64,000 bases of DNA from Bacteroidales bacterium (GTDB lineage Bacteria; Bacteroidota; Bacteroidia; Bacteroidales; UBA932), in contig JAFYUS010000064.1 of NCBI GenBank assembly GCA_017549505.1, forward strand, positions 32,472-96,471, in the 5' to 3' direction. Position 1 is the stretch's first letter. Each line of letters opens with the position of its first letter. Made by a program: the position numbers and the translations under genes. The notes beneath the pieces were generated by a model. That model was not told the origin of the DNA, searched no databases, and saw only the letters and a program-made list of their open reading frames with translations. Below, one piece after another: positions 1 through 64,000 of the stretch.

Positions 1-1361
1 ATGAGAGATATCTCGCTGAATTCACAGGCCGTTACGACGGTTCATACAAGTTTGCCGGTATGCGTACGACTCGTTGGGGATTCTTCCCTTCAGCTGCAGT
101 TGCATGGAATCTCGCCAAGGAACCTTGGATGCAGGGTTTTGCAAATCTTGACGACTTGAAGATCAGAGGATCAGTAGCTCTTCTTGGTAATGACTCGATC
201 GGAGCATTCGAGTTCCTCAATACATACAGCAAGTACTACCAGCAGATCATCTACGGCGATTATAACAAAGGAAACATCGTGACTCCGGGTTATGCTGACT
301 CAGGTCTTGCAAACCCTGACCTTACTTGGGAAAAGTCTCTTTCATACAATGTCGGTGTCGACATGAAGATGTGGGGAGACAAGCTCGCTGTAGAGGCTGA
401 TGCATTCTACCGTTACAACTTCGACCTCCTTACATACATGGGATCCGACTATCCGCCTTCAATGGGAGGTTACTTTATGTCTGCGACAAACCATAATGCC
501 TATGATACAAAAGGTATCGATGTGATGGTGTCTCACAGAAACCATTTCATGGCAGCCGGCAAGCCTTTCCAGTATGGTGTAAGCGGAACAGTCACATATG
601 CACGCAGCCGTTGGATCATCTATGGTGACCAGCCTAATATCCCTGAGAACCAGAAGGTTGTCGGCAAGCCTCTCGGTGCTGTCATGGCATGGACTGCGGA
701 CGGTCTCTATCGTTCGGAGGAGGAAATCGACAATTCTGCATGGTACGGTACTCGTCCGAATGTGGGTGACATCAGGTACGTCGACCTCAACGGTGACGGC
801 AAGATCGACGGTGACGACAAGGGATTCATCGGACGTACCAACCGTCCTGAACTTACCTTCGGTCTCAACCTCGACTTCGCATGGAACGGCCTCGACTTCA
901 ACGCACAGTTTACAGGTGGTGCACTCTTCGACGTATCCCTCACAGGTACATACTACAACGGATACGACGACAATACCATCTGGACACAGACTTTCAAGGA
1001 GAACGCCAACTCTCCTCTCTTCCTTGTAGAGAATGCATACAGCATCTACAACCCTGAAGGAACATTCCCACGTATCACTCTCGGAACTCCGGGACACGGT
1101 GGCGACAACGGTCTTGCATCTACATTCTGGCTCCGTGACGGAACATACCTCCGTCTCAAGTCAGCACAGCTTGGATATACCATCCCTCAGAAATGGACGA
1201 ACAAGATCAATATCGAAGCATTGAGATTCTTCGTTGAAGGTCAGAACATCTTCACTATCGATGCTCTTCCAGAAGGTATCGACCCTGAGTCTCCAGGTGT
1301 GAACAACGGATATTACCCTCAGCAGCGACTTCTCATGGGTGGTGTGACATTAACATTCTAA
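1..1361 (+). CDS. SusC/RagA-type TonB-dependent transporter, C-terminal part (5' end outside window)
   Basis: The reading frame is open from the first bases (first full codon at 3) and gives 452 residues, so the signal peptide, carboxypeptidase-like domain and plug lie upstream of the window. What is visible is the outer-membrane beta-barrel of a SusC/RagA transporter: the family motif GDIRYVDLNGDGKID, alternating aromatic strands and a C-terminal strand ending in phenylalanine (GGVTLTF). SusC proteins import oligosaccharides across the outer membrane using TonB energy, with a SusD lid. The susD gene starts 10 bases after the stop, as in classic SusC/SusD operons. Assignment is firm; the transported glycan is unknown. 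Confidence 0.95.
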   Translation, partial: ERYLAEFTGRYDGSYKFAGMRTTRWGFFPSAAVAWNLAKEPWMQGFANLDDLKIRGSVALLGNDSIGAFEFLNTYSKYYQQIIYGDYNKGNIVTPGYADSGLANPDLTWEKSLSYNVGVDMKMWGDKLAVEADAFYRYNFDLLTYMGSDYPPSMGGYFMSATNHNAYDTKGIDVMVSHRNHFMAAGKPFQYGVSGTVTYARSRWIIYGDQPNIPENQKVVGKPLGAVMAWTADGLYRSEEEIDNSAWYGTRPNVGDIRYVDLNGDGKIDGDDKGFIGRTNRPELTFGLNLDFAWNGLDFNAQFTGGALFDVSLTGTYYNGYDDNTIWTQTFKENANSPLFLVENAYSIYNPEGTFPRITLGTPGHGGDNGLASTFWLRDGTYLRLKSAQLGYTIPQKWTNKINIEALRFFVEGQNIFTIDALPEGIDPESPGVNNGYYPQQRLLMGGVTLTF

Positions 1362-1371
1362 GGATTTGGCT

Positions 1372-3036
1372 ATGAAGAATATATTTAAAGCAATACTCGC
1401 ATTAGGAATTTCCTTGGGATCTTTCTCTTGCACCTCTTATCTTGACATGACTCCGACAGACAGTGTCTCAGACAAGCTTATCTGGGAGACTACCGAGAAT
1501 GCGGAGTATCATGTGAACTACATCTACTCTTATGTGTATGATGTCTTGATGAACCAGTGCGTTGCAGGACAGACAGAAGCGCTGACCGAACAGCTTAAGT
1601 ATGGTTCATATAACTACAACTCTCTCTGCTATATACCAAGCGAAATCGCCTACGGTGTCGACCAGACTCTTTCTGCAGGATATGTCGATGCATATCTCGG
1701 ATACTGGGGCTCATGGTATCAGGGAATCGCAAAGTGCAACAAGGCTCTCGACTGTCTGAAGAGATATGGCCAGATGTCGGATGATGACAAGATTCGTCTT
1801 GAGGGCGAGATCAAGTTCATGCGTGCCTTCCTGTACTTTGACCTTATGAAACGTTATAAGGAAATCATCATTTACGACGAGGACCTTCAGGCATATGCCA
1901 AGGACAAGGCCATCAGCACAGAGAAGGAAGGATGGGACTTCATCTATGAAGATCTCAACTTTGCAGCTCAGAACCTCCCTGCAAGGGAGACTGCAAAAGG
2001 CCGTCTCAACAAAGGTATGGCATGGGCATTCATGACAAGAGCCATGCTTTATGCGGAGCGTTACGATGTAGTTATTACAGCTGCCGCTGAAGTGGAGAAA
2101 CTTGGATATGCTCTTGAGGCAAGCTACGTAGACGGTTATGCCAAGGCAGCCGGTGCCGGTAATAAGGAAGCTATCATCCAGTATCAGTTCGACAGAGCGA
2201 ATGACGTTACCCACAGCTATGATTTCTACTACACTCCAGGCGGTGACTTCAGCCTTCACGGCGAGACAGGCGGCGGATATGGTACTCCTACCCAGGAAAT
2301 GGTAGAGTCTTATGAGTACGCTAAGGGCGGATTCCCTGACTGGAACCCATGGCATGGTACTACTACCGATACTCCTCCATACGCAGAACTGGAACCTCGT
2401 TTCCACGCTACAATCCTCTACAATGGAGCGACTTGGAAGAACCGTACGATCGAACCTTTCGTAGGAGGTGCCGACGGCTGGTGTACATGGAATCTTGAGC
2501 GTGAGCCTAAGGGACGTACAACCACAGGTTATTATCTCCGCAAGATGGTTGACGAGACTCATGATGTGATTGCATATTCCGGTGGTATCCAGCCTCTTAT
2601 GGTCATGCGTTATGCTGAGGTTCTCCTTAATAAGGCCGAAGCATGCTATAAGTCCTCGACCCCTGACATCGCTTCTGCCAATGAAGCTGTAAAGGCGATC
2701 CGTGCACGTGTAGGACTTCCTTATGAAAACAAGGAAGGTAACGAGCTTTGGGCTGCTATCCGTCAGGAGCGCAAGGTCGAGCTTGCGTACGAAGGCCTCT
2801 GGTATTGGGATCTCCGTCGTTGGAAGGTCGCTCACAAGAACTATCCTGAAGGATTGACCGGCTACCAGCAGCATGGTCTCAAGATCGAGAAGAACAGCGA
2901 CGGTACGTTTACATACACATATGTATCCGTAGATGACCAGAACAGAAACTTCCCTGAGAAGATGTACCGTTTCCCTATGCCTTCAGGCGAGTTGAGCAAT
3001 AATGGCGCAGTGGATCAGTATCCTGAGTGGAAATAA
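1372..3036 (+). CDS. SusD/RagB-type glycan-binding outer-membrane lipoprotein
   Basis: This 554-residue protein has a lipoprotein signal (hydrophobic segment ending SFSC), so it should be lipid-anchored in the outer membrane. It matches the SusD family: N-terminal SusD-like region beginning YLDMTPTDSVSD, TPR-like helices, and a C-terminal RagB/SusD region with LNKAEACY, IRQERKVELAYEG and WDLRRWK, all typical of the family. The start is taken at ATG 1372 (MKNIFKAILALG); an in-frame TTG at 1366 is a weaker candidate. It follows the susC gene by 10 bases and forms the lid and ligand-binding partner of that transporter. The ligand cannot be read from the sequence. Confidence 0.95.
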   Translation: MKNIFKAILALGISLGSFSCTSYLDMTPTDSVSDKLIWETTENAEYHVNYIYSYVYDVLMNQCVAGQTEALTEQLKYGSYNYNSLCYIPSEIAYGVDQTLSAGYVDAYLGYWGSWYQGIAKCNKALDCLKRYGQMSDDDKIRLEGEIKFMRAFLYFDLMKRYKEIIIYDEDLQAYAKDKAISTEKEGWDFIYEDLNFAAQNLPARETAKGRLNKGMAWAFMTRAMLYAERYDVVITAAAEVEKLGYALEASYVDGYAKAAGAGNKEAIIQYQFDRANDVTHSYDFYYTPGGDFSLHGETGGGYGTPTQEMVESYEYAKGGFPDWNPWHGTTTDTPPYAELEPRFHATILYNGATWKNRTIEPFVGGADGWCTWNLEREPKGRTTTGYYLRKMVDETHDVIAYSGGIQPLMVMRYAEVLLNKAEACYKSSTPDIASANEAVKAIRARVGLPYENKEGNELWAAIRQERKVELAYEGLWYWDLRRWKVAHKNYPEGLTGYQQHGLKIEKNSDGTFTYTYVSVDDQNRNFPEKMYRFPMPSGELSNNGAVDQYPEWK

Positions 3037-3048
3037 AGATAAAAGCTG

Positions 3049-4827
3049 ATGAAGATGAAAAAAGTATATTATTTTATAGCTGCCGCGCTGCTCTTGTCTG
3101 CGTCCGCATGTCAGGATCCGCAGTTTGTCGAGCCGACGGCTGACCGTCAGGGAATCACCAGCCTGACAGCATACTTCACCTGGGGCAAGTACACAGAGAT
3201 GGAGTTGGGTAAACTACAGGTTACCGATCCGGATATGGAAAGATATGTCATTCCTATTCCTTGGTATTACCCGGAAGAGACCGATGATGTTACGACTCTT
3301 TACATGGCGAATGTCAGAGTAAGAGCTGAACTTGCCGAGAACTGCAGCATCGATCCGCCTCTTACAGTCCTTGACCTGTATCAGGAACACACGTTCACAT
3401 ATACCAACGCACAGGGCGAGAGCAAGCCTATCATCATTACAGGTGAGAGAGTCAAGTCAAAGACTACAAATATGCTCGGCATGAATCTCCTGGATCCTGA
3501 GACAATGGAGGTGGTGCTTGAAGGCTTTGTGGACAATGACAACAAGTGCGTATATCTCTTTACTATCGATGATATCGACGGCCTTGTCGCAGAGGTTACT
3601 CCTTGGTATCATGCAAGCGTCGTGGATGCAGATCCTGTTCTTGATGAGGAAGGCAAGCCTACTGACCTCTACAGGTTCGATACCCCGAAGGATTGGAACC
3701 AGGAGCAGACCATTTCCATTCTTGCCCATGACGGCGTTACTGTCGGAGACTTCAAGGTGATCAAGAGGGATCCGGAGAAGATCCCATATGGTTTCAATGC
3801 CGAGAGCATCAAGGAAATGTTCAACATCGACCCTGTCAGCCGTCTTGGTGCACCTGCGTACATTACTCCTGTCAACTCGTCACTCGCTTATGTCGGCGGA
3901 TATCTTGTTGTCAGCCACGGAGACGGATCGGCTCCTATGTACCTTGACGGACGAAACGGTTCGAAGATCGGTGAGATCGCTACCGGTGGCCTTACAATCG
4001 GAGCCGTGACAAGTGACGAAGGCGGCAACATGCTCCTTTGCAACCATCTTGATGCAGCCGGAACATTCAATATCTACAGGACGAAGTCCGTTACAGAAGC
4101 TCCGACCCTCTTCTACTCGTATGACAGCGAGGTATCCCTCCCAATGGGTGCCAAGATAAAGGTCTGCGGAAACATTGACACTGAAGCACGTATCACTGTT
4201 TCTTATGAAGGAGTTGCCGGCGTGACTACTGCAAGCCAGTTCGTAGAGTTTACAGTTGAAGGTGGACAGGTTGTTGATGCCAAGGTATATGATCTCGCTT
4301 CTGCCGGCATCTCATGGGGTTCATATCCTGAGAACTCTGCAGGACTCGTTCCTTCTTCTGCTCAGGCAGGTGAGAACGGATGGATGTATGCTTCTTATAC
4401 CATCAACGGAATGCAGTGGGTCAAGCCTGATCTTACAGCAGGTCAGCAGATCGTTACAGATGACATGGACAATGCATGGCTTCTGAACCCTAACTGTCTC
4501 GAGAGCAAGACATTCAATAACGCAAATTATCTTACACTCCTTGTGCTCCATCATTTCCCTGCATGGGACAAGCAGCCTAGCCTCTGGGTGTACGATCTTG
4601 CAGATCCGTCTGGCTTGACAGGCAATTATCAGAACTCTTCGTCAATTGTCACATACAACAGCTGGCTGATATATTTCAATGCTACGAATGCGGCAGATAA
4701 CCTTACCCAGTCTTCTGGAGACGTTATCATGGCTCCTTCAGCTGACGGTTTCAAGGTCTTCATCTACTACTATGACCATTATGCCGGCATGATCGGAGGT
4801 TACTCTGCTGACTGCGTGAAGAAATAG
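3049..4827 (+). CDS. DUF5018-like surface lipoprotein, probable glycan-binding protein of the PUL
   Basis: A 592-residue lipoprotein (lipobox LSASAC, Cys21). The N-terminal third ([19 protein letters not shown] onward) resembles the DUF5018-type beta-sandwich regions of SusD-linked lipoproteins. The C-terminal half (from about residue 265) has propeller-like repeats, such as [20 protein letters not shown] followed by a domain with GGNMLLCNH. That half is distantly like the C-terminal domains of the lipoproteins at 7482 and 9721. Its place immediately downstream of susCD is where SusE/F-like surface glycan-binding proteins are encoded. No catalytic motif is visible. Binding to the imported glycan is inference from position and lipid anchor. 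Confidence 0.7.
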
Positions 4828-4831
4828 TATA

Positions 4832-5989
4832 ATGAAAACTTTTGTTAAAATATTAATATGCCTTGGACTTATGGGAGTCTTCGCATCTTGCGGAGACGCC
4901 CGTGAGTATCCATGGAATCCTGACTGGGATCAGACTCAGCCGGATCAGGATCAGGAGCCGGAACCGGAGCCCGAGCCGGAACCGGAACCTGAGCCAGAAC
5001 CAGAACCCGAGCCAGAACCCGAGCCAGAACCTGAGCCAGAACCTGAGCCAGAGCCAGAACCAGAACCAGAACCGGAGCCGGAATCCGGACCGTTTGCAGA
5101 TTGGACCGACGTATCCGCAGAATACGGAGTACTGCCGTCATATCTGAAGGTATACAGGTCTCCGGAAGAGCTTCAGGGAAAGAAAGCGATTGCCTATGTT
5201 GCAGTTGCTGACATGACCTCTGCCGAGTGGGATATATGGAGCGTCAGATCAGACAGGTCTGCCGAGACAGCCGATCCGTTCATGACTCCTTCCGAAGTGT
5301 ATTCGGAAACTTCATGCCCGGTTGTGATAAACGGCGGTTATTTCTACTATTCCGGCAGCAAGAGGTATACTTCAAGCCTGGCTGTCAAGGATTCTGAAAT
5401 CCTGGCATACAATATCAACTATGCCTCTGAGGATTGGAAGACCATGTACTATCCTACCAGAGCCGCTTTTGTCCAGTATGCCGACGGAACATTGGATGCA
5501 TGTTGGACTTACGCTACATGGAACAACCATTTCATGTATCCGGTACCTGCGGACAATTCATGGAGCAAGGCACCGCTCAAGCAGCCTTCTGCTGATTATC
5601 CTGAAGGCGGATGCGAGTTCAATGCAATGACTGCTATCGGAGGTGGCCCAGTGCTTATCAATGAAGGTCAGTTCACTGATTCGTATGTGCAGGAACTTTT
5701 CGACGGCACTTCGGGTATCGACCCTGACAGCAACCAGCCTCGTACAGCAGTAGGTGTGACCGCAGATGGCAGGATGATCTTCTTTGTTTGCGAAGGACGT
5801 GAGATGACATCCGGAGTATACGGACTTACAACGGCAGATGTTGCCGATGTACTTCTCGGTCTCGGATGTGTCGAGGCCATCAACCTTGACGGCGGTGGAT
5901 CTTCATGCATGCTTGTAAATGGAAATGAAACCATAAAGGTGTCAGACGGTTCACAGAGGGCCGTAGCGAGTCTTTTGATGTTCAAATGA
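4832..5989 (+). CDS. Phosphodiester glycosidase (NAGPA-like) lipoprotein with Glu-Pro linker
   Basis: A 385-residue lipoprotein (Cys20 in VFASC). After a short module [16 protein letters not shown] comes a linker of about 21 Glu-Pro dipeptides (residues 42-83). The rest is a phosphodiester glycosidase domain of the NAGPA family (PF09992-like): [24 protein letters not shown], and the hallmark [15 protein letters not shown] near the C-terminus. The human family member removes GlcNAc from GlcNAc-phospho-mannose; bacterial members act on sugar-phosphodiester bonds. In this PUL it would act at the cell surface, held away from the membrane by the rigid linker. It starts 4 bases after the previous stop, and its N-terminal module is shared with the next gene. 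Family is clear, substrate is not. Confidence 0.85.
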
Positions 5990-5997
5990 TTTAGATT

Positions 5998-7449
5998 ATG
6001 AAGTATATAATAAGAATCATATTAACTGTTACTCTCTTTGCATTTGTTGCATGCGATGATGCAAGGGAGTATCCGTGGAATCCTGAGTGGGATCAGACTC
6101 AGCCTGAACCTGAGCCTGAACCAGAGCCTGAACCAGAACCGGAACCTGAACCAGAGCCCGAGCCGGAGCCGGAACCAGAACCGGACCCGGAACATGTCGG
6201 AAAGGCCCGTCTCGTATGGATAGATGCTGCAGCCAATTTTGAGGACTATGCAAATGATGCAGACAGGATATCTTCAGATATGGCCCGTATCAAGGAGACA
6301 GGATTTACAGGAGTGATTGTCGAAGTACGTCCTACTACGGCAGGTCTTCTCTTCCAGTCAGATGTAGAAGCTGGTCTTGATAGGGTAGATGCCTGGACTG
6401 ACAATGGTTATGTATGGCTTAAGAGGACAGCTTCGTTTGATTATCTTCAGGCATTCATCGACGCAGGAAAGGCAAACGGACTTGATGTCTATGCAGCTAT
6501 CAATACAATGGTAGGTGGTAAGGAATGTCCGTATGGTCTCGGTTCACATGGACCTCTTTTTGACGGAACGATCAGCAAGGACTGGGCATCTGTCATAAAT
6601 ATGGTAGGTGGCTTGAAGAGCTGCATGGACCTGGGTACCGGAACAAAGTTCCTGAATCCGGCGAATGATGAAGTCGTCTCTTATCTTCTCGGAATACTTG
6701 AGGATCTTGCTGCATATGATGTGAAAGGTATAATCCTCGACCGTTGCCGTTATGACGATTACGAACTGATGAGTGATTTCTCGGAGGCTTCGCGTGCAAA
6801 GTTCGAGGCATATATCGGCCGTAAGGTTGATAAATGGCCGGCAGACATCTTCTCTCCGGGAGCAGACAAACTGACCGGAAACGGTACGGACATGCAGAAG
6901 AAGTGGATGGAGTTCCGTGCGAAGGTCATCCATGATTTCATCGAGAAGGCTTCTGAAAGAGTACATTCAGTCAACCCTGATATCCGTTTCGGAGCTTACG
7001 TAGGAGCTTGGTATTCAAGTTATTATTACTCTGGTGTGAATTGGGCAAGCCCTAAGTATGAGACATCTTCATATTATAAGTGGGCAACCCCTGATTACAA
7101 CGAATACGGATATGCCGACCATTGTGACATCATGATCATAGGTGCCTATGCTTCGACTTCTTCCATCTACGGAAACGGAGAATGGACAATGCAGGGATTC
7201 TGCAAGAGAGCTCAGACTCTCTTTGCCGGTGAGGTACCTTTCATCGGAGGACCGGATATCGGTAACTCGACCGGTTTCGCAAACGGAGGACAGGGAGCCC
7301 TTATGCCTCAGATTGTCGATGCATGCATAAACTCGTCGACAGAGGGTATGTTCTTCTTCGATCTCTGCCACATCAAGATGTATGATTACTGGGATGACAT
7401 AAAGATTGCATTCGACCAGTACATCTCTACAGTAACTACTGAACAGTAA
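5998..7449 (+). CDS. GHL10-like glycoside hydrolase (alpha-amylase superfamily type) lipoprotein with Glu-Pro linker
   Basis: A 483-residue lipoprotein (Cys19 in FAFVAC). It carries the same N-terminal module as the preceding gene ([16 protein letters not shown]) and a shorter Glu-Pro linker (residues 37-62). The remainder resembles the glycosyl-hydrolase-like 10 / DUF187 TIM-barrel family: ARLVWIDAAANF at the first strand, IKETGFTGVIVEVRPTTAG, then VKGIILDRCRYDDYE at the strand where such enzymes carry acidic catalytic residues, and late-barrel strands HCDIMIIGAYAS and EGMFFFDL. It probably hydrolyses a glycosidic bond at the cell surface alongside the phosphodiester glycosidase, from which it is separated by 8 bases. 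The family call is good; enzymatic activity is inferred. Confidence 0.75.
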   Translation: MKYIIRIILTVTLFAFVACDDAREYPWNPEWDQTQPEPEPEPEPEPEPEPEPEPEPEPEPEPDPEHVGKARLVWIDAAANFEDYANDADRISSDMARIKETGFTGVIVEVRPTTAGLLFQSDVEAGLDRVDAWTDNGYVWLKRTASFDYLQAFIDAGKANGLDVYAAINTMVGGKECPYGLGSHGPLFDGTISKDWASVINMVGGLKSCMDLGTGTKFLNPANDEVVSYLLGILEDLAAYDVKGIILDRCRYDDYELMSDFSEASRAKFEAYIGRKVDKWPADIFSPGADKLTGNGTDMQKKWMEFRAKVIHDFIEKASERVHSVNPDIRFGAYVGAWYSSYYYSGVNWASPKYETSSYYKWATPDYNEYGYADHCDIMIIGAYASTSSIYGNGEWTMQGFCKRAQTLFAGEVPFIGGPDIGNSTGFANGGQGALMPQIVDACINSSTEGMFFFDLCHIKMYDYWDDIKIAFDQYISTVTTEQ

Positions 7450-7481
7450 GAAACAAACAATATCTACAAATAAGTCTTATT

Positions 7482-9686
7482 ATGAAAAGAATCGCTTTAT
7501 TCTTTGCGATAGCAATGGCGGCCATCTCCTGCGCACCGGAAGAGGTCATCACTCCAGAGCTGACTGTGCTTACAGATGCGGGTGACCTTGTGATGACTCC
7601 AGCAGAAGGAAAACTTCAGATCGAGTTCACCACAAATGTAGACTGGACTGCCAAAGTCATTGAACCGGAAGGTACAGAACCATGGTGTGTGCTCACCCCT
7701 TCAAAAGGAAAGGCTGGTGACAATGTCATGGAACTCCTCTGTATCGAGAACAAAGGAACTGATAACCGTACCGCAAAGGTAGTCATCAAGGCAATGGACC
7801 TGACCCGGGAAGTTGAAGTGACCCAGCTCCAGAAGGATGTACTCGTCCTTACTGCTGAAAGGGAGTACGATATTCCATATCAGGGCCAGAATCTGGATTT
7901 CAAGGTCACTCATAACCTTGATCTTAAGGTGACTTCTGATGTGGACTGGATTACAGAGGTGAAGTCCAAGGGTCTCCATGAAGATACATTCACATTTGCA
8001 GTAGCACCTAATGCAGGAGCTGCAAGAACAGGAAAGATCACTTTCTCAGCCGATCCTTTCAAGGAAGAGATCGTCGTGAGACAGGATGCATGGGTTCTTG
8101 AATTCAATATCGATCCTGCTGAAGACAAGATATTCGATCCTGCAGGCGGCGAGTATAAGATGACTGTCGCTTCCAACGTGGATTATTACGTCAATCTGGC
8201 GGAGAACGACTGGTTGACCATGACTGTTTCGGGTGATGAATATACATTCACTGCCATCCCGAATGATGGTATGAAGGCTCGCGAGACAGAGGTGAGGATA
8301 TCTCCTAAGAGCGCGAAGTACGTCGAATATTCGAAGGTTGTCAAGATGAGTCAGAAGTCTGCAGGTGCCAAGCTTGAAGTTTCTGAACTTGACAAGAGGG
8401 TGACATGCCTCGCTCAGTCGTTCGATCTGACTGTTGATTCAAATGTAGAGTTCGAAATGGCATACAAGAAGTATGTGGACGGCGAGTATGTGGATCTTGA
8501 TGCTGCAGACAAATGGATCTCACATACAGTTTCAGGTAATACATATACATTTACCGTTACTGAAAATCCTGAATGGACCGAGAGATCGCTTGTTCTCTTG
8601 TTCACTCCTAAGGATGCCGCATATTCGGATATGATAACTGAGGTTGTTGTCCGTCAGTATGGTCATGCCTTCCTCATGTGGTCTCAGCAGATTGCTGCAA
8701 TAGAAGGTTATGATCCTGCCCAGAAGCTGAGACTTGCCGCTTATGATGGCAAGATCCTCCTTGCAAACACAACCAAGGTATTCATGATCGATCCTACTAC
8801 AGGCGCTGTAGTAAGCACAGTCCAGATGCCTGCCGGTGTTGCTGCGCACAGCCTCATGGTTGATGATGCAGGAAATCTCCTTATAGCTGCCGATGGCACC
8901 GTAGATCAGGAAATTGTATTGTATCATGTTGCTGATCCTATGAATCCGGCACCTGAGGTTGTTCTGACTTATAATACAGGAAACTATTACGGCTCCATTA
9001 CCGGAAACTTCCGTGTCAAGGGTAACATCAAGGACGATGCTGTCATAACTGCAGTTATTTCAGATGGTCAGGACGGTGAGAATATTGAAGACGGAGCAGT
9101 CCTGATATGGGAGGTCGTTGACGGCGTATGCGGAGAGTGGAACTGGACGAATGTCCCTTATACAGCATGGGACGTCGCTTCGTTGTGCTGTTATCCTGCC
9201 GGATCATCATTGTCTGACGGTCTTTTCTATATCGGTTATGGTGGAGATTATAATCTCTATTATACCTCATCGGTAGTCAAGAATCCTGTCAGGGCAGAAG
9301 TTGCAGAAGGCGAAGCTCCGCACTATGTTCAGAGTACTTCATGGACCATGTCTTATGTTACCGGATCTACATGGCAGGAGAACTACAACTGTATATCGAC
9401 TGCAGAGTGGAAGGGTAACAGCTATGCAGCGATACTCCAGGGCTGCCACTTCAACTATGACGATGCCGGTCTGATCCTTCTCAATGTGAATGATCCTGCC
9501 GCTGCATCTTACGTATACAATTATGAGTGTACTTCTGATGTTGAGCGTGATGATGCGTGGGCAAATCTCTGGTGGAACGGAACCGGTATATACAGCGATA
9601 TCCTCCTCGTTCCTACAGAAGACGCCCTGCTGATGGTAGGTGCTGACAGCAACTACGGAACATTTACATGTCTGGCAATAATGTAA
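7482..9686 (+). CDS. BACON-repeat surface lipoprotein with DUF5018-like C-terminal domain
   Basis: A 734-residue lipoprotein (Cys17 in AAISC). Residues about 25-395 form roughly four BACON-type beta-sandwich repeats, recognised by recurring patterns such as TTNVDWTAKV, TSDVDWITEV and ASNVDYYVNL, each closing with a strand like VEVTQLQK or IVVRQDAW. Residues about 396-734 form a propeller-like domain (EGYDPAQKLRLAAYDGKILL, ANTTKVFMIDP, NFRVKGNIKDDAVITAV) closely related to the C-terminus of the next gene. BACON domains are thought to bind carbohydrate or mucin. No hydrolase motif is seen. Likely a surface glycan-binding protein of the PUL. Confidence 0.8.
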   Translation: MKRIALFFAIAMAAISCAPEEVITPELTVLTDAGDLVMTPAEGKLQIEFTTNVDWTAKVIEPEGTEPWCVLTPSKGKAGDNVMELLCIENKGTDNRTAKVVIKAMDLTREVEVTQLQKDVLVLTAEREYDIPYQGQNLDFKVTHNLDLKVTSDVDWITEVKSKGLHEDTFTFAVAPNAGAARTGKITFSADPFKEEIVVRQDAWVLEFNIDPAEDKIFDPAGGEYKMTVASNVDYYVNLAENDWLTMTVSGDEYTFTAIPNDGMKARETEVRISPKSAKYVEYSKVVKMSQKSAGAKLEVSELDKRVTCLAQSFDLTVDSNVEFEMAYKKYVDGEYVDLDAADKWISHTVSGNTYTFTVTENPEWTERSLVLLFTPKDAAYSDMITEVVVRQYGHAFLMWSQQIAAIEGYDPAQKLRLAAYDGKILLANTTKVFMIDPTTGAVVSTVQMPAGVAAHSLMVDDAGNLLIAADGTVDQEIVLYHVADPMNPAPEVVLTYNTGNYYGSITGNFRVKGNIKDDAVITAVISDGQDGENIEDGAVLIWEVVDGVCGEWNWTNVPYTAWDVASLCCYPAGSSLSDGLFYIGYGGDYNLYYTSSVVKNPVRAEVAEGEAPHYVQSTSWTMSYVTGSTWQENYNCISTAEWKGNSYAAILQGCHFNYDDAGLILLNVNDPAAASYVYNYECTSDVERDDAWANLWWNGTGIYSDILLVPTEDALLMVGADSNYGTFTCLAIM

Positions 9687-9720
9687 AACACTTTTATATC
9701 CACATTTAAAATTAATTACC

Positions 9721-11772
9721 ATGAAAAGAATCTTTAAAGTTCTGTCTATGGCGCTGGTAGCTGCATTGGCTATCTCATGCTATGATGACACAAAGGTTTG
9801 GGAGAAGCTCGATTCTCTCGAAGCAAAGCTGACTGAGCTCACATCACAGGTCAACTCGGTTTCAAGCATCGTATCCGCTCTTGAGCAGAAGGTATACGTG
9901 AAGGCTGTGACTGAAGTTACCGGAGGTTATGAGATTGAATTCACAGACGGTAAGAAGGTTACTGTAAAGGATGGTAAGGACGGCGCGAACGCTCCTGAAA
10001 TCGGTGCAACAAAGGATGTTGACGGAATCTATTACTGGACTCTCGGTGGCGAGTGGCTTCTTGATGCTGCCGGCAACAAGGTTCCTGCAGGTATGGGCCA
10101 GCCTAAGCTCAAGACAGAGAACGGTCAGTGGTACATCTCTGCTGACGGTAAGGAATGGGCTCTCATCGGACCGGATGTAGCTTGTACAATCAAGAACGTT
10201 GCTGTTGCTGCTGATGCTGTTACCTTCACACTTGCTGACGGTACTGAAATCGTCATTCCTCTCGTACAGGTGATCGACATCACATTTGATATTCCTGAAG
10301 TGGTTGTATACGGTGAAGAGACACTTGAGTTCTCTTATGTGATCACAGGTGGTACTGAGAAGAACCGTGTTGCAGCTATCTGTACATCAGGAGTCGCTTC
10401 AGTTACTGCAACTGATGCAAACAATGGTGTGATCAAGATTTCTTCTCTTGTAGGCGCAGATTTCGAGTGTACTGTATTCGTTACTGACGGTGTAGAGAGA
10501 ACTATCTTCAAGACTCTCAAGTTCAGGTCAGGTGTATTCACTACTGAGGAAGATGAAATCTATGTTGGTTTCGATGCAACTGCTCTTACTATTCCAGTAG
10601 CGACAAGCATGGAATTCGTTGTGACTCCGGAGTGTGACTGGATTACCCTTGCAGCTGAGACAAAGGCTGAGGTCAAGACTGAGGAAATCGTTCTTAACGT
10701 TGCTGCAAATGCCGATATGGCTTCAAGATCTGCATATGTTTCTTTCGTTCCGAAGGATGAAGCAGCTGCTGACATGGCATTCAAGGTAGCAGTCTTCCAG
10801 ACAGGTCATGCAAATAAGGTATGGTCTGCAGAAGTAAAGGATATCGAGGGTTATGATCCAACTCAGAGAGTTAAGCTCGCCAAGTATGGTGATTATATCC
10901 TTCTCGCAAACACAACCAAGGTTTATCTCCTTAATCCGGCTGACGGTGCTGTAGTATCTACTATCGATATGCCGGCTGGCTTCGCTGCCCATAATGTGCT
11001 TGTTGACGATGCAGGTAATGTTCTTATCGGTTCAGATGCATTGGACGGAGCTGGTGATGTGACTCTTTATTATGTGGCTGATCCTTTCAATCCTGTACCA
11101 GAGCCAATTTTCAGCTGGAATGCAGGCAATTACTATTGCGTAGGAGCTGGTAATATCCGCGTGAAGGGTAATGTAAAGGATGATGCAGTTATCACAGCGG
11201 TTGTAACTGACGGTGCAGGTGGAGCATGTCTCGCTTGGGAAGTAGTTGATGGCGTAGTAGGTGACTGGAAATGGACAAACCCTCCATATACTAACTGGAA
11301 TGTTCCTTCTCTCTGCTTTGCTCCTCTTGGTGCAACTATGGCTGACGGATTCTTCTATATCGGTTACGGTGGAGACTACAACCTTCAGTATACTTCTACA
11401 TTCGTAGCTGGTGGCGGTACAACATGGGCACCTACATACGTTACAGGTTCATCATGGATGGAGAACTACAACTGTATCGCAACTGCAACATGGAAAGAGA
11501 ACAAGTACGCTGCTATCGTAATGGGTTGCCACTTCGATTATGATGCTGCTGATGCAGTTCTTCTTGACGTAAATGATCCTGCAGCAGCAAAGTTTGTATA
11601 CAAGCATGCAGGTGACGGAGATGCTGATTGGGATTGGGGAGCAGGTGTGAACAACTCATGGACCGCTGGCGGTACATACAGCGACGTTCTTCTTGTCCCA
11701 ACAGCTGACACACTCCTTATGGTTTATGTTGACAGCAACTACGGTACAATCGGTTGCGTAGCAATCCAGTAA
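9721..11772 (+). CDS. DUF4988/BACON surface lipoprotein, paralogue of the preceding gene at its C-terminus
   Basis: A 683-residue lipoprotein (Cys20 in LAISC). A short coiled coil follows (residues about 26-60, VWEKLDSLEAKLTELTSQ), then a DUF4988-type region as found at the N-terminus of PL29-annotated proteins (FTDGKKVTVKDGKDGANAP, YYWTLGGEWLLDAAGNKVPA). One BACON-like domain lies at about 275-365 (VTPECDWITL). The final 315 residues are strongly similar to the C-terminal domain of the upstream gene (EGYDPTQRVKLAKYGDYILL, FRVKG-type strands, YVDSNYGTIGCVAIQ). No lyase catalytic residues can be assigned, so the PL29 label should not be read as activity. A terminator hairpin lies just after the stop, ending the + strand lipoprotein operon. 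Confidence 0.8.
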   Translation: MKRIFKVLSMALVAALAISCYDDTKVWEKLDSLEAKLTELTSQVNSVSSIVSALEQKVYVKAVTEVTGGYEIEFTDGKKVTVKDGKDGANAPEIGATKDVDGIYYWTLGGEWLLDAAGNKVPAGMGQPKLKTENGQWYISADGKEWALIGPDVACTIKNVAVAADAVTFTLADGTEIVIPLVQVIDITFDIPEVVVYGEETLEFSYVITGGTEKNRVAAICTSGVASVTATDANNGVIKISSLVGADFECTVFVTDGVERTIFKTLKFRSGVFTTEEDEIYVGFDATALTIPVATSMEFVVTPECDWITLAAETKAEVKTEEIVLNVAANADMASRSAYVSFVPKDEAAADMAFKVAVFQTGHANKVWSAEVKDIEGYDPTQRVKLAKYGDYILLANTTKVYLLNPADGAVVSTIDMPAGFAAHNVLVDDAGNVLIGSDALDGAGDVTLYYVADPFNPVPEPIFSWNAGNYYCVGAGNIRVKGNVKDDAVITAVVTDGAGGACLAWEVVDGVVGDWKWTNPPYTNWNVPSLCFAPLGATMADGFFYIGYGGDYNLQYTSTFVAGGGTTWAPTYVTGSSWMENYNCIATATWKENKYAAIVMGCHFDYDAADAVLLDVNDPAAAKFVYKHAGDGDADWDWGAGVNNSWTAGGTYSDVLLVPTADTLLMVYVDSNYGTIGCVAIQ

Positions 11773-11783
11773 TATACTATTGA

Positions 11784-11820
11784 CATGCAGTCGGAAAAAT
11801 TCCGACTGCATGAATTTATT
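11784..11820 (+). terminator. Rho-independent terminator after the PUL lipoprotein operon
   Basis: A perfect 12-bp stem (11784-11795 with 11801-11812, beginning CATGCAGTCGGA) closes a 5-base AAAAT loop and is followed by a T-rich tract (AATTTATTTT). It lies 12 bases after the stop of the DUF4988/BACON gene and upstream of a separate -7 element, TATTTTTG at 11824-11831. The epimerase gene therefore probably has its own promoter. Confidence 0.85.
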
Positions 11821-11863
11821 TTTTATTTTTGTACGATCAATCTGAATCGTTAAACAAGAAAAT

Positions 11864-13027
11864 ATGGATTTTAAGAAACTTGCAGAGCAATATAAAAGTG
11901 AACTCTTGGACAGTGTCCTTCCTTTCTGGCTGGAGAAGTCGCAGGATCTCGAGTACGGCGGATATTTCAGCTGCCTCGACCGTGACGGAAGCGTGTTCGA
12001 TACGGACAAGTTCATCTGGTTGCAGGGTAGGGAAGTCTGGATGTTCGCTATGCTCTATAACAAGGTTGAAAAGAAGCAGGAGTGGCTTGACTGTGCTGTT
12101 CAGGGAGCGGAGTTCCTTAAGAAGTATGCGCACGACGGTAACTACGACTTCTATTTCTCTGTAACCCGTGAGGGCCAGCCGATAATCCAGCCATACAACA
12201 TCTTCTCGAACACCTTTGCCTGCATGGCTTTCGCCCAGCTGGCTGAAGCTACAGGCAGCGAGGAGTATAAGGAGATTGCCCTGAAGACATTCCAGAGGAT
12301 CCTTGACCGTCGCAACGACCCTAAGGGACGTTGGGAGAAGTCATATCCGGGAACACGTCCGATGAAGGGCTTCGCCCTTCCGATGATCATCTGCAACATG
12401 GCTCTTGAGGTGGAGAACATCCTTGAGGACAAGAGCATGCTTGACCAGACCATCGACGAGTGTCTCAGCGAAATCCTCAATGTGTTCTATCATCCTGAAT
12501 ATGGAGTCATGCTTGAGAACGTTTCTCCTGACGGAACCCCTATCGACTGCTTCGAAGGACGAGAGATCAACCCGGGTCATGACCTCGAGGCTCTCTGGTT
12601 CATGATGAACCTCGGTATCCGCAGAAACGACAAGGCACTCATCGACAAGTGCGTAGAGATCGCCCTCAGTGTAATCGACTTCGGATGGGATAAGGAATAC
12701 GGCGGAATCTTCTACTTCCAGGACATCAAGAAGGCTCCTATGCAGAAGCTCGAGTGGGACCAGAAACTCTGGTGGGTACATCTTGAGTCTGCAATCTGTA
12801 TGATCAAGGGATACCAGCTGACCGGCAACGAGCAGTGCCTTGAGTGGTTCAAGAAACTCCACGATTACATGTGGACGCATTTCAAGGATGCCGAGTACCC
12901 TGAGTGGTACGGCTACCTGAACCGTCGCGGTGAAGTTCTTCTTACCCTCAAGGGTGGAAAGTGGAAGGGATGCTTCCACGTCCCAAGAGGACTCTACCAG
13001 ATCTGGCAGATTCTCGAAACACTTTAA
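11864..13027 (+). CDS. N-acylglucosamine 2-epimerase family protein (AGE/RnBP-like)
   Basis: 387 residues without a signal peptide, so cytoplasmic, and of the usual family length. The (alpha/alpha)6-barrel family is shown by WLQGREVWMFAMLYN, FSNTFACMAFAQL, the histidine motif GHDLEALWFMMNLG, WWVHLESAICMI and the C-terminal FHVPRGLYQ. These conserved histidines and the arginine line the active site in AGE and related epimerases. The family interconverts GlcNAc and ManNAc; close relatives epimerise cellobiose or mannose, so the exact sugar is uncertain. A -7 element TATTTTTG lies at 11824-11831, giving a leader of roughly 28 bases. It faces the DUF5009 gene convergently, with a nested palindromic element between them. 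Confidence 0.85.
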   Translation: MDFKKLAEQYKSELLDSVLPFWLEKSQDLEYGGYFSCLDRDGSVFDTDKFIWLQGREVWMFAMLYNKVEKKQEWLDCAVQGAEFLKKYAHDGNYDFYFSVTREGQPIIQPYNIFSNTFACMAFAQLAEATGSEEYKEIALKTFQRILDRRNDPKGRWEKSYPGTRPMKGFALPMIICNMALEVENILEDKSMLDQTIDECLSEILNVFYHPEYGVMLENVSPDGTPIDCFEGREINPGHDLEALWFMMNLGIRRNDKALIDKCVEIALSVIDFGWDKEYGGIFYFQDIKKAPMQKLEWDQKLWWVHLESAICMIKGYQLTGNEQCLEWFKKLHDYMWTHFKDAEYPEWYGYLNRRGEVLLTLKGGKWKGCFHVPRGLYQIWQILETL

Positions 13028-13035
13028 GTTACTAG

Positions 13036-13138
13036 ATTAAAAACGACTGACTGTTATATAAGTGACATGCCACCCCCGGCTAGGGGGACCCCTCGAAGAG
13101 GGAGGGGGTCACTGGTATAACAGTCAGTCGTTTTTAAT
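13036..13138. repeat. Nested palindromic element, copy A
   Basis: Perfect 23-bp inverted arms (13036-13058 and 13116-13138) enclose a GC-rich core. The core is bounded by AGTGAC/GTCACT and contains two hairpins: CCCCC-GGCTA-GGGGG (13073-13087) and CCCTC-GAA-GAGGG (13090-13102). The arms carry an A tract on the left and a T tract on the right, so the folded transcript could act as a terminator in both directions between the convergent epimerase and DUF5009 genes. Related cores are at 16.0, 28.5, 38.1 and 55.1 kb. Confidence 0.9.
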
Positions 13139-13154
13139 GCGGACCTTTAAGCTG

Positions 13155-14537
13155 CTAGCTTCTCCAGAAGAGTTTCCTGCGGGTGAAGAAGCAGGTAACG
13201 GCGACCATCAGAAGGGTGAAGACCAGGCCTCTTATAACGCCCCAGAAAGGCGAGCCGACGCTTATTGCGTCAAGCCAGGCGGTGATTCCGCACAGTGTCA
13301 GGACCGGACCTGTGAAGAAGCTGGTGACGGTATATGCAAGCATAGGGTTCTGACCGCATCCGCTCAGACCACGTCCCTTTATCTGCCATTTGAGTTCCAA
13401 TGCGAGGACGAAGGCTCCGGTAAGGGCTGTCATGCCTGTGGTAGTGAGCATGTACGACAGGTTGCAATAGTCTTTTGTGATACCTCCGTCGATAGGGTCG
13501 AAGAGGATGCCGACAAGCATGAATCCAAAACCGAAGTAGCCGAGCCATGTCATGATGTTGCGTCTCTTCCATGTAAGTACGACAAATACAGCACAAAGTA
13601 CAGCGGAAATTACAAGGTCAGCTACAAGATGTCTTGTAAAGAGTCCCCAGAGCTGAACAAGCATAGCAACGAGGGCAATGACTCCTGCTGCAATATGGTG
13701 GCTGTCTATCTGAACGGTCTCTCCGGATCTTGAGTGTTCGAGAAGCTTGTCGCCGACTATTGAGCCGGCAAGGGCGATGACAAGGTACTGGAGATATCCC
13801 CACGAGAAGAACCATCCGATGCTGCCCATGGCAGGTACCCATGAAAGAACTTCCGGAGTGTACGAGCTCAAAGCCTTGAGCGCAATGATGAACAGAAGCA
13901 CAAGCCAGCGCAGACGGATGCTGTCTTTAGTGAACATCCAGAGAAGACCTCCGAAGATCGCAACGTTTGCAAGGATCATGATGATCACGTCGCTGCTCCA
14001 TCTGCTGAGTGTCAGTCCCATGTAATCCGTTCCGACAAAAGCCATCACGACAAGCAGGAACATGCCTGCGTTATTGATCAGACGGCATTTCTTCTCGTCC
14101 TTCAGCCTTACAAGAGACATGAACATTACACCCCACAGGACAATCTGGAACAGACCCTTGACAAAGTAAGGACGAGGGCTGGCGCCGATAGAATAGGCGT
14201 TGCCGAGCACGATGGCAAAGATGGTCAGGGTAAGCCATCTGCGGAACAGACTTCCTGCGACTTCCCATCTGCTGACCCCGTTCTCCAACCTCTTGCGCAT
14301 GGCAAGAGGAAATGCAGCTCCCATAGTGAAGAGGAAGAAAGGGAAGACGAGGTCCACCCATGTGATTCCAGCAACGTCAGGGTTGAATGCATAGGTCGGA
14401 GGGGGAGTCTGACCATGGAACATCCATGCAGGCAGGTCCGAGTTATAACCGATATTCGCGCATAGGATCATCGCGAATATCGTTATGCCACGCAGGATGT
14501 CGATGGTTATTATTCTTTTGTTGGATAGTGAAGCCAT
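13155..14537 (-). CDS. DUF5009 multi-pass membrane protein (HGSNAT-like acyltransferase homologue)
   Basis: 460 residues with about ten to eleven hydrophobic helices. The N-terminal pattern RIITIDILRGITIFAMIL, the extracytoplasmic segment ending GITWVDLVFPFFLFTMGAAF, and the length fit the DUF5009 family. That family is related to eukaryotic heparan-alpha-glucosaminide N-acetyltransferase, which moves acetyl groups across a membrane onto terminal glucosamine. In PULs such proteins often sit beside sialic acid or amino-sugar genes; here the neighbour is an AGE-type epimerase. The ATG shares one base with the stop of the upstream phosphoesterase gene (TAATG, 14535-14539), so the two are translationally coupled. 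Acetyltransferase activity is inferred from homology only. Confidence 0.8.
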   Translation of the reverse strand: MASLSNKRIITIDILRGITIFAMILCANIGYNSDLPAWMFHGQTPPPTYAFNPDVAGITWVDLVFPFFLFTMGAAFPLAMRKRLENGVSRWEVAGSLFRRWLTLTIFAIVLGNAYSIGASPRPYFVKGLFQIVLWGVMFMSLVRLKDEKKCRLINNAGMFLLVVMAFVGTDYMGLTLSRWSSDVIIMILANVAIFGGLLWMFTKDSIRLRWLVLLFIIALKALSSYTPEVLSWVPAMGSIGWFFSWGYLQYLVIALAGSIVGDKLLEHSRSGETVQIDSHHIAAGVIALVAMLVQLWGLFTRHLVADLVISAVLCAVFVVLTWKRRNIMTWLGYFGFGFMLVGILFDPIDGGITKDYCNLSYMLTTTGMTALTGAFVLALELKWQIKGRGLSGCGQNPMLAYTVTSFFTGPVLTLCGITAWLDAISVGSPFWGVIRGLVFTLLMVAVTCFFTRRKLFWRS

Positions 14538-15952
14538 TATCTTTCGATTGCCTTTGTGTATACTCTGCCGAAACGGTCTGTCACACGTACCTCAAGCTTC
14601 TTTGCGTCCTCGGACTTCTTTGCCCTGAACATGTTTTCTGTTCTTGCAGCATATACCCAGTTTCTCTTGAGTTTTGACTGGTCCTTGTAAAGTTCTCTTG
14701 CAAGAGGATCCTTGTCCATGAATCTCTCCATGTCGCAGACCTTGACTCCGTCCTCGAAGTACTCGACTTTCCATGTAGGGTCATAGTCCCAAACGTTCGC
14801 TACGACCTCACCAGGGAATGTAGGGTCGTCGACATATACCTTCATCTGATAGTCCAGAGGATGCCCGCATCCCTTGTAGATCCATGTGCTCTTCTCTCCG
14901 TCCATGTCGAAATGCTTGAAGCCTGCAGGAGAACCGTCGATGCATACTTCGCCGCACCACCATGCGCCGCAGAGGCCTGCAACGTTGATTTCTGTGATGT
15001 TTGGTGCGATCTGCTCGTAGTCTGCAGTGTGCATGTGACCTGAAAGAATCAGAGTCTCATATGGCTTGAGCATATCGTAGAGGGCTGTCTTGTTGCAGAG
15101 GTTGTCAACGATCACATCATATGAGAATGTGTCGCGGTCAGACTTGTCCAATGTGGTAGGGATGTGCATCGATACAACAACCTTTGATCCCTTCGGTACA
15201 TAAGAAAGGTCTTTCTCAAGCCATGCGAGCTGTCGCTCGTCAAGATATCCTATGTAATACCAGTCACGGCCGAGGAAGAAGTTGTCGTTGAGGACGATGT
15301 AATGTACCTTTCCTACGTTGAACGAATACCAGCAAGGACCGAACATGTCTTCATAGTTGGTCATCGAAGTCTCATACGAGCGGCCGTAGTTGGTCATGTC
15401 GTGGTTTCCGATGACATACCTGTAATCGATACCGGTCTTGTCCATCACCTTGTTATATTCAGGATAGATGCTGTGGTCCCATCCTACGATGTCTCCAAGG
15501 CAGAGTCCGAATGTATATTCTCCGTCAATTTCCTCGACATATGCAGCGATATCCTCGGCATGGTTGGCGAGTTCAGGAAGTTCATCCCTGTCGCTGATCT
15601 GTGGGTCTGCGATTACGATGACGTTGTGGTTGGTGTCATCCTTGGCATTCTTTTCCACGACGAAATCGTAGCTCTTGACCTTTTTCTTTATCTCCTTATA
15701 GAAAAGGTTCTTGCCCTTGAGGGTAGATGATATGTAACCTGATGGAGTCGAAATGAACACAAATCTGCTGTCATCATCCGCATCCATCTCAAATCTTCCC
15801 TTCTCATCTGTCTGGACTGTATTCAGTCCGTCCGATACCACGACTCCGGCAACCGCCTTGCCTTCCGAGTCCTTCACAGTACCCTTGACCCTCTCCGCTT
15901 TCACTCCTACAGCTGCTCCTACAGCCAAAATAAATAATAATATCTTCTTCAT
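14537..15952 (-). CDS. Calcineurin-like metallophosphoesterase with N-terminal Ig-like domain, exported
   Basis: 471 residues with a signal peptide (MKKILLFILAVGAAVGVKA). Residues about 20-105 form a carboxypeptidase-regulatory-like/MetallophosN beta-sandwich (GTVKDSEGKAVAGVVVSDG). The catalytic domain has the full metallophosphoesterase motif series: VIADPQ, LGDIVGWD, VIGNHDMT, VVVSMHIP and LSGHMHTADY, with glutamine in place of the first motif's histidine. A C-terminal beta domain follows. It probably removes phosphate from phosphomonoester or phosphodiester substrates in the periplasm. That would fit the phosphodiester glycosidase on the other strand of the same locus. Second to last gene of the minus-strand operon. 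Confidence 0.88.
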   Translation of the reverse strand: MKKILLFILAVGAAVGVKAERVKGTVKDSEGKAVAGVVVSDGLNTVQTDEKGRFEMDADDDSRFVFISTPSGYISSTLKGKNLFYKEIKKKVKSYDFVVEKNAKDDTNHNVIVIADPQISDRDELPELANHAEDIAAYVEEIDGEYTFGLCLGDIVGWDHSIYPEYNKVMDKTGIDYRYVIGNHDMTNYGRSYETSMTNYEDMFGPCWYSFNVGKVHYIVLNDNFFLGRDWYYIGYLDERQLAWLEKDLSYVPKGSKVVVSMHIPTTLDKSDRDTFSYDVIVDNLCNKTALYDMLKPYETLILSGHMHTADYEQIAPNITEINVAGLCGAWWCGEVCIDGSPAGFKHFDMDGEKSTWIYKGCGHPLDYQMKVYVDDPTFPGEVVANVWDYDPTWKVEYFEDGVKVCDMERFMDKDPLARELYKDQSKLKRNWVYAARTENMFRAKKSEDAKKLEVRVTDRFGRVYTKAIER

Positions 15953-15966
15953 AATTAATCATTATT

Positions 15967-16067
15967 TACCGGCAGGTGGGTTGGAAAACCGTGGCCGCCC
16001 ATGGCCCCGTGAATGGGAGGGGCCCACGAAGTGGGAGGGATTTAGTTTTCCAACCCACCTGCCGGTA
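15967..16067. repeat. Nested palindromic element, copy B
   Basis: Perfect 23-bp inverted arms (15967-15989 and 16045-16067, left arm beginning TACCGGCAGGTGGG) enclose a diverged core. The second core hairpin is CCCAC-GAA-GTGGG (16023-16035), as in copy E; the first is a variant with CCCAT/ATGGG (15998-16017). The element lies between two co-directional minus-strand genes, 6 bases past the end of the CE2-like gene, so it could attenuate read-through into the phosphoesterase gene. Confidence 0.88.
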
Positions 16068-16073
16068 TATTAT

Positions 16074-17186
16074 TTATTTATAAGGTTTCTCCTCCATGTC
16101 CCAGCCGGTAAGCGTAGATATGTATGGTATCACGCTGCTGGCCACCTTGATATGACCCTTGTAGTTAGGATGCCAGCTTGCTCCAAGCTCGTCAGTCTCA
16201 TTGTGGATTCCCTTGGTAAGGCCGACATATGTGAGATTGCTCAAGCCGCTCATCATACATGCATTACGGATGTAGTCGAAGCTGAAAGGAGTCACGTTTG
16301 ATGCAAGGCAGAGGATCGGCATGTCTGCGCCGTAGTTTGCCTTGACCTTCTTGAGAAGTTCGATGTACCTTCCGGCAAATATTGTTTCATGCGGCTGGCG
16401 CGCAGTGGAGAAGTCGTTTGTGCACAGGTAGATGACTACAAGGTCAGGACGATATGGTGCATCTGAAGCGTTCCAGATGACCTCTTTCGACTCGTCGAAA
16501 GTCTGGCTGTATCTGTCAGGCATGTTGTAACCCTGGCCGTAGTCGTCGTAGTTGCGGCAGATGCCCTGACCTGAGTGGCTTACAAGGTTGAAGTCCGCTC
16601 CGAAATATCTTGATGCTATCGCCGCGTAGGTGAGGTTACAGTTCTCGGTTTCGGCGAGGAACGGATCGTCCCTGTCCTGGCTTTCTGTACCGTATCCGCA
16701 AGTGTATGAGTCACCGATGAACTCGATGTGCCTTTCCTTGCGTCCGTCAGCCTGCAGGATCTCGCCTTCGGTCAGGAATGAATGTACTGTGAAACGACCC
16801 TGCTCGCCCTCGGTCCTCTTCTGGAGGATGACCTCGTGCTCACCTTTGCCGAGTCCTTCAGCGAGAACGATTACGGTATCCTTGGCTCCCACCATGAATA
16901 CTTTGTCGGCTTTCGGGCTCATCTCCTTGTCTGTCCACTGGTTGAACCAGCAGTTCTTTGTGTCGGAGCATTTCATGGCAAGGTAAGGGCCGTTGAACTT
17001 CACTCTGAAGTAGACTCCGCTCCAGTCGTATGAAACTTCTGCGCCGTTCACCTGGGTTCTTCCTGTGAACTCGATACGGCTGTCAGATGCCGGAGTCTCG
17101 ATGATTTCCTTTGCTTTCTTAGCTGAAAGGTCAGCTGTAAGTGACAATGCAAGGACTGTCAGCAGTACGGTTATCGTCTTGTGCAT
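16074..17186 (-). CDS. SGNH-hydrolase carbohydrate esterase, CE2-like, exported
   Basis: 370 residues with a signal peptide (MHKTITVLLTVLALSLTADLSA). The N-terminal ~120 residues form a jelly-roll typical of CE2 esterases (SYDWSGVYFRVKFNGPYLAM). The SGNH domain follows: block I IEFIGDSYTCGYG with the nucleophilic serine, SGQG, CTND with the asparagine region, and the C-terminal SWHPNYKGH histidine. No aspartate sits three residues before that histidine, and some CE2 enzymes are known to use a Ser-His dyad. CE2 enzymes deacetylate sugars or polysaccharides. A -7 element (TATCTTTG, read on the minus strand from 17224 to 17217) may give it a secondary promoter behind the GH2 gene. Confidence 0.8.
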   Translation of the reverse strand: MHKTITVLLTVLALSLTADLSAKKAKEIIETPASDSRIEFTGRTQVNGAEVSYDWSGVYFRVKFNGPYLAMKCSDTKNCWFNQWTDKEMSPKADKVFMVGAKDTVIVLAEGLGKGEHEVILQKRTEGEQGRFTVHSFLTEGEILQADGRKERHIEFIGDSYTCGYGTESQDRDDPFLAETENCNLTYAAIASRYFGADFNLVSHSGQGICRNYDDYGQGYNMPDRYSQTFDESKEVIWNASDAPYRPDLVVIYLCTNDFSTARQPHETIFAGRYIELLKKVKANYGADMPILCLASNVTPFSFDYIRNACMMSGLSNLTYVGLTKGIHNETDELGASWHPNYKGHIKVASSVIPYISTLTGWDMEEKPYK

Positions 17187-17244
17187 ATCGTTTTGAATAT
17201 TTTATTTAAGATTTTACAAAGATAGCTATATTTATTAAAATTAT

Positions 17245-19638
17245 TTAATAATTGCGAAGAATTACCTGGGCTAAACCGTTAAAAGTAACGATCTTCATTG
17301 AATCCTCGCCTTCAACAGGCCTTTCTACGTGCTGGAAGGCAGGGTCTCCGTTGCCCCATCCGAGGATGCTCATGCCCTCAGGTGCTGTGAATACCATTTC
17401 TTCGCACGCAGTAGGTACAAACCTTCCTTTGTCATCTACCATCCGCACATTGGCGACTGTGATGTCTCCGACAGTCTCGTATGTCCATACGGCGTCGACC
17501 GCTTTTCCTGCGGTCTCGATCTTTGTCTCCATGACCTTCTTTCCTGAACGGTAACCGATTGCCTTTATATATCCCGGCTTGTATGTGGCCTCCCATTCAA
17601 GGTGTCCGTTTACCGGCATCTTCTTGCGTGCGAGCTTCTTGCCGTTGACCACGAGCTGCACTTCGTCGCAGTTGCTGTAGACCCATACCGATACCTTTTC
17701 ACCTTCATGACCGTCAAGATTCCAGTGCGGGAGAATGTGCAGTACAGGCTCATCTGTCCACCATGACTTAAGATAGAAGGCTTCATCCTTAGGGAATCCG
17801 CAGTAGTCGAGGATACCGAATTCCGAGCTTGTAGCAGGGAATACCATAGGGTTCGGCTCACCTCTGTAATCAAATCCGGTCCAATAGAAGACACCTGCAA
17901 GATATGGTCTTTCTGCGTAGAACTTCCATCCTCTTTCGATGCAGTTGTACACGCTGTCCGGTCCATGCTTATAGCGGTTCAGGGATACCATCCTTCCGTC
18001 TCCTGCTTCCACAGCGTTGCGTCCGCGGCCCACAGGCGTCTCGAAGTAGACGCCGCGTGTGCCGCAGCCTGTCGTCTCTTCCGAGCCGAGGGCACAACGC
18101 TCAGGGTAGTCGGCACGGTGTTTCTCGACCGGGTTCTGAAGTATGTAGTTGTATCCTGCGACGTCAGCAGGCTCTATGATTGTCGGGCCGCTGCTTGATG
18201 CGACCGTCATCAGACGGGTCGGATCGAAGCGGTGGCAGTACTCACGCATCGATTCTGCGATGCGTCGTCCGAGGTCTTTCCATTCGATACCCCATTCTTC
18301 GTTTCCTGCGCTCCAGAGGATTATGCAAGGGTGATTCCTGTCGCGTCTTATCATCCTCTCCAGCAGGTCGATATGTTCCTTATTGATTCCTGTAAGTCTG
18401 TTCTCCTCTATGACTAGGAAGCCGAGCCGGTCACATGCGTCGAGCATCTCAGGGGTCATCGGGTTGTGGCTTGAACGGTAGGCGTTGCAGCCGAATTTCT
18501 TCAGCTGGAGAAGTCTCCATTCCTGGAGACCGTCAGGTATTCCGCTGCCGACTCCTGCATGATCCTGGTGGATGTTGACTCCTTTCAGCTTGACAGGCTC
18601 GCCGTTGAGGAAGAATCCGTGGTCATTGTCAAATCTGATGTGTCTTATACCGGTTGTGGTCTCGTATGTGTCAGTAAGCGCGCCATCGACAAAGACTTCC
18701 GTAACTACCTTATACAGATATGGGTCCTCGCAGCTCCAGAGATGAGGGTTTTCAACCGGAATCGATGCCTTGCTCTTGTGGCTGTCCTTGCCGGCAACCA
18801 TCGCTCCGTCTGCTTCGCAGCTTCCTGCCGCCTTACCTTCAGCATCGATAAGGGTATGCTTCAAGGTGTAGGTCTGAGGCTGCACTCCCATATTCTGTAC
18901 GGTGGTCTCTATCTGCACCGATGCATGGCTGAAGTCCTCTCCGGCGTTGCCTCTGAGGCTGTATGGCACCGCGAACTCAGAGTATACGAATGTGCCGAAA
19001 GGAGCTACATGTACCTTTGATGCCTTGTTGAACCACACATGTCTGTATATACCTGCTCCTTCATAGAACCATCCTTCTTCGAAGGTGGCATCTGCCCGTA
19101 CGCAGACCAGGTTCTCTTCCCCATAGTTGAGGTACTCCGAGATGTCATATGTCTGTGTCGCATATCCGCTCTTCTCGTGGCCGAGGTAGAAGCCGTTGAC
19201 CCAGATCTGAGCGTCGCGGAATATGCCGTCGAACTGCAGCCATATGTGCTTTCCATAATCTTCGGCAGGTACTGTGAAGACCTTTCTGTACCAGCCCACG
19301 CTGGTCTGGGGATATTCATATCCTACCTGTTTGTAACCGTGACTGTGACTGGCTTCTTCGGCAAACGGAAGGTCCACCACCCAGTCGTGAGGAAGATCGA
19401 CAGTCTTCCATGCCGAGGCGTCGAACTTCATCACATACGGTCCTTCGTTATGGATGGACGCAGCCTTGGTGAAGTAGTTGAAATATTCGGTTCCGCATCC
19501 GAAGTCCTTGGCAGGATCGGATGCATCTCCGAATGCGAACTGCCAGTTAGAATCGAAATTCTGTCGCTCGCGCATGTCCTGCCCCTGCAGGGCAGTCGCT
19601 GCGAGACTTAATAATAGGATAAACAGGTACTTTTTCAT
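17245..19638 (-). CDS. GH2 family beta-glycosidase (beta-galactosidase type), exported
   Basis: 797 residues with a signal peptide (LLSLAATALQGQ). Domain order fits GH2: N-terminal sugar-binding domain (WKTVDLPHDWVVD, GWYRKVFTVP, IWVNGFYLGHEKSGY), immunoglobulin-like domain, TIM barrel, and a C-terminal DUF4982-like region. In the barrel, SAGNEEWGIE holds the acid/base (Glu447) and LGSEETTG the likely nucleophile (Glu520); WTGFDYRGEP follows. Beta-galactosidase is the commonest activity for this subgroup, but beta-glucuronidase or beta-mannosidase cannot be excluded. It is the first gene of the minus-strand operon and diverges from the hybrid two-component regulator. Confidence 0.9.
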   Translation of the reverse strand: MKKYLFILLLSLAATALQGQDMRERQNFDSNWQFAFGDASDPAKDFGCGTEYFNYFTKAASIHNEGPYVMKFDASAWKTVDLPHDWVVDLPFAEEASHSHGYKQVGYEYPQTSVGWYRKVFTVPAEDYGKHIWLQFDGIFRDAQIWVNGFYLGHEKSGYATQTYDISEYLNYGEENLVCVRADATFEEGWFYEGAGIYRHVWFNKASKVHVAPFGTFVYSEFAVPYSLRGNAGEDFSHASVQIETTVQNMGVQPQTYTLKHTLIDAEGKAAGSCEADGAMVAGKDSHKSKASIPVENPHLWSCEDPYLYKVVTEVFVDGALTDTYETTTGIRHIRFDNDHGFFLNGEPVKLKGVNIHQDHAGVGSGIPDGLQEWRLLQLKKFGCNAYRSSHNPMTPEMLDACDRLGFLVIEENRLTGINKEHIDLLERMIRRDRNHPCIILWSAGNEEWGIEWKDLGRRIAESMREYCHRFDPTRLMTVASSSGPTIIEPADVAGYNYILQNPVEKHRADYPERCALGSEETTGCGTRGVYFETPVGRGRNAVEAGDGRMVSLNRYKHGPDSVYNCIERGWKFYAERPYLAGVFYWTGFDYRGEPNPMVFPATSSEFGILDYCGFPKDEAFYLKSWWTDEPVLHILPHWNLDGHEGEKVSVWVYSNCDEVQLVVNGKKLARKKMPVNGHLEWEATYKPGYIKAIGYRSGKKVMETKIETAGKAVDAVWTYETVGDITVANVRMVDDKGRFVPTACEEMVFTAPEGMSILGWGNGDPAFQHVERPVEGEDSMKIVTFNGLAQVILRNY

Positions 19639-19830
19639 AACGGATCATATAATCTTATCCGCTAATTTAATATATAAAGTTGAGTTATTTAAATTAAACT
19701 TGTCAAAAGAATCCCTCAGCTCAAAAATAAGACACAGTCCTGCAACAAAATGTACCATAACTATATCTTGCCGATGGACTGTCTTATCGATTTTAATCCT
19801 ATCTTTGCTTAAATGGAATATATACCGGAT

Positions 19831-22800
19831 ATGTGTAAGAAAATAGTTGCCATTCTTCTTTTGATATTTGATTTCCTGTCGCTGCATGCACAGAATGAAC
19901 TTCATCTTCGTCATATAAATACGAAAGGTTACTGTATCCGCTCCATGTACTGTGATGTGGATGGTACCATGTGGTTCGGTACCTTGTCGGGTCTGGTGAG
20001 CCTTCCTCAGCTTGAGAGCCGTTCGCCCAGAGACTATGAGCGTTCTTTCCCGGGCGTCAAGAACTTCATAATGGATATAAGCGGGGATTCGGACGGCCGT
20101 CTATGGCTGAAGACCGTCTATAATGAGATGGTTTCGTATGGGCCGAAGGATAATTTCTTTGATCCCACCCCCGAGGTGTCATTCGCTGAAAAAGGTATAA
20201 ATGTATATAGGGAGTTCTGGGCGGATGTGAATGAGAACGGCTTCTGCTGGATATGGAAGGATAACAGACTATACATCATTGATGAAAGTAAATCTACAGT
20301 GGATTCCCTGGTGCTGGCGGATAAGATCATGAAGGTCAGGGATAACGGGTCAATGCTTGCGGTCTTGACGGAGAAGGAACTTGCCATGGTATCTCTTGAG
20401 GACAAGACAATCAAGAAACATGCGGTACTTTCTCAAGAGCAGAGTCAAGGCGTATACAGGGATATTCTGGTCGATGAATTCAATGACGTATGGCTATGGA
20501 ATGCAGAAAGGATGTTCAGATATGACTATAAATCAGGTGTTTATGATGTTTTGTTTGAGACTCCTTCCGAAATTACTGATATGGTCATCGACGGACAGAG
20601 GAATCTTTGGGTCAGCACCCATGACAGAGGAATATTCGTATACAATGACCAGGGGGGCATGATACGCCGTATCCGCCATTCGTCAACGGATCCCAACAGC
20701 CTGCTTAGTGACAGGATAGAAAGATTGTATCATGAAGAAGATAGCGGGACGATATGGATCGCATATACCAAAGGTGGTTTATCTGTCTGGAATCCTGAGT
20801 ATACAGACTTCAAGCCGGTCCTGATCATAGATGAGGAAAAGGATGAGACCCTGACTGACGTATTGTCGTTTGTTCAGTCACAAGACTCCGGAATGTGGAT
20901 AGGTATTGAAGACAGGGGAGTTTATCATATAAATGGAGACAAGAGGATACAGGTGTTGGACGAAGGTTCTGCAGTTGATGTCTACCAGGATAGGGAAGGA
21001 AACCTATGGACCGGTCTTTATGTGAACGGACTTGTGAAGATACAGCCGGACGGAAAAAGGAAAGTGTATTTTGAAGGAATGTCTCCTTTTGCAATTTCTG
21101 AAGATAAGGACGGGTACATATGGGTCACCCTGTCAAGGAAAGGTGTATGGAGATTGGACCCTGCAACCGGTGCGCAGACTGAAGTGGACGGAAGCATTCT
21201 GTATGGTTGCGATATGGAATATTTCGCGGATGATGTTTATGTAGCATCTTCAGAAGGCTGTTATATGATCGATGATGACTATATTGTCAGTAAATTGTAT
21301 GAAGGATATGTTGTGGATATATGTGTCGACAGACAAGGATACATCTGGGTTGCCGGAGGTGATGTGAGTCCCGGACTGACTGTCATATCTCCGTCGGGAG
21401 AGATGATCCCGGGTATACCGGGCGCCCTTGAAAATACTCCTCTGATGGCTGTTACAGAAGATTCTGAGGGAAATATCTGGGCTGTATCGTCATCTTCCCT
21501 TTTCCTTTTGAGACATGATGCTGAAGCGGAAGGGGGACTGCACTTCGAGGAGTTCGACATCAATCCTGAAGGACTGAACACTCATTATAACTATAGAGCA
21601 CTTACCGTTGATCCGGATGGAGGCATGTGGATCGGCACTACGGATGGCTACCAGTATCTCGATACAGGACTTTTTCTCGAACGGTCAGAAGTCAATGACA
21701 GGGAGGAAAGACTTGTAATAAGTGCTGTCACCATCAACGACAAGGTCATATCACCGGGCCAGAATTTTAATGGCCGTACGATAATCGACAGCGATATCAT
21801 CTACACCAGACGGCTTGATCTGAAATACAATGAAAATAATCTCATCGTCGAATGTTCGAAGTTTGATGTTTCAGACTGGACGTCTGAGACTGACTACTAT
21901 TGTCTGAAAGGCCTTTCAGACAGATGGCTTCCGGTCAAGGATGGGACGATTGTGCTTTCGAATCTTCCGGCCGGAACCTTCAGACTGATGACATGTACAA
22001 AGACTTCTTCTGTTACCCAGCTTCTGGAGATACGGGTCATGCCTCCTTTATGGAAATCATGGTGGGCGTACCTGATATACCTGATGTCGACTTGTGCCCT
22101 TTTTATTGGAGTATGGATTCATTACAGAAACAAGAGAGCATACGATCAGAGGCTCCGTGATCTTCGGCTCCAGCAGGAACAGGAGACAAGAATGAATGAA
22201 CTGAAACTTCGTTTCTTTACGAATATAAGTCATGATCTCCGTACTCCTCTGTCTTTGATCATCGATCCGATAGCGGAAATCATGAATCTGACGGAGAGAC
22301 CTGAACATCGTTCCGTCCTCAAGATGATTCATCGCAATGCGGAACATCTGTTGTCTCTTGTAAATCAGATACTTGACTTCAGGCGTCTGGAGTTCGGCAA
22401 GGAGAAACTGATGCTTTCGTATGGAGATATCGTCTCATATGTGAACGACATATTCTCGTCGTTCCGCATAAAGGCGGAAAAGGAGGACATCAGGATGATG
22501 TTCATTCCGCTGGAAGACCGTATAGATACAATGTTCGATAGGGACAAGGTGGCGAAGATTCTCATGAATCTTTTGTCCAATGCATTCAAGTTTACCGAGT
22601 CAGGAGGATATATACATGTACAGACCGGAATCTGCGATGGCGAGGTCGTTGTTTCTGTCAAGGATTCCGGCATAGGAATCAGCGATGTAGATAAGGAACA
22701 TATCTTTGACCGTTTCTACCAGGTCCCTGACAGCAGGAAGCAGTCAGAGTTGGGAAGTGGCGTGGGACTGCATATCGTAAGGGAATATGTCCGTCTGCAG

Positions 22801-23724
22801 GGAGGTGAGATTACCGTTGTGGATAACCCTGACGGCAAGGGAACATTGTTCAGGTTTACGATCCCTTTGAAGAAACAGCAGGCAGCGGAGGTGGAAGAGA
22901 CTGTTGCCTCTGTCGAGCAGGTGAAAAAACACGAGACCACTATTCTTGTCGTGGATGACAATAAGGATATGCTGGAGTACATAAGTGATGCTCTTTCAGC
23001 AGATTATGACGTTTTGTCTGCGAGGAATGGTGCTGAAGCTCTTGAAGTGGTATCAAGTAATGATGTAGATATCATAGTAAGTGATGTCATGATGCCGGAA
23101 ATCGACGGAATAGAGCTGTGCCGACGTATAAAGAATGATATCATAAATTCCCATATACCTGTCATCCTTTTGACTGCCAAGAGTTTGAGCAACGATGAAC
23201 TGGAAGGTCTTGAGGCTGGAGCTGATGATTATATGACAAAGCCGTTCAGCATAACCATCCTCAGGCAGCGTATTCATAATATCATAGACAGGAACAGACA
23301 GCACCATCAGCGCTTTTCTACTGAAATAAATATAGAACCGTCAGAGATAACCGTGACATCCTTGGATGAGATCTTCATAGCCAAGGCGATAGCAGTAGTG
23401 GAGAAGCATATGGAGGATCCTGAATTCAGTGTAGAGGAACTCAGTGCCGAGATGGGTGTCCATCGTTCGCAGCTGTACAAGAAGCTTCTCCATATTACAG
23501 GAAAGAAGCCTTTGCAGTTCATACGTCTGCTACGTTTGAAGAGAGGCCGTCAGCTGCTGGAACAGAGTGGAATGTACGTGTCGGAAGTTGCATATAAGAC
23601 AGGTTTCAATTCGCCTAGGTTCTTCTCCAAGTATTTCAAGGAAGAATTCGGCATTACGCCGAAGGAGTTCCAGAGCCGTCTTGGTCTGGATGTGGGACTC
23701 CGCAATGACGATGATTCCGAATAA
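19831..23724 (+). CDS. Hybrid two-component system regulator (sensor kinase plus AraC-type response regulator)
   Basis: 1297 residues. A signal peptide (MCKKIVAILLLIFDFLSLHA) leads to a periplasmic sensor of two Reg_prop beta-propellers (repeats like DVDGTMWFGTLSGL) and a Y_Y_Y domain. A transmembrane helix near residue 745 follows, then HisKA (ISHDLRTPLSL, His801), HATPase (NLLSNAFKF, DSGIGIS, GSGVGLHIV), a receiver domain (ILVVDDN, SDVMMP with Asp1085, TKPFS) and a C-terminal AraC HTH. Such proteins sense a released oligosaccharide and activate the adjacent PUL. Start 19831 is preferred over ATG 19813 because a -7 element TATCTTTG at 19800-19807 would place transcription start at about 19812. 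It lies between the two enzyme arms of the locus. Confidence 0.95.
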   Translation: MCKKIVAILLLIFDFLSLHAQNELHLRHINTKGYCIRSMYCDVDGTMWFGTLSGLVSLPQLESRSPRDYERSFPGVKNFIMDISGDSDGRLWLKTVYNEMVSYGPKDNFFDPTPEVSFAEKGINVYREFWADVNENGFCWIWKDNRLYIIDESKSTVDSLVLADKIMKVRDNGSMLAVLTEKELAMVSLEDKTIKKHAVLSQEQSQGVYRDILVDEFNDVWLWNAERMFRYDYKSGVYDVLFETPSEITDMVIDGQRNLWVSTHDRGIFVYNDQGGMIRRIRHSSTDPNSLLSDRIERLYHEEDSGTIWIAYTKGGLSVWNPEYTDFKPVLIIDEEKDETLTDVLSFVQSQDSGMWIGIEDRGVYHINGDKRIQVLDEGSAVDVYQDREGNLWTGLYVNGLVKIQPDGKRKVYFEGMSPFAISEDKDGYIWVTLSRKGVWRLDPATGAQTEVDGSILYGCDMEYFADDVYVASSEGCYMIDDDYIVSKLYEGYVVDICVDRQGYIWVAGGDVSPGLTVISPSGEMIPGIPGALENTPLMAVTEDSEGNIWAVSSSSLFLLRHDAEAEGGLHFEEFDINPEGLNTHYNYRALTVDPDGGMWIGTTDGYQYLDTGLFLERSEVNDREERLVISAVTINDKVISPGQNFNGRTIIDSDIIYTRRLDLKYNENNLIVECSKFDVSDWTSETDYYCLKGLSDRWLPVKDGTIVLSNLPAGTFRLMTCTKTSSVTQLLEIRVMPPLWKSWWAYLIYLMSTCALFIGVWIHYRNKRAYDQRLRDLRLQQEQETRMNELKLRFFTNISHDLRTPLSLIIDPIAEIMNLTERPEHRSVLKMIHRNAEHLLSLVNQILDFRRLEFGKEKLMLSYGDIVSYVNDIFSSFRIKAEKEDIRMMFIPLEDRIDTMFDRDKVAKILMNLLSNAFKFTESGGYIHVQTGICDGEVVVSVKDSGIGISDVDKEHIFDRFYQVPDSRKQSELGSGVGLHIVREYVRLQGGEITVVDNPDGKGTLFRFTIPLKKQQAAEVEETVASVEQVKKHETTILVVDDNKDMLEYISDALSADYDVLSARNGAEALEVVSSNDVDIIVSDVMMPEIDGIELCRRIKNDIINSHIPVILLTAKSLSNDELEGLEAGADDYMTKPFSITILRQRIHNIIDRNRQHHQRFSTEINIEPSEITVTSLDEIFIAKAIAVVEKHMEDPEFSVEELSAEMGVHRSQLYKKLLHITGKKPLQFIRLLRLKRGRQLLEQSGMYVSEVAYKTGFNSPRFFSKYFKEEFGITPKEFQSRLGLDVGLRNDDDSE

Positions 23725-23740
23725 TAAATGTATAGATGAT

Positions 23741-25621
23741 ATGAAGAGAATTTTTGACACCCTGCTTCTGGAATGTGCAGTGATCGGAGCCATGCTGTTC
23801 ATCGGATCATGTTCGAAACCCGAACATGTCGATGTCCTGGTCGTCGGTGGTGGAGCGAGCGGCATATCTGCCGGCATACAGTCGGCGAGGATGGGAGTAC
23901 ATACGATGGTGGTTGAGGAAATCCCATGGGTCGGCGGAATGCTGACTTCAGCCGGTGTCAGCTGCATCGACGGTAATTACCGTCTGCAGAGCGGCATATT
24001 CGGCGAGTTCGCTGATTCGTTGGCGGCAAGGTACGGCGGTTGGGAGGCGCTCAAGACCGGCTGGGTAAGCAATATCAATTTCGAACCCCATGTGGGACAG
24101 GAGATTCTGAGCAATATGGCGGCCTCATGCGGGGAGTTTCTGGATCTCAGACGCGAGACAGTCATGTCGAGCGTCTCGCCGGAGGGCGAAGACGACTGGA
24201 AAGTCGTGCTTCGGGGCCCGACCGGCAGGAAGTATGTCGTCATAGCGGATGTACTCATCGACGGAACCGAGCTTGGAGATGTGGCGAAGGCATGCGGAGT
24301 GGAGTACAGGATCGGAATGGAAGCATCGTCTGATACAGGCGAATCCATAGCTCCGGCGCAGGCCAATGACATCATCCAGGACCTGACCTATGTGGCTATG
24401 CTGAAGGATTATGGTCCGGAGGCGGATATGACGATAGACAGACCGGAAGGCTATGACCCTTCGGTTTTCTACAACTGCTCGTCAGGTCCTCGGAATACCG
24501 TGATGGAAACCGGACAGGCCTTGTGGAGCCCCGATATGATGATCACCTACGGCCGGACACCTGGCGGGAAGTATATGATCAACTGGCCGATCTATGGCAA
24601 TGATTTCTATGTCAATACGATAGAGATGAACCGTCAGGAGCGCGAGGCGGCCTATGCGCAGGCGAAGAACTTTACCCTTTGCTTCCTTTACTATATCCAG
24701 ACTGAACTGGGAATGAAGAACCTCGGACTAGCCGATGATGAGTTCCCGACAGAGGATAAGCTGCCTTTCTTCCCTTACCACAGGGAGTCGAGACGTATTG
24801 TAGGAAAGGCTTTCCTGACTCTCGATGCCGCCGCGAAGCCATATGAATATCATAGTCCATACTACAGGACAGGTATAGCCGTGGGCGATTATGCCGTCGA
24901 CCATCACCATTTCCGCCACCCGCAGTGGCAGTCACTCCCGGACCTGGAATTCTATCCGATTCCATCGTTCAATGTGCCTATGGGCGTCCTGATACCGGAA
25001 CAGGATGATGTAAAGGATCTTATAGTGGCAGAAAAGTCTGTGTCTGTGTCAAATCTTATCAACGGAGCTACCCGTCTCCAGCCTGTCGTCATGCAGCTTG
25101 GTCAGGCCGCCGGTGCCTTGGCGGCGATTTCCTGCAAGGAGAACCGCAATGTTGACAGGGTGGGAGTGAGAAAGGTTCAGTCCGCACTGCTCGATGCAGG
25201 ATGCTATATCATGCCATACCTTGATCTCCCTAAGGACCACAGACATTTCAAGGCTCTCCAGAAGATAGGGGCGACCGGCATCCTCCGCGGCGAAGGCCGC
25301 AATGTCGGCTGGGCGAACCAGACATGGTTCCGAGCAGACGACCCCCTCCTCGCAGAGGAGATTTATCCGGAAGGATATTATAACGGAGTCCTTCCGTTTG
25401 ATGAGGGAACTGTCAAGGTGGGACAGTTCATCGAGGTCATAAGGAGACTTGGAGTCCCTGTCCCGGGAAATGCCTCTTCATGGTGGGAGAATGCCGGTCT
25501 TTCCGACTACGATGCTGCCCGTACGATCACCAGGCTGGAAGCAGCCGTGGTGATTGACAAGGCAATAGATCCTTTCAGGATGTTCGGGGTGGACTGGTTC
25601 GGAAACGTCATGCTTTACTGA
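23741..25621 (+). CDS. FAD-dependent oxidoreductase, lipoprotein, PUL-associated
   Basis: 626 residues with a lipoprotein signal (Cys24 in FIGSC), starting at ATG 23741, 16 bases after the regulator's stop. The N-terminus has the dinucleotide-binding fold of the FAD_oxidored family (VDVLVVGGGASGISAG), followed by VGGMLTSAGVSC and IDGTELGDVAKACG, typical of this family. A late motif MQLGQAAGALAAIS contacts FAD. These proteins recur in Bacteroidota polysaccharide loci, often annotated vaguely as xanthan lyase-like, and their reaction is not established. A lipid-anchored extracytoplasmic flavoprotein next to glycosidases suggests oxidation or redox-dependent cleavage of a sugar, but that is speculation. 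Confidence 0.82.
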   Translation: MKRIFDTLLLECAVIGAMLFIGSCSKPEHVDVLVVGGGASGISAGIQSARMGVHTMVVEEIPWVGGMLTSAGVSCIDGNYRLQSGIFGEFADSLAARYGGWEALKTGWVSNINFEPHVGQEILSNMAASCGEFLDLRRETVMSSVSPEGEDDWKVVLRGPTGRKYVVIADVLIDGTELGDVAKACGVEYRIGMEASSDTGESIAPAQANDIIQDLTYVAMLKDYGPEADMTIDRPEGYDPSVFYNCSSGPRNTVMETGQALWSPDMMITYGRTPGGKYMINWPIYGNDFYVNTIEMNRQEREAAYAQAKNFTLCFLYYIQTELGMKNLGLADDEFPTEDKLPFFPYHRESRRIVGKAFLTLDAAAKPYEYHSPYYRTGIAVGDYAVDHHHFRHPQWQSLPDLEFYPIPSFNVPMGVLIPEQDDVKDLIVAEKSVSVSNLINGATRLQPVVMQLGQAAGALAAISCKENRNVDRVGVRKVQSALLDAGCYIMPYLDLPKDHRHFKALQKIGATGILRGEGRNVGWANQTWFRADDPLLAEEIYPEGYYNGVLPFDEGTVKVGQFIEVIRRLGVPVPGNASSWWENAGLSDYDAARTITRLEAAVVIDKAIDPFRMFGVDWFGNVMLY

Positions 25622-25623
25622 TT

Positions 25624-25654
25624 TTTGATATATCGGGCAAGTTTAGTATATTTG
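25624..25654 (+). promoter_or_regulatory. Bacteroidota-type promoter for the GH3-dut unit
   Basis: A -33 TTTG (25624-25627), a 19-base spacer and a -7 TATATTTG (25647-25654) match the Bacteroidota consensus TTTG-N19-TAnnTTTG. Transcription would start near 25659, about 30 bases upstream of the GH3 start codon. Confidence 0.75.
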
Positions 25655-25688
25655 TGCGTTTTGGTAAGAAACTAAATTATATAACTAT

Positions 25689-28007
25689 ATGAAACTGAAC
25701 AGATTTATTCTTGGAGCGTGTGCAGCATTCGTTGCCGCTTCGTGCTGCAGTTCACCTGAGGTGGAGCCAGCTATCCCTTATGATGCCGCTCTTGAGGCAA
25801 AGGTAGAGAAGGTTCTCAAGGGAATGACCCTTGAAGAAAAGATCGGCCAGATGACTCAGATTTCCGTTGATGCCATCTCAAGAGGCGGTGAACTGACCCC
25901 TGCAGGTGATTCGATCATCCGTACCTACAAGGTGGGTTCGATCCTCAATGTACCTGATGGTCATGCACAGACTCCTGAACTGTACAACAAGCTTGTAGGC
26001 GAAATCAACCGTATCTCGATCGAGGAAATGGGTATCCCTACTCTCTACGGTCTCGACCACATCCACGGAACATCGTATGTTCTCGGCGGAGTACTTTTCC
26101 CTCAGGAAATCAACCTCGCTGCGTCTTTCAACCGTCAGCATGCGTACAACATGGGTATGGTTACTGCATACGAAAGCCGTGCAGCTGACGTGCCTTGGAC
26201 TTTCTCTCCTACAATGGACCTTGGAAGAAACCCTTCATGGTCAAGAATGTGGGAAAGCTTCGGCGAAGATGTATATGTGAATGCTGAAATGGCTGTGGCA
26301 GAGGTCCGTGGTATGCAGGGTGACGATCCTAACAACGTAGGCCCATACCATATTGCAGCATGTGCAAAGCATTTCATGGGTTATGGCGTACCTGTTTCAG
26401 GACAGGACCGTACACCTTCGTCAATCGCGGCTTCAGAACTTCGAGAGAAGCATTTCGAACCTTTCAAGGAGGCTATGCAGGCAGGTGCCCTCTCTATCAT
26501 GGTCAATTCCGGCAGCAATAACGGCATGCCTTTCCACTGCAATACCGAGCTCCTTACCCAGTGGGTGAAGGAAGAACTCAATTGGGACGGTATGATCGTC
26601 ACAGACTGGGCTGATATCGTGAACCTTTATACACGCGAGCGTGTCGCTTCTACTCTTAAGGAAGCTGTGAAGATCTCTATCAATGCAGGTATCGACATGT
26701 CGATGGTTCCATACAACTGTCAGTTCGCCATCGACCTTAAGGAACTTGTCGAGGAAGGTGAGGTTCCTATGTCACGTATCGACGACGCAGCGCGTCGCGT
26801 ACTCCGTCTGAAATTCCGTCTCGGTCTCTTCGACCAGCCTGATACAAAGGAGGCTGACTATCCTGATTTCGGAAGCGAGAAGCATGTCCGTATGGCATAT
26901 GAGGCTGCTGTAGAATCACAGGTTCTCCTCAAGAACAACGGCATCCTTCCTTTGAAGAAGGATCTCCGCATTCTCCTTACAGGTCCTAATGCAAACTCGA
27001 TCAGAACCCTTAATGGTGGATGGTCATATACATGGCAGGGTAACGCCGCTTCATGGCCACACTTTACTGACAAGTACAACACCATCTATGAAGCTCTTGC
27101 ACAGAAATTCCCGAATCTCAAATATGTTCCTGGCGTAGAGTATGACCTCATGGGAACAAACTGGACTTTCGATGAGCAGACAAGCGTGAAGGAAGCAGTG
27201 AAAGCTGCACGTCAGTCTGATGTGATCATCGCATGTATCGGTGAAAATACATATTGTGAGACTCCTGGTAACGATGTGGATATGAACCTTTCTGCAAATC
27301 AGAAGGAGCTCGTGAAGGCTCTTGCTGCAACAGGTCGTCCTATCATCCTCATCCTCAACGAGGGCCGTCCACGTATCATCAATGACATCGAGCCTCTTGC
27401 AACAGCTGTCGTTGATGTACTTCTTCCTGGTAACTATGGTGGTGATGCTCTTGCAGCTCTTATCAGCGGTGAGGAGAACTTCAGCGGTAAGCTTCCTTTC
27501 ACATATCCTAAGTACATCAGCAAGCATACTACATACGACTACAAGCCGGCCGAGCAGCAGGGAACAATGTCAGGTGCATACAACTACAGTGCTGATGTAG
27601 ACAGCCAGTGGCCTTTCGGACACGGACTCAGCTACACTGCATACAAGTATTCGAACATGACAGTATCTGCTACCGAGTTCGGAGTTGATGACGTTCTCAA
27701 GGTAACAGTTGACGTAACCAACGTAGGTGCAAGAGAGGGTAAGGAGAGCGTGCTTCTCTTCTCATCTGACCTCTACGCAAGCCAGACTCCAGACGTGCGT
27801 CGTCTCCGTGCTTTCGATAAGGTAAGCATCGAGCCTGGTCAGACAGTGACTGTAGAGTTTGAGGTAGCTGCCAAGGATCTTGCCTTTGCAGACTACTATG
27901 GCAAGTGGAGACTCGAGGAAGGTGACTTCATCCTTTCGGTAGGTGATCTCAGCCAGAAGGTGACATGTACAGAGACAGTTCTCTTCGATCAGCCGAACAT
28001 TGACTAG
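25689..28007 (+). CDS. GH3 family beta-glycosidase lipoprotein
   Basis: 772 residues with a lipoprotein signal (Cys19 in AASCC). Domains follow the GH3 layout: (beta/alpha)8 barrel ([48 protein letters not shown], and IVTDWADI with nucleophile Asp306), alpha/beta sandwich ([28 protein letters not shown]), then a fibronectin-like C-terminal domain ([20 protein letters not shown]). The best match in form is beta-glucosidase, but beta-xylosidase or N-acetylglucosaminidase activity is possible within GH3. It has its own promoter and runs directly into dut, which starts 1 base after its stop. Confidence 0.92.
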
Positions 28008-28008
28008 C

Positions 28009-28440
28009 ATGAAAGTACAGATAGTAAATAAATCAGCCTGGGCCACTCCGGCATATGCGACTGAAAAGTCTGCCGGAATGGACCTGAAGGCAAATATCGA
28101 TGAACCGATAACTCTCGGTCCGCTCGAAAGAGCGATGGTCCCTACGGGACTTTACATCGCTCTTCCGGATGGCACCGAGGCCCAGGTGAGACCGAGAAGC
28201 GGTCTCGCTGCAAAGCACGGAATATCCGTCCTTAATTCTCCGGGTACCATTGACGCCGACTATCGTGGAGAGGTGAAGGTTATCCTCGTGAATCTTTCCA
28301 ACGAGCCGTTCGTCATCAATCCCGGCGAGAGGATAGCCCAGATGGTTGTCGCACGTTATGAAAAGATAGAATGGGACGAGGTTGAAGTTCTCGATGAAAC
28401 AGAACGTGGAACAGGTGGATTCGGAAGCACAGGACGATAA
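28009..28440 (+). CDS. dut: dUTP diphosphatase (dUTPase)
   Basis: 143 residues, the usual length of trimeric dUTPase. All five conserved motifs are present in order: [33 protein letters not shown] and [10 protein letters not shown]. The enzyme converts dUTP to dUMP and diphosphate, keeping uracil out of DNA and supplying dTMP synthesis. ATG 28009 is chosen; it lies 1 base after the GH3 stop, so dut appears to be the distal gene of the GH3 transcript, although an internal promoter cannot be excluded. Its stop codon (28438-28440) lies inside the left arm of nested palindromic element C. Confidence 0.96.
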
Positions 28441-28535
28441 ATCATCGAAACATTTCATGGACCCCCGCCTGCCTTTGGCAGGCACCCCCCTAGCCGGGGG
28501 TGGCATGTCCATTACATGTTCCGATAATTTATCGT
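28434..28535. repeat. Nested palindromic element, copy C (inverted orientation)
   Basis: Imperfect 29-bp inverted arms (28434-28462 and 28507-28535, 25 of 29 positions complementary) enclose a core that reads in the opposite orientation to copies A and D. It contains GCCTGCC-TTT-GGCAGGC (28467-28483) and CCCCC-TAGCC-GGGGG (28486-28500). The left arm includes the last codons and stop of dut; the right arm ends about 50 bases before murF. Confidence 0.9.
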
Positions 28536-28583
28536 CACGACCTACAATGAATCACAATGTTTCATGAGAAATTAGGTGGTATA

Positions 28584-29951
28584 ATGCAAATTATTAATAT
28601 TTATTATAAGTTTAAGGAGTGCGGGTCGGTGACAACCGATACCCGCACTCTTAAGGGTGGGGAGATGTTCTTTGCCCTCAAAGGGGAGAACTTTGATGGA
28701 AATGAATATGCTCTGAAGGCTTTGGAAGCTGGAGCTGCATATGCAGTGGTGAACGCCTCGTCAGAAGCGGCAGCTGCAGCGGCCGAAGGCCGTCTGCCTG
28801 CCGATGTGGCAGCCCGGCTGGTTGTAGTGGAGGATACCTTGAAGACTCTTCAGGAGCTGGCCAGATGGCACAGGTCCATGACCTTCGTTGATGGAAAACC
28901 TCTTACCGTAGTTGCCCTTACCGGTACAAATGGAAAGACCACCACAAAGGAACTCATCCGTGCTGTGCTTTCTGTCAGATACAATGTCACAGCGACTGAA
29001 GGCAACCTTAATAACAGTATCGGTGTTCCTCTTACACTTCTGAAAATCAATTCTGATACTCAGATTGCAGTAGTGGAGATGGGTGCCAGCCATCCTGGTG
29101 ATATCAAGGAACTTGTGGATATCGCCCTTCCTAACTTCGGACTGATTACGAATGTGGGAAAGGCGCATCTTCTCGGATTCGGAAGTTTCGAAGGCGTGAT
29201 GGCAACAAAGGGAGAACTCTATGATTACCTCAGGAGGACTTCTGACAAGGTCTTCCTTAATGTGGATAACCCATATCTATGCAGGATGGCTTCTGAACGA
29301 AACCTCCAGAGCGATCCGGAGCGTCCTTATTCTCTTGTCCTTCCGTATGGCGTCGAATATCAGGGATTTACAGTCCTTCCATCGGATGCAGATTACCCTT
29401 ACTTGAGACTTTCACATCCGGTGCATGGCGTGATCAATACCAATCTGGTAGGTTCATACAATGCTGATAATGTGGTTGCTGCAATCGCTGTCGGTGCACA
29501 GTTCGGTGTTTCTATGGATGAAGCGATAAAGGCTGTTGAGGCTTATGTTCCTTCAAATAATCGTTCGCAGATGACAAGGACTGAGAAGAATGTCTTGATT
29601 GTTGATGCCTATAATGCAAATCCTTCCAGCATGGAAGTGGCTCTGAAGAATCTGGATTCAGTGGTTGCCGACCGTAAGGTTGTCATGCTTGGAGATATGC
29701 TTGAACTTGGCGAAGATTCTCAGAAACTTCATAAGGAAGTCGTTGACAGACTCATGTCGATGAATCTGTCTCTGGTTTGCCTGGTAGGAAAGGAGTTTGC
29801 GGCAGCTTGTGCGGGTGTAGACGGTATACTTTGCTTTGAGACCTCAGATGCCCTTACTCAGTGGCTGACAGAGAATCCTGTGGACGGCGCAACCGTGCTT
29901 ATCAAAGGTTCCCGTGGAACGAGGATGGAAAAAGTGATGCCAGTGCTTTAG
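28584..29951 (+). CDS. murF: UDP-N-acetylmuramoyl-tripeptide--D-alanyl-D-alanine ligase
   Basis: 455 residues, the normal MurF length. It has the Mur ligase N-terminal domain (VTTDTRTLKGGEMFFALKG), the ATP-binding loop ALTGTNGKTTTKELI, the central motif EMGASHPGDI, and the C-terminal domain with VDAYNANPSSM and LGDMLELG. It adds D-Ala-D-Ala to the UDP-MurNAc-tripeptide in the cytoplasm, completing the peptidoglycan precursor. The second ATG (28584) is preferred because it gives the family's N-terminus; ATG 28557 would add nine residues. It is isolated from other mur genes and overlaps the convergent glycerate kinase gene by 50 bases at its 3' end. Confidence 0.95.
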   Translation: MQIINIYYKFKECGSVTTDTRTLKGGEMFFALKGENFDGNEYALKALEAGAAYAVVNASSEAAAAAAEGRLPADVAARLVVVEDTLKTLQELARWHRSMTFVDGKPLTVVALTGTNGKTTTKELIRAVLSVRYNVTATEGNLNNSIGVPLTLLKINSDTQIAVVEMGASHPGDIKELVDIALPNFGLITNVGKAHLLGFGSFEGVMATKGELYDYLRRTSDKVFLNVDNPYLCRMASERNLQSDPERPYSLVLPYGVEYQGFTVLPSDADYPYLRLSHPVHGVINTNLVGSYNADNVVAAIAVGAQFGVSMDEAIKAVEAYVPSNNRSQMTRTEKNVLIVDAYNANPSSMEVALKNLDSVVADRKVVMLGDMLELGEDSQKLHKEVVDRLMSMNLSLVCLVGKEFAAACAGVDGILCFETSDALTQWLTENPVDGATVLIKGSRGTRMEKVMPVL

Positions 29952-31452
29952 CCACTGTATCTGAAATATTCTTTGAGGCGACCTCAGGACGCATGGCGTA
30001 CTCGAGGTCGCTTTCGTTTTGCGGTCTTGGCCCGATCGGAAATGCCGCCTTGAGTCCAGCCTCTTCGATTTCATTTTCGCCCATGTCCACTATGCCTGCG
30101 ATGGCTATGACGGGTACTCCGTACTTTGCGGCGACTGAGGTGATTCCGGAAATCACCTTTCCTTTGCAGGTCTGGCTGTCGATCCTTCCTTCTCCGGTGA
30201 TGATCAGGTCCGCATCCTTTATCTGCTTTTCAAATCCGATCGCATCGAGTACCATCCCGATGCCACTTTGAAGCCTTCCGTTCAGGAAGGCATGGAACGC
30301 TCCGCCGAGTCCTCCGGCGGCGCCTGTTCCCTTGATTGATGAAAGGTCTATACCGTAATCCCTTTTGATTATATCGTTAAGGTTCTGCATCCCATCTTCC
30401 AGCAGCACGACCTCTTCCGGCGTTGCCCCCTTCTGCGGCCCGAAGACCTCCGCCGCCCCTTCATACCCATCTCTCTTCCTTACCTCTTCAGCCCCTTCAG
30501 TCCCTTCTGCCTCTTTGTGCCAATTCGGTCTACAGAACGGCGTGTCGACATCGCATGCTATGATGAATTCCGCTTCAGATAACTTTTCCCAGATCTCCTC
30601 CGTCCCTTCCTGTATTTCCTTCCTCGATTCCGTCATGTCCCCCTGGTTCCGAATGCCCATACGTGCTATTCCTGGTTCCGTCATGTCCCCCTGGTTCTGT
30701 AGAGTTGATTCCGGATGTGATGCGGGTGGGACGATTCGGGCGATTTTGTTGATGGTGCCTCCGCACATGCCGGTCATTGGCCGGCCGTTGCTGTCGATGA
30801 ACTTGAAACCTAACGCCTCCAGCATTCCGGTACCTCCGTCGTTGGTGGCGCTTCCTCCGATTCCTATGAGAAATTTCCTGCAACCTCTGTTCAGGGCATC
30901 CAGAATCATTTCGCCAGTTCCATATGTTGAGGTGAGCAGGGGATTGCGCTCTGAAGGTTTCAGTAAGGTCAGTCCCGAAGCCTGCGCCATTTCCATGATT
31001 GCTGTCTTCTGTCCGGAAATGGTAGCAATGCCATATGTCGCTTCAATCTTTCTTCCAAGCGGATCTGACACTATTGCCTTGACGATATCCCCTCCCAACA
31101 CTCTTGTCAACGTTGCCCCCGTCCCTTCTCCTCCATCCGCAATCTCGATGCTCCTGATCTCACACTCCCTGCTATCCCTATCGTCACATTCCCTGCTATC
31201 CCTATCGTCACATTCCCTGTTATCCCTGTCGTCGCACTCCCTGTTATCTCTGTCGTCGCACGTCTCGTAGCCCCAGCTGTCTTTCTTCGTCTTTTCGGTG
31301 TTTTCCACTTCTTTAGCATCTTCCACCATCTTCACACCTTCCTCTGCTTTTGTGTCTTCCACCATCTTCACACCTTCCTCTGCCGCACGAGCTACCTCCA
31401 GGGATGTGAGCGACCCCTTGAACGAATCCGATGCTATGATAATCTTCCGCAT
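29902..31452 (-). CDS. Glycerate kinase with in-frame tandem-repeat expansions
   Basis: 516 residues against roughly 380 for the family. Core motifs of the GarK/GlxK type are intact: IIASDSFKGSLTSLEVA, EIADGGEGTGATLTRVLGG, RNPLLTSTYGTGEMI, IGIGGSATNDGGTGMLEALG, IACDVDTPF, VFGPQKGATPEEV and ITGEGRID. It should phosphorylate D-glycerate using ATP. Extra residues sit at four places: a 12-residue repeat (AEEGVKMVEDTK type) and an 8-residue repeat (CDDRDNRE, four units) before EIADGGEG, a 16-residue repeat containing NQGDMTE before the IACDVD strand, and an acidic stretch before GAAEVFGPQKG. A -7 element TATATTTG (minus strand, 31464-31457) lies only 4-5 bases before the ATG, suggesting a nearly leaderless mRNA. 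It overlaps murF by 50 bases. Confidence 0.88.
   Translation of the reverse strand: MRKIIIASDSFKGSLTSLEVARAAEEGVKMVEDTKAEEGVKMVEDAKEVENTEKTKKDSWGYETCDDRDNRECDDRDNRECDDRDSRECDDRDSRECEIRSIEIADGGEGTGATLTRVLGGDIVKAIVSDPLGRKIEATYGIATISGQKTAIMEMAQASGLTLLKPSERNPLLTSTYGTGEMILDALNRGCRKFLIGIGGSATNDGGTGMLEALGFKFIDSNGRPMTGMCGGTINKIARIVPPASHPESTLQNQGDMTEPGIARMGIRNQGDMTESRKEIQEGTEEIWEKLSEAEFIIACDVDTPFCRPNWHKEAEGTEGAEEVRKRDGYEGAAEVFGPQKGATPEEVVLLEDGMQNLNDIIKRDYGIDLSSIKGTGAAGGLGGAFHAFLNGRLQSGIGMVLDAIGFEKQIKDADLIITGEGRIDSQTCKGKVISGITSVAAKYGVPVIAIAGIVDMGENEIEEAGLKAAFPIGPRPQNESDLEYAMRPEVASKNISDTVAKALASLFPSSFHGNL
30628..30697. repeat. 48-bp-period direct repeat inside glycerate kinase gene
   Basis: A 22-base sequence (beginning TTCCGTCATGTCCCCC) occurs at 30628-30649 and again at 30676-30697. 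The 48-base period equals 16 codons. It encodes the duplicated NQGDMTE segment in the kinase. Confidence 0.85.
31161..31256. repeat. Four tandem 24-bp units inside glycerate kinase gene
   Basis: Four consecutive 24-base units (31161-31184, 31185-31208, 31209-31232, 31233-31256) with few differences encode two copies each of CDDRDNRE and CDDRDSRE. The unit is a multiple of three, so gain or loss keeps the frame. Confidence 0.92.
31319..31383. repeat. 36-bp-period direct repeat inside glycerate kinase gene
   Basis: An identical 29-base sequence lies at 31319-31347 and 31355-31383, a period of 36 bases or 12 codons. It encodes AEEGVKMVED twice. The first copy in coding order overlaps the natural end of the N-terminal helix. 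Confidence 0.88.
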
Positions 31453-31575
31453 GGTACAAATATAGTGAATCTACAGATATAAATATGAATCCTATGCCCC
31501 GAAGTCTTGCCTGGTCCTGATATTACTTTCCAGATTTTATATGTTGTGCGCTTCAACTAGTTGATAACCAATCTC

Positions 31576-31621
31576 TTAGTCGATATGCCTGCTGCACTTT
31601 GACTGCAGGCATATCGACTAA
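31576..31621. repeat. Perfect 17-bp inverted repeat (hairpin)
   Basis: TTAGTCGATATGCCTGC at 31576-31592 pairs perfectly with 31605-31621 around a 12-base loop. Flanking AACCA/TGGTT could extend the stem past a bulge. There is no T tract, so it is not an obvious terminator. The sequence after it (TGGTTGATTATAAG) resembles the spacer that follows the ~85-bp repeats. Confidence 0.88.
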
Positions 31622-31701
31622 ATGGTTGATTATAAGTGTCTTATGTCGCACTGGTCTGTCGAGACTGGATATGCAATTTTAAAGATTTCTCAGCCCTAAC
31701 A

Positions 31702-31906
31702 GTGGCTAGGACTACTATGTTTATCACCCCTAGCCACAGTGTGTATTTGTAAGTGTTTGATTATTAAGATGTTTTGTAAATCAGCTGTGGCCAGGACTAT
31801 CATCCTGAACACCCCTAGCCACGGGTGTGTTTGTAAGTATTTGATTATTAGGATATTTCGTAAATAAACTGTGGCTAGGGCTATTGCCTTGAGGAGCCCT
31901 AGCCAC
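31702..31906. repeat. Three tandem ~85-bp hairpin repeats
   Basis: Units begin at 31702, 31787 and 31871. Each starts with GTGGCTAGG (or GTGGCCAGG) and carries the complementary CCTAGCCAC 18-19 bases further on (31729-31737, 31814-31822, 31898-31906). Spacers between units 1-2 and 2-3 share TTTGTAAGT and TTTGATTATTA. Stems are conserved while loops differ, as expected if the hairpin matters. Confidence 0.9.
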
Positions 31907-32035
31907 AGGGTGTATCACTAGTGTTTTATGGATCGACTGGAAAAGTAGGTTGGCATTTTTGATTCATCCGAACTTCCGTGACACAATATGAGGGATTCAT
32001 GTTACGGAGGTATTCAAAAACAGGTTATTCGGGCA

Positions 32036-32353
32036 CTTTTGAACACTTCCGTGACATAGAAACGTCAAATCATGTCACGGGGTGACTATACAGTTTGTGC
32101 ATTTTTCACCGCAGCACCTAGTTAAAGCAAGTTAAATAACGTGTTGCAAGGCACCACCGCTGGCAAATACGCCAGCCAGCGGTTCTCAGCAAGCTGCGCA
32201 GCTCAGCCCAAGGGCTGCTCCGCCTGCTGAGTGCCACGACTACAAAATCATATAGGAAGTAAAACCGTCCAACAAAAGGGGCGCACATCATATTTGAACT
32301 CTTTTGGACACTTCCGTGACATAGAAACGTCAAATCGTGTCACGAGGTGACTA
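32036..32353. repeat. 53-base direct repeats flanking a folded block
   Basis: A 53-base sequence at 32036-32088 recurs at 32301-32353 with about three differences. Each holds the hairpin CCGTGACA / TGTCACGG (or TGTCACGA), for example 32049-32056 with 32073-32080. A diverged third relative (TTCCGTGACA ... TGTTACGGAG) is at 31974-32009. The two copies bracket 212 bases, including the GC-rich folded block at 32150-32235. Confidence 0.88.
32150..32235. other. GC-rich multi-hairpin block, candidate structured RNA or mobile-element remnant
   Basis: A closing stem GGCAC (32150-32154) / GTGCC (32231-32235) encloses four nested or adjacent pairings: CCGCTGGC (32157-32164) with GCCAGCGG (32175-32182); TCAGCA (32186-32191) with TGCTGA (32225-32230); the 12-base palindrome AGCTGCGCAGCT (32192-32203); and CAGCCC-AA-GGGCTG (32204-32217). 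Almost every base is in a helix. No known RNA family was recognised, and the strand cannot be assigned. Confidence 0.6.
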
Positions 32354-32437
32354 ATGCAAAACAACTGGAATTTTACGTTGAGCCCAATTATATCCCATAT
32401 CCCCAACCCGGTATATAGATAAGACAAAACAAAAAAA

Positions 32438-32459
32438 AGAGACTCTCGAAAGAGTCTCT
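32438..32459 (-). terminator. Rho-independent terminator of tRNA-Glu
   Basis: Read on the minus strand, AGAGACTCT, a TTCG loop and AGAGTCTCT (32459-32438) form a perfect 9-bp stem followed by a run of T (A tract at 32430-32437 on the + strand). It sits 4 bases past the tRNA 3' end. Confidence 0.92.
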
Positions 32460-32463
32460 CTGG

Positions 32464-32535
32464 TAGTCGGTAGGGGAATCGAACCCCTATTGCAAGATTG
32501 AGAATCTTGAGTACTAACCGTTATACGAACCGACC
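32464..32535 (-). tRNA. tRNA-Glu, anticodon CTC
   Basis: The minus strand folds into a standard cloverleaf: acceptor GGTCGGT / ACCGACT (a G-U pair at the end), D-arm GTAT...GTAC with AACGGTTA loop, anticodon stem CAAGA / TCTTG with loop TTCTCAA giving anticodon CTC, and T-arm AGGGG-TTCGATT-CCCCT. The segment TTCGTATAACGG resembles glutamate tRNAs elsewhere. CCA is not encoded. It has its own strong promoter and terminator, so it is a single-gene transcript decoding GAG, a codon used heavily by the genes here. Confidence 0.95.
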
Positions 32536-32554
32536 GTTTTATCGTTTGGGATTG

Positions 32555-32585
32555 CAAAGGTAGTGCTTTTTCGTTACAATCCAAA
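32555..32585 (-). promoter_or_regulatory. Promoter of tRNA-Glu
   Basis: On the minus strand, -33 TTTG (32585-32582), 19-base spacer and -7 TACCTTTG (32562-32555) match the consensus exactly. The sequence from the -7 box into the transcript (CTACCTTTGCAATCCCAAAC) is the same as at the stable-RNA promoter at 63805. Confidence 0.9.
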
Positions 32586-32609
32586 TTTTTCTGCAACTTT
32601 TTTCAAAAT

Positions 32610-32978
32610 TTATTTCAAAAACACGAAAAATACCGCCATGATCAGGCAAAAGAAGGCTGCAAAATGGTTCCACTGCAGGGATTGTCCTTTGAACATTACA
32701 GTGACCAATACTGTGAAGACAGTGAGTGATATCACTTCCTGGATGATCTTGAGCTGCATCAGATTGAACGGACCGCCGTTCTCTACATAACCGATCCTGT
32801 TTGCCGGTACCTGAGCGCAGTACTCAAGGAATGCCACTCCCCATGAGAAGAGGATTACCAGTATAAGCGGCCAGCTTGTGGAAATCTTCATTTCCTGGAG
32901 CTTCAAGTGGCCGTACCATGCAAATGTCATGAATACATTGGATGCTATAAGCAGAAGTATTGTCCAGATTGCCTTCAT
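32610..32978 (-). CDS. DMT-family small membrane protein (DUF486)
   Basis: 122 residues with four hydrophobic segments. It matches the DUF486 family: NVFMTFAWYGHLK near the N-terminus and SWGVAFLEYCAQVPANRIGY in the middle, followed by two helices. These half-size drug/metabolite-transporter-like proteins probably function as dimers; no substrate is known. ATG 32978 is chosen because it gives the family's length; an upstream TTG at 33002 is unlikely. A -7 element TACTTTTG lies on the minus strand at 33007-33000, back to back with the glmM promoter. Confidence 0.88.
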   Translation of the reverse strand: MKAIWTILLLIASNVFMTFAWYGHLKLQEMKISTSWPLILVILFSWGVAFLEYCAQVPANRIGYVENGGPFNLMQLKIIQEVISLTVFTVLVTVMFKGQSLQWNHFAAFFCLIMAVFFVFLK

Positions 32979-33015
32979 CGTTGTTTCTGTTTTGGGCTGC
33001 AAAAGTAATATTTAA

Positions 33016-33047
33016 TTTGTAATTGCAGTCATAAAACTTTAATTTTG
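33016..33047 (+). promoter_or_regulatory. Promoter of the glmM operon
   Basis: -33 TTTG (33016-33019), 20-base spacer and -7 TAATTTTG (33040-33047). Predicted transcription start is near 33052, about 57 bases before the glmM ATG. It diverges from the DMT-family gene's promoter. Confidence 0.75.
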
Positions 33048-33108
33048 CATGATTTAGTAATGTTATCAGGGATGACACCATGATAAGGAATATTTAATCA
33101 AGATAGAT

Positions 33109-34560
33109 ATGACACTGATCAAATCAATTTCAGGTATCCGCGGAACAATCGGCGGAAATCCAGGTGAGGCTCTGACCCCGCTTGATGTTGTGAAATTCAC
33201 ATATGCATATTGCGAAAAGATGAAGGAGCGCCGTCCTAAGGCAGAAGGCGAGAGATATAAGGTTGTAGTCGGAAAGGATGCACGTCTTTCAGGCGATATG
33301 GTAGAGCAGCTTGTGTGCGGTACCCTCGTAGCATGCGGTGTCGATGTTGTGAAGGCAGGCTTTGCTTCTACTCCTACCACAGAGATGGCTGTAGTGTTTG
33401 AAAATGCTGACGGAGGTATCATCCTCACAGCTTCCCATAATCCTAAGCAGTGGAACGCCCTCAAGCTTCTTAATGAGAAGGGAGAGTTCCTCAACGCTGA
33501 GGAAGGCGCTGCAATCCTTGAGTGTGCTGAGCAGGAGAACTTTACATTCGCCGATGTAGATTCTCTCGGCGATATCGAGGAAAGAGATTTCACGGACGAG
33601 CATCTTGATGCAGTCCTCGCTCTGCCGGCAGTAGATGCAGAGGCTGTGCGCAATGCCCATTTCAAGGTTGCTCTCGATGCCGTGAACTCAGTAGGTGGCA
33701 TCATCATGCCGAGACTTCTCGAACGTCTCGGAGTGGAATGCGTCTGCGTGAACTGCGAGCCTACTGGTCAGTTTGCACACAACCCTGAGCCGCTTCCTGC
33801 AAACCTCGTTGAACTTTCAGAGGCTGTGGTGGCAAACAAGGCAGATCTCGGTATTTCAGTTGACCCTGACGTTGACCGTCTTGCCCTTATATGTGAGGAC
33901 GGAAAGCCTTTCGGTGAGGAATATACCCTTGTAAGCGTTGCAGACTACCTTCTTTCACGTGTATACAATGAGGCCCTCCAGACAGGTAAGTCAATGGACG
34001 AGATTGCAGCTCCATATGCAATGACTACATCGTCAAACCTTTCTTCGTCAAGAGCTCTTCGTGACGTTACCGAGCAGTATGGCGGAGAGTATTTTGCAGC
34101 TGCAGTAGGTGAGGTGAACGTTACTACAAAGATGAAGGACTGCTGCGCACTGATCGGCGGTGAGGGTAACGGTGGTGTCATCTATCCGGCTCTTCATTAC
34201 GGTCGTGACGCGATGGTCGGAGTCGCACTCTTCCTTACCAACCTTGCATACAAGAAGATGAAGGTATCAGAGCTTCTCGCTACATATCCTCAGTATGTGA
34301 TTGCAAAGAACAAGATCGAGCTTTCTGACAGCGCTCTTATCGATAAGATCCTTAATGAGATCAAGACTATATACGCTGCTGAAGACATCAATACTATCGA
34401 CGGTGTGAAGATTTCGTTCGAGGCGCGCAAGGAGTGGGTACACCTGCGCCGCTCGAATACCGAGCCTATCATCCGTATATATGCCGAGGCTTCTACAAAA
34501 GAAGCTGCTGACGCACTCGCTCAGCAGATCATCGACATTGCTAAAAACATCATAGGATAA
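33109..34560 (+). CDS. glmM: Phosphoglucosamine mutase / phosphohexomutase
   Basis: 483 residues. All four domains of the alpha-D-phosphohexomutase superfamily are recognisable: KSISGIRGTIGG at the N-terminus, the phosphoserine loop ILTASHNPKQWNALK, the metal loop DPDVDRLAL, the sugar-binding loop GGEGNGGVIYP, and the phosphate-binding RRSNTEPIIRIYAEA. The last motif and the start favour GlmM, which converts glucosamine-6-phosphate to glucosamine-1-phosphate on the way to UDP-GlcNAc; phosphomannomutase or phosphoglucomutase activity is the alternative. Its stop overlaps the start of the NamZ-like gene by one base (TAATG), coupling the two. Confidence 0.88.
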   Translation: MTLIKSISGIRGTIGGNPGEALTPLDVVKFTYAYCEKMKERRPKAEGERYKVVVGKDARLSGDMVEQLVCGTLVACGVDVVKAGFASTPTTEMAVVFENADGGIILTASHNPKQWNALKLLNEKGEFLNAEEGAAILECAEQENFTFADVDSLGDIEERDFTDEHLDAVLALPAVDAEAVRNAHFKVALDAVNSVGGIIMPRLLERLGVECVCVNCEPTGQFAHNPEPLPANLVELSEAVVANKADLGISVDPDVDRLALICEDGKPFGEEYTLVSVADYLLSRVYNEALQTGKSMDEIAAPYAMTTSSNLSSSRALRDVTEQYGGEYFAAAVGEVNVTTKMKDCCALIGGEGNGGVIYPALHYGRDAMVGVALFLTNLAYKKMKVSELLATYPQYVIAKNKIELSDSALIDKILNEIKTIYAAEDINTIDGVKISFEARKEWVHLRRSNTEPIIRIYAEASTKEAADALAQQIIDIAKNIIG

Positions 34561-35627
34561 TGTTTTCTTTCAGGACAACATCCCTTGAAGATCAGCTTGA
34601 CAAGGCCCTGCTTGAAGGCAGGGTCGGCTGTTTCTGTACCCAGAACTGCTGGGATACGGAAAAGGGACGATACATGTACGAGATATTCAGCGAGCGTGGC
34701 AATCTCCATACCGTGTTCTCGCCTCGCGATACCGAGCTGACTCCTCTGACCAACCATATCGAGTTCAGTGTAGACGTGCTTAAGGAACTCAATGCGGTAG
34801 TGGTGGAGATTCAGGATGTGGGTTCCCGTTACTTCAACTACACAAAGGATGTCTTCCGTCTCATGGATACCCTCAAGTCCATGAAGGAAGAAGCTCCGTC
34901 GCTCTATATCGTCGACCATATCAACCCTGCAGGCAGGGTGGTCGAAGGTACCATGCCCTCGTCCCAGCAGGAAGCATATGTGCCTAAGGTCGCTCATCGT
35001 CACGGTCTTACCCTCGGCGAACTGACCAATCTCTATTATCATGAGATTGGCGCCAAGTTCGCCCTCCATGTAATCTCCGCCCTTGCGACCGATTCCAACA
35101 AGCAGCTCATGCCATGGACCATCGCCCCTGCCTCAGACATACCGGGCCTGTTCACATGCGATATGTACAGCGGTGGAGGACTTTGGAACAACACCAACAT
35201 TTCTCCGGCCATAGGTACCGCGCGTCCATATGAATATATCGGTGCGCCGTTCGTGAAGACTTCGTCTTTCGAACATGTGCCCGTATCGGACGGCGTAAGA
35301 CTCCGTCCGTGTTCCTTCACTCCTTCCTGCGGAAGGTACGAAGGAAAGAAATGTTTCGGATACCAGATCATGCTCGAACCGGGTATAGAATACCATTCAT
35401 TCATCCATACCCTCCAGCTGATGAGATATTTCAAGGAACGTTATTCGGAGTTTACCTTGGAAGAAGGCTTTGAAGCCAAGCTCTCCGACCAGGTGCTTCT
35501 GGACTACATCAACGGCGAGGTCTCCTTTGAGGAAATGAGGGAGCATGTCAAGGTCGAGGAGCAGAAATGGATCCGCAAGGCGAAGAAGTTCACGCTTTAT
35601 GATGATCTTCCTTATAGAATAAAATAA
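34560..35627 (+). CDS. DUF1343 protein, NamZ-like exo-beta-N-acetylmuramidase
   Basis: 355 residues. The DUF1343 family (GH171) is shown by GRVGCFCTQNCWD, an FSPRDTE region where family members usually carry an FxPEHG-like motif, VVEIQDVGSRYFNYT, YIVDHINPAGRVVEG, HRHGLTLGELTNLYY and PGIEYHSF. NamZ of Bacillus subtilis releases MurNAc from the non-reducing ends of peptidoglycan fragments. No clear signal peptide is visible, so the protein seems cytoplasmic, unlike exported homologues. Translational coupling with glmM suggests a role in amino-sugar or cell-wall recycling. The family is certain; the reaction is inferred from one characterised branch. Confidence 0.8.
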   Translation: MFSFRTTSLEDQLDKALLEGRVGCFCTQNCWDTEKGRYMYEIFSERGNLHTVFSPRDTELTPLTNHIEFSVDVLKELNAVVVEIQDVGSRYFNYTKDVFRLMDTLKSMKEEAPSLYIVDHINPAGRVVEGTMPSSQQEAYVPKVAHRHGLTLGELTNLYYHEIGAKFALHVISALATDSNKQLMPWTIAPASDIPGLFTCDMYSGGGLWNNTNISPAIGTARPYEYIGAPFVKTSSFEHVPVSDGVRLRPCSFTPSCGRYEGKKCFGYQIMLEPGIEYHSFIHTLQLMRYFKERYSEFTLEEGFEAKLSDQVLLDYINGEVSFEEMREHVKVEEQKWIRKAKKFTLYDDLPYRIK

Positions 35628-35749
35628 TGGGCTATGCCTGTGCACTTCGTTCCAATTTGTTTAGATGCTCGAAGTAGGAATGGGGTTTAATAGTTATCTA
35701 TGAAAATCAATGGTATTTCCATATATTTACGTATTTAATGCTTAAAGGT

Positions 35750-36664
35750 ATGAAAATCTCTGATTTAGAACAGGCAAAGAAAAAGATTGAAATCTGGTTT
35801 CCCCGTCATATAGATCAGGTAAGAAAGGAATTGGGTGAGGAAAGGGCGGAAGAGTATGTGAAGAGGGGAGAGTCGCTGCTTAATGGTCTTCTTGGGACAA
35901 CTTTTGCCTCCATCGTCCTTTTTTCTGTGAGTATTCCTGAAGCGATTTCCTTCCTTCGTGATCTTGAGATGCAGCTCCTTGTGCTTTTTTTTGCCATATG
36001 TCCGATTGTGGATATTGTCAAGACAGCCCGCATGGCAAAGGATTTCTATGATCTTCCTGATGCGGTCGGGGTGTGGAGGAAAGCAGGCATTGTAACAATG
36101 TGCCTGTATTTCCTTTCGGCAGGATTTTATTTCTATCAGGTTGCCGAAGATTCCGGATGGTTCGAGGATGAGGCTTTGGAGGAGGTTGCTGAAACGACAG
36201 CCTATGAATGGAGTGAGCAGGTTGATATACCTGTAGCCGGTATAAGCCTGAAGGTTCCTGAATCGTGCCAGGGCATAGCATGGAAGCAAAGAGACAGGAA
36301 CAAGTCGGAATTTACGATGGCATTTGCCGATTTCCAGGCGTCAGTGCAGGTTCAGACAGTCTATACTTCAGAAAATGCCTCCCTCAAGGAGTTTGAAGAG
36401 GAATTCTGCTATGTGATGAACGGCAAGTTAGGGAAAAGGCCGTCTGTCAAGCCCGGAATCCACGTCATCAACGGCCGCGGGTATCTTGCAGCCACAGGGC
36501 TGGAACGGGCGACATCTGAAAATGTTCTTGTCAGTTATATGACCATCCATAAAGGGGCATCCTTCAGATTGAATGTCACCATGCCTGCAGGTTCCCATGT
36601 TCCCAAGTCCTTGTCGCTCATCGAGGACATCGTGAAATCTGTAACCTTTTATGATCCCGAGTAG
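35750..36664 (+). CDS. Membrane protein of unknown function
   Basis: 304 residues from ATG 35750 (308 from ATG 35738). The N-terminal ~45 residues are charged and helical (EQAKKKIEIWFPRHIDQVRK). Two to three hydrophobic helices follow: GTTFASIVLFSVSIPEAISF, QLLVLFFAICPIVDIV, and GIVTMCLYFLSAGFYFYQVA at about residues 120-140. The C-terminal ~150 residues form a soluble domain (VDIPVAGISLKVPESCQGIAW, then an alternating beta pattern ending SLIEDIVKSVTFYD) reminiscent of PsbP-like or stress-response lipid-binding folds, but no family is assigned. It is a single gene between the NamZ-like gene and rpmE2. Confidence 0.7.
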   Translation: MKISDLEQAKKKIEIWFPRHIDQVRKELGEERAEEYVKRGESLLNGLLGTTFASIVLFSVSIPEAISFLRDLEMQLLVLFFAICPIVDIVKTARMAKDFYDLPDAVGVWRKAGIVTMCLYFLSAGFYFYQVAEDSGWFEDEALEEVAETTAYEWSEQVDIPVAGISLKVPESCQGIAWKQRDRNKSEFTMAFADFQASVQVQTVYTSENASLKEFEEEFCYVMNGKLGKRPSVKPGIHVINGRGYLAATGLERATSENVLVSYMTIHKGASFRLNVTMPAGSHVPKSLSLIEDIVKSVTFYDPE

Positions 36665-36820
36665 TCATGAGACGTTTGCTTGCACACATCTTGGGGCAAT
36701 TGCCGGCTGACGTATATGCCTGCCATGGTGCTATCTTATAGAGTATCTGTTACAGGTACTACTCCAAATCATCGTATTAGTGTAAACTGATATATCATTA
36801 CCAAAATAATTCAGAAAAGT

Positions 36821-36852
36821 GTTGGAACTTTGGAAGGAAAGCTGTACATTTG
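36821..36852 (+). promoter_or_regulatory. Putative promoter of rpmE2
   Basis: A -7 TACATTTG (36845-36852) is preceded after 20 bases by GTTG (36821-36824), a weaker -33 box. Predicted start near 36857 gives a leader of about 33 bases. The 225-base stretch upstream (36665-36889) holds nothing else recognisable. Confidence 0.6.
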
Positions 36853-36889
36853 CCGCGCAAAAATAGTTAACTAAAATTTTTATAACGTT

Positions 36890-37138
36890 ATGAAGAAAGG
36901 TATACATCCCGAAACCTACCGTCTTGTAGCTTTCAAGGATATGTCAAACGATGTAGTGTTCATCACTCGCTCATGCGCGAACACAAAGGAGACCATCGAG
37001 ATCGAGGGCGTTGAGTACCCTGTAGTAAAGCTTGAGATTTCTAACACTTCTCATCCATTCTACACTGGTAAGATGAAGCTCGTCGACACTGCAGGTCGCG
37101 TTGACAAGTTCTATCAGAGATACGCAAAGAAGAAGTAA
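36890..37138 (+). CDS. rpmE2: 50S ribosomal protein L31, type B
   Basis: 82 residues, the length of type B L31. MKKGIHPETYRLVAFKDMSN, the HPFYTGK segment and the C-terminal RVDKFYQRYAKK are diagnostic. The CxxC zinc ribbon of type A L31 is absent (only one cysteine, in RSCANTKE), so this is the zinc-independent form that bridges the ribosomal subunits. It is a monocistronic unit with its own promoter and a strong terminator. No second L31 gene is visible in the window. Confidence 0.96.
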   Translation: MKKGIHPETYRLVAFKDMSNDVVFITRSCANTKETIEIEGVEYPVVKLEISNTSHPFYTGKMKLVDTAGRVDKFYQRYAKKK

Positions 37139-37160
37139 TTCTTCCAAGACATACGGTAAG

Positions 37161-37194
37161 ATCGGCCCACAGGATACTGCGGGCCGATTTTTTT
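37161..37194 (+). terminator. Rho-independent terminator of rpmE2
   Basis: ATCGGCCC (37161-37168) pairs with GGGCCGAT (37181-37188), with a further CAG/CTG inside, followed by TTTTTTT. It lies 22 bases after the L31 stop. The remaining 110 bases before the next gene hold nothing recognisable. Confidence 0.92.
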
Positions 37195-37306
37195 GTGTAC
37201 CACCGTGATAAGTAACAGTTTGAATACTAGCCTTTTATGCAAACCTCGTGCTCCCCTTTGGCGGCACGCAGTTTCTGTAAGGTATTGGTGCTCAGTAAGT
37301 TCTGTT

Positions 37307-39091
37307 TTACGCTTCGGAGGCGAGGGGAGTGCTGAAGGTGAGAGTTTTGCCGGTGATGGGGTGAAGGAAGGTTATGCTGTGGGCATGGAGGTGGAGACGG
37401 GTGCATGCCGGGTTTCCGGAACATTCCGATGTTTCGGTCCATACGGTGCCGCTGCCACCATATAGAAGGTCGCCCAGAATCGGGCGGCCGAGACCGCTGA
37501 GGTGTGCAGAGTGGACGCGGAGCTGGTGGGTGCGGCCGGTGTGAGGGTAAAACAGGATGTCTATAGTGCCGTCTTCATTGACTGCTGTGACTTCATATTC
37601 TGTCAGCGAGTTCTTTCCTTGAGCCGGATCAACCTTCTGTCGAGGACGTTCGTCGTAGTCCGGGCTTAAAGGCTGCTCGATAATCCCTTTGTTTCCGGCT
37701 TTCAGCAAAGGTACATCTCCAGCGAACCTGTGGGTATCGGCAGGAGAGAGTCTTGCCATGTAGGTCTTCCTTACGGAATGCTCTTCGAACTGTTTCTTAA
37801 GACAAATCTCGGCATGGGAATTCTTTGCGAATACGATTATCCCCGATGTGTCCATGTCAAGACGGTGGACAGAAATGACTGGAATCTGCAATTCCTTCTG
37901 CAGCCATTCCTGCAGCGACTCCCTTCCGTCAAGCCCCGGTACCGACGGCATTCCCGACGGCTTGCAAGCCACCACAATCTCCTCATCTTCATATATTACA
38001 GCTGCATTAAGCGAAATGTTACATATGTTGCCTGATGTTGCAGACGTTTCAGGATATGGAAATGTGGAAAGGACATGCCACCCTCGGCTAGGGGGTGCCT
38101 GCGAAGCAGGCGGGGGTCCTTGGAACATTCCATATCCTGAAACGTCCATCCCCTGCATCATGTATGACAGGAGCGGACCGCATTTAGAAGTACAGGAAGG
38201 ATAGAAATGTCCATGTGTACGTACGGCTGTCGCAGGCGACTTGCCGTACCAGAATTCTCCCATGGCAAGCGGCCGAAGTCCGTTTGCATATGCGTAGTTC
38301 AGCAGTTTTGGAGCGGCGCAGTCGCCGGTTCCTCCCGGCGGCATTAACCCCTGCTTCTGAAATATATCAAGGATGCTGGCCTTTTCGCCGGCAGCATTAT
38401 GTACAATGTACTGTTCAAAGATCCATCTCTGAAGTTTGTCGGACTTGCCGGCACGAAGTCTCTTCAAGGACTTTATTCTGTCGCGGACTTCCGATAATTG
38501 TGTTTCCAGTTCTGAAATAGTATTCTTCCAGCGGTCCTTTGCCCTCTTGATCTCTCCGTTTGCAAACTGGCTTTCTGCAATGCTGGAGCATTCCTTCTTT
38601 TTTGTCTTCAGAAGGAAAATTTCGGCTTCCATATTTATTCGGGCTTCCTTCAGCCTGAGTTCAAGAGGCTCATTTTCAAGGAGTTCTGTCTCCTCAATCT
38701 CTTTATTGACTGCTGTGATTTCAGCTTCATGGACGCGGTAGTAACCGCCGTCTTCCATAAGATCGAAGACCGGAGGTACGAATCCTTCGATATGGCTTTG
38801 CCCTCCGACGTTGCCGGAGAAGGCGGCTAGGGTGGAGATTCCCACGTCGCTTCGCTCCTCGGAATGACGTTCTGTTCTTCGCTCCTCGGAATGACGTTCT
38901 GTGCTTCGTTCCCCAGAATGACATACCAGCACCCCCAGCATCTTGCCATCAGTAAATCCTTTCGCCACTTCCTCCGGCAGGAGACCGGAAGTGATCATGC
39001 CGTCCAGCCTTTCCATAACCTCTCTGGCCGCTTTCCTCACAAGAGGATGCGGGCTGTATCTGAAAGGGTTTGTAAAGGGGATATCAATCAT
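37307..39091 (-). CDS. RluA-family pseudouridine synthase with N-terminal extension and two in-frame repeat insertions
   Basis: 594 residues. The C-terminal ~220 residues are the RluA catalytic domain: EIVVACKPSGMPSVPG, HRLDMDTSGIIVFAKN with the catalytic aspartate, YEVTAVNEDGTIDILFYPHTGRTHQLRVHSAH and PILGDLLYGG. It isomerises uridine in rRNA or tRNA; the target is unknown. The N-terminal half is the extension seen in Bacteroidota homologues (VLVC...LAAFSGNVGG, FVPPVFDL, a coiled coil, then LLNYAYANGLRPLAMGEFWYG). Two stretches look inserted: residues around HSEERSDVGI (38835-38923), and the translation of nested palindromic element D (38043-38146) in the hinge before the catalytic domain. 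The frame stays open through both. It overlaps nth by four bases. Confidence 0.9.
   Translation of the reverse strand: MIDIPFTNPFRYSPHPLVRKAAREVMERLDGMITSGLLPEEVAKGFTDGKMLGVLVCHSGERSTERHSEERRTERHSEERSDVGISTLAAFSGNVGGQSHIEGFVPPVFDLMEDGGYYRVHEAEITAVNKEIEETELLENEPLELRLKEARINMEAEIFLLKTKKKECSSIAESQFANGEIKRAKDRWKNTISELETQLSEVRDRIKSLKRLRAGKSDKLQRWIFEQYIVHNAAGEKASILDIFQKQGLMPPGGTGDCAAPKLLNYAYANGLRPLAMGEFWYGKSPATAVRTHGHFYPSCTSKCGPLLSYMMQGMDVSGYGMFQGPPPASQAPPSRGWHVLSTFPYPETSATSGNICNISLNAAVIYEDEEIVVACKPSGMPSVPGLDGRESLQEWLQKELQIPVISVHRLDMDTSGIIVFAKNSHAEICLKKQFEEHSVRKTYMARLSPADTHRFAGDVPLLKAGNKGIIEQPLSPDYDERPRQKVDPAQGKNSLTEYEVTAVNEDGTIDILFYPHTGRTHQLRVHSAHLSGLGRPILGDLLYGGSGTVWTETSECSGNPACTRLHLHAHSITFLHPITGKTLTFSTPLASEA
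38043..38146. repeat. Nested palindromic element, copy D (in frame within rluA-type gene)
   Basis: Perfect 19-bp inverted arms (38043-38061 and 38128-38146, starting GACGTTTCAGG) continue as imperfect pairing to GGAC/GTCC. The core holds CCCTC-GGCTA-GGGGG (38081-38095) and GCCTGC-GAA-GCAGGC (38097-38111). On the minus strand it is translated without a stop (including GMDVSGYGMF and PPPASQAPPS), in the linker between the N-terminal and catalytic domains. Confidence 0.92.
38835..38923. repeat. 27-bp tandem repeat inside rluA-type gene (HSEERSDVGI type)
   Basis: Three units of about 27 bases, each ending CTTCGCTCCTCGGAATGAC or a variant (ends at 38869, 38896 and 38923), encode RHSEER-type repeats on the minus strand. 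A single related copy is intergenic at 39748-39771. The unit length keeps the reading frame. Confidence 0.88.
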
Positions 39092-39732
39092 ATCCTGACG
39101 TTGTTTTCACGGTATTCCCTGCAGAGGTCCTGCAGTCCGCATTCTGCACATTTAGGTTTTCGTGCAGTGCAGACATATCGTCCGTGAAGTATCAGCCAGT
39201 GATGGGCCTTCGGCCTTAGTTCCGGCGCGAAGCCTGCCGTCAGGTCTTTCTCGACGGCTTCGACAGTCGAGCCGTCTGACAGACCTATGCGGCGTGAGAC
39301 ACGGAAAACGTGGGTGTCGACTGCGATGACCGGCTTGTCATAGATTACAGATGCTATGACATTGGCTGTCTTGCGTCCTACTCCAGGCAAGGTCTCCAGA
39401 AGTGAAGGCTCAGAAGGAACCTCGCCTCCGAAATCCGAGACCAGACGTGAGGCCATTCCTATCAGATGCTTTGCCTTGTTGTTTGGGAATGATATCGATT
39501 TTATGAGTTCATACACCTCTTCAAATGACGCTGCCGCCAGGTCGGAAGGCTCCGGAAAGCGGGCAAATATCTGAGGAGTATGTATGTTGACCCTCTTGTC
39601 TGTGCATTGTGCGGATAGAATCACCGCGATAAGAAGGTGGAACGGGGTGTCATAATGAAGTTCTGTCTCGGCAACTTCCATATTGGCCGAGAACCATTCC
39701 GTCACTTTGTGGTATAGTTCTTTAATTTCCAT
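39088..39732 (-). CDS. nth: Endonuclease III
   Basis: 214 residues, the usual length. The helix-hairpin-helix LPGVGRKTANV supplies the catalytic lysine, and VDTHVFRVSRRIGL the catalytic aspartate exactly 18 residues later, as in E. coli Nth. The C-terminal iron-sulfur loop C-x6-C-x2-C-x5-C is complete (CTARKPKCAECGLQDLC). It removes oxidised pyrimidines from DNA and nicks the abasic site. Its end overlaps the start of the rluA-type gene by four bases (ATGA), so both are co-transcribed. Confidence 0.97.
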   Translation of the reverse strand: MEIKELYHKVTEWFSANMEVAETELHYDTPFHLLIAVILSAQCTDKRVNIHTPQIFARFPEPSDLAAASFEEVYELIKSISFPNNKAKHLIGMASRLVSDFGGEVPSEPSLLETLPGVGRKTANVIASVIYDKPVIAVDTHVFRVSRRIGLSDGSTVEAVEKDLTAGFAPELRPKAHHWLILHGRYVCTARKPKCAECGLQDLCREYRENNVRI

Positions 39733-39747
39733 GTAATGAAATCCTTG

Positions 39748-39771
39748 CGTCGCTTCGCTCCTTAGGATGAC
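39748..39771. repeat. Single intergenic copy of the SEERSD-type repeat
   Basis: The sequence TTGCGTCGCTTCGCTCC followed by TTAGGATGAC matches the repeat unit inside the rluA-type gene at 38835-38923. It lies in the 46-base gap between nth and the ftsE-like gene. Confidence 0.75.
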
Positions 39772-39778
39772 GACCCTG

Positions 39779-40492
39779 TCAGATAGTCAGTTCCAGGTCG
39801 ATGACTTCGTCTGCCTCCTGCTCGTTGCAGGTCTCGTCCTTGCAGACCATCACCCTGCCGGGATACTTTTCGAATATCTGTCTGTTGTGGGTGACCATCA
39901 CTATCGCTGTTCCTTTCTCCTTATTGATGCCGGTCAGTAGCTTCATGATGCCGTCAGCGGTCTCGTTGTCAAGATTTCCTGTAGGCTCATCCGCTATGAT
40001 GACCTGAGGGTCATTGAGCAGCGAGCGCGCTATCGCGATGCGCTGCTGCTCTCCTCCGGAGAGCTGGTGAGGCATCTTGTGGGCCTTGAGCTCCATGCCT
40101 ACTGCCTGCAGGACTGAAGAAATCCTTTTGCCCATCTTTTCCTCATCGTTCCATCCTGTGGCCCTGAGGACGAAAAGAAGGTTCTCCTCGACGCTTCTGT
40201 CCATCAGGAGCTGGAAGTCCTGGAACACAACGCCCATCTTTCTTCTCAGGTAAGGTATCTCCTTGTCCCTGATGCCGTTGAGCTTGAATCCGCAAGCCTG
40301 TCCCTGACCCTTGTGAAGTGGGTTTTCCGCTATGATGGTCCTGATTATGGAAGTCTTTCCGGTACCTACCTTTCCTACGATGTAGACGAAGTCTCCGGGA
40401 TATACATCCATGTTGAAGTCATAGATCACGGTAGCTTCTCCGTTTATGATGTCGGCGTTTCTGAATGAAATGATGGGAGTCTTTTCTTCCAT
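39779..40492 (-). CDS. ftsE: Cell-division-type ABC transporter ATP-binding protein (FtsE-like)
   Basis: 237 residues from ATG 40492 (MEEKTPIISF), the start seen in Bacteroidota FtsE; an ATG eight codons upstream is less likely. All ABC ATPase motifs are present: Walker A GKVGTGKTS, Q-loop VFQDFQLL, signature LSGGEQQRIAIAR, Walker B VIIADEPTGNLD, H-loop VTHNRQ. EIPYLRRKMGVVFQDFQLL is characteristic of FtsE, which with FtsX transmits ATP hydrolysis to septal peptidoglycan hydrolases. No ftsX gene is adjacent here. A -7 box TATATTTG sits on the minus strand at 40525-40518. Confidence 0.85.
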   Translation of the reverse strand: MEEKTPIISFRNADIINGEATVIYDFNMDVYPGDFVYIVGKVGTGKTSIIRTIIAENPLHKGQGQACGFKLNGIRDKEIPYLRRKMGVVFQDFQLLMDRSVEENLLFVLRATGWNDEEKMGKRISSVLQAVGMELKAHKMPHQLSGGEQQRIAIARSLLNDPQVIIADEPTGNLDNETADGIMKLLTGINKEKGTAIVMVTHNRQIFEKYPGRVMVCKDETCNEQEADEVIDLELTI

Positions 40493-40578
40493 GTCCAAAA
40501 AATGAGTTATAAACACACAAATATAGTGGAAAATGGTTAATTTTGTAAATTATTATAAAGAGAAACGAAAATATAAGG

Positions 40579-43500
40579 ATGAGATTTCTTTCATTGGCAA
40601 TATCTGCCCTGCTTCTTATATCGGCGAACGTATGCCGTGTGAGCGCGCAGAATACTATAGGGCATCAGGAGCTACGCGATGCCGTCAGATTATACGACAA
40701 TTCCATGTTCAGCCGTTCGCGTACCGTCATGGACGACCTCTCGGAGAGGACCATGTCTTCCGATCCGGAAGGTTTTTCCGTCCTGAGCCAGGTGCGTTCC
40801 GGTGACAGCGGATATGAGCGTGTGATGGAGTCTTTCATCAGCCGATACCCCCATTCGGTCCATGTGCCTCAGATAAGGTGGCACCATGCAATGAATCTTT
40901 TCAACAGCCAGGATTACAAGGCTGCCGGAGAAGTGCTGGGGAAGATAAACCGCAGGAGCCTCCGCAAGAGCCAGCGCCTGGAATACCTGTTCCTGAAGGC
41001 CTATTGTGACCTGGAGAACAGGGACCTTGAATCTGCCAAGGCAAACTTCTCTGAAGTGGAGAAGACGGAGTCATCGGATTATACCATGCCTTCCAGATAT
41101 GCCCTTGGCTACATCAACTATGTGCAGAGGGATTTCGATGAGGCGATAAAGTGGTTTGAACTGTCCCGTAAGGACAGCCGTTTCTCCCAGATGTCCAGCT
41201 ACTACATCATGGAAAGCCGCTTCATGCTGGGAGACCATGGATATGTGACGGAACACGCCGACAGCATGTACAATGCCGTTTCTGACGAGCGCAAGCCCCA
41301 TCTTGCCAGGATAATCTCCGAGTCATGGCTGGTTACCGGCGATGCAGACAATGCCCGCCGCTACCTGGAGCTGAACTCTCAAGGCGGCGGCCAGCCTAAG
41401 TCCCGTACTGACTGGTTCTTCCAAGGCTCCGTGCTCTATGCTACGGAAGATTACAAGGGTGCCATCGATGCATATTCCATGATGGGGGAGAGACGTGACT
41501 CCATCGGTCAGATCGCTGATTATCATATGGGTTATTCGTACATCCAGACAAAGAACAAGGTTGCAGCGATGGCTGCATTCAAGGATGCGTCGTCCTCTTC
41601 ATATGACAGGAACATCTCGGAAGATGCCTTCTTCAACTGGGCCAAACTTGCCTTCGACCTTAACAGCGACACTTCAGTCTTCCAGGACTACCTCGACCGC
41701 TATTCAAGCCGTCAAAAGGGTGACAGAATCAACAGCTACATCGCTGTCGCCGCCCTTCATGACAGGGATTACGAGACAGCTATCGATGCATATGACAAGA
41801 TCGATGACCTGGACGACGATATGAGAGCCAATTACCTGAAGGCCAATTATCTCAGAGCGAATCAGCTGATCTCCAACGGTTCGTACAGAAAGGCCATCCC
41901 ATGTCTCAAGGTGGCTGCATTCTATACGGAAAAGGGTAGCCGTCTCAATCAGCTGACCCGTTTCTGGCTTGCGGAGTCCTACTACAGGAACGACCAGTAC
42001 AAGGAGGCTCGTGAGATATTCACCGATCTCTACAATACATCAGCCCTTTATGGACGCGCGGAATCGTATCAGATTTCATATAGCATCGCATACTGCTACT
42101 TCAAGGAGAACAACTATTCTGCAGCGGCAAAATGGTTTACGGAGTATCTTGGAGAGAGTTCCGTGAAATACAGGAAGGACGCGATGGAAAGACGTGCCGA
42201 CTGCCATTTCATCCGCGCCGACTACGCTTCGGCGGCTTCGGCCTACGACCAGGTCCTCAGGGATTATTACAATGTAAATGACATATATCCGTACTATCAG
42301 GCGGCGCTTGCCCATGGACTGAACAGTAATCCTTCAAAGAAGATTGAACTGCTCTCCAGAGTCATGGACGCTTCGCCGTCGGCGAAGTTCTATCCGGAGG
42401 CTCTGTTCGAGCTCGGACGTACATATGCCGTCCGAGAAGAGGATGACAACGCCTTCATGTGCTTCAACAAGCTTGCACAGACTGTAAAGGATACCACCTT
42501 CGTCGCACAGGCCTACATCGAGATGGGATCGATTTCAAGGAACCAGTCCCAGTTCAACGATGCATTGGGATATTACAAGACCGTTGTGGAGAAGATGCCG
42601 ATGTCAGGATATGCGGAGGATGCCCTTGCAGCAATTGAATCCATATACCAGACAAAGGATGAACCGGAAGAATATATCGCATATATCGAGACCATCGGTA
42701 AGGGAGCTACCAAGACTGCCGATGAGAAGGAAGACATGATCTTCGGCTCTGCCGAAAGGGTTTTCCTCGCGGAAAACTACGACCGTGCCCTCGTATCCCT
42801 CCAGTCATACCTTGATAAGTATCCGGACGGCAGATACGGCTATAAGGCCGACTTCTACATGGCGGAGTCATACAAGAGTCTGGGCAAGTTCGAACAGGCA
42901 TGTGATTCATACAGGAAGGTCATCGAGGGTGGTGAGGGTTCGTTTGTCGAACTGTCGATGCTGAATTTCTCCAACATTTCATACAAGCTCGAGAAGTGGG
43001 ACGATGCATACGGCGGATATTCATCTCTCTTCTCGTCAGCTCTTCTGGACAACAACAAGTTCGTTGCGATGACCGGTATGATGAGGTCCGCATATCGCGG
43101 ACATGAATGGGCGAAGGCTCTTGAAAGCGCCGAGCATGTGCTTCATGACACCCGTTCCGACAGCAAGCTCAAGGCCGAAGCCGATTATATAAAGGCAAAG
43201 TCATACCTTGCGACCAGCCGAAGGACGGAGGCCTTCAAGGTCCTCGCCGACCTGTCCAAGGATGTTTCAGGTCCATACGGAGCTGAAGCTGCCTACATGG
43301 TGATCCAGGACAGCTACGACCGTGGTGCCTTCGAAGAGGTCGAGACAAAGGTCTATGCCTTTGCAGACGCAGGTTCCGACCAGGTCTACTGGCTCGCCAA
43401 GAGCTTCATAGTCCTCGGCGATTCATTCGCCGAGAGGGAGGAATTCGAACAGGCGAAGGCCACGTTCGAGAGCGTCAGGGACGGATACGAGCCGTCAGGT

Positions 43501-43581
43501 CCCGATGACGATGTCATCGACGACGTGACCATGCGTCTGAAGAAGATGGAATCAATCATATCTCAGCAGGAACAGAATTAA
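40579..43581 (+). CDS. Large exported tetratricopeptide-repeat protein
   Basis: 1000 residues with a signal peptide (LAISALLLISANVCRVSA). The whole mature protein is built of TPR and Sel1-like helical pairs, for example SRYALGYINYVQRDFDEAIKWF, SYYRNDQYKEAREIFTDLY, AKFYPEALFELGRTYAVREE and DFYMAESYKSLGKFEQACDS. The arrangement resembles periplasmic TPR scaffolds of the YbgF/BamD kind, greatly extended. It is followed after one base by an outer-membrane barrel protein, and this pair recurs upstream of gyrB-type genes in Bacteroidota as far as I recall. Function unknown; a role in envelope assembly is inference. A -7 box TAATTTTG lies at 40538-40545. Confidence 0.8.
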   Translation: MRFLSLAISALLLISANVCRVSAQNTIGHQELRDAVRLYDNSMFSRSRTVMDDLSERTMSSDPEGFSVLSQVRSGDSGYERVMESFISRYPHSVHVPQIRWHHAMNLFNSQDYKAAGEVLGKINRRSLRKSQRLEYLFLKAYCDLENRDLESAKANFSEVEKTESSDYTMPSRYALGYINYVQRDFDEAIKWFELSRKDSRFSQMSSYYIMESRFMLGDHGYVTEHADSMYNAVSDERKPHLARIISESWLVTGDADNARRYLELNSQGGGQPKSRTDWFFQGSVLYATEDYKGAIDAYSMMGERRDSIGQIADYHMGYSYIQTKNKVAAMAAFKDASSSSYDRNISEDAFFNWAKLAFDLNSDTSVFQDYLDRYSSRQKGDRINSYIAVAALHDRDYETAIDAYDKIDDLDDDMRANYLKANYLRANQLISNGSYRKAIPCLKVAAFYTEKGSRLNQLTRFWLAESYYRNDQYKEAREIFTDLYNTSALYGRAESYQISYSIAYCYFKENNYSAAAKWFTEYLGESSVKYRKDAMERRADCHFIRADYASAASAYDQVLRDYYNVNDIYPYYQAALAHGLNSNPSKKIELLSRVMDASPSAKFYPEALFELGRTYAVREEDDNAFMCFNKLAQTVKDTTFVAQAYIEMGSISRNQSQFNDALGYYKTVVEKMPMSGYAEDALAAIESIYQTKDEPEEYIAYIETIGKGATKTADEKEDMIFGSAERVFLAENYDRALVSLQSYLDKYPDGRYGYKADFYMAESYKSLGKFEQACDSYRKVIEGGEGSFVELSMLNFSNISYKLEKWDDAYGGYSSLFSSALLDNNKFVAMTGMMRSAYRGHEWAKALESAEHVLHDTRSDSKLKAEADYIKAKSYLATSRRTEAFKVLADLSKDVSGPYGAEAAYMVIQDSYDRGAFEEVETKVYAFADAGSDQVYWLAKSFIVLGDSFAEREEFEQAKATFESVRDGYEPSGPDDDVIDDVTMRLKKMESIISQQEQN

Positions 43582-43582
43582 G

Positions 43583-45355
43583 ATGATCGGAATGAATACC
43601 ATATATCGTGTTTTAAGCGTTGCGGCTTTGCTTGCCGCTTGTCATGCAGCCTCGGCGCAGGACCTGGACCCTACGGTCATCGTGGACCGCGCCTATGAGG
43701 GAAAGCTTATCGAAGTGCACAAGCCGTCCCTGGAGATGGCGGTACCTGACAGTCTGATGCGTTTCGACCTTGATTTCGACTATTCGGTCTTCGACCGCCC
43801 GTATAAAGGTTCATACGAGTTCAACCCATACCTCCTGTCGATGAAACCTTCGGTTTCTTCCGACAGGGAAGGGAAGCTTTACCTCAGGGCCGGCGCCGGA
43901 TATCAGCTCCATCCGGAGCTGGATGTCGTCTGGTCACCAAAGATGAGGGATGATGACTTTGATGTGGATGTCTATGCCCGCCATCGCTCATTCATCGGAA
44001 ATTATAGCGAAGTCGTATCCGGTGATGGCCTGGTGGTGGATGCTGCAGATGGAGTGTGGAAAGGCTATGACCTTGACTCCAGGGCAGGCGTTGCGATGAA
44101 ATATGATTGGGACAAGGGCATGCTTGGACTTGATGTCGGTTATCTTGGTCTCCATCAGAATGATAAACTTCACAGGCGTGGCTATAATTCAGTCAATGCT
44201 TCGTTTGATGTGAGCTCGAAGGATTCGGGCCTCTCGGATTTTGTCTATGACCTTTCGACTGATTTCAGATATGCCGCCGATGATGCAACCAATACGTCCG
44301 GTACAGAGCGTAATGTGAATGAGACTAATTTTGATGTCGGATTCATGGCCCGAAAGGGGGTGAAGGAGGGAAAGGCTTTCCTTTTTGATGCGGCCCTGTC
44401 GTTGGACGGATATAAGGGATATGTCGATGCAGCTGCAGCTGATTTCCATATAAAGGCCGGATACGTATACCGTAAAGGTCTGCTCCAGGCTGACCTGGGT
44501 GTAAAGATTGCAGCGTATATGGCTGACACGACTCTTGCAGTATTTGACGCCGCATCAAAGAATCAGATCCTTTATCCTGATGTCAGGATAAGGCTGAATG
44601 TCATTCCGGAATATCTTGCGATGTTCGTATCGGCTACCGGAGGTGCCAGGATGAATTCATATTCTTCCATCCTGAACAGGAATCATCATGCGGTACTGTC
44701 CTTCCCGGGCATAGTGAAGACCAATCCTGACTGGATGGAAAAGGATGAAGAGATCTTCGGTTGGAAAATGGGGGCCGAGGTAGAACGTGTTACTGCCCGG
44801 GCCGGCTTTGAAGGACGCATAGGCTCGGATTTCAGTTATGTCCTCACCGGAGGATATACCAATTATGGATCCGGACTTCTTGATGCTGTATCTGTCATCT
44901 CTGTTCCGTCAATGTTCTTCAACGGAATCTATGCCGGTATTGAATATGTTCCTTATCAGAAGGCGTTCGCTTCCCTGGACTGGAGGTGGAGTTCCGAGAG
45001 TCTGTCATCATATGGAAACATCACATATACTGACGCTTACGGTAGTGTGTTTGACGAGGATAAAAGGTGCCTGAAACCTGCAGCCTTGACCGGTGATGTT
45101 GCGTTCGGGTATAATTACAGGAAAAGGGTCTTTGCGGAACTTTCGTGTGAGTTCTCGGGTAAGCGTACCGGCGGTCATCGTTCGGTCACTATCCCCGGTT
45201 ATGCCGATCTTGGCCTTGGGCTAGAGTATGTTACAAGCGGTCCGCTCTCATTCTGGCTCCATGGCGGTAACCTTCTTGGCATGGCTATCCAGCGTAACCT
45301 TCTGTACATTGAAAAAGGTCCTTATTTCACTCTCGGATTGTCCCTCAAATTGTAG
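43583..45355 (+). CDS. TonB-dependent-receptor-like outer-membrane beta-barrel protein without plug
   Basis: 590 residues with a signal peptide (VLSVAALLAACHAASA); ATG 43583 is one base after the TPR gene's stop, and ATG 43592 is an equally possible start. After a short periplasmic N-terminal segment (EGKLIEVHKPSLEMAVPDS), the protein is a series of amphipathic strands ending in KGPYFTLGLSLKL, a typical barrel end. No plug domain or TonB box is evident, so energised import is unlikely. It forms an operon with the TPR protein, suggesting a joint envelope function. Family not further recognised. Confidence 0.75.
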   Translation: MIGMNTIYRVLSVAALLAACHAASAQDLDPTVIVDRAYEGKLIEVHKPSLEMAVPDSLMRFDLDFDYSVFDRPYKGSYEFNPYLLSMKPSVSSDREGKLYLRAGAGYQLHPELDVVWSPKMRDDDFDVDVYARHRSFIGNYSEVVSGDGLVVDAADGVWKGYDLDSRAGVAMKYDWDKGMLGLDVGYLGLHQNDKLHRRGYNSVNASFDVSSKDSGLSDFVYDLSTDFRYAADDATNTSGTERNVNETNFDVGFMARKGVKEGKAFLFDAALSLDGYKGYVDAAAADFHIKAGYVYRKGLLQADLGVKIAAYMADTTLAVFDAASKNQILYPDVRIRLNVIPEYLAMFVSATGGARMNSYSSILNRNHHAVLSFPGIVKTNPDWMEKDEEIFGWKMGAEVERVTARAGFEGRIGSDFSYVLTGGYTNYGSGLLDAVSVISVPSMFFNGIYAGIEYVPYQKAFASLDWRWSSESLSSYGNITYTDAYGSVFDEDKRCLKPAALTGDVAFGYNYRKRVFAELSCEFSGKRTGGHRSVTIPGYADLGLGLEYVTSGPLSFWLHGGNLLGMAIQRNLLYIEKGPYFTLGLSLKL

Positions 45356-45375
45356 GTTATCCAAGAAAAAATTAC

Positions 45376-45383
45376 TATATTTG
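45376..45383 (+). promoter_or_regulatory. -7 box of the gyrB promoter
   Basis: TATATTTG at 45376-45383 matches TAnnTTTG. The nearest TTG upstream (45350-45352) is 23 bases away, outside the usual spacing, so the -33 element is weak. Transcription would begin near 45388, about 44 bases before gyrB. Confidence 0.55.
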
Positions 45384-45428
45384 TCCGTTTGTTTTAGAAC
45401 AATAAATGAGACAATAAAAGTAATTTGA

Positions 45429-47423
<1,995 letters not shown>

Positions 47424-47428
47424 CATCT

Positions 47429-47444
47429 GCCGCCTTCGGGCGGC
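47429..47444 (+). terminator. UUCG-loop hairpin between gyrB and the 7TM-HD gene
   Basis: GCCGCC-TTCG-GGCGGC forms a very stable 6-bp stem with a tetraloop six bases after the gyrB stop. Only short T runs follow (TTATGCCTTTTATT), so it may be a weak terminator or an RNA 3'-end stabiliser. It abuts the possible ATG at 47447, supporting the later start at 47459. Confidence 0.6.
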
Positions 47445-47458
47445 TTATGCCTTTTATT

Positions 47459-49480
47459 ATGGAGAAGATAAATTTCCCGAGGAAGTTCAAGGTATATCTG
47501 CCGCTGATCCTTATATTCATCCTGCTCGTGTTCCTCATGCCGAGGAGTTCGAGGTTCAGTTATGATTATAAGAAGGGCTCTCCATGGAAATACGAGACCC
47601 TTATAGCGCAGTTTGATTTTCCTATACTCAAGACGGACGAACAGTATCAGCTCGAACTTGAGAATGCCGGTTCAAGGGTCATACCATATTTCAGGTATGA
47701 TTCCAAGGTGGCTTCAAAGGCGGCCGATGCGGTGTCCGCCATGAATTTCGATACGCTTGACGTGGTCAGACAGGCGGCCGAGGATGCTCTCTCGCATATT
47801 TACTCGACCGGTGTCCTTTCCGCTTCTGCGCTTCAGGAACAGACCAGTGTCATATATGTCCAGAAGGACAGACGTGCTGTCAAGGTCCCTGTAAGTGAAG
47901 TATATACCCTGGACAATGCATACAGGATCCTCAAGGAGAAGGTTGCCGATGCCTGTGTGGGTCGTGATGTGGATTCCATTTTTGCCGCTACCGGCCTGAG
48001 CAAGGTCATCTCGACAAATCTCGTCTTTGACCAGCAGACCACCGATCTGGTCCATGAGGAAAGCTATGACCATATTTCCCGTACCCAGGGAGTTGTCCGT
48101 TCCGGACTTGTCATCGTCTCTCAGGATGAGATGGTGACTGCCGAAATCGAGCAGATGCTGGATTCGTACAAGGCAGAGTTCGATGCGAATGTGGGTTACA
48201 TGGGACCACGTCCGCTCCAATGGACCGGAAATATCCTTCTGTCATTCTTCCTGGTACTCCTGCTCTTTCTGGCCATATACTATTGTAATGCCGGTATTTT
48301 CGTAGAGTACAACAAGTATCTTTACCTGCTGATGGTGTTTACCCTTTCAGCAGTCGCTTCATCTGTAGTAGTCAATATCGATCCGGGTCTCTTCTACATG
48401 ATGCCTTTCCTTCTGATAGTGTTCTATCAGCTGGCATTCTTCGCCAGAAGGATGGTCTTCTCGGTATACTTCATCTCGCTTCTGCCGATGCTGATCTTCG
48501 CTCCTAACGGAATGGAGCTGTTTGTGATCTATCTCGTGGCGGGAACTGTAGGTATCCTTGTCTTCGAATATTTCAACAAAGGCTGGCTCCAGTTCGTCAC
48601 GGCCCTGATACTTTTTGTGGTCATGGTGCTGGTGTGGCTTGCCTTTCGTCTTGTCGAAGGAATGACAACCACTGACTACAGGACCATACTCGACATAGCG
48701 TTCGGAGCTGTACTTTCTGTCGCCGGATATCCTCTGGTCTACCTGTTCGAGAAGATCTTCCGTCTTGTATCCACATCCAAGCTTGTTGATCTTAGCGATA
48801 CCAGCAACCCTCTTCTGCGCATGCTTGCGGACAAGGCTCCGGGTACTTTCCAACACTCCCTTCAGGTCATGAACCTCGCTGATGCGGTTGCCCGTTCGGT
48901 GGATGCCAACGTCCCTCTTATCAGGACTGCAGCCCTTTATCACGATGTCGGCAAGATCGCCAATCCGCAGTGCTTTACCGAAAACGAGACTCCGGGAGTC
49001 AAGTTCCATGCTGACCTTTCGCCAAAGGAAAGTGCGCATGAGATCATCAGGCATGTATCCGACGGAGTCGCTCTGGCACATAAGTATGGCCTTCCGGAAA
49101 TCATATGCGACTTTATAAGGACCCACCATGGAACAACTCCTACAGCATATTTCCTGAATACCTATCTCAATAACGGAGGCGATCCGGATGATGTCGCGGA
49201 TTTCTACTATGACGGTGTGAAGCCGACAACAAAGGAGCAGGTCATACTGATGTTATGCGATGCCGTGGAGGCTGCGTCAAGGGCCCTGAAGGATTATTCT
49301 CCTGAGAACATATCCGATCTTGTGGACAGGATAGTGGACGGCAAGATAGCTGACGGTCAGCTGGTTGAGTCTGAAGTTTCACTCAAGGAGATCGCGACGG
49401 CCAAGGAAACGATGAAGTCGTACCTCATGCAGATGTACCACACCCGCGTGGCATATCCGAAGAGACGCAGAAAGGCCTGA
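47459..49480 (+). CDS. 7TM receptor with HD phosphohydrolase domain (PgpH/YqfF-like, probable c-di-AMP phosphodiesterase)
   Basis: 673 residues from ATG 47459. A single N-terminal membrane helix (VYLPLILIFILLVFLMP) precedes a ~230-residue extracytoplasmic 7TMR-HDED-like domain. Seven transmembrane helices follow from about residue 255 to 440. The cytoplasmic HD domain carries APGTFQHSLQVMNLADA, AALYHDVGKI and IRTHHGTTPT, the histidines and aspartate of the metal site. PgpH in Listeria hydrolyses cyclic di-AMP, and this architecture matches it. Whether the same nucleotide is used here is inferred. The gene lies 35 bases after gyrB. Confidence 0.9.
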   Translation: MEKINFPRKFKVYLPLILIFILLVFLMPRSSRFSYDYKKGSPWKYETLIAQFDFPILKTDEQYQLELENAGSRVIPYFRYDSKVASKAADAVSAMNFDTLDVVRQAAEDALSHIYSTGVLSASALQEQTSVIYVQKDRRAVKVPVSEVYTLDNAYRILKEKVADACVGRDVDSIFAATGLSKVISTNLVFDQQTTDLVHEESYDHISRTQGVVRSGLVIVSQDEMVTAEIEQMLDSYKAEFDANVGYMGPRPLQWTGNILLSFFLVLLLFLAIYYCNAGIFVEYNKYLYLLMVFTLSAVASSVVVNIDPGLFYMMPFLLIVFYQLAFFARRMVFSVYFISLLPMLIFAPNGMELFVIYLVAGTVGILVFEYFNKGWLQFVTALILFVVMVLVWLAFRLVEGMTTTDYRTILDIAFGAVLSVAGYPLVYLFEKIFRLVSTSKLVDLSDTSNPLLRMLADKAPGTFQHSLQVMNLADAVARSVDANVPLIRTAALYHDVGKIANPQCFTENETPGVKFHADLSPKESAHEIIRHVSDGVALAHKYGLPEIICDFIRTHHGTTPTAYFLNTYLNNGGDPDDVADFYYDGVKPTTKEQVILMLCDAVEAASRALKDYSPENISDLVDRIVDGKIADGQLVESEVSLKEIATAKETMKSYLMQMYHTRVAYPKRRRKA

Positions 49481-49489
49481 GAATCATAT

Positions 49490-49520
49490 TTTGAATTCTC
49501 GCTTATAATGATTATTTTTG
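49490..49520 (+). promoter_or_regulatory. Promoter of tig
   Basis: -33 TTTG (49490-49493), 19-base spacer and -7 TATTTTTG (49513-49520) match the consensus. Predicted start near 49525, 54 bases before the trigger factor ATG. Confidence 0.8.
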
Positions 49521-49578
49521 CCGGCTCTTTCGGAATACCGGAACCATTTGTAAGAAAAATGATTAAAAGATAAAAGAT

Positions 49579-50886
49579 ATGAAAATTGAACAGAACAGAA
49601 TCGATGATCTCAATCTCGAAGTTACTCTCGCTGTAACAAGCGAGGATTACGCTGAAAACAGAAAGAAGAAGCTTAACGATTACAGAAAGAAGGCTGAAAT
49701 CAAGGGCTTCCGCAAGGGTATGGTTCCTATGTCTCTCGTTGAGAAGATGTATGGCCAGTCAGCTCTTGTAGACTCAGTGAACGATGTTGTTGCGACAGGT
49801 CTCAACAACTTCATCCAGGAGAACAATCTCCGCGTTCTCGGCGAGCCGCTTCCAAGCGAGGATCAGCCTGAGTCAGACTGGACAGTAGGCAACGACTTCA
49901 CATTCAAGTTCGACATCGCCCTCAATCCTGAGGTTTCATTCGAGCTTTCAAAGGAAGATGAGGTTCCTTACTATACTATCACAGTGACAGAGGCTGCAAA
50001 GAAGGAGATGAGAGAGAACCTTCTCAAGCAGTACGGCTCTCTCGAAGAGGGTGAGGCTGCAAAGGAGGAAGACTTCATCATCGTTGATTTCGAGCAGGGT
50101 GACATGAAGGTAGAGGGTACTTATGTAGCTGTACGCAATGTCGCTGAGGCTGTAAGAGCTTCTTTCGTGGGCGTAAAGGCAGGTGACGTTCTTGATGTGA
50201 ACGTAAACGAGGCTTTCGAGAACGAGACTGACCGTTCATCTATGCTTAAGGTAAGCAAGGAGGAGATGGCAAATCTTGACCCTATGTTCAAGATGACTGT
50301 CAAGAACGTGAAGACTTTCGTGAACGCACCTCTTACAGAAGAGACTTTCGAGAAGATCTTCGGTGTGAAGACTGAGGAGGAGTTCGACGCTAAGGTTGAG
50401 GAGAGAATCCGCGCTGAGTACGCTCAGGAGGCTGACTTCCGCTTCGGCAAGGACCTCAAGGCATATCTCCTTGAGAAGGCGAATGTACAGGTTGCAGAGA
50501 AGTTCCTCAAGAGATGGGTATACGTAGTGAACGACGGCAAGTTCACTATGGAGGACATCGAGAAGGATTGGGAGTTCTTCATCGCTGACTACAAGTGGCA
50601 GATGGTACGTAGTTTCCTTATGAACAAGTATGAGGTGAAGATCGAGGAGGCTGACCTTCTTGCAAGCGCAAAGGGCTTCGCTGCATACCAGTTCGCAATG
50701 TATGGAATGAACAACGTTCCTGATGAGCAGCTTGAGGCATTCGCAAAGAACATCCTTTCACAGGAGGATCAGGGAAGAAGAATCCTTGACAAGGTAGAGG
50801 ATGACAAGACTTTCGATGCTGTTCGTGAGGTAGTTACCCTCAAGAAGAAGAAAATCTCTGTAGAGAAGTTCCGCGAGTTGAAATAA
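49579..50886 (+). CDS. tig: Trigger factor
   Basis: 435 residues. The N-terminal ribosome-binding domain has the signature AEIKGFRKGMVPMSLVEK; a diverged peptidyl-prolyl isomerase-like region and the long helical C-terminal chaperone arms follow. The length and weak PPIase match are usual for Bacteroidota. The protein binds nascent chains at the ribosomal exit tunnel. It is followed by a strong terminator and then clpP-clpX, the common tig-clpP-clpX order in bacteria. Confidence 0.95.
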   Translation: MKIEQNRIDDLNLEVTLAVTSEDYAENRKKKLNDYRKKAEIKGFRKGMVPMSLVEKMYGQSALVDSVNDVVATGLNNFIQENNLRVLGEPLPSEDQPESDWTVGNDFTFKFDIALNPEVSFELSKEDEVPYYTITVTEAAKKEMRENLLKQYGSLEEGEAAKEEDFIIVDFEQGDMKVEGTYVAVRNVAEAVRASFVGVKAGDVLDVNVNEAFENETDRSSMLKVSKEEMANLDPMFKMTVKNVKTFVNAPLTEETFEKIFGVKTEEEFDAKVEERIRAEYAQEADFRFGKDLKAYLLEKANVQVAEKFLKRWVYVVNDGKFTMEDIEKDWEFFIADYKWQMVRSFLMNKYEVKIEEADLLASAKGFAAYQFAMYGMNNVPDEQLEAFAKNILSQEDQGRRILDKVEDDKTFDAVREVVTLKKKKISVEKFRELK

Positions 50887-50894
50887 CTTACAAG

Positions 50895-50919
50895 GCCGGC
50901 TCGTGTAGCCGGCTTTTTT
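50895..50919 (+). terminator. Rho-independent terminator between tig and clpP
   Basis: GCCGGCT (50895-50901) pairs with AGCCGGC (50907-50913) around a 5-base loop and is followed by TTTTTT. It ends 14 bases before clpP, so clpP either has a promoter inside or just before the hairpin or relies on read-through. Confidence 0.92.
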
Positions 50920-50933
50920 ATTGATATACCATT

Positions 50934-51605
50934 ATGAATAAGGAATTCGAAAAATACGCACGTCTGGAACACCGTATCAGTTCCATGACCATGCACAGGT
51001 ATGAGTCGGTCCTCGACGGATACATCAACCCTACCATCCTTGAGGAGAGAAAGCTCAATGTGGCATCGATGGATGTATTCAGCCGTCTTATGATGGACAG
51101 GATCATCTTCCTTGGCGTTCCTATCGATGACGACGTTGCAAACATCATCCAGGCACAGCTTCTTTTCCTTGCGTCTAATGACAGCACAAGCGATATCTCG
51201 CTTTATCTTAATACTCCGGGCGGTGTAGTATCGTCTGGCCTTGGAATCTATGACACGATGCAGCTCATCGAACCTGATGTAGCTACAATATGTACAGGTA
51301 TGGCAGCTTCAATGGGCTCTGTACTTCTTTGTGCAGGTGCAAAGGGAAAGAGATCCGCTCTTCCACATTCAAGGGTGATGATTCATCAGCCACTTGGAGG
51401 TGCGCGCGGTCAGGCTTCTGATATACTTATCGCTGCACAGGAGATAGAAAAGACAAAGAAGGAACTTTACGAAATAATCTCGGAGCATTCAGGTCAGCCT
51501 ATCGAAAGGATTTATGCTGACGGAGACCGTGACTTCTGGATGACATCCCAGGAGGCTCTGGAGTATGGTATGATCGACGAGATACTCAGAAAGAAGAACA
51601 GGTAG
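50934..51605 (+). CDS. clpP: ATP-dependent Clp protease proteolytic subunit
   Basis: 223 residues. The Ser-His-Asp triad is Ser126 (GMAASMGSVLL), His151 (RVMIHQPLGG) and Asp200 (DRDFWMT), with the same 25- and 49-residue spacings as E. coli ClpP. The N-terminal ~30 residues are longer than in proteobacterial ClpP, as in other Bacteroidota, and may be cleaved. It forms the barrel protease that degrades substrates unfolded by ClpX, encoded three bases downstream. Confidence 0.97.
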   Translation: MNKEFEKYARLEHRISSMTMHRYESVLDGYINPTILEERKLNVASMDVFSRLMMDRIIFLGVPIDDDVANIIQAQLLFLASNDSTSDISLYLNTPGGVVSSGLGIYDTMQLIEPDVATICTGMAASMGSVLLCAGAKGKRSALPHSRVMIHQPLGGARGQASDILIAAQEIEKTKKELYEIISEHSGQPIERIYADGDRDFWMTSQEALEYGMIDEILRKKNR

Positions 51606-51608
51606 CAT

Positions 51609-52826
51609 ATGGCCAAGGATAGAAAACAGTCTGGAGGATACTGCATGTTCTGTGGCAGGAGCGAGAAGGAAGTTTCGCTTCTGCTGCAGGGACTTGATGC
51701 CTGCATATGTGCGGATTGTGTCAGGATGGCCCAGGATTATATCCGCGATTTTGACAGGTCGTCAAAGACTTCTTCCGTGCCGGAAAAGGTTGAGAGCGAT
51801 TACAAGCCGAAGGATATCCACGAATATCTCGACCAGTATGTCATCGGCCAGGACAGAGCCAAGAAACTGCTCTCTGTCGCTGTATATAACCATTACAAGA
51901 GACTCAATAACAACCTGTCAAAGGATAATGAACTCGAACTCGAGAAGTCTAACGTGCTGATGGTGGGCCCTACCGGTACAGGTAAGACATTGCTTGCCAA
52001 GACAATAGCAAAGCTTCTCAATGTTCCGTTCACAATCGTAGATGCTACAGTGCTTACAGAAGCCGGTTATGTTGGTGAGGATGTGGAGAGTATCCTGTCA
52101 CGTCTGCTCCAGGAAGCCGATTATGATGTAGCCAAGGCAGAGAGAGGTATCGTGTTCATCGATGAGATCGACAAGATCGCGCGTAAGAGTGATAACCCTT
52201 CGATAACCCGCGATGTGTCAGGAGAAGGAGTCCAGCAGGCAATGCTTAAACTTCTTGAAGGAAGCGTCGTGAATGTTCCGCCTCAGGGAGGCCGCAAGCA
52301 CCCCGAGCAGGAATTCCTCCATGTGAACACCCAGAATATCCTGTTCATATGCGGAGGTGCATTCGAAGGAATAGAGCGCAGGATTGCACAGCGTCTCAAT
52401 ACTCAGGTGATCGGATTCGGTTCGTCTAACAAGCCACAGATCGACAAGAACAATCTTCTGAAGTATGTCGAGGCTCAGGACCTGAGGGCATACGGTCTCA
52501 TACCGGAGATCATCGGACGTCTTCCTGTGATAACATACCTTGACCACCTTGACAGAGATTCACTGAAGAGGATCCTCACGGAACCGAAGAATGCTCTGCT
52601 GCGTCAGTATGAGAAGATGTTCGAACTGGATGGCATCAAGCTTACGATAGATCCTGAGGTGCTCGACCTCATAGTGGACACCGCCATCGAGAACAAGCTC
52701 GGTGCCAGAGGCTTACGTTCTATCTGTGAGCAGATTATGACAGATGCCATGTATGATGCTCCTTCTTCCGGCAAGAAAACATTCCGCGTGACGTTGAATT
52801 ATGCGAAGAAAATGTTGCTCAATTAA
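51609..52826 (+). CDS. clpX: ATP-dependent Clp protease ATPase subunit ClpX
   Basis: 405 residues. The N-terminal zinc-binding domain is complete ([11 protein letters not shown], then CICADC). The AAA+ core has Walker [16 protein letters not shown], Walker [14 protein letters not shown], and the pore loop [22 protein letters not shown] and the C-terminal [12 protein letters not shown] region complete the family. It unfolds tagged proteins and feeds them to ClpP. The gene starts 3 bases after clpP. Confidence 0.97.
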
Positions 52827-52885
52827 AAAAAATGTCCTACACTTGCACCGGAAAAAGTACAATAGAATTAAAGAGAGTTAATAAT

Positions 52886-53227
52886 ATGTCAGTAACAACT
52901 AAGAAGAGAGGAGTTGTCAGCTACGAGAACATGTCAGAAGAGCTGGCGGCAGCATTTGCAGAGAAGTATCCAAAAGGATACAGTGACTATTTTGGCGACC
53001 TTGTAAAATACGACAAGCCGGACGGAACCTCGTTTTACGCTGTAATGGTTGAGATTCCGGATGCCATCTACCTTGTGAAGATAAAGGTCAAGACTGATGA
53101 CCTTGAGGATATCGAGCGTTGGCTTGACGGCGAGGATAATGATGATGCTGACTCAAACGAGGGAGAAAGCCTTCCAGATGACAACATCTCGCAGTATTCG
53201 ACAGAAGACGATGGTGCAGACGCGTAA
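52886..53227 (+). CDS. Small conserved acidic protein of unknown function
   Basis: 113 residues from ATG 52886 (MSVTTKKRGVVSYENMSEEL); an upstream ATG at 52832 would add 18 residues that look non-conserved. The first ~80 residues look like a compact fold (AEKYPKGYSDYFGDLVKYDK, SFYAVMVEIPDAIYLVKIKV). The tail is strongly acidic (DGEDNDDADSNEGESLPDDN) and probably disordered. I recall similar proteins in other Bacteroidota but no assigned function. It follows clpX and ends before a strong terminator. Confidence 0.8.
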   Translation: MSVTTKKRGVVSYENMSEELAAAFAEKYPKGYSDYFGDLVKYDKPDGTSFYAVMVEIPDAIYLVKIKVKTDDLEDIERWLDGEDNDDADSNEGESLPDDNISQYSTEDDGADA

Positions 53228-53243
53228 GCGCTCAAAAACATAT

Positions 53244-53280
53244 AAAAGCCGACCTGAAAACATCAAGGTCGGCTTTTTTT
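53244..53280 (+). terminator. Rho-independent terminator after the clpX operon
   Basis: GCCGACCT (53248-53255) pairs with AGGTCGGC (53266-53273) and is followed by seven T; an A tract precedes the stem. A -7 box TATATTTG at 53284-53291 lies directly after it and would start the CLC transcript near 53296. Confidence 0.93.
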
Positions 53281-53307
53281 GTTTATATTTGTAAACTTTT
53301 GTGACCT

Positions 53308-55095
53308 ATGGGAAAGAAGTTCAAATTCAAGGATATATCATCTCCGTTCAGACGCTTCATCGCGAGCATGCCTGAACGGGACGTGATGATAGTACTTTCC
53401 CTTTTTGTCGGTGTAGCCTGTGGTCTTGCTGCAGTCTTTCTGAAATCCGCCATCGAATTCATCCATCATTCCATAACATCGTGGTTCGACGGCGTCGCAT
53501 ATAGTGCATTATACCTCATCTATCCGGGTATCGGTATGTTACTGGCTATGCTCTTTGTGCGATATGTGGTCAAGGATAACATAGGTCATGGAGTTACAAA
53601 GGTCCTTCAGGCCGTTTCAAAGAACGAGTCAAAGATCAAGCCTCATAACATGTGGTCGTCGATGCTGGCATCATCCGTGACCATCGGATTCGGAGGATCC
53701 GTGGGAGCCGAGGCTCCTATCGTATATACCGGAGCTGCTATAGGATCGAACGTCGCCAGATTCATGGGATTGTCCTATAAGAACATGACCATCCTGCTTG
53801 GATGCGGCGCTGCTGGTGCAGTCGCCGGCATCTTCAAGGCCCCTCTGGCCGGTGTCCTGTTCACATTGGAGATTCTTCTTTTCAACATCTCCATGACATC
53901 CATCCTCCCGCTCCTTCTTTCGACAATTTCAGCAACTGTGATCTCATACATCTTCTTCGGAGACCAGCCGGCCTTCGAATGTACGATATCCGAGTTCACG
54001 ATGCATAACATACCGTTCTATCTGATCCTCGGCCTTTTCAGTGCGGCATGTTCAGTATATTTCACAAGGACGACATTGTGGCTTGAAGACAAGATAAGAT
54101 CCATCAAGGGACCATACATCAGATGGGCCATATCTGCTTTCGGACTTGGACTTCTGATCTTCCTTTTCCCTCCTTTGTACGGTGAAGGATATGAGCATCT
54201 TCATACCCTCCTGAACGGAGGCATGATAGATCTGGAAGGGGAGACGATTCTTGCATTCTTCATGCACAGTGAATGGTCCATTCCGATATTCTTCCTTCTG
54301 ATCCTTATCCTGAAAGTCTTCTCCATGTCATTCACCAATGCCGGTGGAGGAGTGGGAGGTACTTTCGGACCTACTCTGTTCATCGGTGCCATTGCCGGAT
54401 TCTTCGTGTCGAGGACAATAAACCTTATCGGAGGCGGTGCTGTGGTTCCCGAACAGAACTTCGTTCTTGTCGGAATGGCCGGACTGATGTCCGGCGTGAT
54501 GCAGGCGCCTCTGACCGCAATCTTCCTTATTGCGGATATGACAGGAGGATACGAACTGCTTATTCCGCTTATTCTGACATCTACTGTTTCATATGCGGCT
54601 ACCAGAACCATAGAGCCGTATTCGATCTATACAAAGCGAATCGCCAAGAAGGGAGAGCTTCTTACCCACGACAGTGACCAGGCTGTGCTGACCCTTCTCA
54701 AGACCAGTGACCTGATCGAGTCGGATTTCATCCCTGTGAAGATAGATGCTTCGCTCGGACAGCTTGTGGAAGTCGTTGCGACATCCAAGAGAAACATCTT
54801 CCCGGTTATCGATGACCGGAATCATTTCCATGGCTATGTGTCGCTTGAGGATATCCGTCAGGATATGTTCCATCCGGAAAAGTATGAGAAGATGCATGTG
54901 TATAATTTCATGCTTTCTGCTCCTGCCTATGTGTATATAGACGAGAAGATGGACAGTGTGATGAACAAGTTCGAGAAGACGCAGGCGTGGAATCTGCCGG
55001 TTGTGGATCATGACAGGACGTATATCGGCTTTGTTTCCAAGTCTAAGATTTTTTCGGCTTATCGTGATCAGTTGAAACAGGTGTCGCATGACTGA
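53308..55095 (+). CDS. CLC-family chloride channel/transporter with C-terminal CBS pair
   Basis: 595 residues. About ten to eleven membrane helices carry CLC motifs: GSVGAEAPIVYTGAAIG (with the gating glutamate in GAEAP, where ClC-ec1 has GREGP), GIFKAPLAGVLFTLE, and GVGGTFGPTLFIGAIAG. The C-terminal ~140 residues are two CBS domains (FIPVKIDASLGQLVEVV, then FMLSAPAYVYIDEKMDSVMNKF). In LFTLEIL the residue after the glutamate is isoleucine; the corresponding internal proton glutamate of ClC-ec1 (E203) is missing, as in CLC channels. Anion specificity cannot be read with certainty. The copy E element follows the stop. Confidence 0.9.
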   Translation: MGKKFKFKDISSPFRRFIASMPERDVMIVLSLFVGVACGLAAVFLKSAIEFIHHSITSWFDGVAYSALYLIYPGIGMLLAMLFVRYVVKDNIGHGVTKVLQAVSKNESKIKPHNMWSSMLASSVTIGFGGSVGAEAPIVYTGAAIGSNVARFMGLSYKNMTILLGCGAAGAVAGIFKAPLAGVLFTLEILLFNISMTSILPLLLSTISATVISYIFFGDQPAFECTISEFTMHNIPFYLILGLFSAACSVYFTRTTLWLEDKIRSIKGPYIRWAISAFGLGLLIFLFPPLYGEGYEHLHTLLNGGMIDLEGETILAFFMHSEWSIPIFFLLILILKVFSMSFTNAGGGVGGTFGPTLFIGAIAGFFVSRTINLIGGGAVVPEQNFVLVGMAGLMSGVMQAPLTAIFLIADMTGGYELLIPLILTSTVSYAATRTIEPYSIYTKRIAKKGELLTHDSDQAVLTLLKTSDLIESDFIPVKIDASLGQLVEVVATSKRNIFPVIDDRNHFHGYVSLEDIRQDMFHPEKYEKMHVYNFMLSAPAYVYIDEKMDSVMNKFEKTQAWNLPVVDHDRTYIGFVSKSKIFSAYRDQLKQVSHD

Positions 55096-55113
55096 TTCTA
55101 TTGGTATAGGGCA

Positions 55114-55213
55114 ATAGATTGACAAAGTATTCCATTGGCCCCCTCCCACTTCGTGGGCCCCTCCCCCTACGCGGGGGTGCGAAAATGCCAATTCCATACA
55201 AATGTCAATCTAT
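55114..55213. repeat. Nested palindromic element, copy E
   Basis: Outer arms ATAGATTGACA (55114-55124) and its complement (55203-55213) pair perfectly, with a further TTGGC/GCCAA inside. The core holds CCCAC-TTC-GTGGG (55145-55157), the second hairpin in reverse orientation as in copy B, and CCCCC-TACGC-GGGGG (55163-55177). It fills most of the 172-base gap between the CLC gene and tex. Confidence 0.88.
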
Positions 55214-55267
55214 TTAAGATCTGAATATCAATATAATCAGTCGACGTAAACGCGAGAGTAAGGAATT

Positions 55268-57400
55268 ATGAAAGAGATATATTTGAAGAGTATTGCTGAG
55301 AGGGTGGGGGTTAGGGATTGGCAGGTGGAGAACTGTGCCAAGTTGTTTGAGGAAGGTGCCACCATCCCTTTCATCAGCCGTTATAGGAAGGAGAGGACTG
55401 GAGGACTTGATGAAGTCGCCATTGCTGAGATCAGGCATTGGACTGATGTGTTCGCTGAGATGGAGAAGCGTAAGGCGACAGTTCTGGAAACCATAGGACA
55501 GGCAGGTGCCTTGACACCTGAACTGCAGAACCGTATCGAGAATACAGTGGAGTCCCGTGAACTTGAAGACCTGTATCTGCCTTTCAAACCTAAGAGACGT
55601 ACACGTGCTACTGCAGCAAAGGAAGCGGGTCTGGAACCTCTTGCTGACAAGATGTACAATGTCGCTCTCACTGATCCGGCTGCTGAAGCTCGTAAATATG
55701 TAAACGATAAAGTAGCATCAGTGGACGATGCTCTTGCAGGAGCACGAGATATCATAGCTGAACGTCTTAGTGAGACAGCCTCTGTAAGGGAGACCGTAAG
55801 ACAGATATTCAAGACAAGACGCCTCGTGACCAAGGCTACCAAGAAGGCGACCGGTCCTGAAGCAATGAAATATAAGATCTATTTCGACTATTCCGAATCT
55901 CTTGAAAGGATAGCGCCTCACAGACTTCTTGCCATTCTCCGTGCTGAGGAAGAAGGCTTCATCACAGTCAAGATCGATGCAGATGCCGAGAAATGCGGCA
56001 AGAAGATCTACTATGACTTCTGTCAGGAAAGACGCTATCCTGCCCAGCCATTGGCTGAACATATGCACATGGCCTTCGAGGATTCGTTCAAACGCCTCCT
56101 TGAACCTTCGATTTCAAACGAGGTGATCAAGGAAGCAAAGGAAAAGGCTGATATAGAATCGATAAGGATATTCGGCGACAACCTCCGCCAGTTACTCCTG
56201 GCTCCTCCTGTAGGACAAAGGCGTGTACTTGCTATCGACCCCGGTTTCAGGACCGGCTGCAAGGTAGTCTGCCTTGATGAGCAGGGCAATCTTCTTCACA
56301 ATGAAGCAATCTTCCCGCATCCTCCTGCAAACGAAAAGATAAAGGCCATCCAGGCAGTATCTGCAATGGTGCAGAAATACGGAATAGAAGTAATCGCAAT
56401 CGGAAACGGTACTGCAAGCCGTGAGACAGAAGAATTCATCAAGCGTGTACCTCTTCCAAAGGGAACACGGGTATTTACCGTAAGCGAAGATGGTGCATCG
56501 ATATATTCTGCATCTGAAGTCGCACGTGCTGAATTCCCTGAATATGACGTTACGGTAAGAGGTGCGGTTTCTATCGGCCGAAGACTGATGGATCCGCTTG
56601 CCGAGCTTGTGAAGATCGATCCTAAATCTCTGGGAGTCGGTCAGTACCAGCACGACGTGGATCAGGGACTCCTGAAGGAAACCCTTGACAATACAGTGGA
56701 AAGCTGTGTGAACAGCGTAGGAGTGAATCTGAATACAGCCAGCAGCTATCTCTTGAGTTATGTATCCGGAATCGGTCCTGCTTTGGCTGAAAATATCGTA
56801 GAGTACCGTGCAGCAAACGGTGCCTACAGGTCACGTAAGGAACTCCTCAAGGTAAAACGTCTTGGAGGCAAGGCATTCGAACAATGTGCCGGCTTCCTTC
56901 GTATAACAGATGCAGAGAATCCACTCGACAATTCAGCAGTGCACCCCGAGGCATACCATATTGTAGACAAGATGGCGAAGGACCTTAAGGTAACCCCTCG
57001 TGAACTTATAGGTAATCCCGAACTATGCGCCCGCATAGATGCGTCGCGCTATGTGGACGGTGAATTCGGACTTCCTACTGTAAACGATATTATCCAGGAA
57101 CTCAAGAAACCTGGCCGCGACCCTCGCGAAAGCGCTCAGACCTTTGAATTCGCACATGACATCAAGACCATCGAGGATCTCAGGACCGGTATGGAACTCC
57201 CTGGCATAGTGACCAACATCACTGCCTTCGGAGCCTTTGTGGACATAGGAATAAAACAGAACGGCCTCATCCATGCCTCCCAGATGGGCGTCAAAGGTAT
57301 GGCCGATCCGTCAAAGGTCCTTAAGCTTCATCAGCAGGTCAAGGTAACCGTTATCTCGGTTGACCTCGACCGTGCGCGCATCGGCTTACGCCTTCTTTGA
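55268..57400 (+). CDS. tex: Tex-family transcription accessory / S1 RNA-binding protein
   Basis: 710 residues. The N-terminal Tex helical domain (CAKLFEEGATIPFISRYRKE), the YqgF-like RNase H fold (VLAIDPGFRTGCKVVCLD, VSEDGASIYSASEVAR), the helix-hairpin-helix pair (TASSYLLSYVSGIGPALAEN, GGKAFEQCAGFLRI) and a C-terminal S1 domain (PGIVTNITAFGAFVDIG) occur in the normal order. It binds nucleic acid and affects transcription. The gene ends right after the S1 fold, slightly shorter than many homologues. Its 3' end overlaps the convergent EamA gene by 15 bases, and no terminator is visible. Confidence 0.95.
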   Translation: MKEIYLKSIAERVGVRDWQVENCAKLFEEGATIPFISRYRKERTGGLDEVAIAEIRHWTDVFAEMEKRKATVLETIGQAGALTPELQNRIENTVESRELEDLYLPFKPKRRTRATAAKEAGLEPLADKMYNVALTDPAAEARKYVNDKVASVDDALAGARDIIAERLSETASVRETVRQIFKTRRLVTKATKKATGPEAMKYKIYFDYSESLERIAPHRLLAILRAEEEGFITVKIDADAEKCGKKIYYDFCQERRYPAQPLAEHMHMAFEDSFKRLLEPSISNEVIKEAKEKADIESIRIFGDNLRQLLLAPPVGQRRVLAIDPGFRTGCKVVCLDEQGNLLHNEAIFPHPPANEKIKAIQAVSAMVQKYGIEVIAIGNGTASRETEEFIKRVPLPKGTRVFTVSEDGASIYSASEVARAEFPEYDVTVRGAVSIGRRLMDPLAELVKIDPKSLGVGQYQHDVDQGLLKETLDNTVESCVNSVGVNLNTASSYLLSYVSGIGPALAENIVEYRAANGAYRSRKELLKVKRLGGKAFEQCAGFLRITDAENPLDNSAVHPEAYHIVDKMAKDLKVTPRELIGNPELCARIDASRYVDGEFGLPTVNDIIQELKKPGRDPRESAQTFEFAHDIKTIEDLRTGMELPGIVTNITAFGAFVDIGIKQNGLIHASQMGVKGMADPSKVLKLHQQVKVTVISVDLDRARIGLRLL

Positions 57401-58294
57401 TGTATATTGCGATAAGATGACTCCCAATGTGGAGAGTGCGATACCGAACCACTGCCTGTCGTTGAGCATTTCGTGACCTATCGCCCACGCAATCATAGCT
57501 GAGGCAACTGGAATGAGGGCTGAGAAGATGCTTGATTTGGCTACGCCGAGATTCTTGATCGTGCTGACCCAGAGTGAGAATGCAAGGCTTGAGCAGAGTA
57601 CGGCAAGACAGATGATCGGATACCATACATCACCATCGAAGTATACTTCATAATCGAACCCGTCAAGACCTTTCCACAAGAAGAGAGGTAGAAGATAGAC
57701 AGAACCGATAAGGAACTGGTACATGACTATAGTCTGGCTGGAGTAGTTTCCGGACAGACTTTTTGTTATTGATGCGTGTCCTACCTCTGCGATTACCGCT
57801 ATAAGGAGAAGGGCGATTCCCCATATGAAATGCTCTCCCAACTCACCTTTTGCCATAGCGACAAGTACTATACCTACTAACGACAAGCCTATGCCGACTA
57901 CGTTCAGGATGCTTATCTTCTCCTTGAAGAAGGCTATGCCTGCACCTATCGAGAAGATAGGGATAGTGGCGATGACCATCGCGCTTATGGTAGGGGAGCC
58001 TGTAAGTTTCAGACCGAATGTCTCACATATGAAATATATGAAAGGCTCGAAGAATGCCAGAAGCAGGAACTTTCCCAGGTCCTGTTTCTGTATCCTCTTG
58101 ATTCTTGCATAGGCAGTGTTGAAAAGGAACAGTATTATACCTGCCATGAATATTCTCACGAATACGAAGTAGAATATCGGTATTCCTTGTCCGATCAGTC
58201 TGTCTGTCCAGATATATGACATTCCCCATAGCAGTATAGCAAACATAGAGGCTATGTAGACAAGTGTCTTGCTTGGCTGTACCTTTGGTGACAT
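57386..58294 (-). CDS. EamA/DMT-superfamily membrane transporter
   Basis: 302 residues with ten transmembrane helices in two EamA repeats. Repeat one: MFAILLWGMSYIWTDRLI to VVGIGLSLVGIVLVAMAKG; repeat two: IALLLIAVIAEVGHASITK to WFGIALSTLGVILSQY. These proteins export or import metabolites or drugs; no substrate can be assigned. It is the last gene of a minus-strand run (protease, GT2, dihydroorotase, EamA), 21 bases after the dihydroorotase gene. Confidence 0.9.
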   Translation of the reverse strand: MSPKVQPSKTLVYIASMFAILLWGMSYIWTDRLIGQGIPIFYFVFVRIFMAGIILFLFNTAYARIKRIQKQDLGKFLLLAFFEPFIYFICETFGLKLTGSPTISAMVIATIPIFSIGAGIAFFKEKISILNVVGIGLSLVGIVLVAMAKGELGEHFIWGIALLLIAVIAEVGHASITKSLSGNYSSQTIVMYQFLIGSVYLLPLFLWKGLDGFDYEVYFDGDVWYPIICLAVLCSSLAFSLWVSTIKNLGVAKSSIFSALIPVASAMIAWAIGHEMLNDRQWFGIALSTLGVILSQYTSKKA

Positions 58295-58315
58295 TGTTTT
58301 GTTTTTTCAGTTAGG

Positions 58316-59668
58316 TTAGATGAATTTGTCTTCTTTGTAAACGACCTTGCCGTTTATGAATACGGTCTCGATTTTACCTCTGAGGATCTCGCCGTCATAA
58401 GGACTCCATCCGCATTTGCTGAACTGGTCCTCGTTTCTGACTGTAAATTCCTTTTCATAATCGAATATCACGATATCAGCCTCGTATCCTTCCTTGATCT
58501 TTCCTCTGTTCAGCCTGTAAAGATCAGAGGCGTTCTCTGAAAATACAGCTGCGATTCTTGTCAAAGGGATTTCATCCTGGGCAGCTATCGTAAGAAGGAC
58601 AGGAAGGCTCTGCTGGATCGAAGGAAGTCCTGAAGGTGCCTTTGTATATATGCCTTCCTTTTCTGAAGGAAGGTGCGGAGCATGGTCGGATCCGATGGTA
58701 TCTATCATTCCGCCGGCCAGCGCATTTCTCAAGGCTTCTCTGTCTGAAGCTCCCTTCACTGAAGGGTTGCATTTGAGCCTGCTTCCCAGACGAGGGTAAT
58801 CCTCGTTACAGAACCAGAGATAGTTGCATGAAGTCTCGGCGATGATATTCGGATTGTTGCTCTTCGCCGCTCTGACCATCTCTGCCTCCTCTTTGGTAGA
58901 AATATGGCACAGAACCAAGGTGGTACCATACTTTATGGCTTTCTCAAGAGCTCTGATGCTTGATTTTATACACGCCTTTCTGCTGCGTATGTTTTCATGC
59001 TCGCTGAATGGGATCTCATCTCCGTATTTAGCAGTCGCAGCCTGAAGGTTAGTCCTGATTGTCTCCTCATCCTCGCAATGAACCAGGACCGGCTTGCCCT
59101 TGATCGAGAACAGACGGTCGAGTGTGTTGTTCTCATCCACCAGCATGTTTCCGGTCGACGATCCCATGAACACCTTTATTCCCATCACATCTTCCGGTGA
59201 AATATCTGTCTTTCCGGCAAGTATGTCCTCGATTTCCTCTATATTTCTGTTGGTGGCACCGAAGTGGAAGCCCAGATTCATGCACGACTTTTCCTTTGCA
59301 AGCGAAAGCTTGCCTGCGAACGCCCCTGCCGACACAGTCGCAGGGCTTGTGTTCGGCATGTCGAACGCAGTCGTCACGCCTCCGGCTACAGCCGCGCGTG
59401 ACTCTGTCGTCATGTCTGCCTTATGAGTCAGGCCTGGCTCGCGGAAATGTACATGGGCGTCTATGCCTCCTGCGATGATATGTTTGCCTTCCAGTTCGAT
59501 ACGCTGGATGTCACTGTATTTCTTGACCGCGCTGAATACCTTGTAATCAAAACCTTCGTCATCCATATAGATGACTTCGGCTATCTTTCCTTCAGATATG
59601 ATGATGCTTCCGACCGCTTCCTTTTCAGAAGTTACGATTGTTGCCTTGTGCAGAAGATATGTGCTCAT
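58316..59668 (-). CDS. pyrC: Dihydroorotase
   Basis: 450 residues, class I length. The metal site motifs are in order: AGGIDAHVHFREPGLTHKAD, the carbamylated-lysine strand VMGIKVFMGSSTGN, VLVHCEDEETI, LVLCHISTKEE and DTIGSDHAPHL with the catalytic aspartate. It cyclises carbamoyl-aspartate to dihydroorotate in pyrimidine synthesis. Allantoinase is a close relative, but GSDHAPHLPSEK and FREPGL favour dihydroorotase. Its start shares one base with the stop of the GT2 gene (TAATG). Confidence 0.9.
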   Translation of the reverse strand: MSTYLLHKATIVTSEKEAVGSIIISEGKIAEVIYMDDEGFDYKVFSAVKKYSDIQRIELEGKHIIAGGIDAHVHFREPGLTHKADMTTESRAAVAGGVTTAFDMPNTSPATVSAGAFAGKLSLAKEKSCMNLGFHFGATNRNIEEIEDILAGKTDISPEDVMGIKVFMGSSTGNMLVDENNTLDRLFSIKGKPVLVHCEDEETIRTNLQAATAKYGDEIPFSEHENIRSRKACIKSSIRALEKAIKYGTTLVLCHISTKEEAEMVRAAKSNNPNIIAETSCNYLWFCNEDYPRLGSRLKCNPSVKGASDREALRNALAGGMIDTIGSDHAPHLPSEKEGIYTKAPSGLPSIQQSLPVLLTIAAQDEIPLTRIAAVFSENASDLYRLNRGKIKEGYEADIVIFDYEKEFTVRNEDQFSKCGWSPYDGEILRGKIETVFINGKVVYKEDKFI

Positions 59669-60390
59669 TATTTTCTTGGCTTTATTTTTCTCATCTTCAG
59701 TCCCATGACACCCCAGAATGCTTCTCCGAAGATTCCGCTGCTCATCTTTGAGGTACCCTCGGTCCTGTCCACGAATATGATAGGAACTTCCTTGATCTTG
59801 AATCCTAGCTTATAGGTCGAGTATTTCATCTCTATCTGGAAACCGTATCCCTTCATCTTTACCTTGTCAAGGTCGATGGCCTCGAGTACCTTTCTTGAGT
59901 AACACTTGAATCCAGCTGTAGTGTCGTATACCTTCATGCCAAGCACCGTGCGTACGTAGACTGATGCATAATATGACATGATGACCCTTCCGATAGGCCA
60001 GTTGATCACGCTGATGCCGTTACAGTAACGTGAGCCGATGGCAAGATCTGCTCCATCCTTGCATGCCTGATAAAGTCTCGGCACGTCGTTAGGATTGTGC
60101 GAGAAGTCCGCGTCCATTTCAAATATATAGTCATATCCATTCTCGACAGACCATTTGAATCCTGTTATGTATGCTGTCCCAAGACCAAGCTTACCCTTTC
60201 TTTCGATCATGTGGAGCCTTTCAGGAAATTCCTGCTGCAGACCTTTCACGATGCCGGCCGTTCCGTCCGGCGATCCATCCTCGATCACGAGGATGTGATA
60301 CCCGCCCTCGAGCGAAAATACCGCCCGGATGATTTTTTCTATATTCTCCTTCTCGTTGTAAGTAGGTATGATTACTACTTTCTTGTCCAT
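59668..60390 (-). CDS. GT2 glycosyltransferase, polyprenol-phosphate mannosyltransferase-like (Dpm1 type)
   Basis: 240 residues. GT-A motifs: VVIIPTYNEKENI at the N-terminus, IEDGSPDGT, GLGTAYITGFKW and the DxD metal motif FEMDADFSHNP. The final segment KMKGYGFQIEMKYSTYKLGF, IPIIFVDR-like strand, and ending GLKMRKIK match dolichol-phosphate mannose synthase-like enzymes lacking a C-terminal membrane anchor. It would transfer mannose or another sugar from a nucleotide donor to polyprenyl phosphate at the inner membrane face, for protein or envelope glycosylation. Start ATG 60390 is 6 bases after the protease stop. Confidence 0.9.
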   Translation of the reverse strand: MDKKVVIIPTYNEKENIEKIIRAVFSLEGGYHILVIEDGSPDGTAGIVKGLQQEFPERLHMIERKGKLGLGTAYITGFKWSVENGYDYIFEMDADFSHNPNDVPRLYQACKDGADLAIGSRYCNGISVINWPIGRVIMSYYASVYVRTVLGMKVYDTTAGFKCYSRKVLEAIDLDKVKMKGYGFQIEMKYSTYKLGFKIKEVPIIFVDRTEGTSKMSSGIFGEAFWGVMGLKMRKIKPRK

Positions 60391-60396
60391 ATCTGT

Positions 60397-63300
60397 TTAT
60401 TTCTGAATTGTCTTCATCATTTCTGCGACAGCCGCCTCCAGCTGCTTGTCCTCGCCACGGAGTACTGAGGCAGGGTCATTATATACAAGGATGTCCGGTT
60501 CTATCTGCATGTTCTCGAGATACCTTCCTTCCTTTACTCCAATGGCACCTACCTGAGGTATACCGAACACGAGACTAGGGTCGATCTGCGTCTCCCACCA
60601 TACTGCAGTCATTGTGCCAGGTACAGGCGCTCCGATCAGCTTGCCGATGCCGAGGGCCTTATATACATATGGGAATCCGCATGCATCTGAGTAGTTGTCC
60701 TCGCCGATGAGCACGCATGAAGGCTTTGTCCATTTGCTGTAAGGTTCTGTGCCGATATACTGTCCTCTCGGTTCGAAACGTATGTATCCGGTACCTGCGA
60801 GAAGAGTCGCAAGGTCGTCATGGAGCCATCCGCCGCCGTTATGTCTTGTGTCTACGATTACCGCCTCGCAAGCACGGTATTTTCCAAGAAGGTCGGAGTA
60901 CACGCGTCTGAAGCTTTCGGAATCCATGCCTTCTACATGGACATAACCTACCTTTCCTCCGGAAAGTTTCTTTACCATCTGGGCTCTCTGTTCCACCCAT
61001 CTGTTGTATAACTGTCTGTAATCGGTATATCCAGGCTCGATCATGAGATCCTTTTCCTTCTTGCCTTTCTGCTTTACAGTGATCAGGATCTTCTTTCCAC
61101 CCTTGCCTCTCAACATATGGCTCCAGTCTTCTCCCGCCTTGATTTCTTCACCGTTGATTGCAGTGACGATGTCTCCCGCTTCGATGTCAGGATGCTGGAG
61201 ATAAAGGGCTCCACCTTTGATTATCTCCTTGATCTTCAGACCGTCACCCTTGTAGTCATTGTCATAGAAGGCGCCAAGTGTTCCTATTGTCATTCCACCC
61301 CTGTATGAGTATCTTGCGCCTGTATGAGAACCGTTAAGTTCGCCGAGCAGTTCGGAGAGCATCTCCTGGAAGTCGAAGTTGTTGTCGATATGAGGGAGGA
61401 ACTTCGCATATGTCTCCTTGTATCCCTTCCAGTCGATTCCATGTATTTCAGGATCATAGAATTTCTCGCTTACCTGCTTCCAGATATGGTTGAATATATA
61501 TTCGCGCTCCTTGGCAGGCTTGTATTCGAACTCGCCGCTGAATGCTATGCTTTCTCTTTTTCCTGAAGCTGTGCTGATCCTTGAAACTCCGCTGCCTGTG
61601 TGGAGGAAGATGTATTTGTCGTCAGAACTTGGATAGAAAGAACCTGTCAGACCTTTGATGAGTACCTTTACGCTGTTGTCTTCAAGATCGAGTACGCAAA
61701 GGTCAGAACTTCTTTCGAGACGTACAGAATAGTAAAGCTTCTTTCCGTCCTGTGTGAGATAATGGTCGCCCAGTCTGCCTGAAAATCTGGTCAGCTTGAC
61801 TATCCTGTCCTTCCTGTCATCAAGGTCAAGAACAAGCTTTTCCTCTTTCTTCTCCACCTTGGCGCTGTCCTTCTTTTCCTTCTTAGGTTTCTTCTCATCG
61901 CTCATCATCTTGTCGATTTCCCTGTCCTCCTTGTCCTTGAGGAAATCGGCATATGCCTTGCCGTCGAAGAACATGATGTATACGTCCTTTTCCGCACCCC
62001 AGCTTCCATGGCTGCGATAGCCGGCCTTGTCGGATGTCCAGGTCATTGCCTTTCCTTTAAGGGCCCACCTGAATCCACCGTCTGTATATCCGCTTTCAGT
62101 GAGGTCGGTGATTTCACCGCTTTCGACGTCAATGACAGCGATGTCTTCATTGTTCCATCCTCCATTCGCCTGGTAGTTGCACAGAATGTATCTGCTGTCC
62201 GGACTCCACTCGTACGCCTGGTCGCCATCTGTGTATGAATAGTTCACCATGCGGTCGAGGACGATCTTTTCCTTTCCGCTCTTGAGGTCCATGACGGCAA
62301 TCGCGGTCCTGTCCTTCAAGTATGCGAGAAGCTTACCGTCAGGAGAAACCTGAGGCTGGAAGCATGTTTCACCTGGTCTGGTGACCATCTCTTCCTCCAT
62401 CTTGACAGCGTAGGTGAACATCTTGTCATTCTTTTCTGTCAGCGATGTCTTCCAGATGCCCCAATGACCGTTACGTTCAGCTGCATAATAAAGAGTCCTT
62501 CCGTCTTTAGAGAATGTGAGGCCTCTTTCCTGTTCCGGGGTATTTGTTATTCTCTGTGTAGTCTTGTAGTCAATCGATGTTACGAACACATCGCCTCTTA
62601 CGGTTATGGCTACTTCCTTGCCTTCCGGCGATATTGCCATTCTTGTGGCTCCGGATGTCAGTGTCTGGATTTCGATATCCTTTTCAATCTGGTCAGTAGT
62701 GATCTGGATCGCTACCTTTTCCGGCTGTCCTCCGTCCTTGATCGTATACAGCTCTCCGTCGTAAGAGTAGCATAATGTGCCGTTGTCGGAGATCGAAAGA
62801 TATCTTACAGGATTGCCTTTATGGAAGGTAATCTGTTTCGGATTGTTTACTGTTGTACCGTTACTATATATATTAAGGGTACCGTCCTGCTCGCAGAGAT
62901 AGTAGTATGAGTCACCGTCGGCTGTGAATACAGGGTTTCTGTCTTCACCGTTGAAGGTCGAGACTTTCTTGAAGGTACCGTTTTCATCGATTCTGAATCC
63001 TCCTGTCTTGTCTGCTGATGGCTGATACATCCAGATGTCGCGTGTGACAGATGAAGTGTGATGCTTTCTCAAAGGATCTTCGTAACCTTTGTAGTCTTCG
63101 TAGAGGACTGTACCATCAGCTCTGACGCTCATATTCGATATCTGAAGGGCGCTGACCATCTCAGGACGGCCGCCTTCCTTGCCTACCATATATACCTGGG
63201 TGCCTCCCGGGAAATCTCCATACTGGGCATCCTGCTGTATGTTGGCGCTGAAGATTATGTTTCCGTTTTCAAGAACTGTCATCGGAGTCTCATTTCCAGG

Positions 63301-63621
63301 ATGGGATGTAAGCCTTGTCGGCGCTCCTCCTTTGGCAGGAACACTATAGATATCCTTGCTTTTGTTCCTGTAGGAAGCGAATATGATGGATCCTCCGTCA
63401 GGTGACCACATAGGGTCGGTGTCATATGCGGGATTTGTTGTGATCTGTCTTGCATGACCTCCGTCTGTGTCTACAACGTAGATATTACCTTTATAAGTGA
63501 AAGCGATCTGCTCTCCGTCAGGTGATATTGCATTTTTTCTAAGCCAAAGAGGGGAGTCCTGTGCTCCGGAAACGGCAGTCATGAACAGCAGTGCCGAAAT
63601 CGTAAGTATAATTCTTTTCAT
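60397..63621 (-). CDS. Tricorn-like S41 serine protease with TolB-type propeller and PDZ domain, exported
   Basis: 1074 residues from ATG 63621, which starts a signal peptide (MKRIILTISALLFMTAVSGA); an ATG ten codons upstream is less likely. Residues about 25-560 form WD40/TolB propellers (PLWLRKNAISPDGEQIAF, YDTDPMWSPDGGSIIFAS, ISPEGKEVAITV). A lysine- and glutamate-rich stretch (EKKPKKEKKDSAKVEKKEEK) leads to a C1-like helical domain, a PDZ domain (GDIVTAINGEEIKAGEDW) and the S41 core with nucleophile Ser978 in GEDNYSDACGFP. It probably degrades peptides in the periplasm. A -7 box TATATTTG lies on the minus strand at 63656-63649. Confidence 0.92.
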   Translation of the reverse strand: MKRIILTISALLFMTAVSGAQDSPLWLRKNAISPDGEQIAFTYKGNIYVVDTDGGHARQITTNPAYDTDPMWSPDGGSIIFASYRNKSKDIYSVPAKGGAPTRLTSHPGNETPMTVLENGNIIFSANIQQDAQYGDFPGGTQVYMVGKEGGRPEMVSALQISNMSVRADGTVLYEDYKGYEDPLRKHHTSSVTRDIWMYQPSADKTGGFRIDENGTFKKVSTFNGEDRNPVFTADGDSYYYLCEQDGTLNIYSNGTTVNNPKQITFHKGNPVRYLSISDNGTLCYSYDGELYTIKDGGQPEKVAIQITTDQIEKDIEIQTLTSGATRMAISPEGKEVAITVRGDVFVTSIDYKTTQRITNTPEQERGLTFSKDGRTLYYAAERNGHWGIWKTSLTEKNDKMFTYAVKMEEEMVTRPGETCFQPQVSPDGKLLAYLKDRTAIAVMDLKSGKEKIVLDRMVNYSYTDGDQAYEWSPDSRYILCNYQANGGWNNEDIAVIDVESGEITDLTESGYTDGGFRWALKGKAMTWTSDKAGYRSHGSWGAEKDVYIMFFDGKAYADFLKDKEDREIDKMMSDEKKPKKEKKDSAKVEKKEEKLVLDLDDRKDRIVKLTRFSGRLGDHYLTQDGKKLYYSVRLERSSDLCVLDLEDNSVKVLIKGLTGSFYPSSDDKYIFLHTGSGVSRISTASGKRESIAFSGEFEYKPAKEREYIFNHIWKQVSEKFYDPEIHGIDWKGYKETYAKFLPHIDNNFDFQEMLSELLGELNGSHTGARYSYRGGMTIGTLGAFYDNDYKGDGLKIKEIIKGGALYLQHPDIEAGDIVTAINGEEIKAGEDWSHMLRGKGGKKILITVKQKGKKEKDLMIEPGYTDYRQLYNRWVEQRAQMVKKLSGGKVGYVHVEGMDSESFRRVYSDLLGKYRACEAVIVDTRHNGGGWLHDDLATLLAGTGYIRFEPRGQYIGTEPYSKWTKPSCVLIGEDNYSDACGFPYVYKALGIGKLIGAPVPGTMTAVWWETQIDPSLVFGIPQVGAIGVKEGRYLENMQIEPDILVYNDPASVLRGEDKQLEAAVAEMMKTIQK

Positions 63622-63713
63622 ATATATAATATATATAGGTACATCATGCAAATATACAAAATTAATCGGTAAAAGTAGCTATTGTTGCTTTAACAAAAAT
63701 GTAACAGTGCTAT

Positions 63714-63757
63714 AACGTCCGGAGTTCCAGTATATTACAGTGATCCGGGCGTTTTTT
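63714..63757 (+). terminator. Terminator-like hairpin upstream of the stable-RNA promoters
   Basis: AACGTCCGGA (63714-63723) pairs with TCCGGGCGTT (63744-63753), one G-T pair, and a run of six T follows. It reads on the + strand although no + strand gene precedes it. It may insulate the downstream RNA operon, or end a short unrecognised transcript from 63622-63713, where nothing else is visible. Confidence 0.7.
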
Positions 63758-63781
63758 ATGTGTTTTGTGGTTACAGATTTA

Positions 63782-63812
63782 TTTGGAGGTAATGAAAAAT
63801 TGTCTACCTTTG
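63782..63812 (+). promoter_or_regulatory. Stable-RNA promoter P1
   Basis: -33 TTTG (63782-63785), 19-base spacer and -7 TACCTTTG (63805-63812), an exact consensus match. From the -7 box through GCAATCCCAAACGA it is the same as the tRNA-Glu promoter. Confidence 0.88.
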
Positions 63813-64000
63813 CAATCCCAAACGAAAAACGGGATGCCTACAGAGGCAGAGAGTTCTTTAAAAGACTGGCGCTTGAAAAAAGTTGAAAAATTTTTGCAAA
63901 AAGATTTGGAGATTAAAAAATAAAGCGTACCTTTGCATCCCCGTTCGAAAAACGGGCCTCGCAAGAGGAAAAGAGAAGTTCATTGAAAAGACTGTTTTAC
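63813..64000 (+). other. Leader of a probable rRNA operon, running out of the window
   Basis: Two tandem promoter-leader units. Each is followed by an AACGGG segment, a short hairpin (GCCT-ACAG-AGGC at 63837-63848; CCTC-GCAA-GAGG at 63957-63968) and a boxA-like repeat (AGTTCTTTAAAAGACTG at 63852, AAGTTCATTGAAAAGACTG at 63976). Such leaders precede 16S rRNA genes in Bacteroidota. No mature rRNA sequence is reached before 64000, so rRNA identity is inference. Confidence 0.7.
63905..63935 (+). promoter_or_regulatory. Stable-RNA promoter P2
   Basis: -33 TTTG (63905-63908), 19-base spacer and -7 TACCTTTG (63928-63935). It follows P1 by 123 bases and, like P1, is followed within about 30 bases by GAAAAACGGG. 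Confidence 0.88.

Follow-up and report, generated by a model that had tools for sequence, protein, structure and literature searches.

Five stretches of about 100 nt in the 64,000-nt segment of contig JAFYUS010000064.1 analyzed here (the window) share a GC-rich center, but are closed by arms that match within a copy and differ between copies. How does a sequence family keep its center and change its ends, while each pair of ends continues to pair?

Results

Five nested palindromes belong to one repeat family

Each of the five intervals folds into a long hairpin (−36 to −68.5 kcal/mol), which bears out the preliminary description of nested palindromes of about 100 bases (Table 1). An inverted-repeat finder recovered four of them (13036-13138, 15961-16073, 28433-28536, and 38043-38146), and copy 5, whose arms are interrupted, was recovered by a covariance model together with arm alignment. 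A CCCCC-5-GGGGG hairpin had been given as the usual first hairpin of the core. It is exact in three copies (13073, 28486, and 55163), but reads CCCTC...GGGGG in copy 4 and is missing from copy 2, which represents another subtype and was missed by model R1, built on type I. The second stem varies between copies as described, and in 13 type-I copies 92.3% of pair cells are standard, compared with 74.8% after shuffling and 45–51% when the partners are slid. The left arm of copy 3 begins within the final codons of dut, and copy 4 precedes the pseudouridine synthase domain (residues 361–592) of the rluA-like protein.

Table 1. Element copies and associated features in the window.
Feature	Position	Strand	Remarks
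Copy 1, type I	13036..13138	+	between convergent frames; core ~13062-13112
Copy 1 outer arms	13036-13058 and 13116-13138		23-bp, perfect
CTTTAAG, left member of 7-nt direct repeat outside copy 1	13022..13028		may be chance
CTTTAAG, right member of copy 1 direct repeat	13145..13151		may be chance
Copy 2, type III	15967..16067	+	core 15990-16044
Copy 2 arms	15967-15989 and 16045-16067		23-bp, perfect
Copy 3, type I	28433..28536	-	3' end of dut (28000-28440, +)
Copy 4, type I	38043..38146	+	in frame within 594-aa rluA-like gene
rluA-like gene holding copy 4 in open frame	37307..39091	-	
Copy 5, type II (CGCG loop variant)	55114..55213	-	after clc-like gene 53308-55095

The five copies are members of a larger family, since a covariance-model search of the source genome gave 25 matches to the element. 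It was also matched in 10 of 61 relatives, all ten within one genus. At least 113 pattern matches were found in genome_contigs; among the 80 listed, all were MAGs of Bacteroidales/Bacteroidia, and the copy survey left out the 33 further stretches. Removing 8 partial or antisense model matches, and then duplicates, reduced the copy set from 171 to 163 to 145 distinct copies. The viral_contigs set held no exact match to the element pattern, and spread by viruses was rejected on that result. When the 64-kb window was scanned against Rfam, only a tRNA and no element family reached its gathering score; in a loose scan of copy 3, all matches fell below threshold.

Outer arms are specific to the copy and complementary to each other

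Each copy consists of a conserved, GC-rich core of ~50 nt, in which two short hairpins share a common stem, and two arms. Across 142 copies, the left arm matched its own right arm with a median score of 28, versus 10 against the right arm of another copy; the own-arm score lay above the 99.9th percentile of between-copy scores in 102 copies and did not in 40. Arm length was taken from position-wise identity and pairing profiles rather than from separate arm-alignment limits, which over-extend by chance. Measured outward from the core, pairing stops at ~27 nt (at 26–28 in 48 of 114; pairing end 28.3, sd 4.1). In the identity profile, for which 129 copies were reduced to 116 by removing orthologous copies with common arms, type-I arms fall to background identity between copies from 8–12 nt out, and arms pair within a copy at 70–99% out to ~24 nt.

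The arm has two parts. Its inner 8–12 nt, or as many as about 17 nt in type II, are common to a subtype; the outer ~15 bp are specific to the insertion, yet mutually complementary, with a composition biased toward A in the left arm and toward T in the right arm. The earlier claim of copy-specific, self-pairing arms therefore holds for the outer part but not for the inner part, and it fails in the genome pair G146/G145, whose copies have arms that resemble each other, contrary to the general pattern. With the rows of this pair left out, 14 of 4665 copy pairs have inner but not outer arms in common, none has both, and 19 have outer but not inner arms in common, mostly as A/T-rich tracts. These results confirm a related core flanked by arms that pair within the copy and whose outer parts are unrelated between copies.

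Arms change little between orthologous copies

In 13 orthologous copy pairs, 353 of 390 arm pairs are unchanged, and the changed ones comprise 4 double changes, 13 one-sided changes with pairing kept, and 20 broken pairs. No arm pair differs between L018 and L252 (0/33) or between L192 and L205 (0/32), and in both comparisons the element bins are 95–99% identical, versus 66–89% and 52–95% in the respective flanks. For L011/L277, the element bins (87–88%) are not higher than the bins within 400 nt and on the gene side (80–97%). The similarity of arms in orthologous copies indicates that copy-specificity probably arises around insertion.

These comparisons bear on an explanation that we consider unlikely, but the strongest of the alternatives: an ordinary repeat of the RPE or MITE type would insert with the arms of its donor, and the arms would diverge later between loci while hairpin selection or template-switch correction kept them paired. 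Inner arms common to a subtype and the conserved arms of G146/G145 would follow from such a history, as would orthologous sites with different but still paired arms (L011/L165/L175; argC in G000/G079; dut and rluA in G000/G148) and the few two-sided changes (all four in copy 5 versus G148 and in L190/L207; also a T-A to C-G change between L362 and L370). However, the arms are largely kept where orthology is clear, the changes are mostly one-sided or broken, and, because sites recur, many of the copies that differ at a site may have been inserted independently. Concerted evolution, suggested by L011/L165/L175 as the main explanation of the arms, was likewise lowered by the balance of 4 double versus 33 one-sided or broken changes.

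The palindrome is usually gained whole

Neither core nor arms are present at orthologous empty sites; the palindrome is therefore usually gained as a unit. In the closest case, L358/L367, the flanks are 93–94% identical and 95 nt were gained, including a second AACAGA. The L170 site is empty in 6 of 7 relatives and the L191:4220 site in 4 of 7; the corresponding figures are 4 of 6 for L015, 1 of 1 for L008, and 1 of 2 for L017. The preliminary description took empty sites without arms as the mark of an ordinary repeat family; such sites were found, yet most genomes show no conservation of arms from one locus to the next. The history of several sites is hard to read, since relatives carry unrelated elements of other subtypes there.

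It had also been proposed that a small element inserts into the loops of existing hairpins. These could be terminators, and the arms would then be the old stem. As a general account this is quite improbable: 23 of 30 scored orthologous element-free sites have no perfect stem of at least 8 bp, three more (L226–L228) have an 8-bp stem only inside the next gene, and the copies within genes are not at terminators. Plain hairpins of 8–11 bp do occur at the junction in four of the 30 sites (L093 and L094 at dut, L389 at copy 1, and L392 at the L005 site), the one in L389 having 11 bp and a right half that resembles the right arm of copy 1. Insertion into a hairpin loop is thus possible at some gene ends, and the A and T bias of the outer arms and the number of copies between convergent frames (see below) agree with it. 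A core-less hairpin with the arms of L362, found in L370, could be read the same way, but its loop retains ACCGGTGAC, one end of the element; it looks like a deletion product, which is likelier than insertion into a hairpin.

Copies favor gene ends, and a minority carry direct repeats

A census of 108 copies, from which those with little flank had been dropped, showed a strong bias to gene 3' ends (87 copies) and placed 42 between convergent frames. Seventeen are intragenic, within open frames of at least 180 codons, with murB, argC, prmC, aroK, hemW, and rluA-like genes as hosts. Orientation is biased, with 31 of 45 antisense.

Direct repeats were counted in 113 copies, after orthologous copies with common arms had been removed from 123. 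Repeats of at least 6 nt flank 9 of the 113 versus 2.3% expected (0 of 300 shuffles; window 14), an excess that depends on the window: with two of the four settings, the observed value was reached in 41 and in 16 of 300 shuffles. The repeats also have a preferred geometry (15 cells from 8 copies versus 3.3; 0 of 60 shuffles). The excess, a candidate for target-site duplication, concerns repeats of 6–8 nt in a minority of copies, most copies having no visible direct repeat, and L358/L367 is the one clear case with an empty site. The left CTTTAAG beside copy 1 overlaps the stop codon of an epimerase frame (11864-13027).

A structured RNA or terminator motif that arose and evolved in place, without mobility, would explain the bias in gene-end position and orientation and the conserved pairing, but the presence and absence of the element between close genomes make this highly improbable, as do many dispersed copies with a nearly identical core, in-frame copies within genes, and direct repeats.

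No Y1-type gene of the source genome adjoins a core

The search for a transposase covered Y1_Tnp (PF01797) only, and within it no moving protein was found. None of the three Y1-type genes of the source genome has a core match within about 1.5 kb on either side, so the suggested Y1/RAYT link to the element was rejected. Y1 occurs in 8 of 10 genomes with the element and in 11 of 27 same-genus genomes without it.

Discussion

We consider it somewhat more likely than not that the family consists of small mobile palindromes that are non-autonomous, resemble Rickettsia palindromic elements (RPE) or MITEs, and have outer arms that would be remade at insertion, perhaps by fold-back copying; so far it is limited to a single genus-level group within the gut Bacteroidales. 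In this scheme the inner arm is part of the element and the outer ~15 bp would be renewed at each insertion. Insertion may involve an intermediate that is single-stranded or capped by a hairpin, with one arm as the template for the other in fold-back synthesis; such synthesis would renew the outer arm, sometimes partly from target sequence, and would guarantee complementarity. We put forward only tentatively the more specific proposal that the insertion chemistry itself writes an inverted duplication of fixed length, the core being inherited and the terminal arms rebuilt each time, with a single strand of the insertion site or of an intermediate as the base, and then folded back and copied, which would give each copy fresh ends that match.

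The idea that the arms were copied by template switching fared unevenly. For clc in G025 and for dut in G000, part of the arm clearly includes the end of the neighboring gene. Gene ends also show an excess of inverted similarity to the far flank (20 of 165 above the 95% null), but direct repeats or gene ends that are themselves palindromic confound part of this signal, and at L008 the arm lies within the inserted unit. Inverted copying of gene ends as a general rule, which L170 and L017 had suggested, was weakened because these features explain part of it.

The ends of a mobile element are normally its most conserved part and the part by which it is recognized. In this family, conservation lies in the center; the ends vary in most copies, but pair with one another over a set length, and we know of no ordinary mobile repeat with copy-unique pairs of mutually matching arms. 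Remaking of the arms at insertion, if it occurs, would require a route that measures about 15 bp and copies them back, and such a route would add a new step to DNA mobility. In addition, the family offers a one-step origin for long hairpins at gene ends, and its in-frame copies in housekeeping genes of uncultured gut bacteria form a natural series on how proteins tolerate about 35 foreign residues.

The ends of MITEs are common to all copies of a family, whereas here the ends are the variable part, with outer arms at background identity (except in G146/G145), and the center is conserved. In other respects the elements are like MITEs as described, being short, non-coding, dispersed, built on inverted repeats, and flanked in some copies by direct repeats (PMC10969869). 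Rickettsia palindromic elements are described as palindromic repeats of ~100–150 bp in many copies, both intergenic and in frame in housekeeping genes (PMC10969869, PMC6649704). The likeness to that description extends to unit size, copy number, and in-frame copies within protein genes, but RPE families are reported there to have a conserved sequence that loses repeat identity over time (PMC10969869, PMC6649704), whereas here the outer arms vary from copy to copy, at a set length. REP/REPIN sequences with their RAYT proteins are also palindromic, in many copies, and mostly outside genes, but our core does not adjoin the three Y1-type genes, and the arm behavior has no match in the accounts of REP/REPIN that we compared. 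Template switching (PMC8794818) and quasipalindrome correction can, in a single event, generate an arm that is a perfect reverse complement and can alter both sides of a stem, but the hairpins so made, as described, have no mobile core and no set arm length. Finally, the coding palindromes of nematomorph mitochondria are likewise locus-specific, perfect inverted repeats within genes, but they have no shared core (PMC6649704).

Palindromic elements with a shared core and individual arms

The five intervals of the window that the preliminary description took for palindromic elements are genuine hairpins (−36 to −68.5 kcal/mol). An inverted-repeat finder recovers four of the five; the arms of copy 5 are interrupted. 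The window comes from a single contig of a 2.13 Mb assembly (69 contigs, 78% complete). Three subtypes are distinguishable by eye, and type I pairing (13 copies) involves 92.3% of cells, compared with 74.8% after shuffling.

Elements and other repeats of the window, with subtypes and associated genes
Feature	Position	Subtype	Sequence	Associated gene
Copy 1	13036-13138	I	GTGACATGCCACCCCCGGCTAGGGGG...GGGGGTCAC	
Copy 2	15967-16067	III	GGAAAACCGTGGCCGCCC...GGGAGGGATTTAGTTTTCC	
Copy 3	28433-28536	I	GTGACATGCCACCCCCGGCTAGGGGG...GGGGGTCAC	dut (3′ end)
Copy 4	38043-38146	I	GTGACATGCCACCCCCGGCTAGGGGG...GGGGGTCAC	rluA-like (Pfam; copy inside the gene)
Copy 5	55114-55213	II	GGCATTTT...AGGGGCCCAC..GTGGGAGGGGGCC	clc-like (copy follows the gene)
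Inverted repeat without element core	31564-31633			
Repeat near tRNA	32129-32298			
tRNA	32464-32535			

The core-less inverted repeat has 29-nt arms, 86% complementary, and a 12-nt loop. The repeat near the tRNA has 86–94% matches in relatives, and in one of them (G031) three contigs begin with it, suggesting a repeat that breaks assemblies. At L013:2536-2660 and at L187:1422-1551, in two genomes, an extra palindrome-like insert of ~40 nt sits in the loop of the core's first hairpin. Loci L009, L162, L163, L164 and L188 carry longer versions of the element, in which a second hairpin spans roughly 60 nt.

De-duplication left 145 copies. Their arms are of set length, with an inner part common to copies and an outer part that is not. 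The match between a copy's own left and right arms had a median score of 28 vs. 10 between copies, and exceeded the 99.9th percentile of between-copy scores in 102/142 copies. In non-orthologous type I copies, identity drops to 20–45% from position 8–12 outward of the core edge, isolated outer positions being more alike through A or T bias (e.g. 61% at position 25 in the own genome); in type II, conserved positions continue to about 17. Within-copy pairing is about 70–99% at positions 9 to 24 in type I, nearing the mismatched-arm control (46–55%) at 27–29, and about 67–87% over positions 13–23 in type II. Pairing ends 28.3 ± 4.1 (sd) positions from the core (48/114 copies at 26–28), and is nearly perfect in genome G007. 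Thus the proposal that arms pair within a copy but are unrelated between copies applies to the outer part; inner positions are common within a subtype, and G146 and G145 run contrary to the general pattern, their arms being GC-rich and alike between copies. This GC-rich subfamily comprises L236, L254, L258, L259, L271, L279, L291, L293, L294 and L312. Outer arms are biased toward A on the left and T on the right, so a terminator-like role is possible.

Insertion sites

Whole palindromes are gained at sites lacking one. Between L358 (G148) and L367 (G147), whose flanks are 93–94% identical over 300 nt, the empty site reads ACTTTC-AACAGA-ACAGAC and the filled site has 95 additional nt, including a second AACAGA. 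The L170 site is empty in 6/7 relatives (the other holds a type III element), L191:4220 in 4/7 (three carry unrelated sequence, two of these with short hairpins by eye), L015 in 4/6 (at this stop codon the other two hold different elements), L008 in 1/1 and L017 in 1/2. For copy 1 of the window, the sole possible comparison is with G148, where the site holds a plain 11-bp hairpin. At copy 2, five relatives have 72–118 nt instead of 171–226 nt, and G007 has another type III element. Copy 3 is missing from six relatives, and G148 has an element with other arms; at copy 4, three relatives are 105–111 bases shorter and three others differ by 57–132. G148 shares copy 5, which is missing from G007, G031 and G062; G025 and G089 have a type III element in its place.

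Some copies have direct repeats, and insertion is biased toward gene ends. Words of at least 6 nt are repeated just outside the arms in 9/113 copies (2.3% expected; 0/300 shuffles, 14-nt window); under other windows the count was reached by 0, 16 and 41 of 300 shuffles, and the majority of copies show no direct repeat. The preferred geometry, in which the core-forward unit has a gap of 4–8 nt on its left and about 0 on its right, accounts for 15 cells from 8 copies (3.3 expected, 0/60 shuffles), the mirror geometry for 6 (2.6 expected, 4/60). An open-frame stop lies within 75 nt of the core in 87/108 copies vs. 437/1663 random positions (frames of at least 80 codons), and convergent frames flank 42/108 copies (vs. 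1.7%); element-supplied stops may inflate this bias. With one gene end the core is antisense in 31/45 (p = 0.016). Seventeen copies lie within open frames of at least 180 codons (21 rows, four copies counted on both strands). Host genes by NCBIfam include murB, argC, prmC, shikimate kinase and hemW.

A second repeat family, of the GTCATTGCGAGGAGCG..GACGTGGCAATCT type, lies near the murB gene end in L007, L171, L174, L206 and L209, where it seems to be translated in frame into peptides like CHSEERSD. None turned up in a fuzzy search of the Y1-type transposase loci (L153-L161). In L082 (G089), a frame between epimerase and DUF5009 genes resembles a Y1-type transposase by eye; it has hairpins of its own, unrelated to the element core. 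L082:41-2100 and L089:276-2325 (G062) are 93.5% identical over 2 kb, above the rest of these genomes, which possibly reflects recent exchange.

Origin and fate of the arms

In an inferred insertion intermediate, one arm would serve as template for the other. Template switching makes and maintains hairpins, according to one report (PMC8794818). Copying of arms in this way, as first suggested, is favored in part by target sequence within an arm at clc (G025) and dut (G000), but L008 does not fit. Inverted similarity between gene end and far flank exceeded the 95% null level in 20/165 cases and the 99% level in 11, vs. 3/165 in the direct-orientation control. The other early suggestion, insertion into pre-existing hairpins, accords with a plain hairpin at four of 30 element-free sites (L093, L094, L389, L392) but not with the rest, 23/30 lacking a perfect stem of at least 8 bp near the junction and 3/30 having one only within the next gene.

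Among copy pairs, 14/4665 share inner but not outer arms and none share both; arm trimming and regrowth would fit these inner-only pairs. Nineteen pairs share outer arms only, mostly A/T-rich tracts. Orthologous copies, compared in 13 pairs, have kept 353 arm pairs as they were; pairing survived a change on both sides in 4 and on a single side in 13, and was broken in 20, so arms are fairly conserved once made. L362/L370 adds one two-sided change, the core being lost in L370. Some orthologous sites carry different arms, many of which can be explained by independent insertion at a shared gene end, as found in L346/L368 and in L015/L379/L380.

Distribution and known relatives

The own genome has 25 covariance-model matches (E up to 1), plus copy 2 and L013:3728 (both type III) and L009:5998. 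Across 61 genomes, a search whose filters miss weak matches found the element in 10, every one within the genus, possibly Candidatus Cryptobacteroides (10/37, own included, vs. 0/24 from other families). A 22-base pattern matched at least 113 stretches in genome_contigs and none in viral contigs. Among the matches listed, all 80 titles are MAGs of Bacteroidales, Bacteroidia or Bacteroidaceae, and many of them come from goats, sheep, deer, buffalo, yak or cattle. The family is absent by title from the literature searched, a collection thin in subscription journals. Its closest kinds are Rickettsia palindromic elements and MITEs (PMC10969869, PMC6649704).
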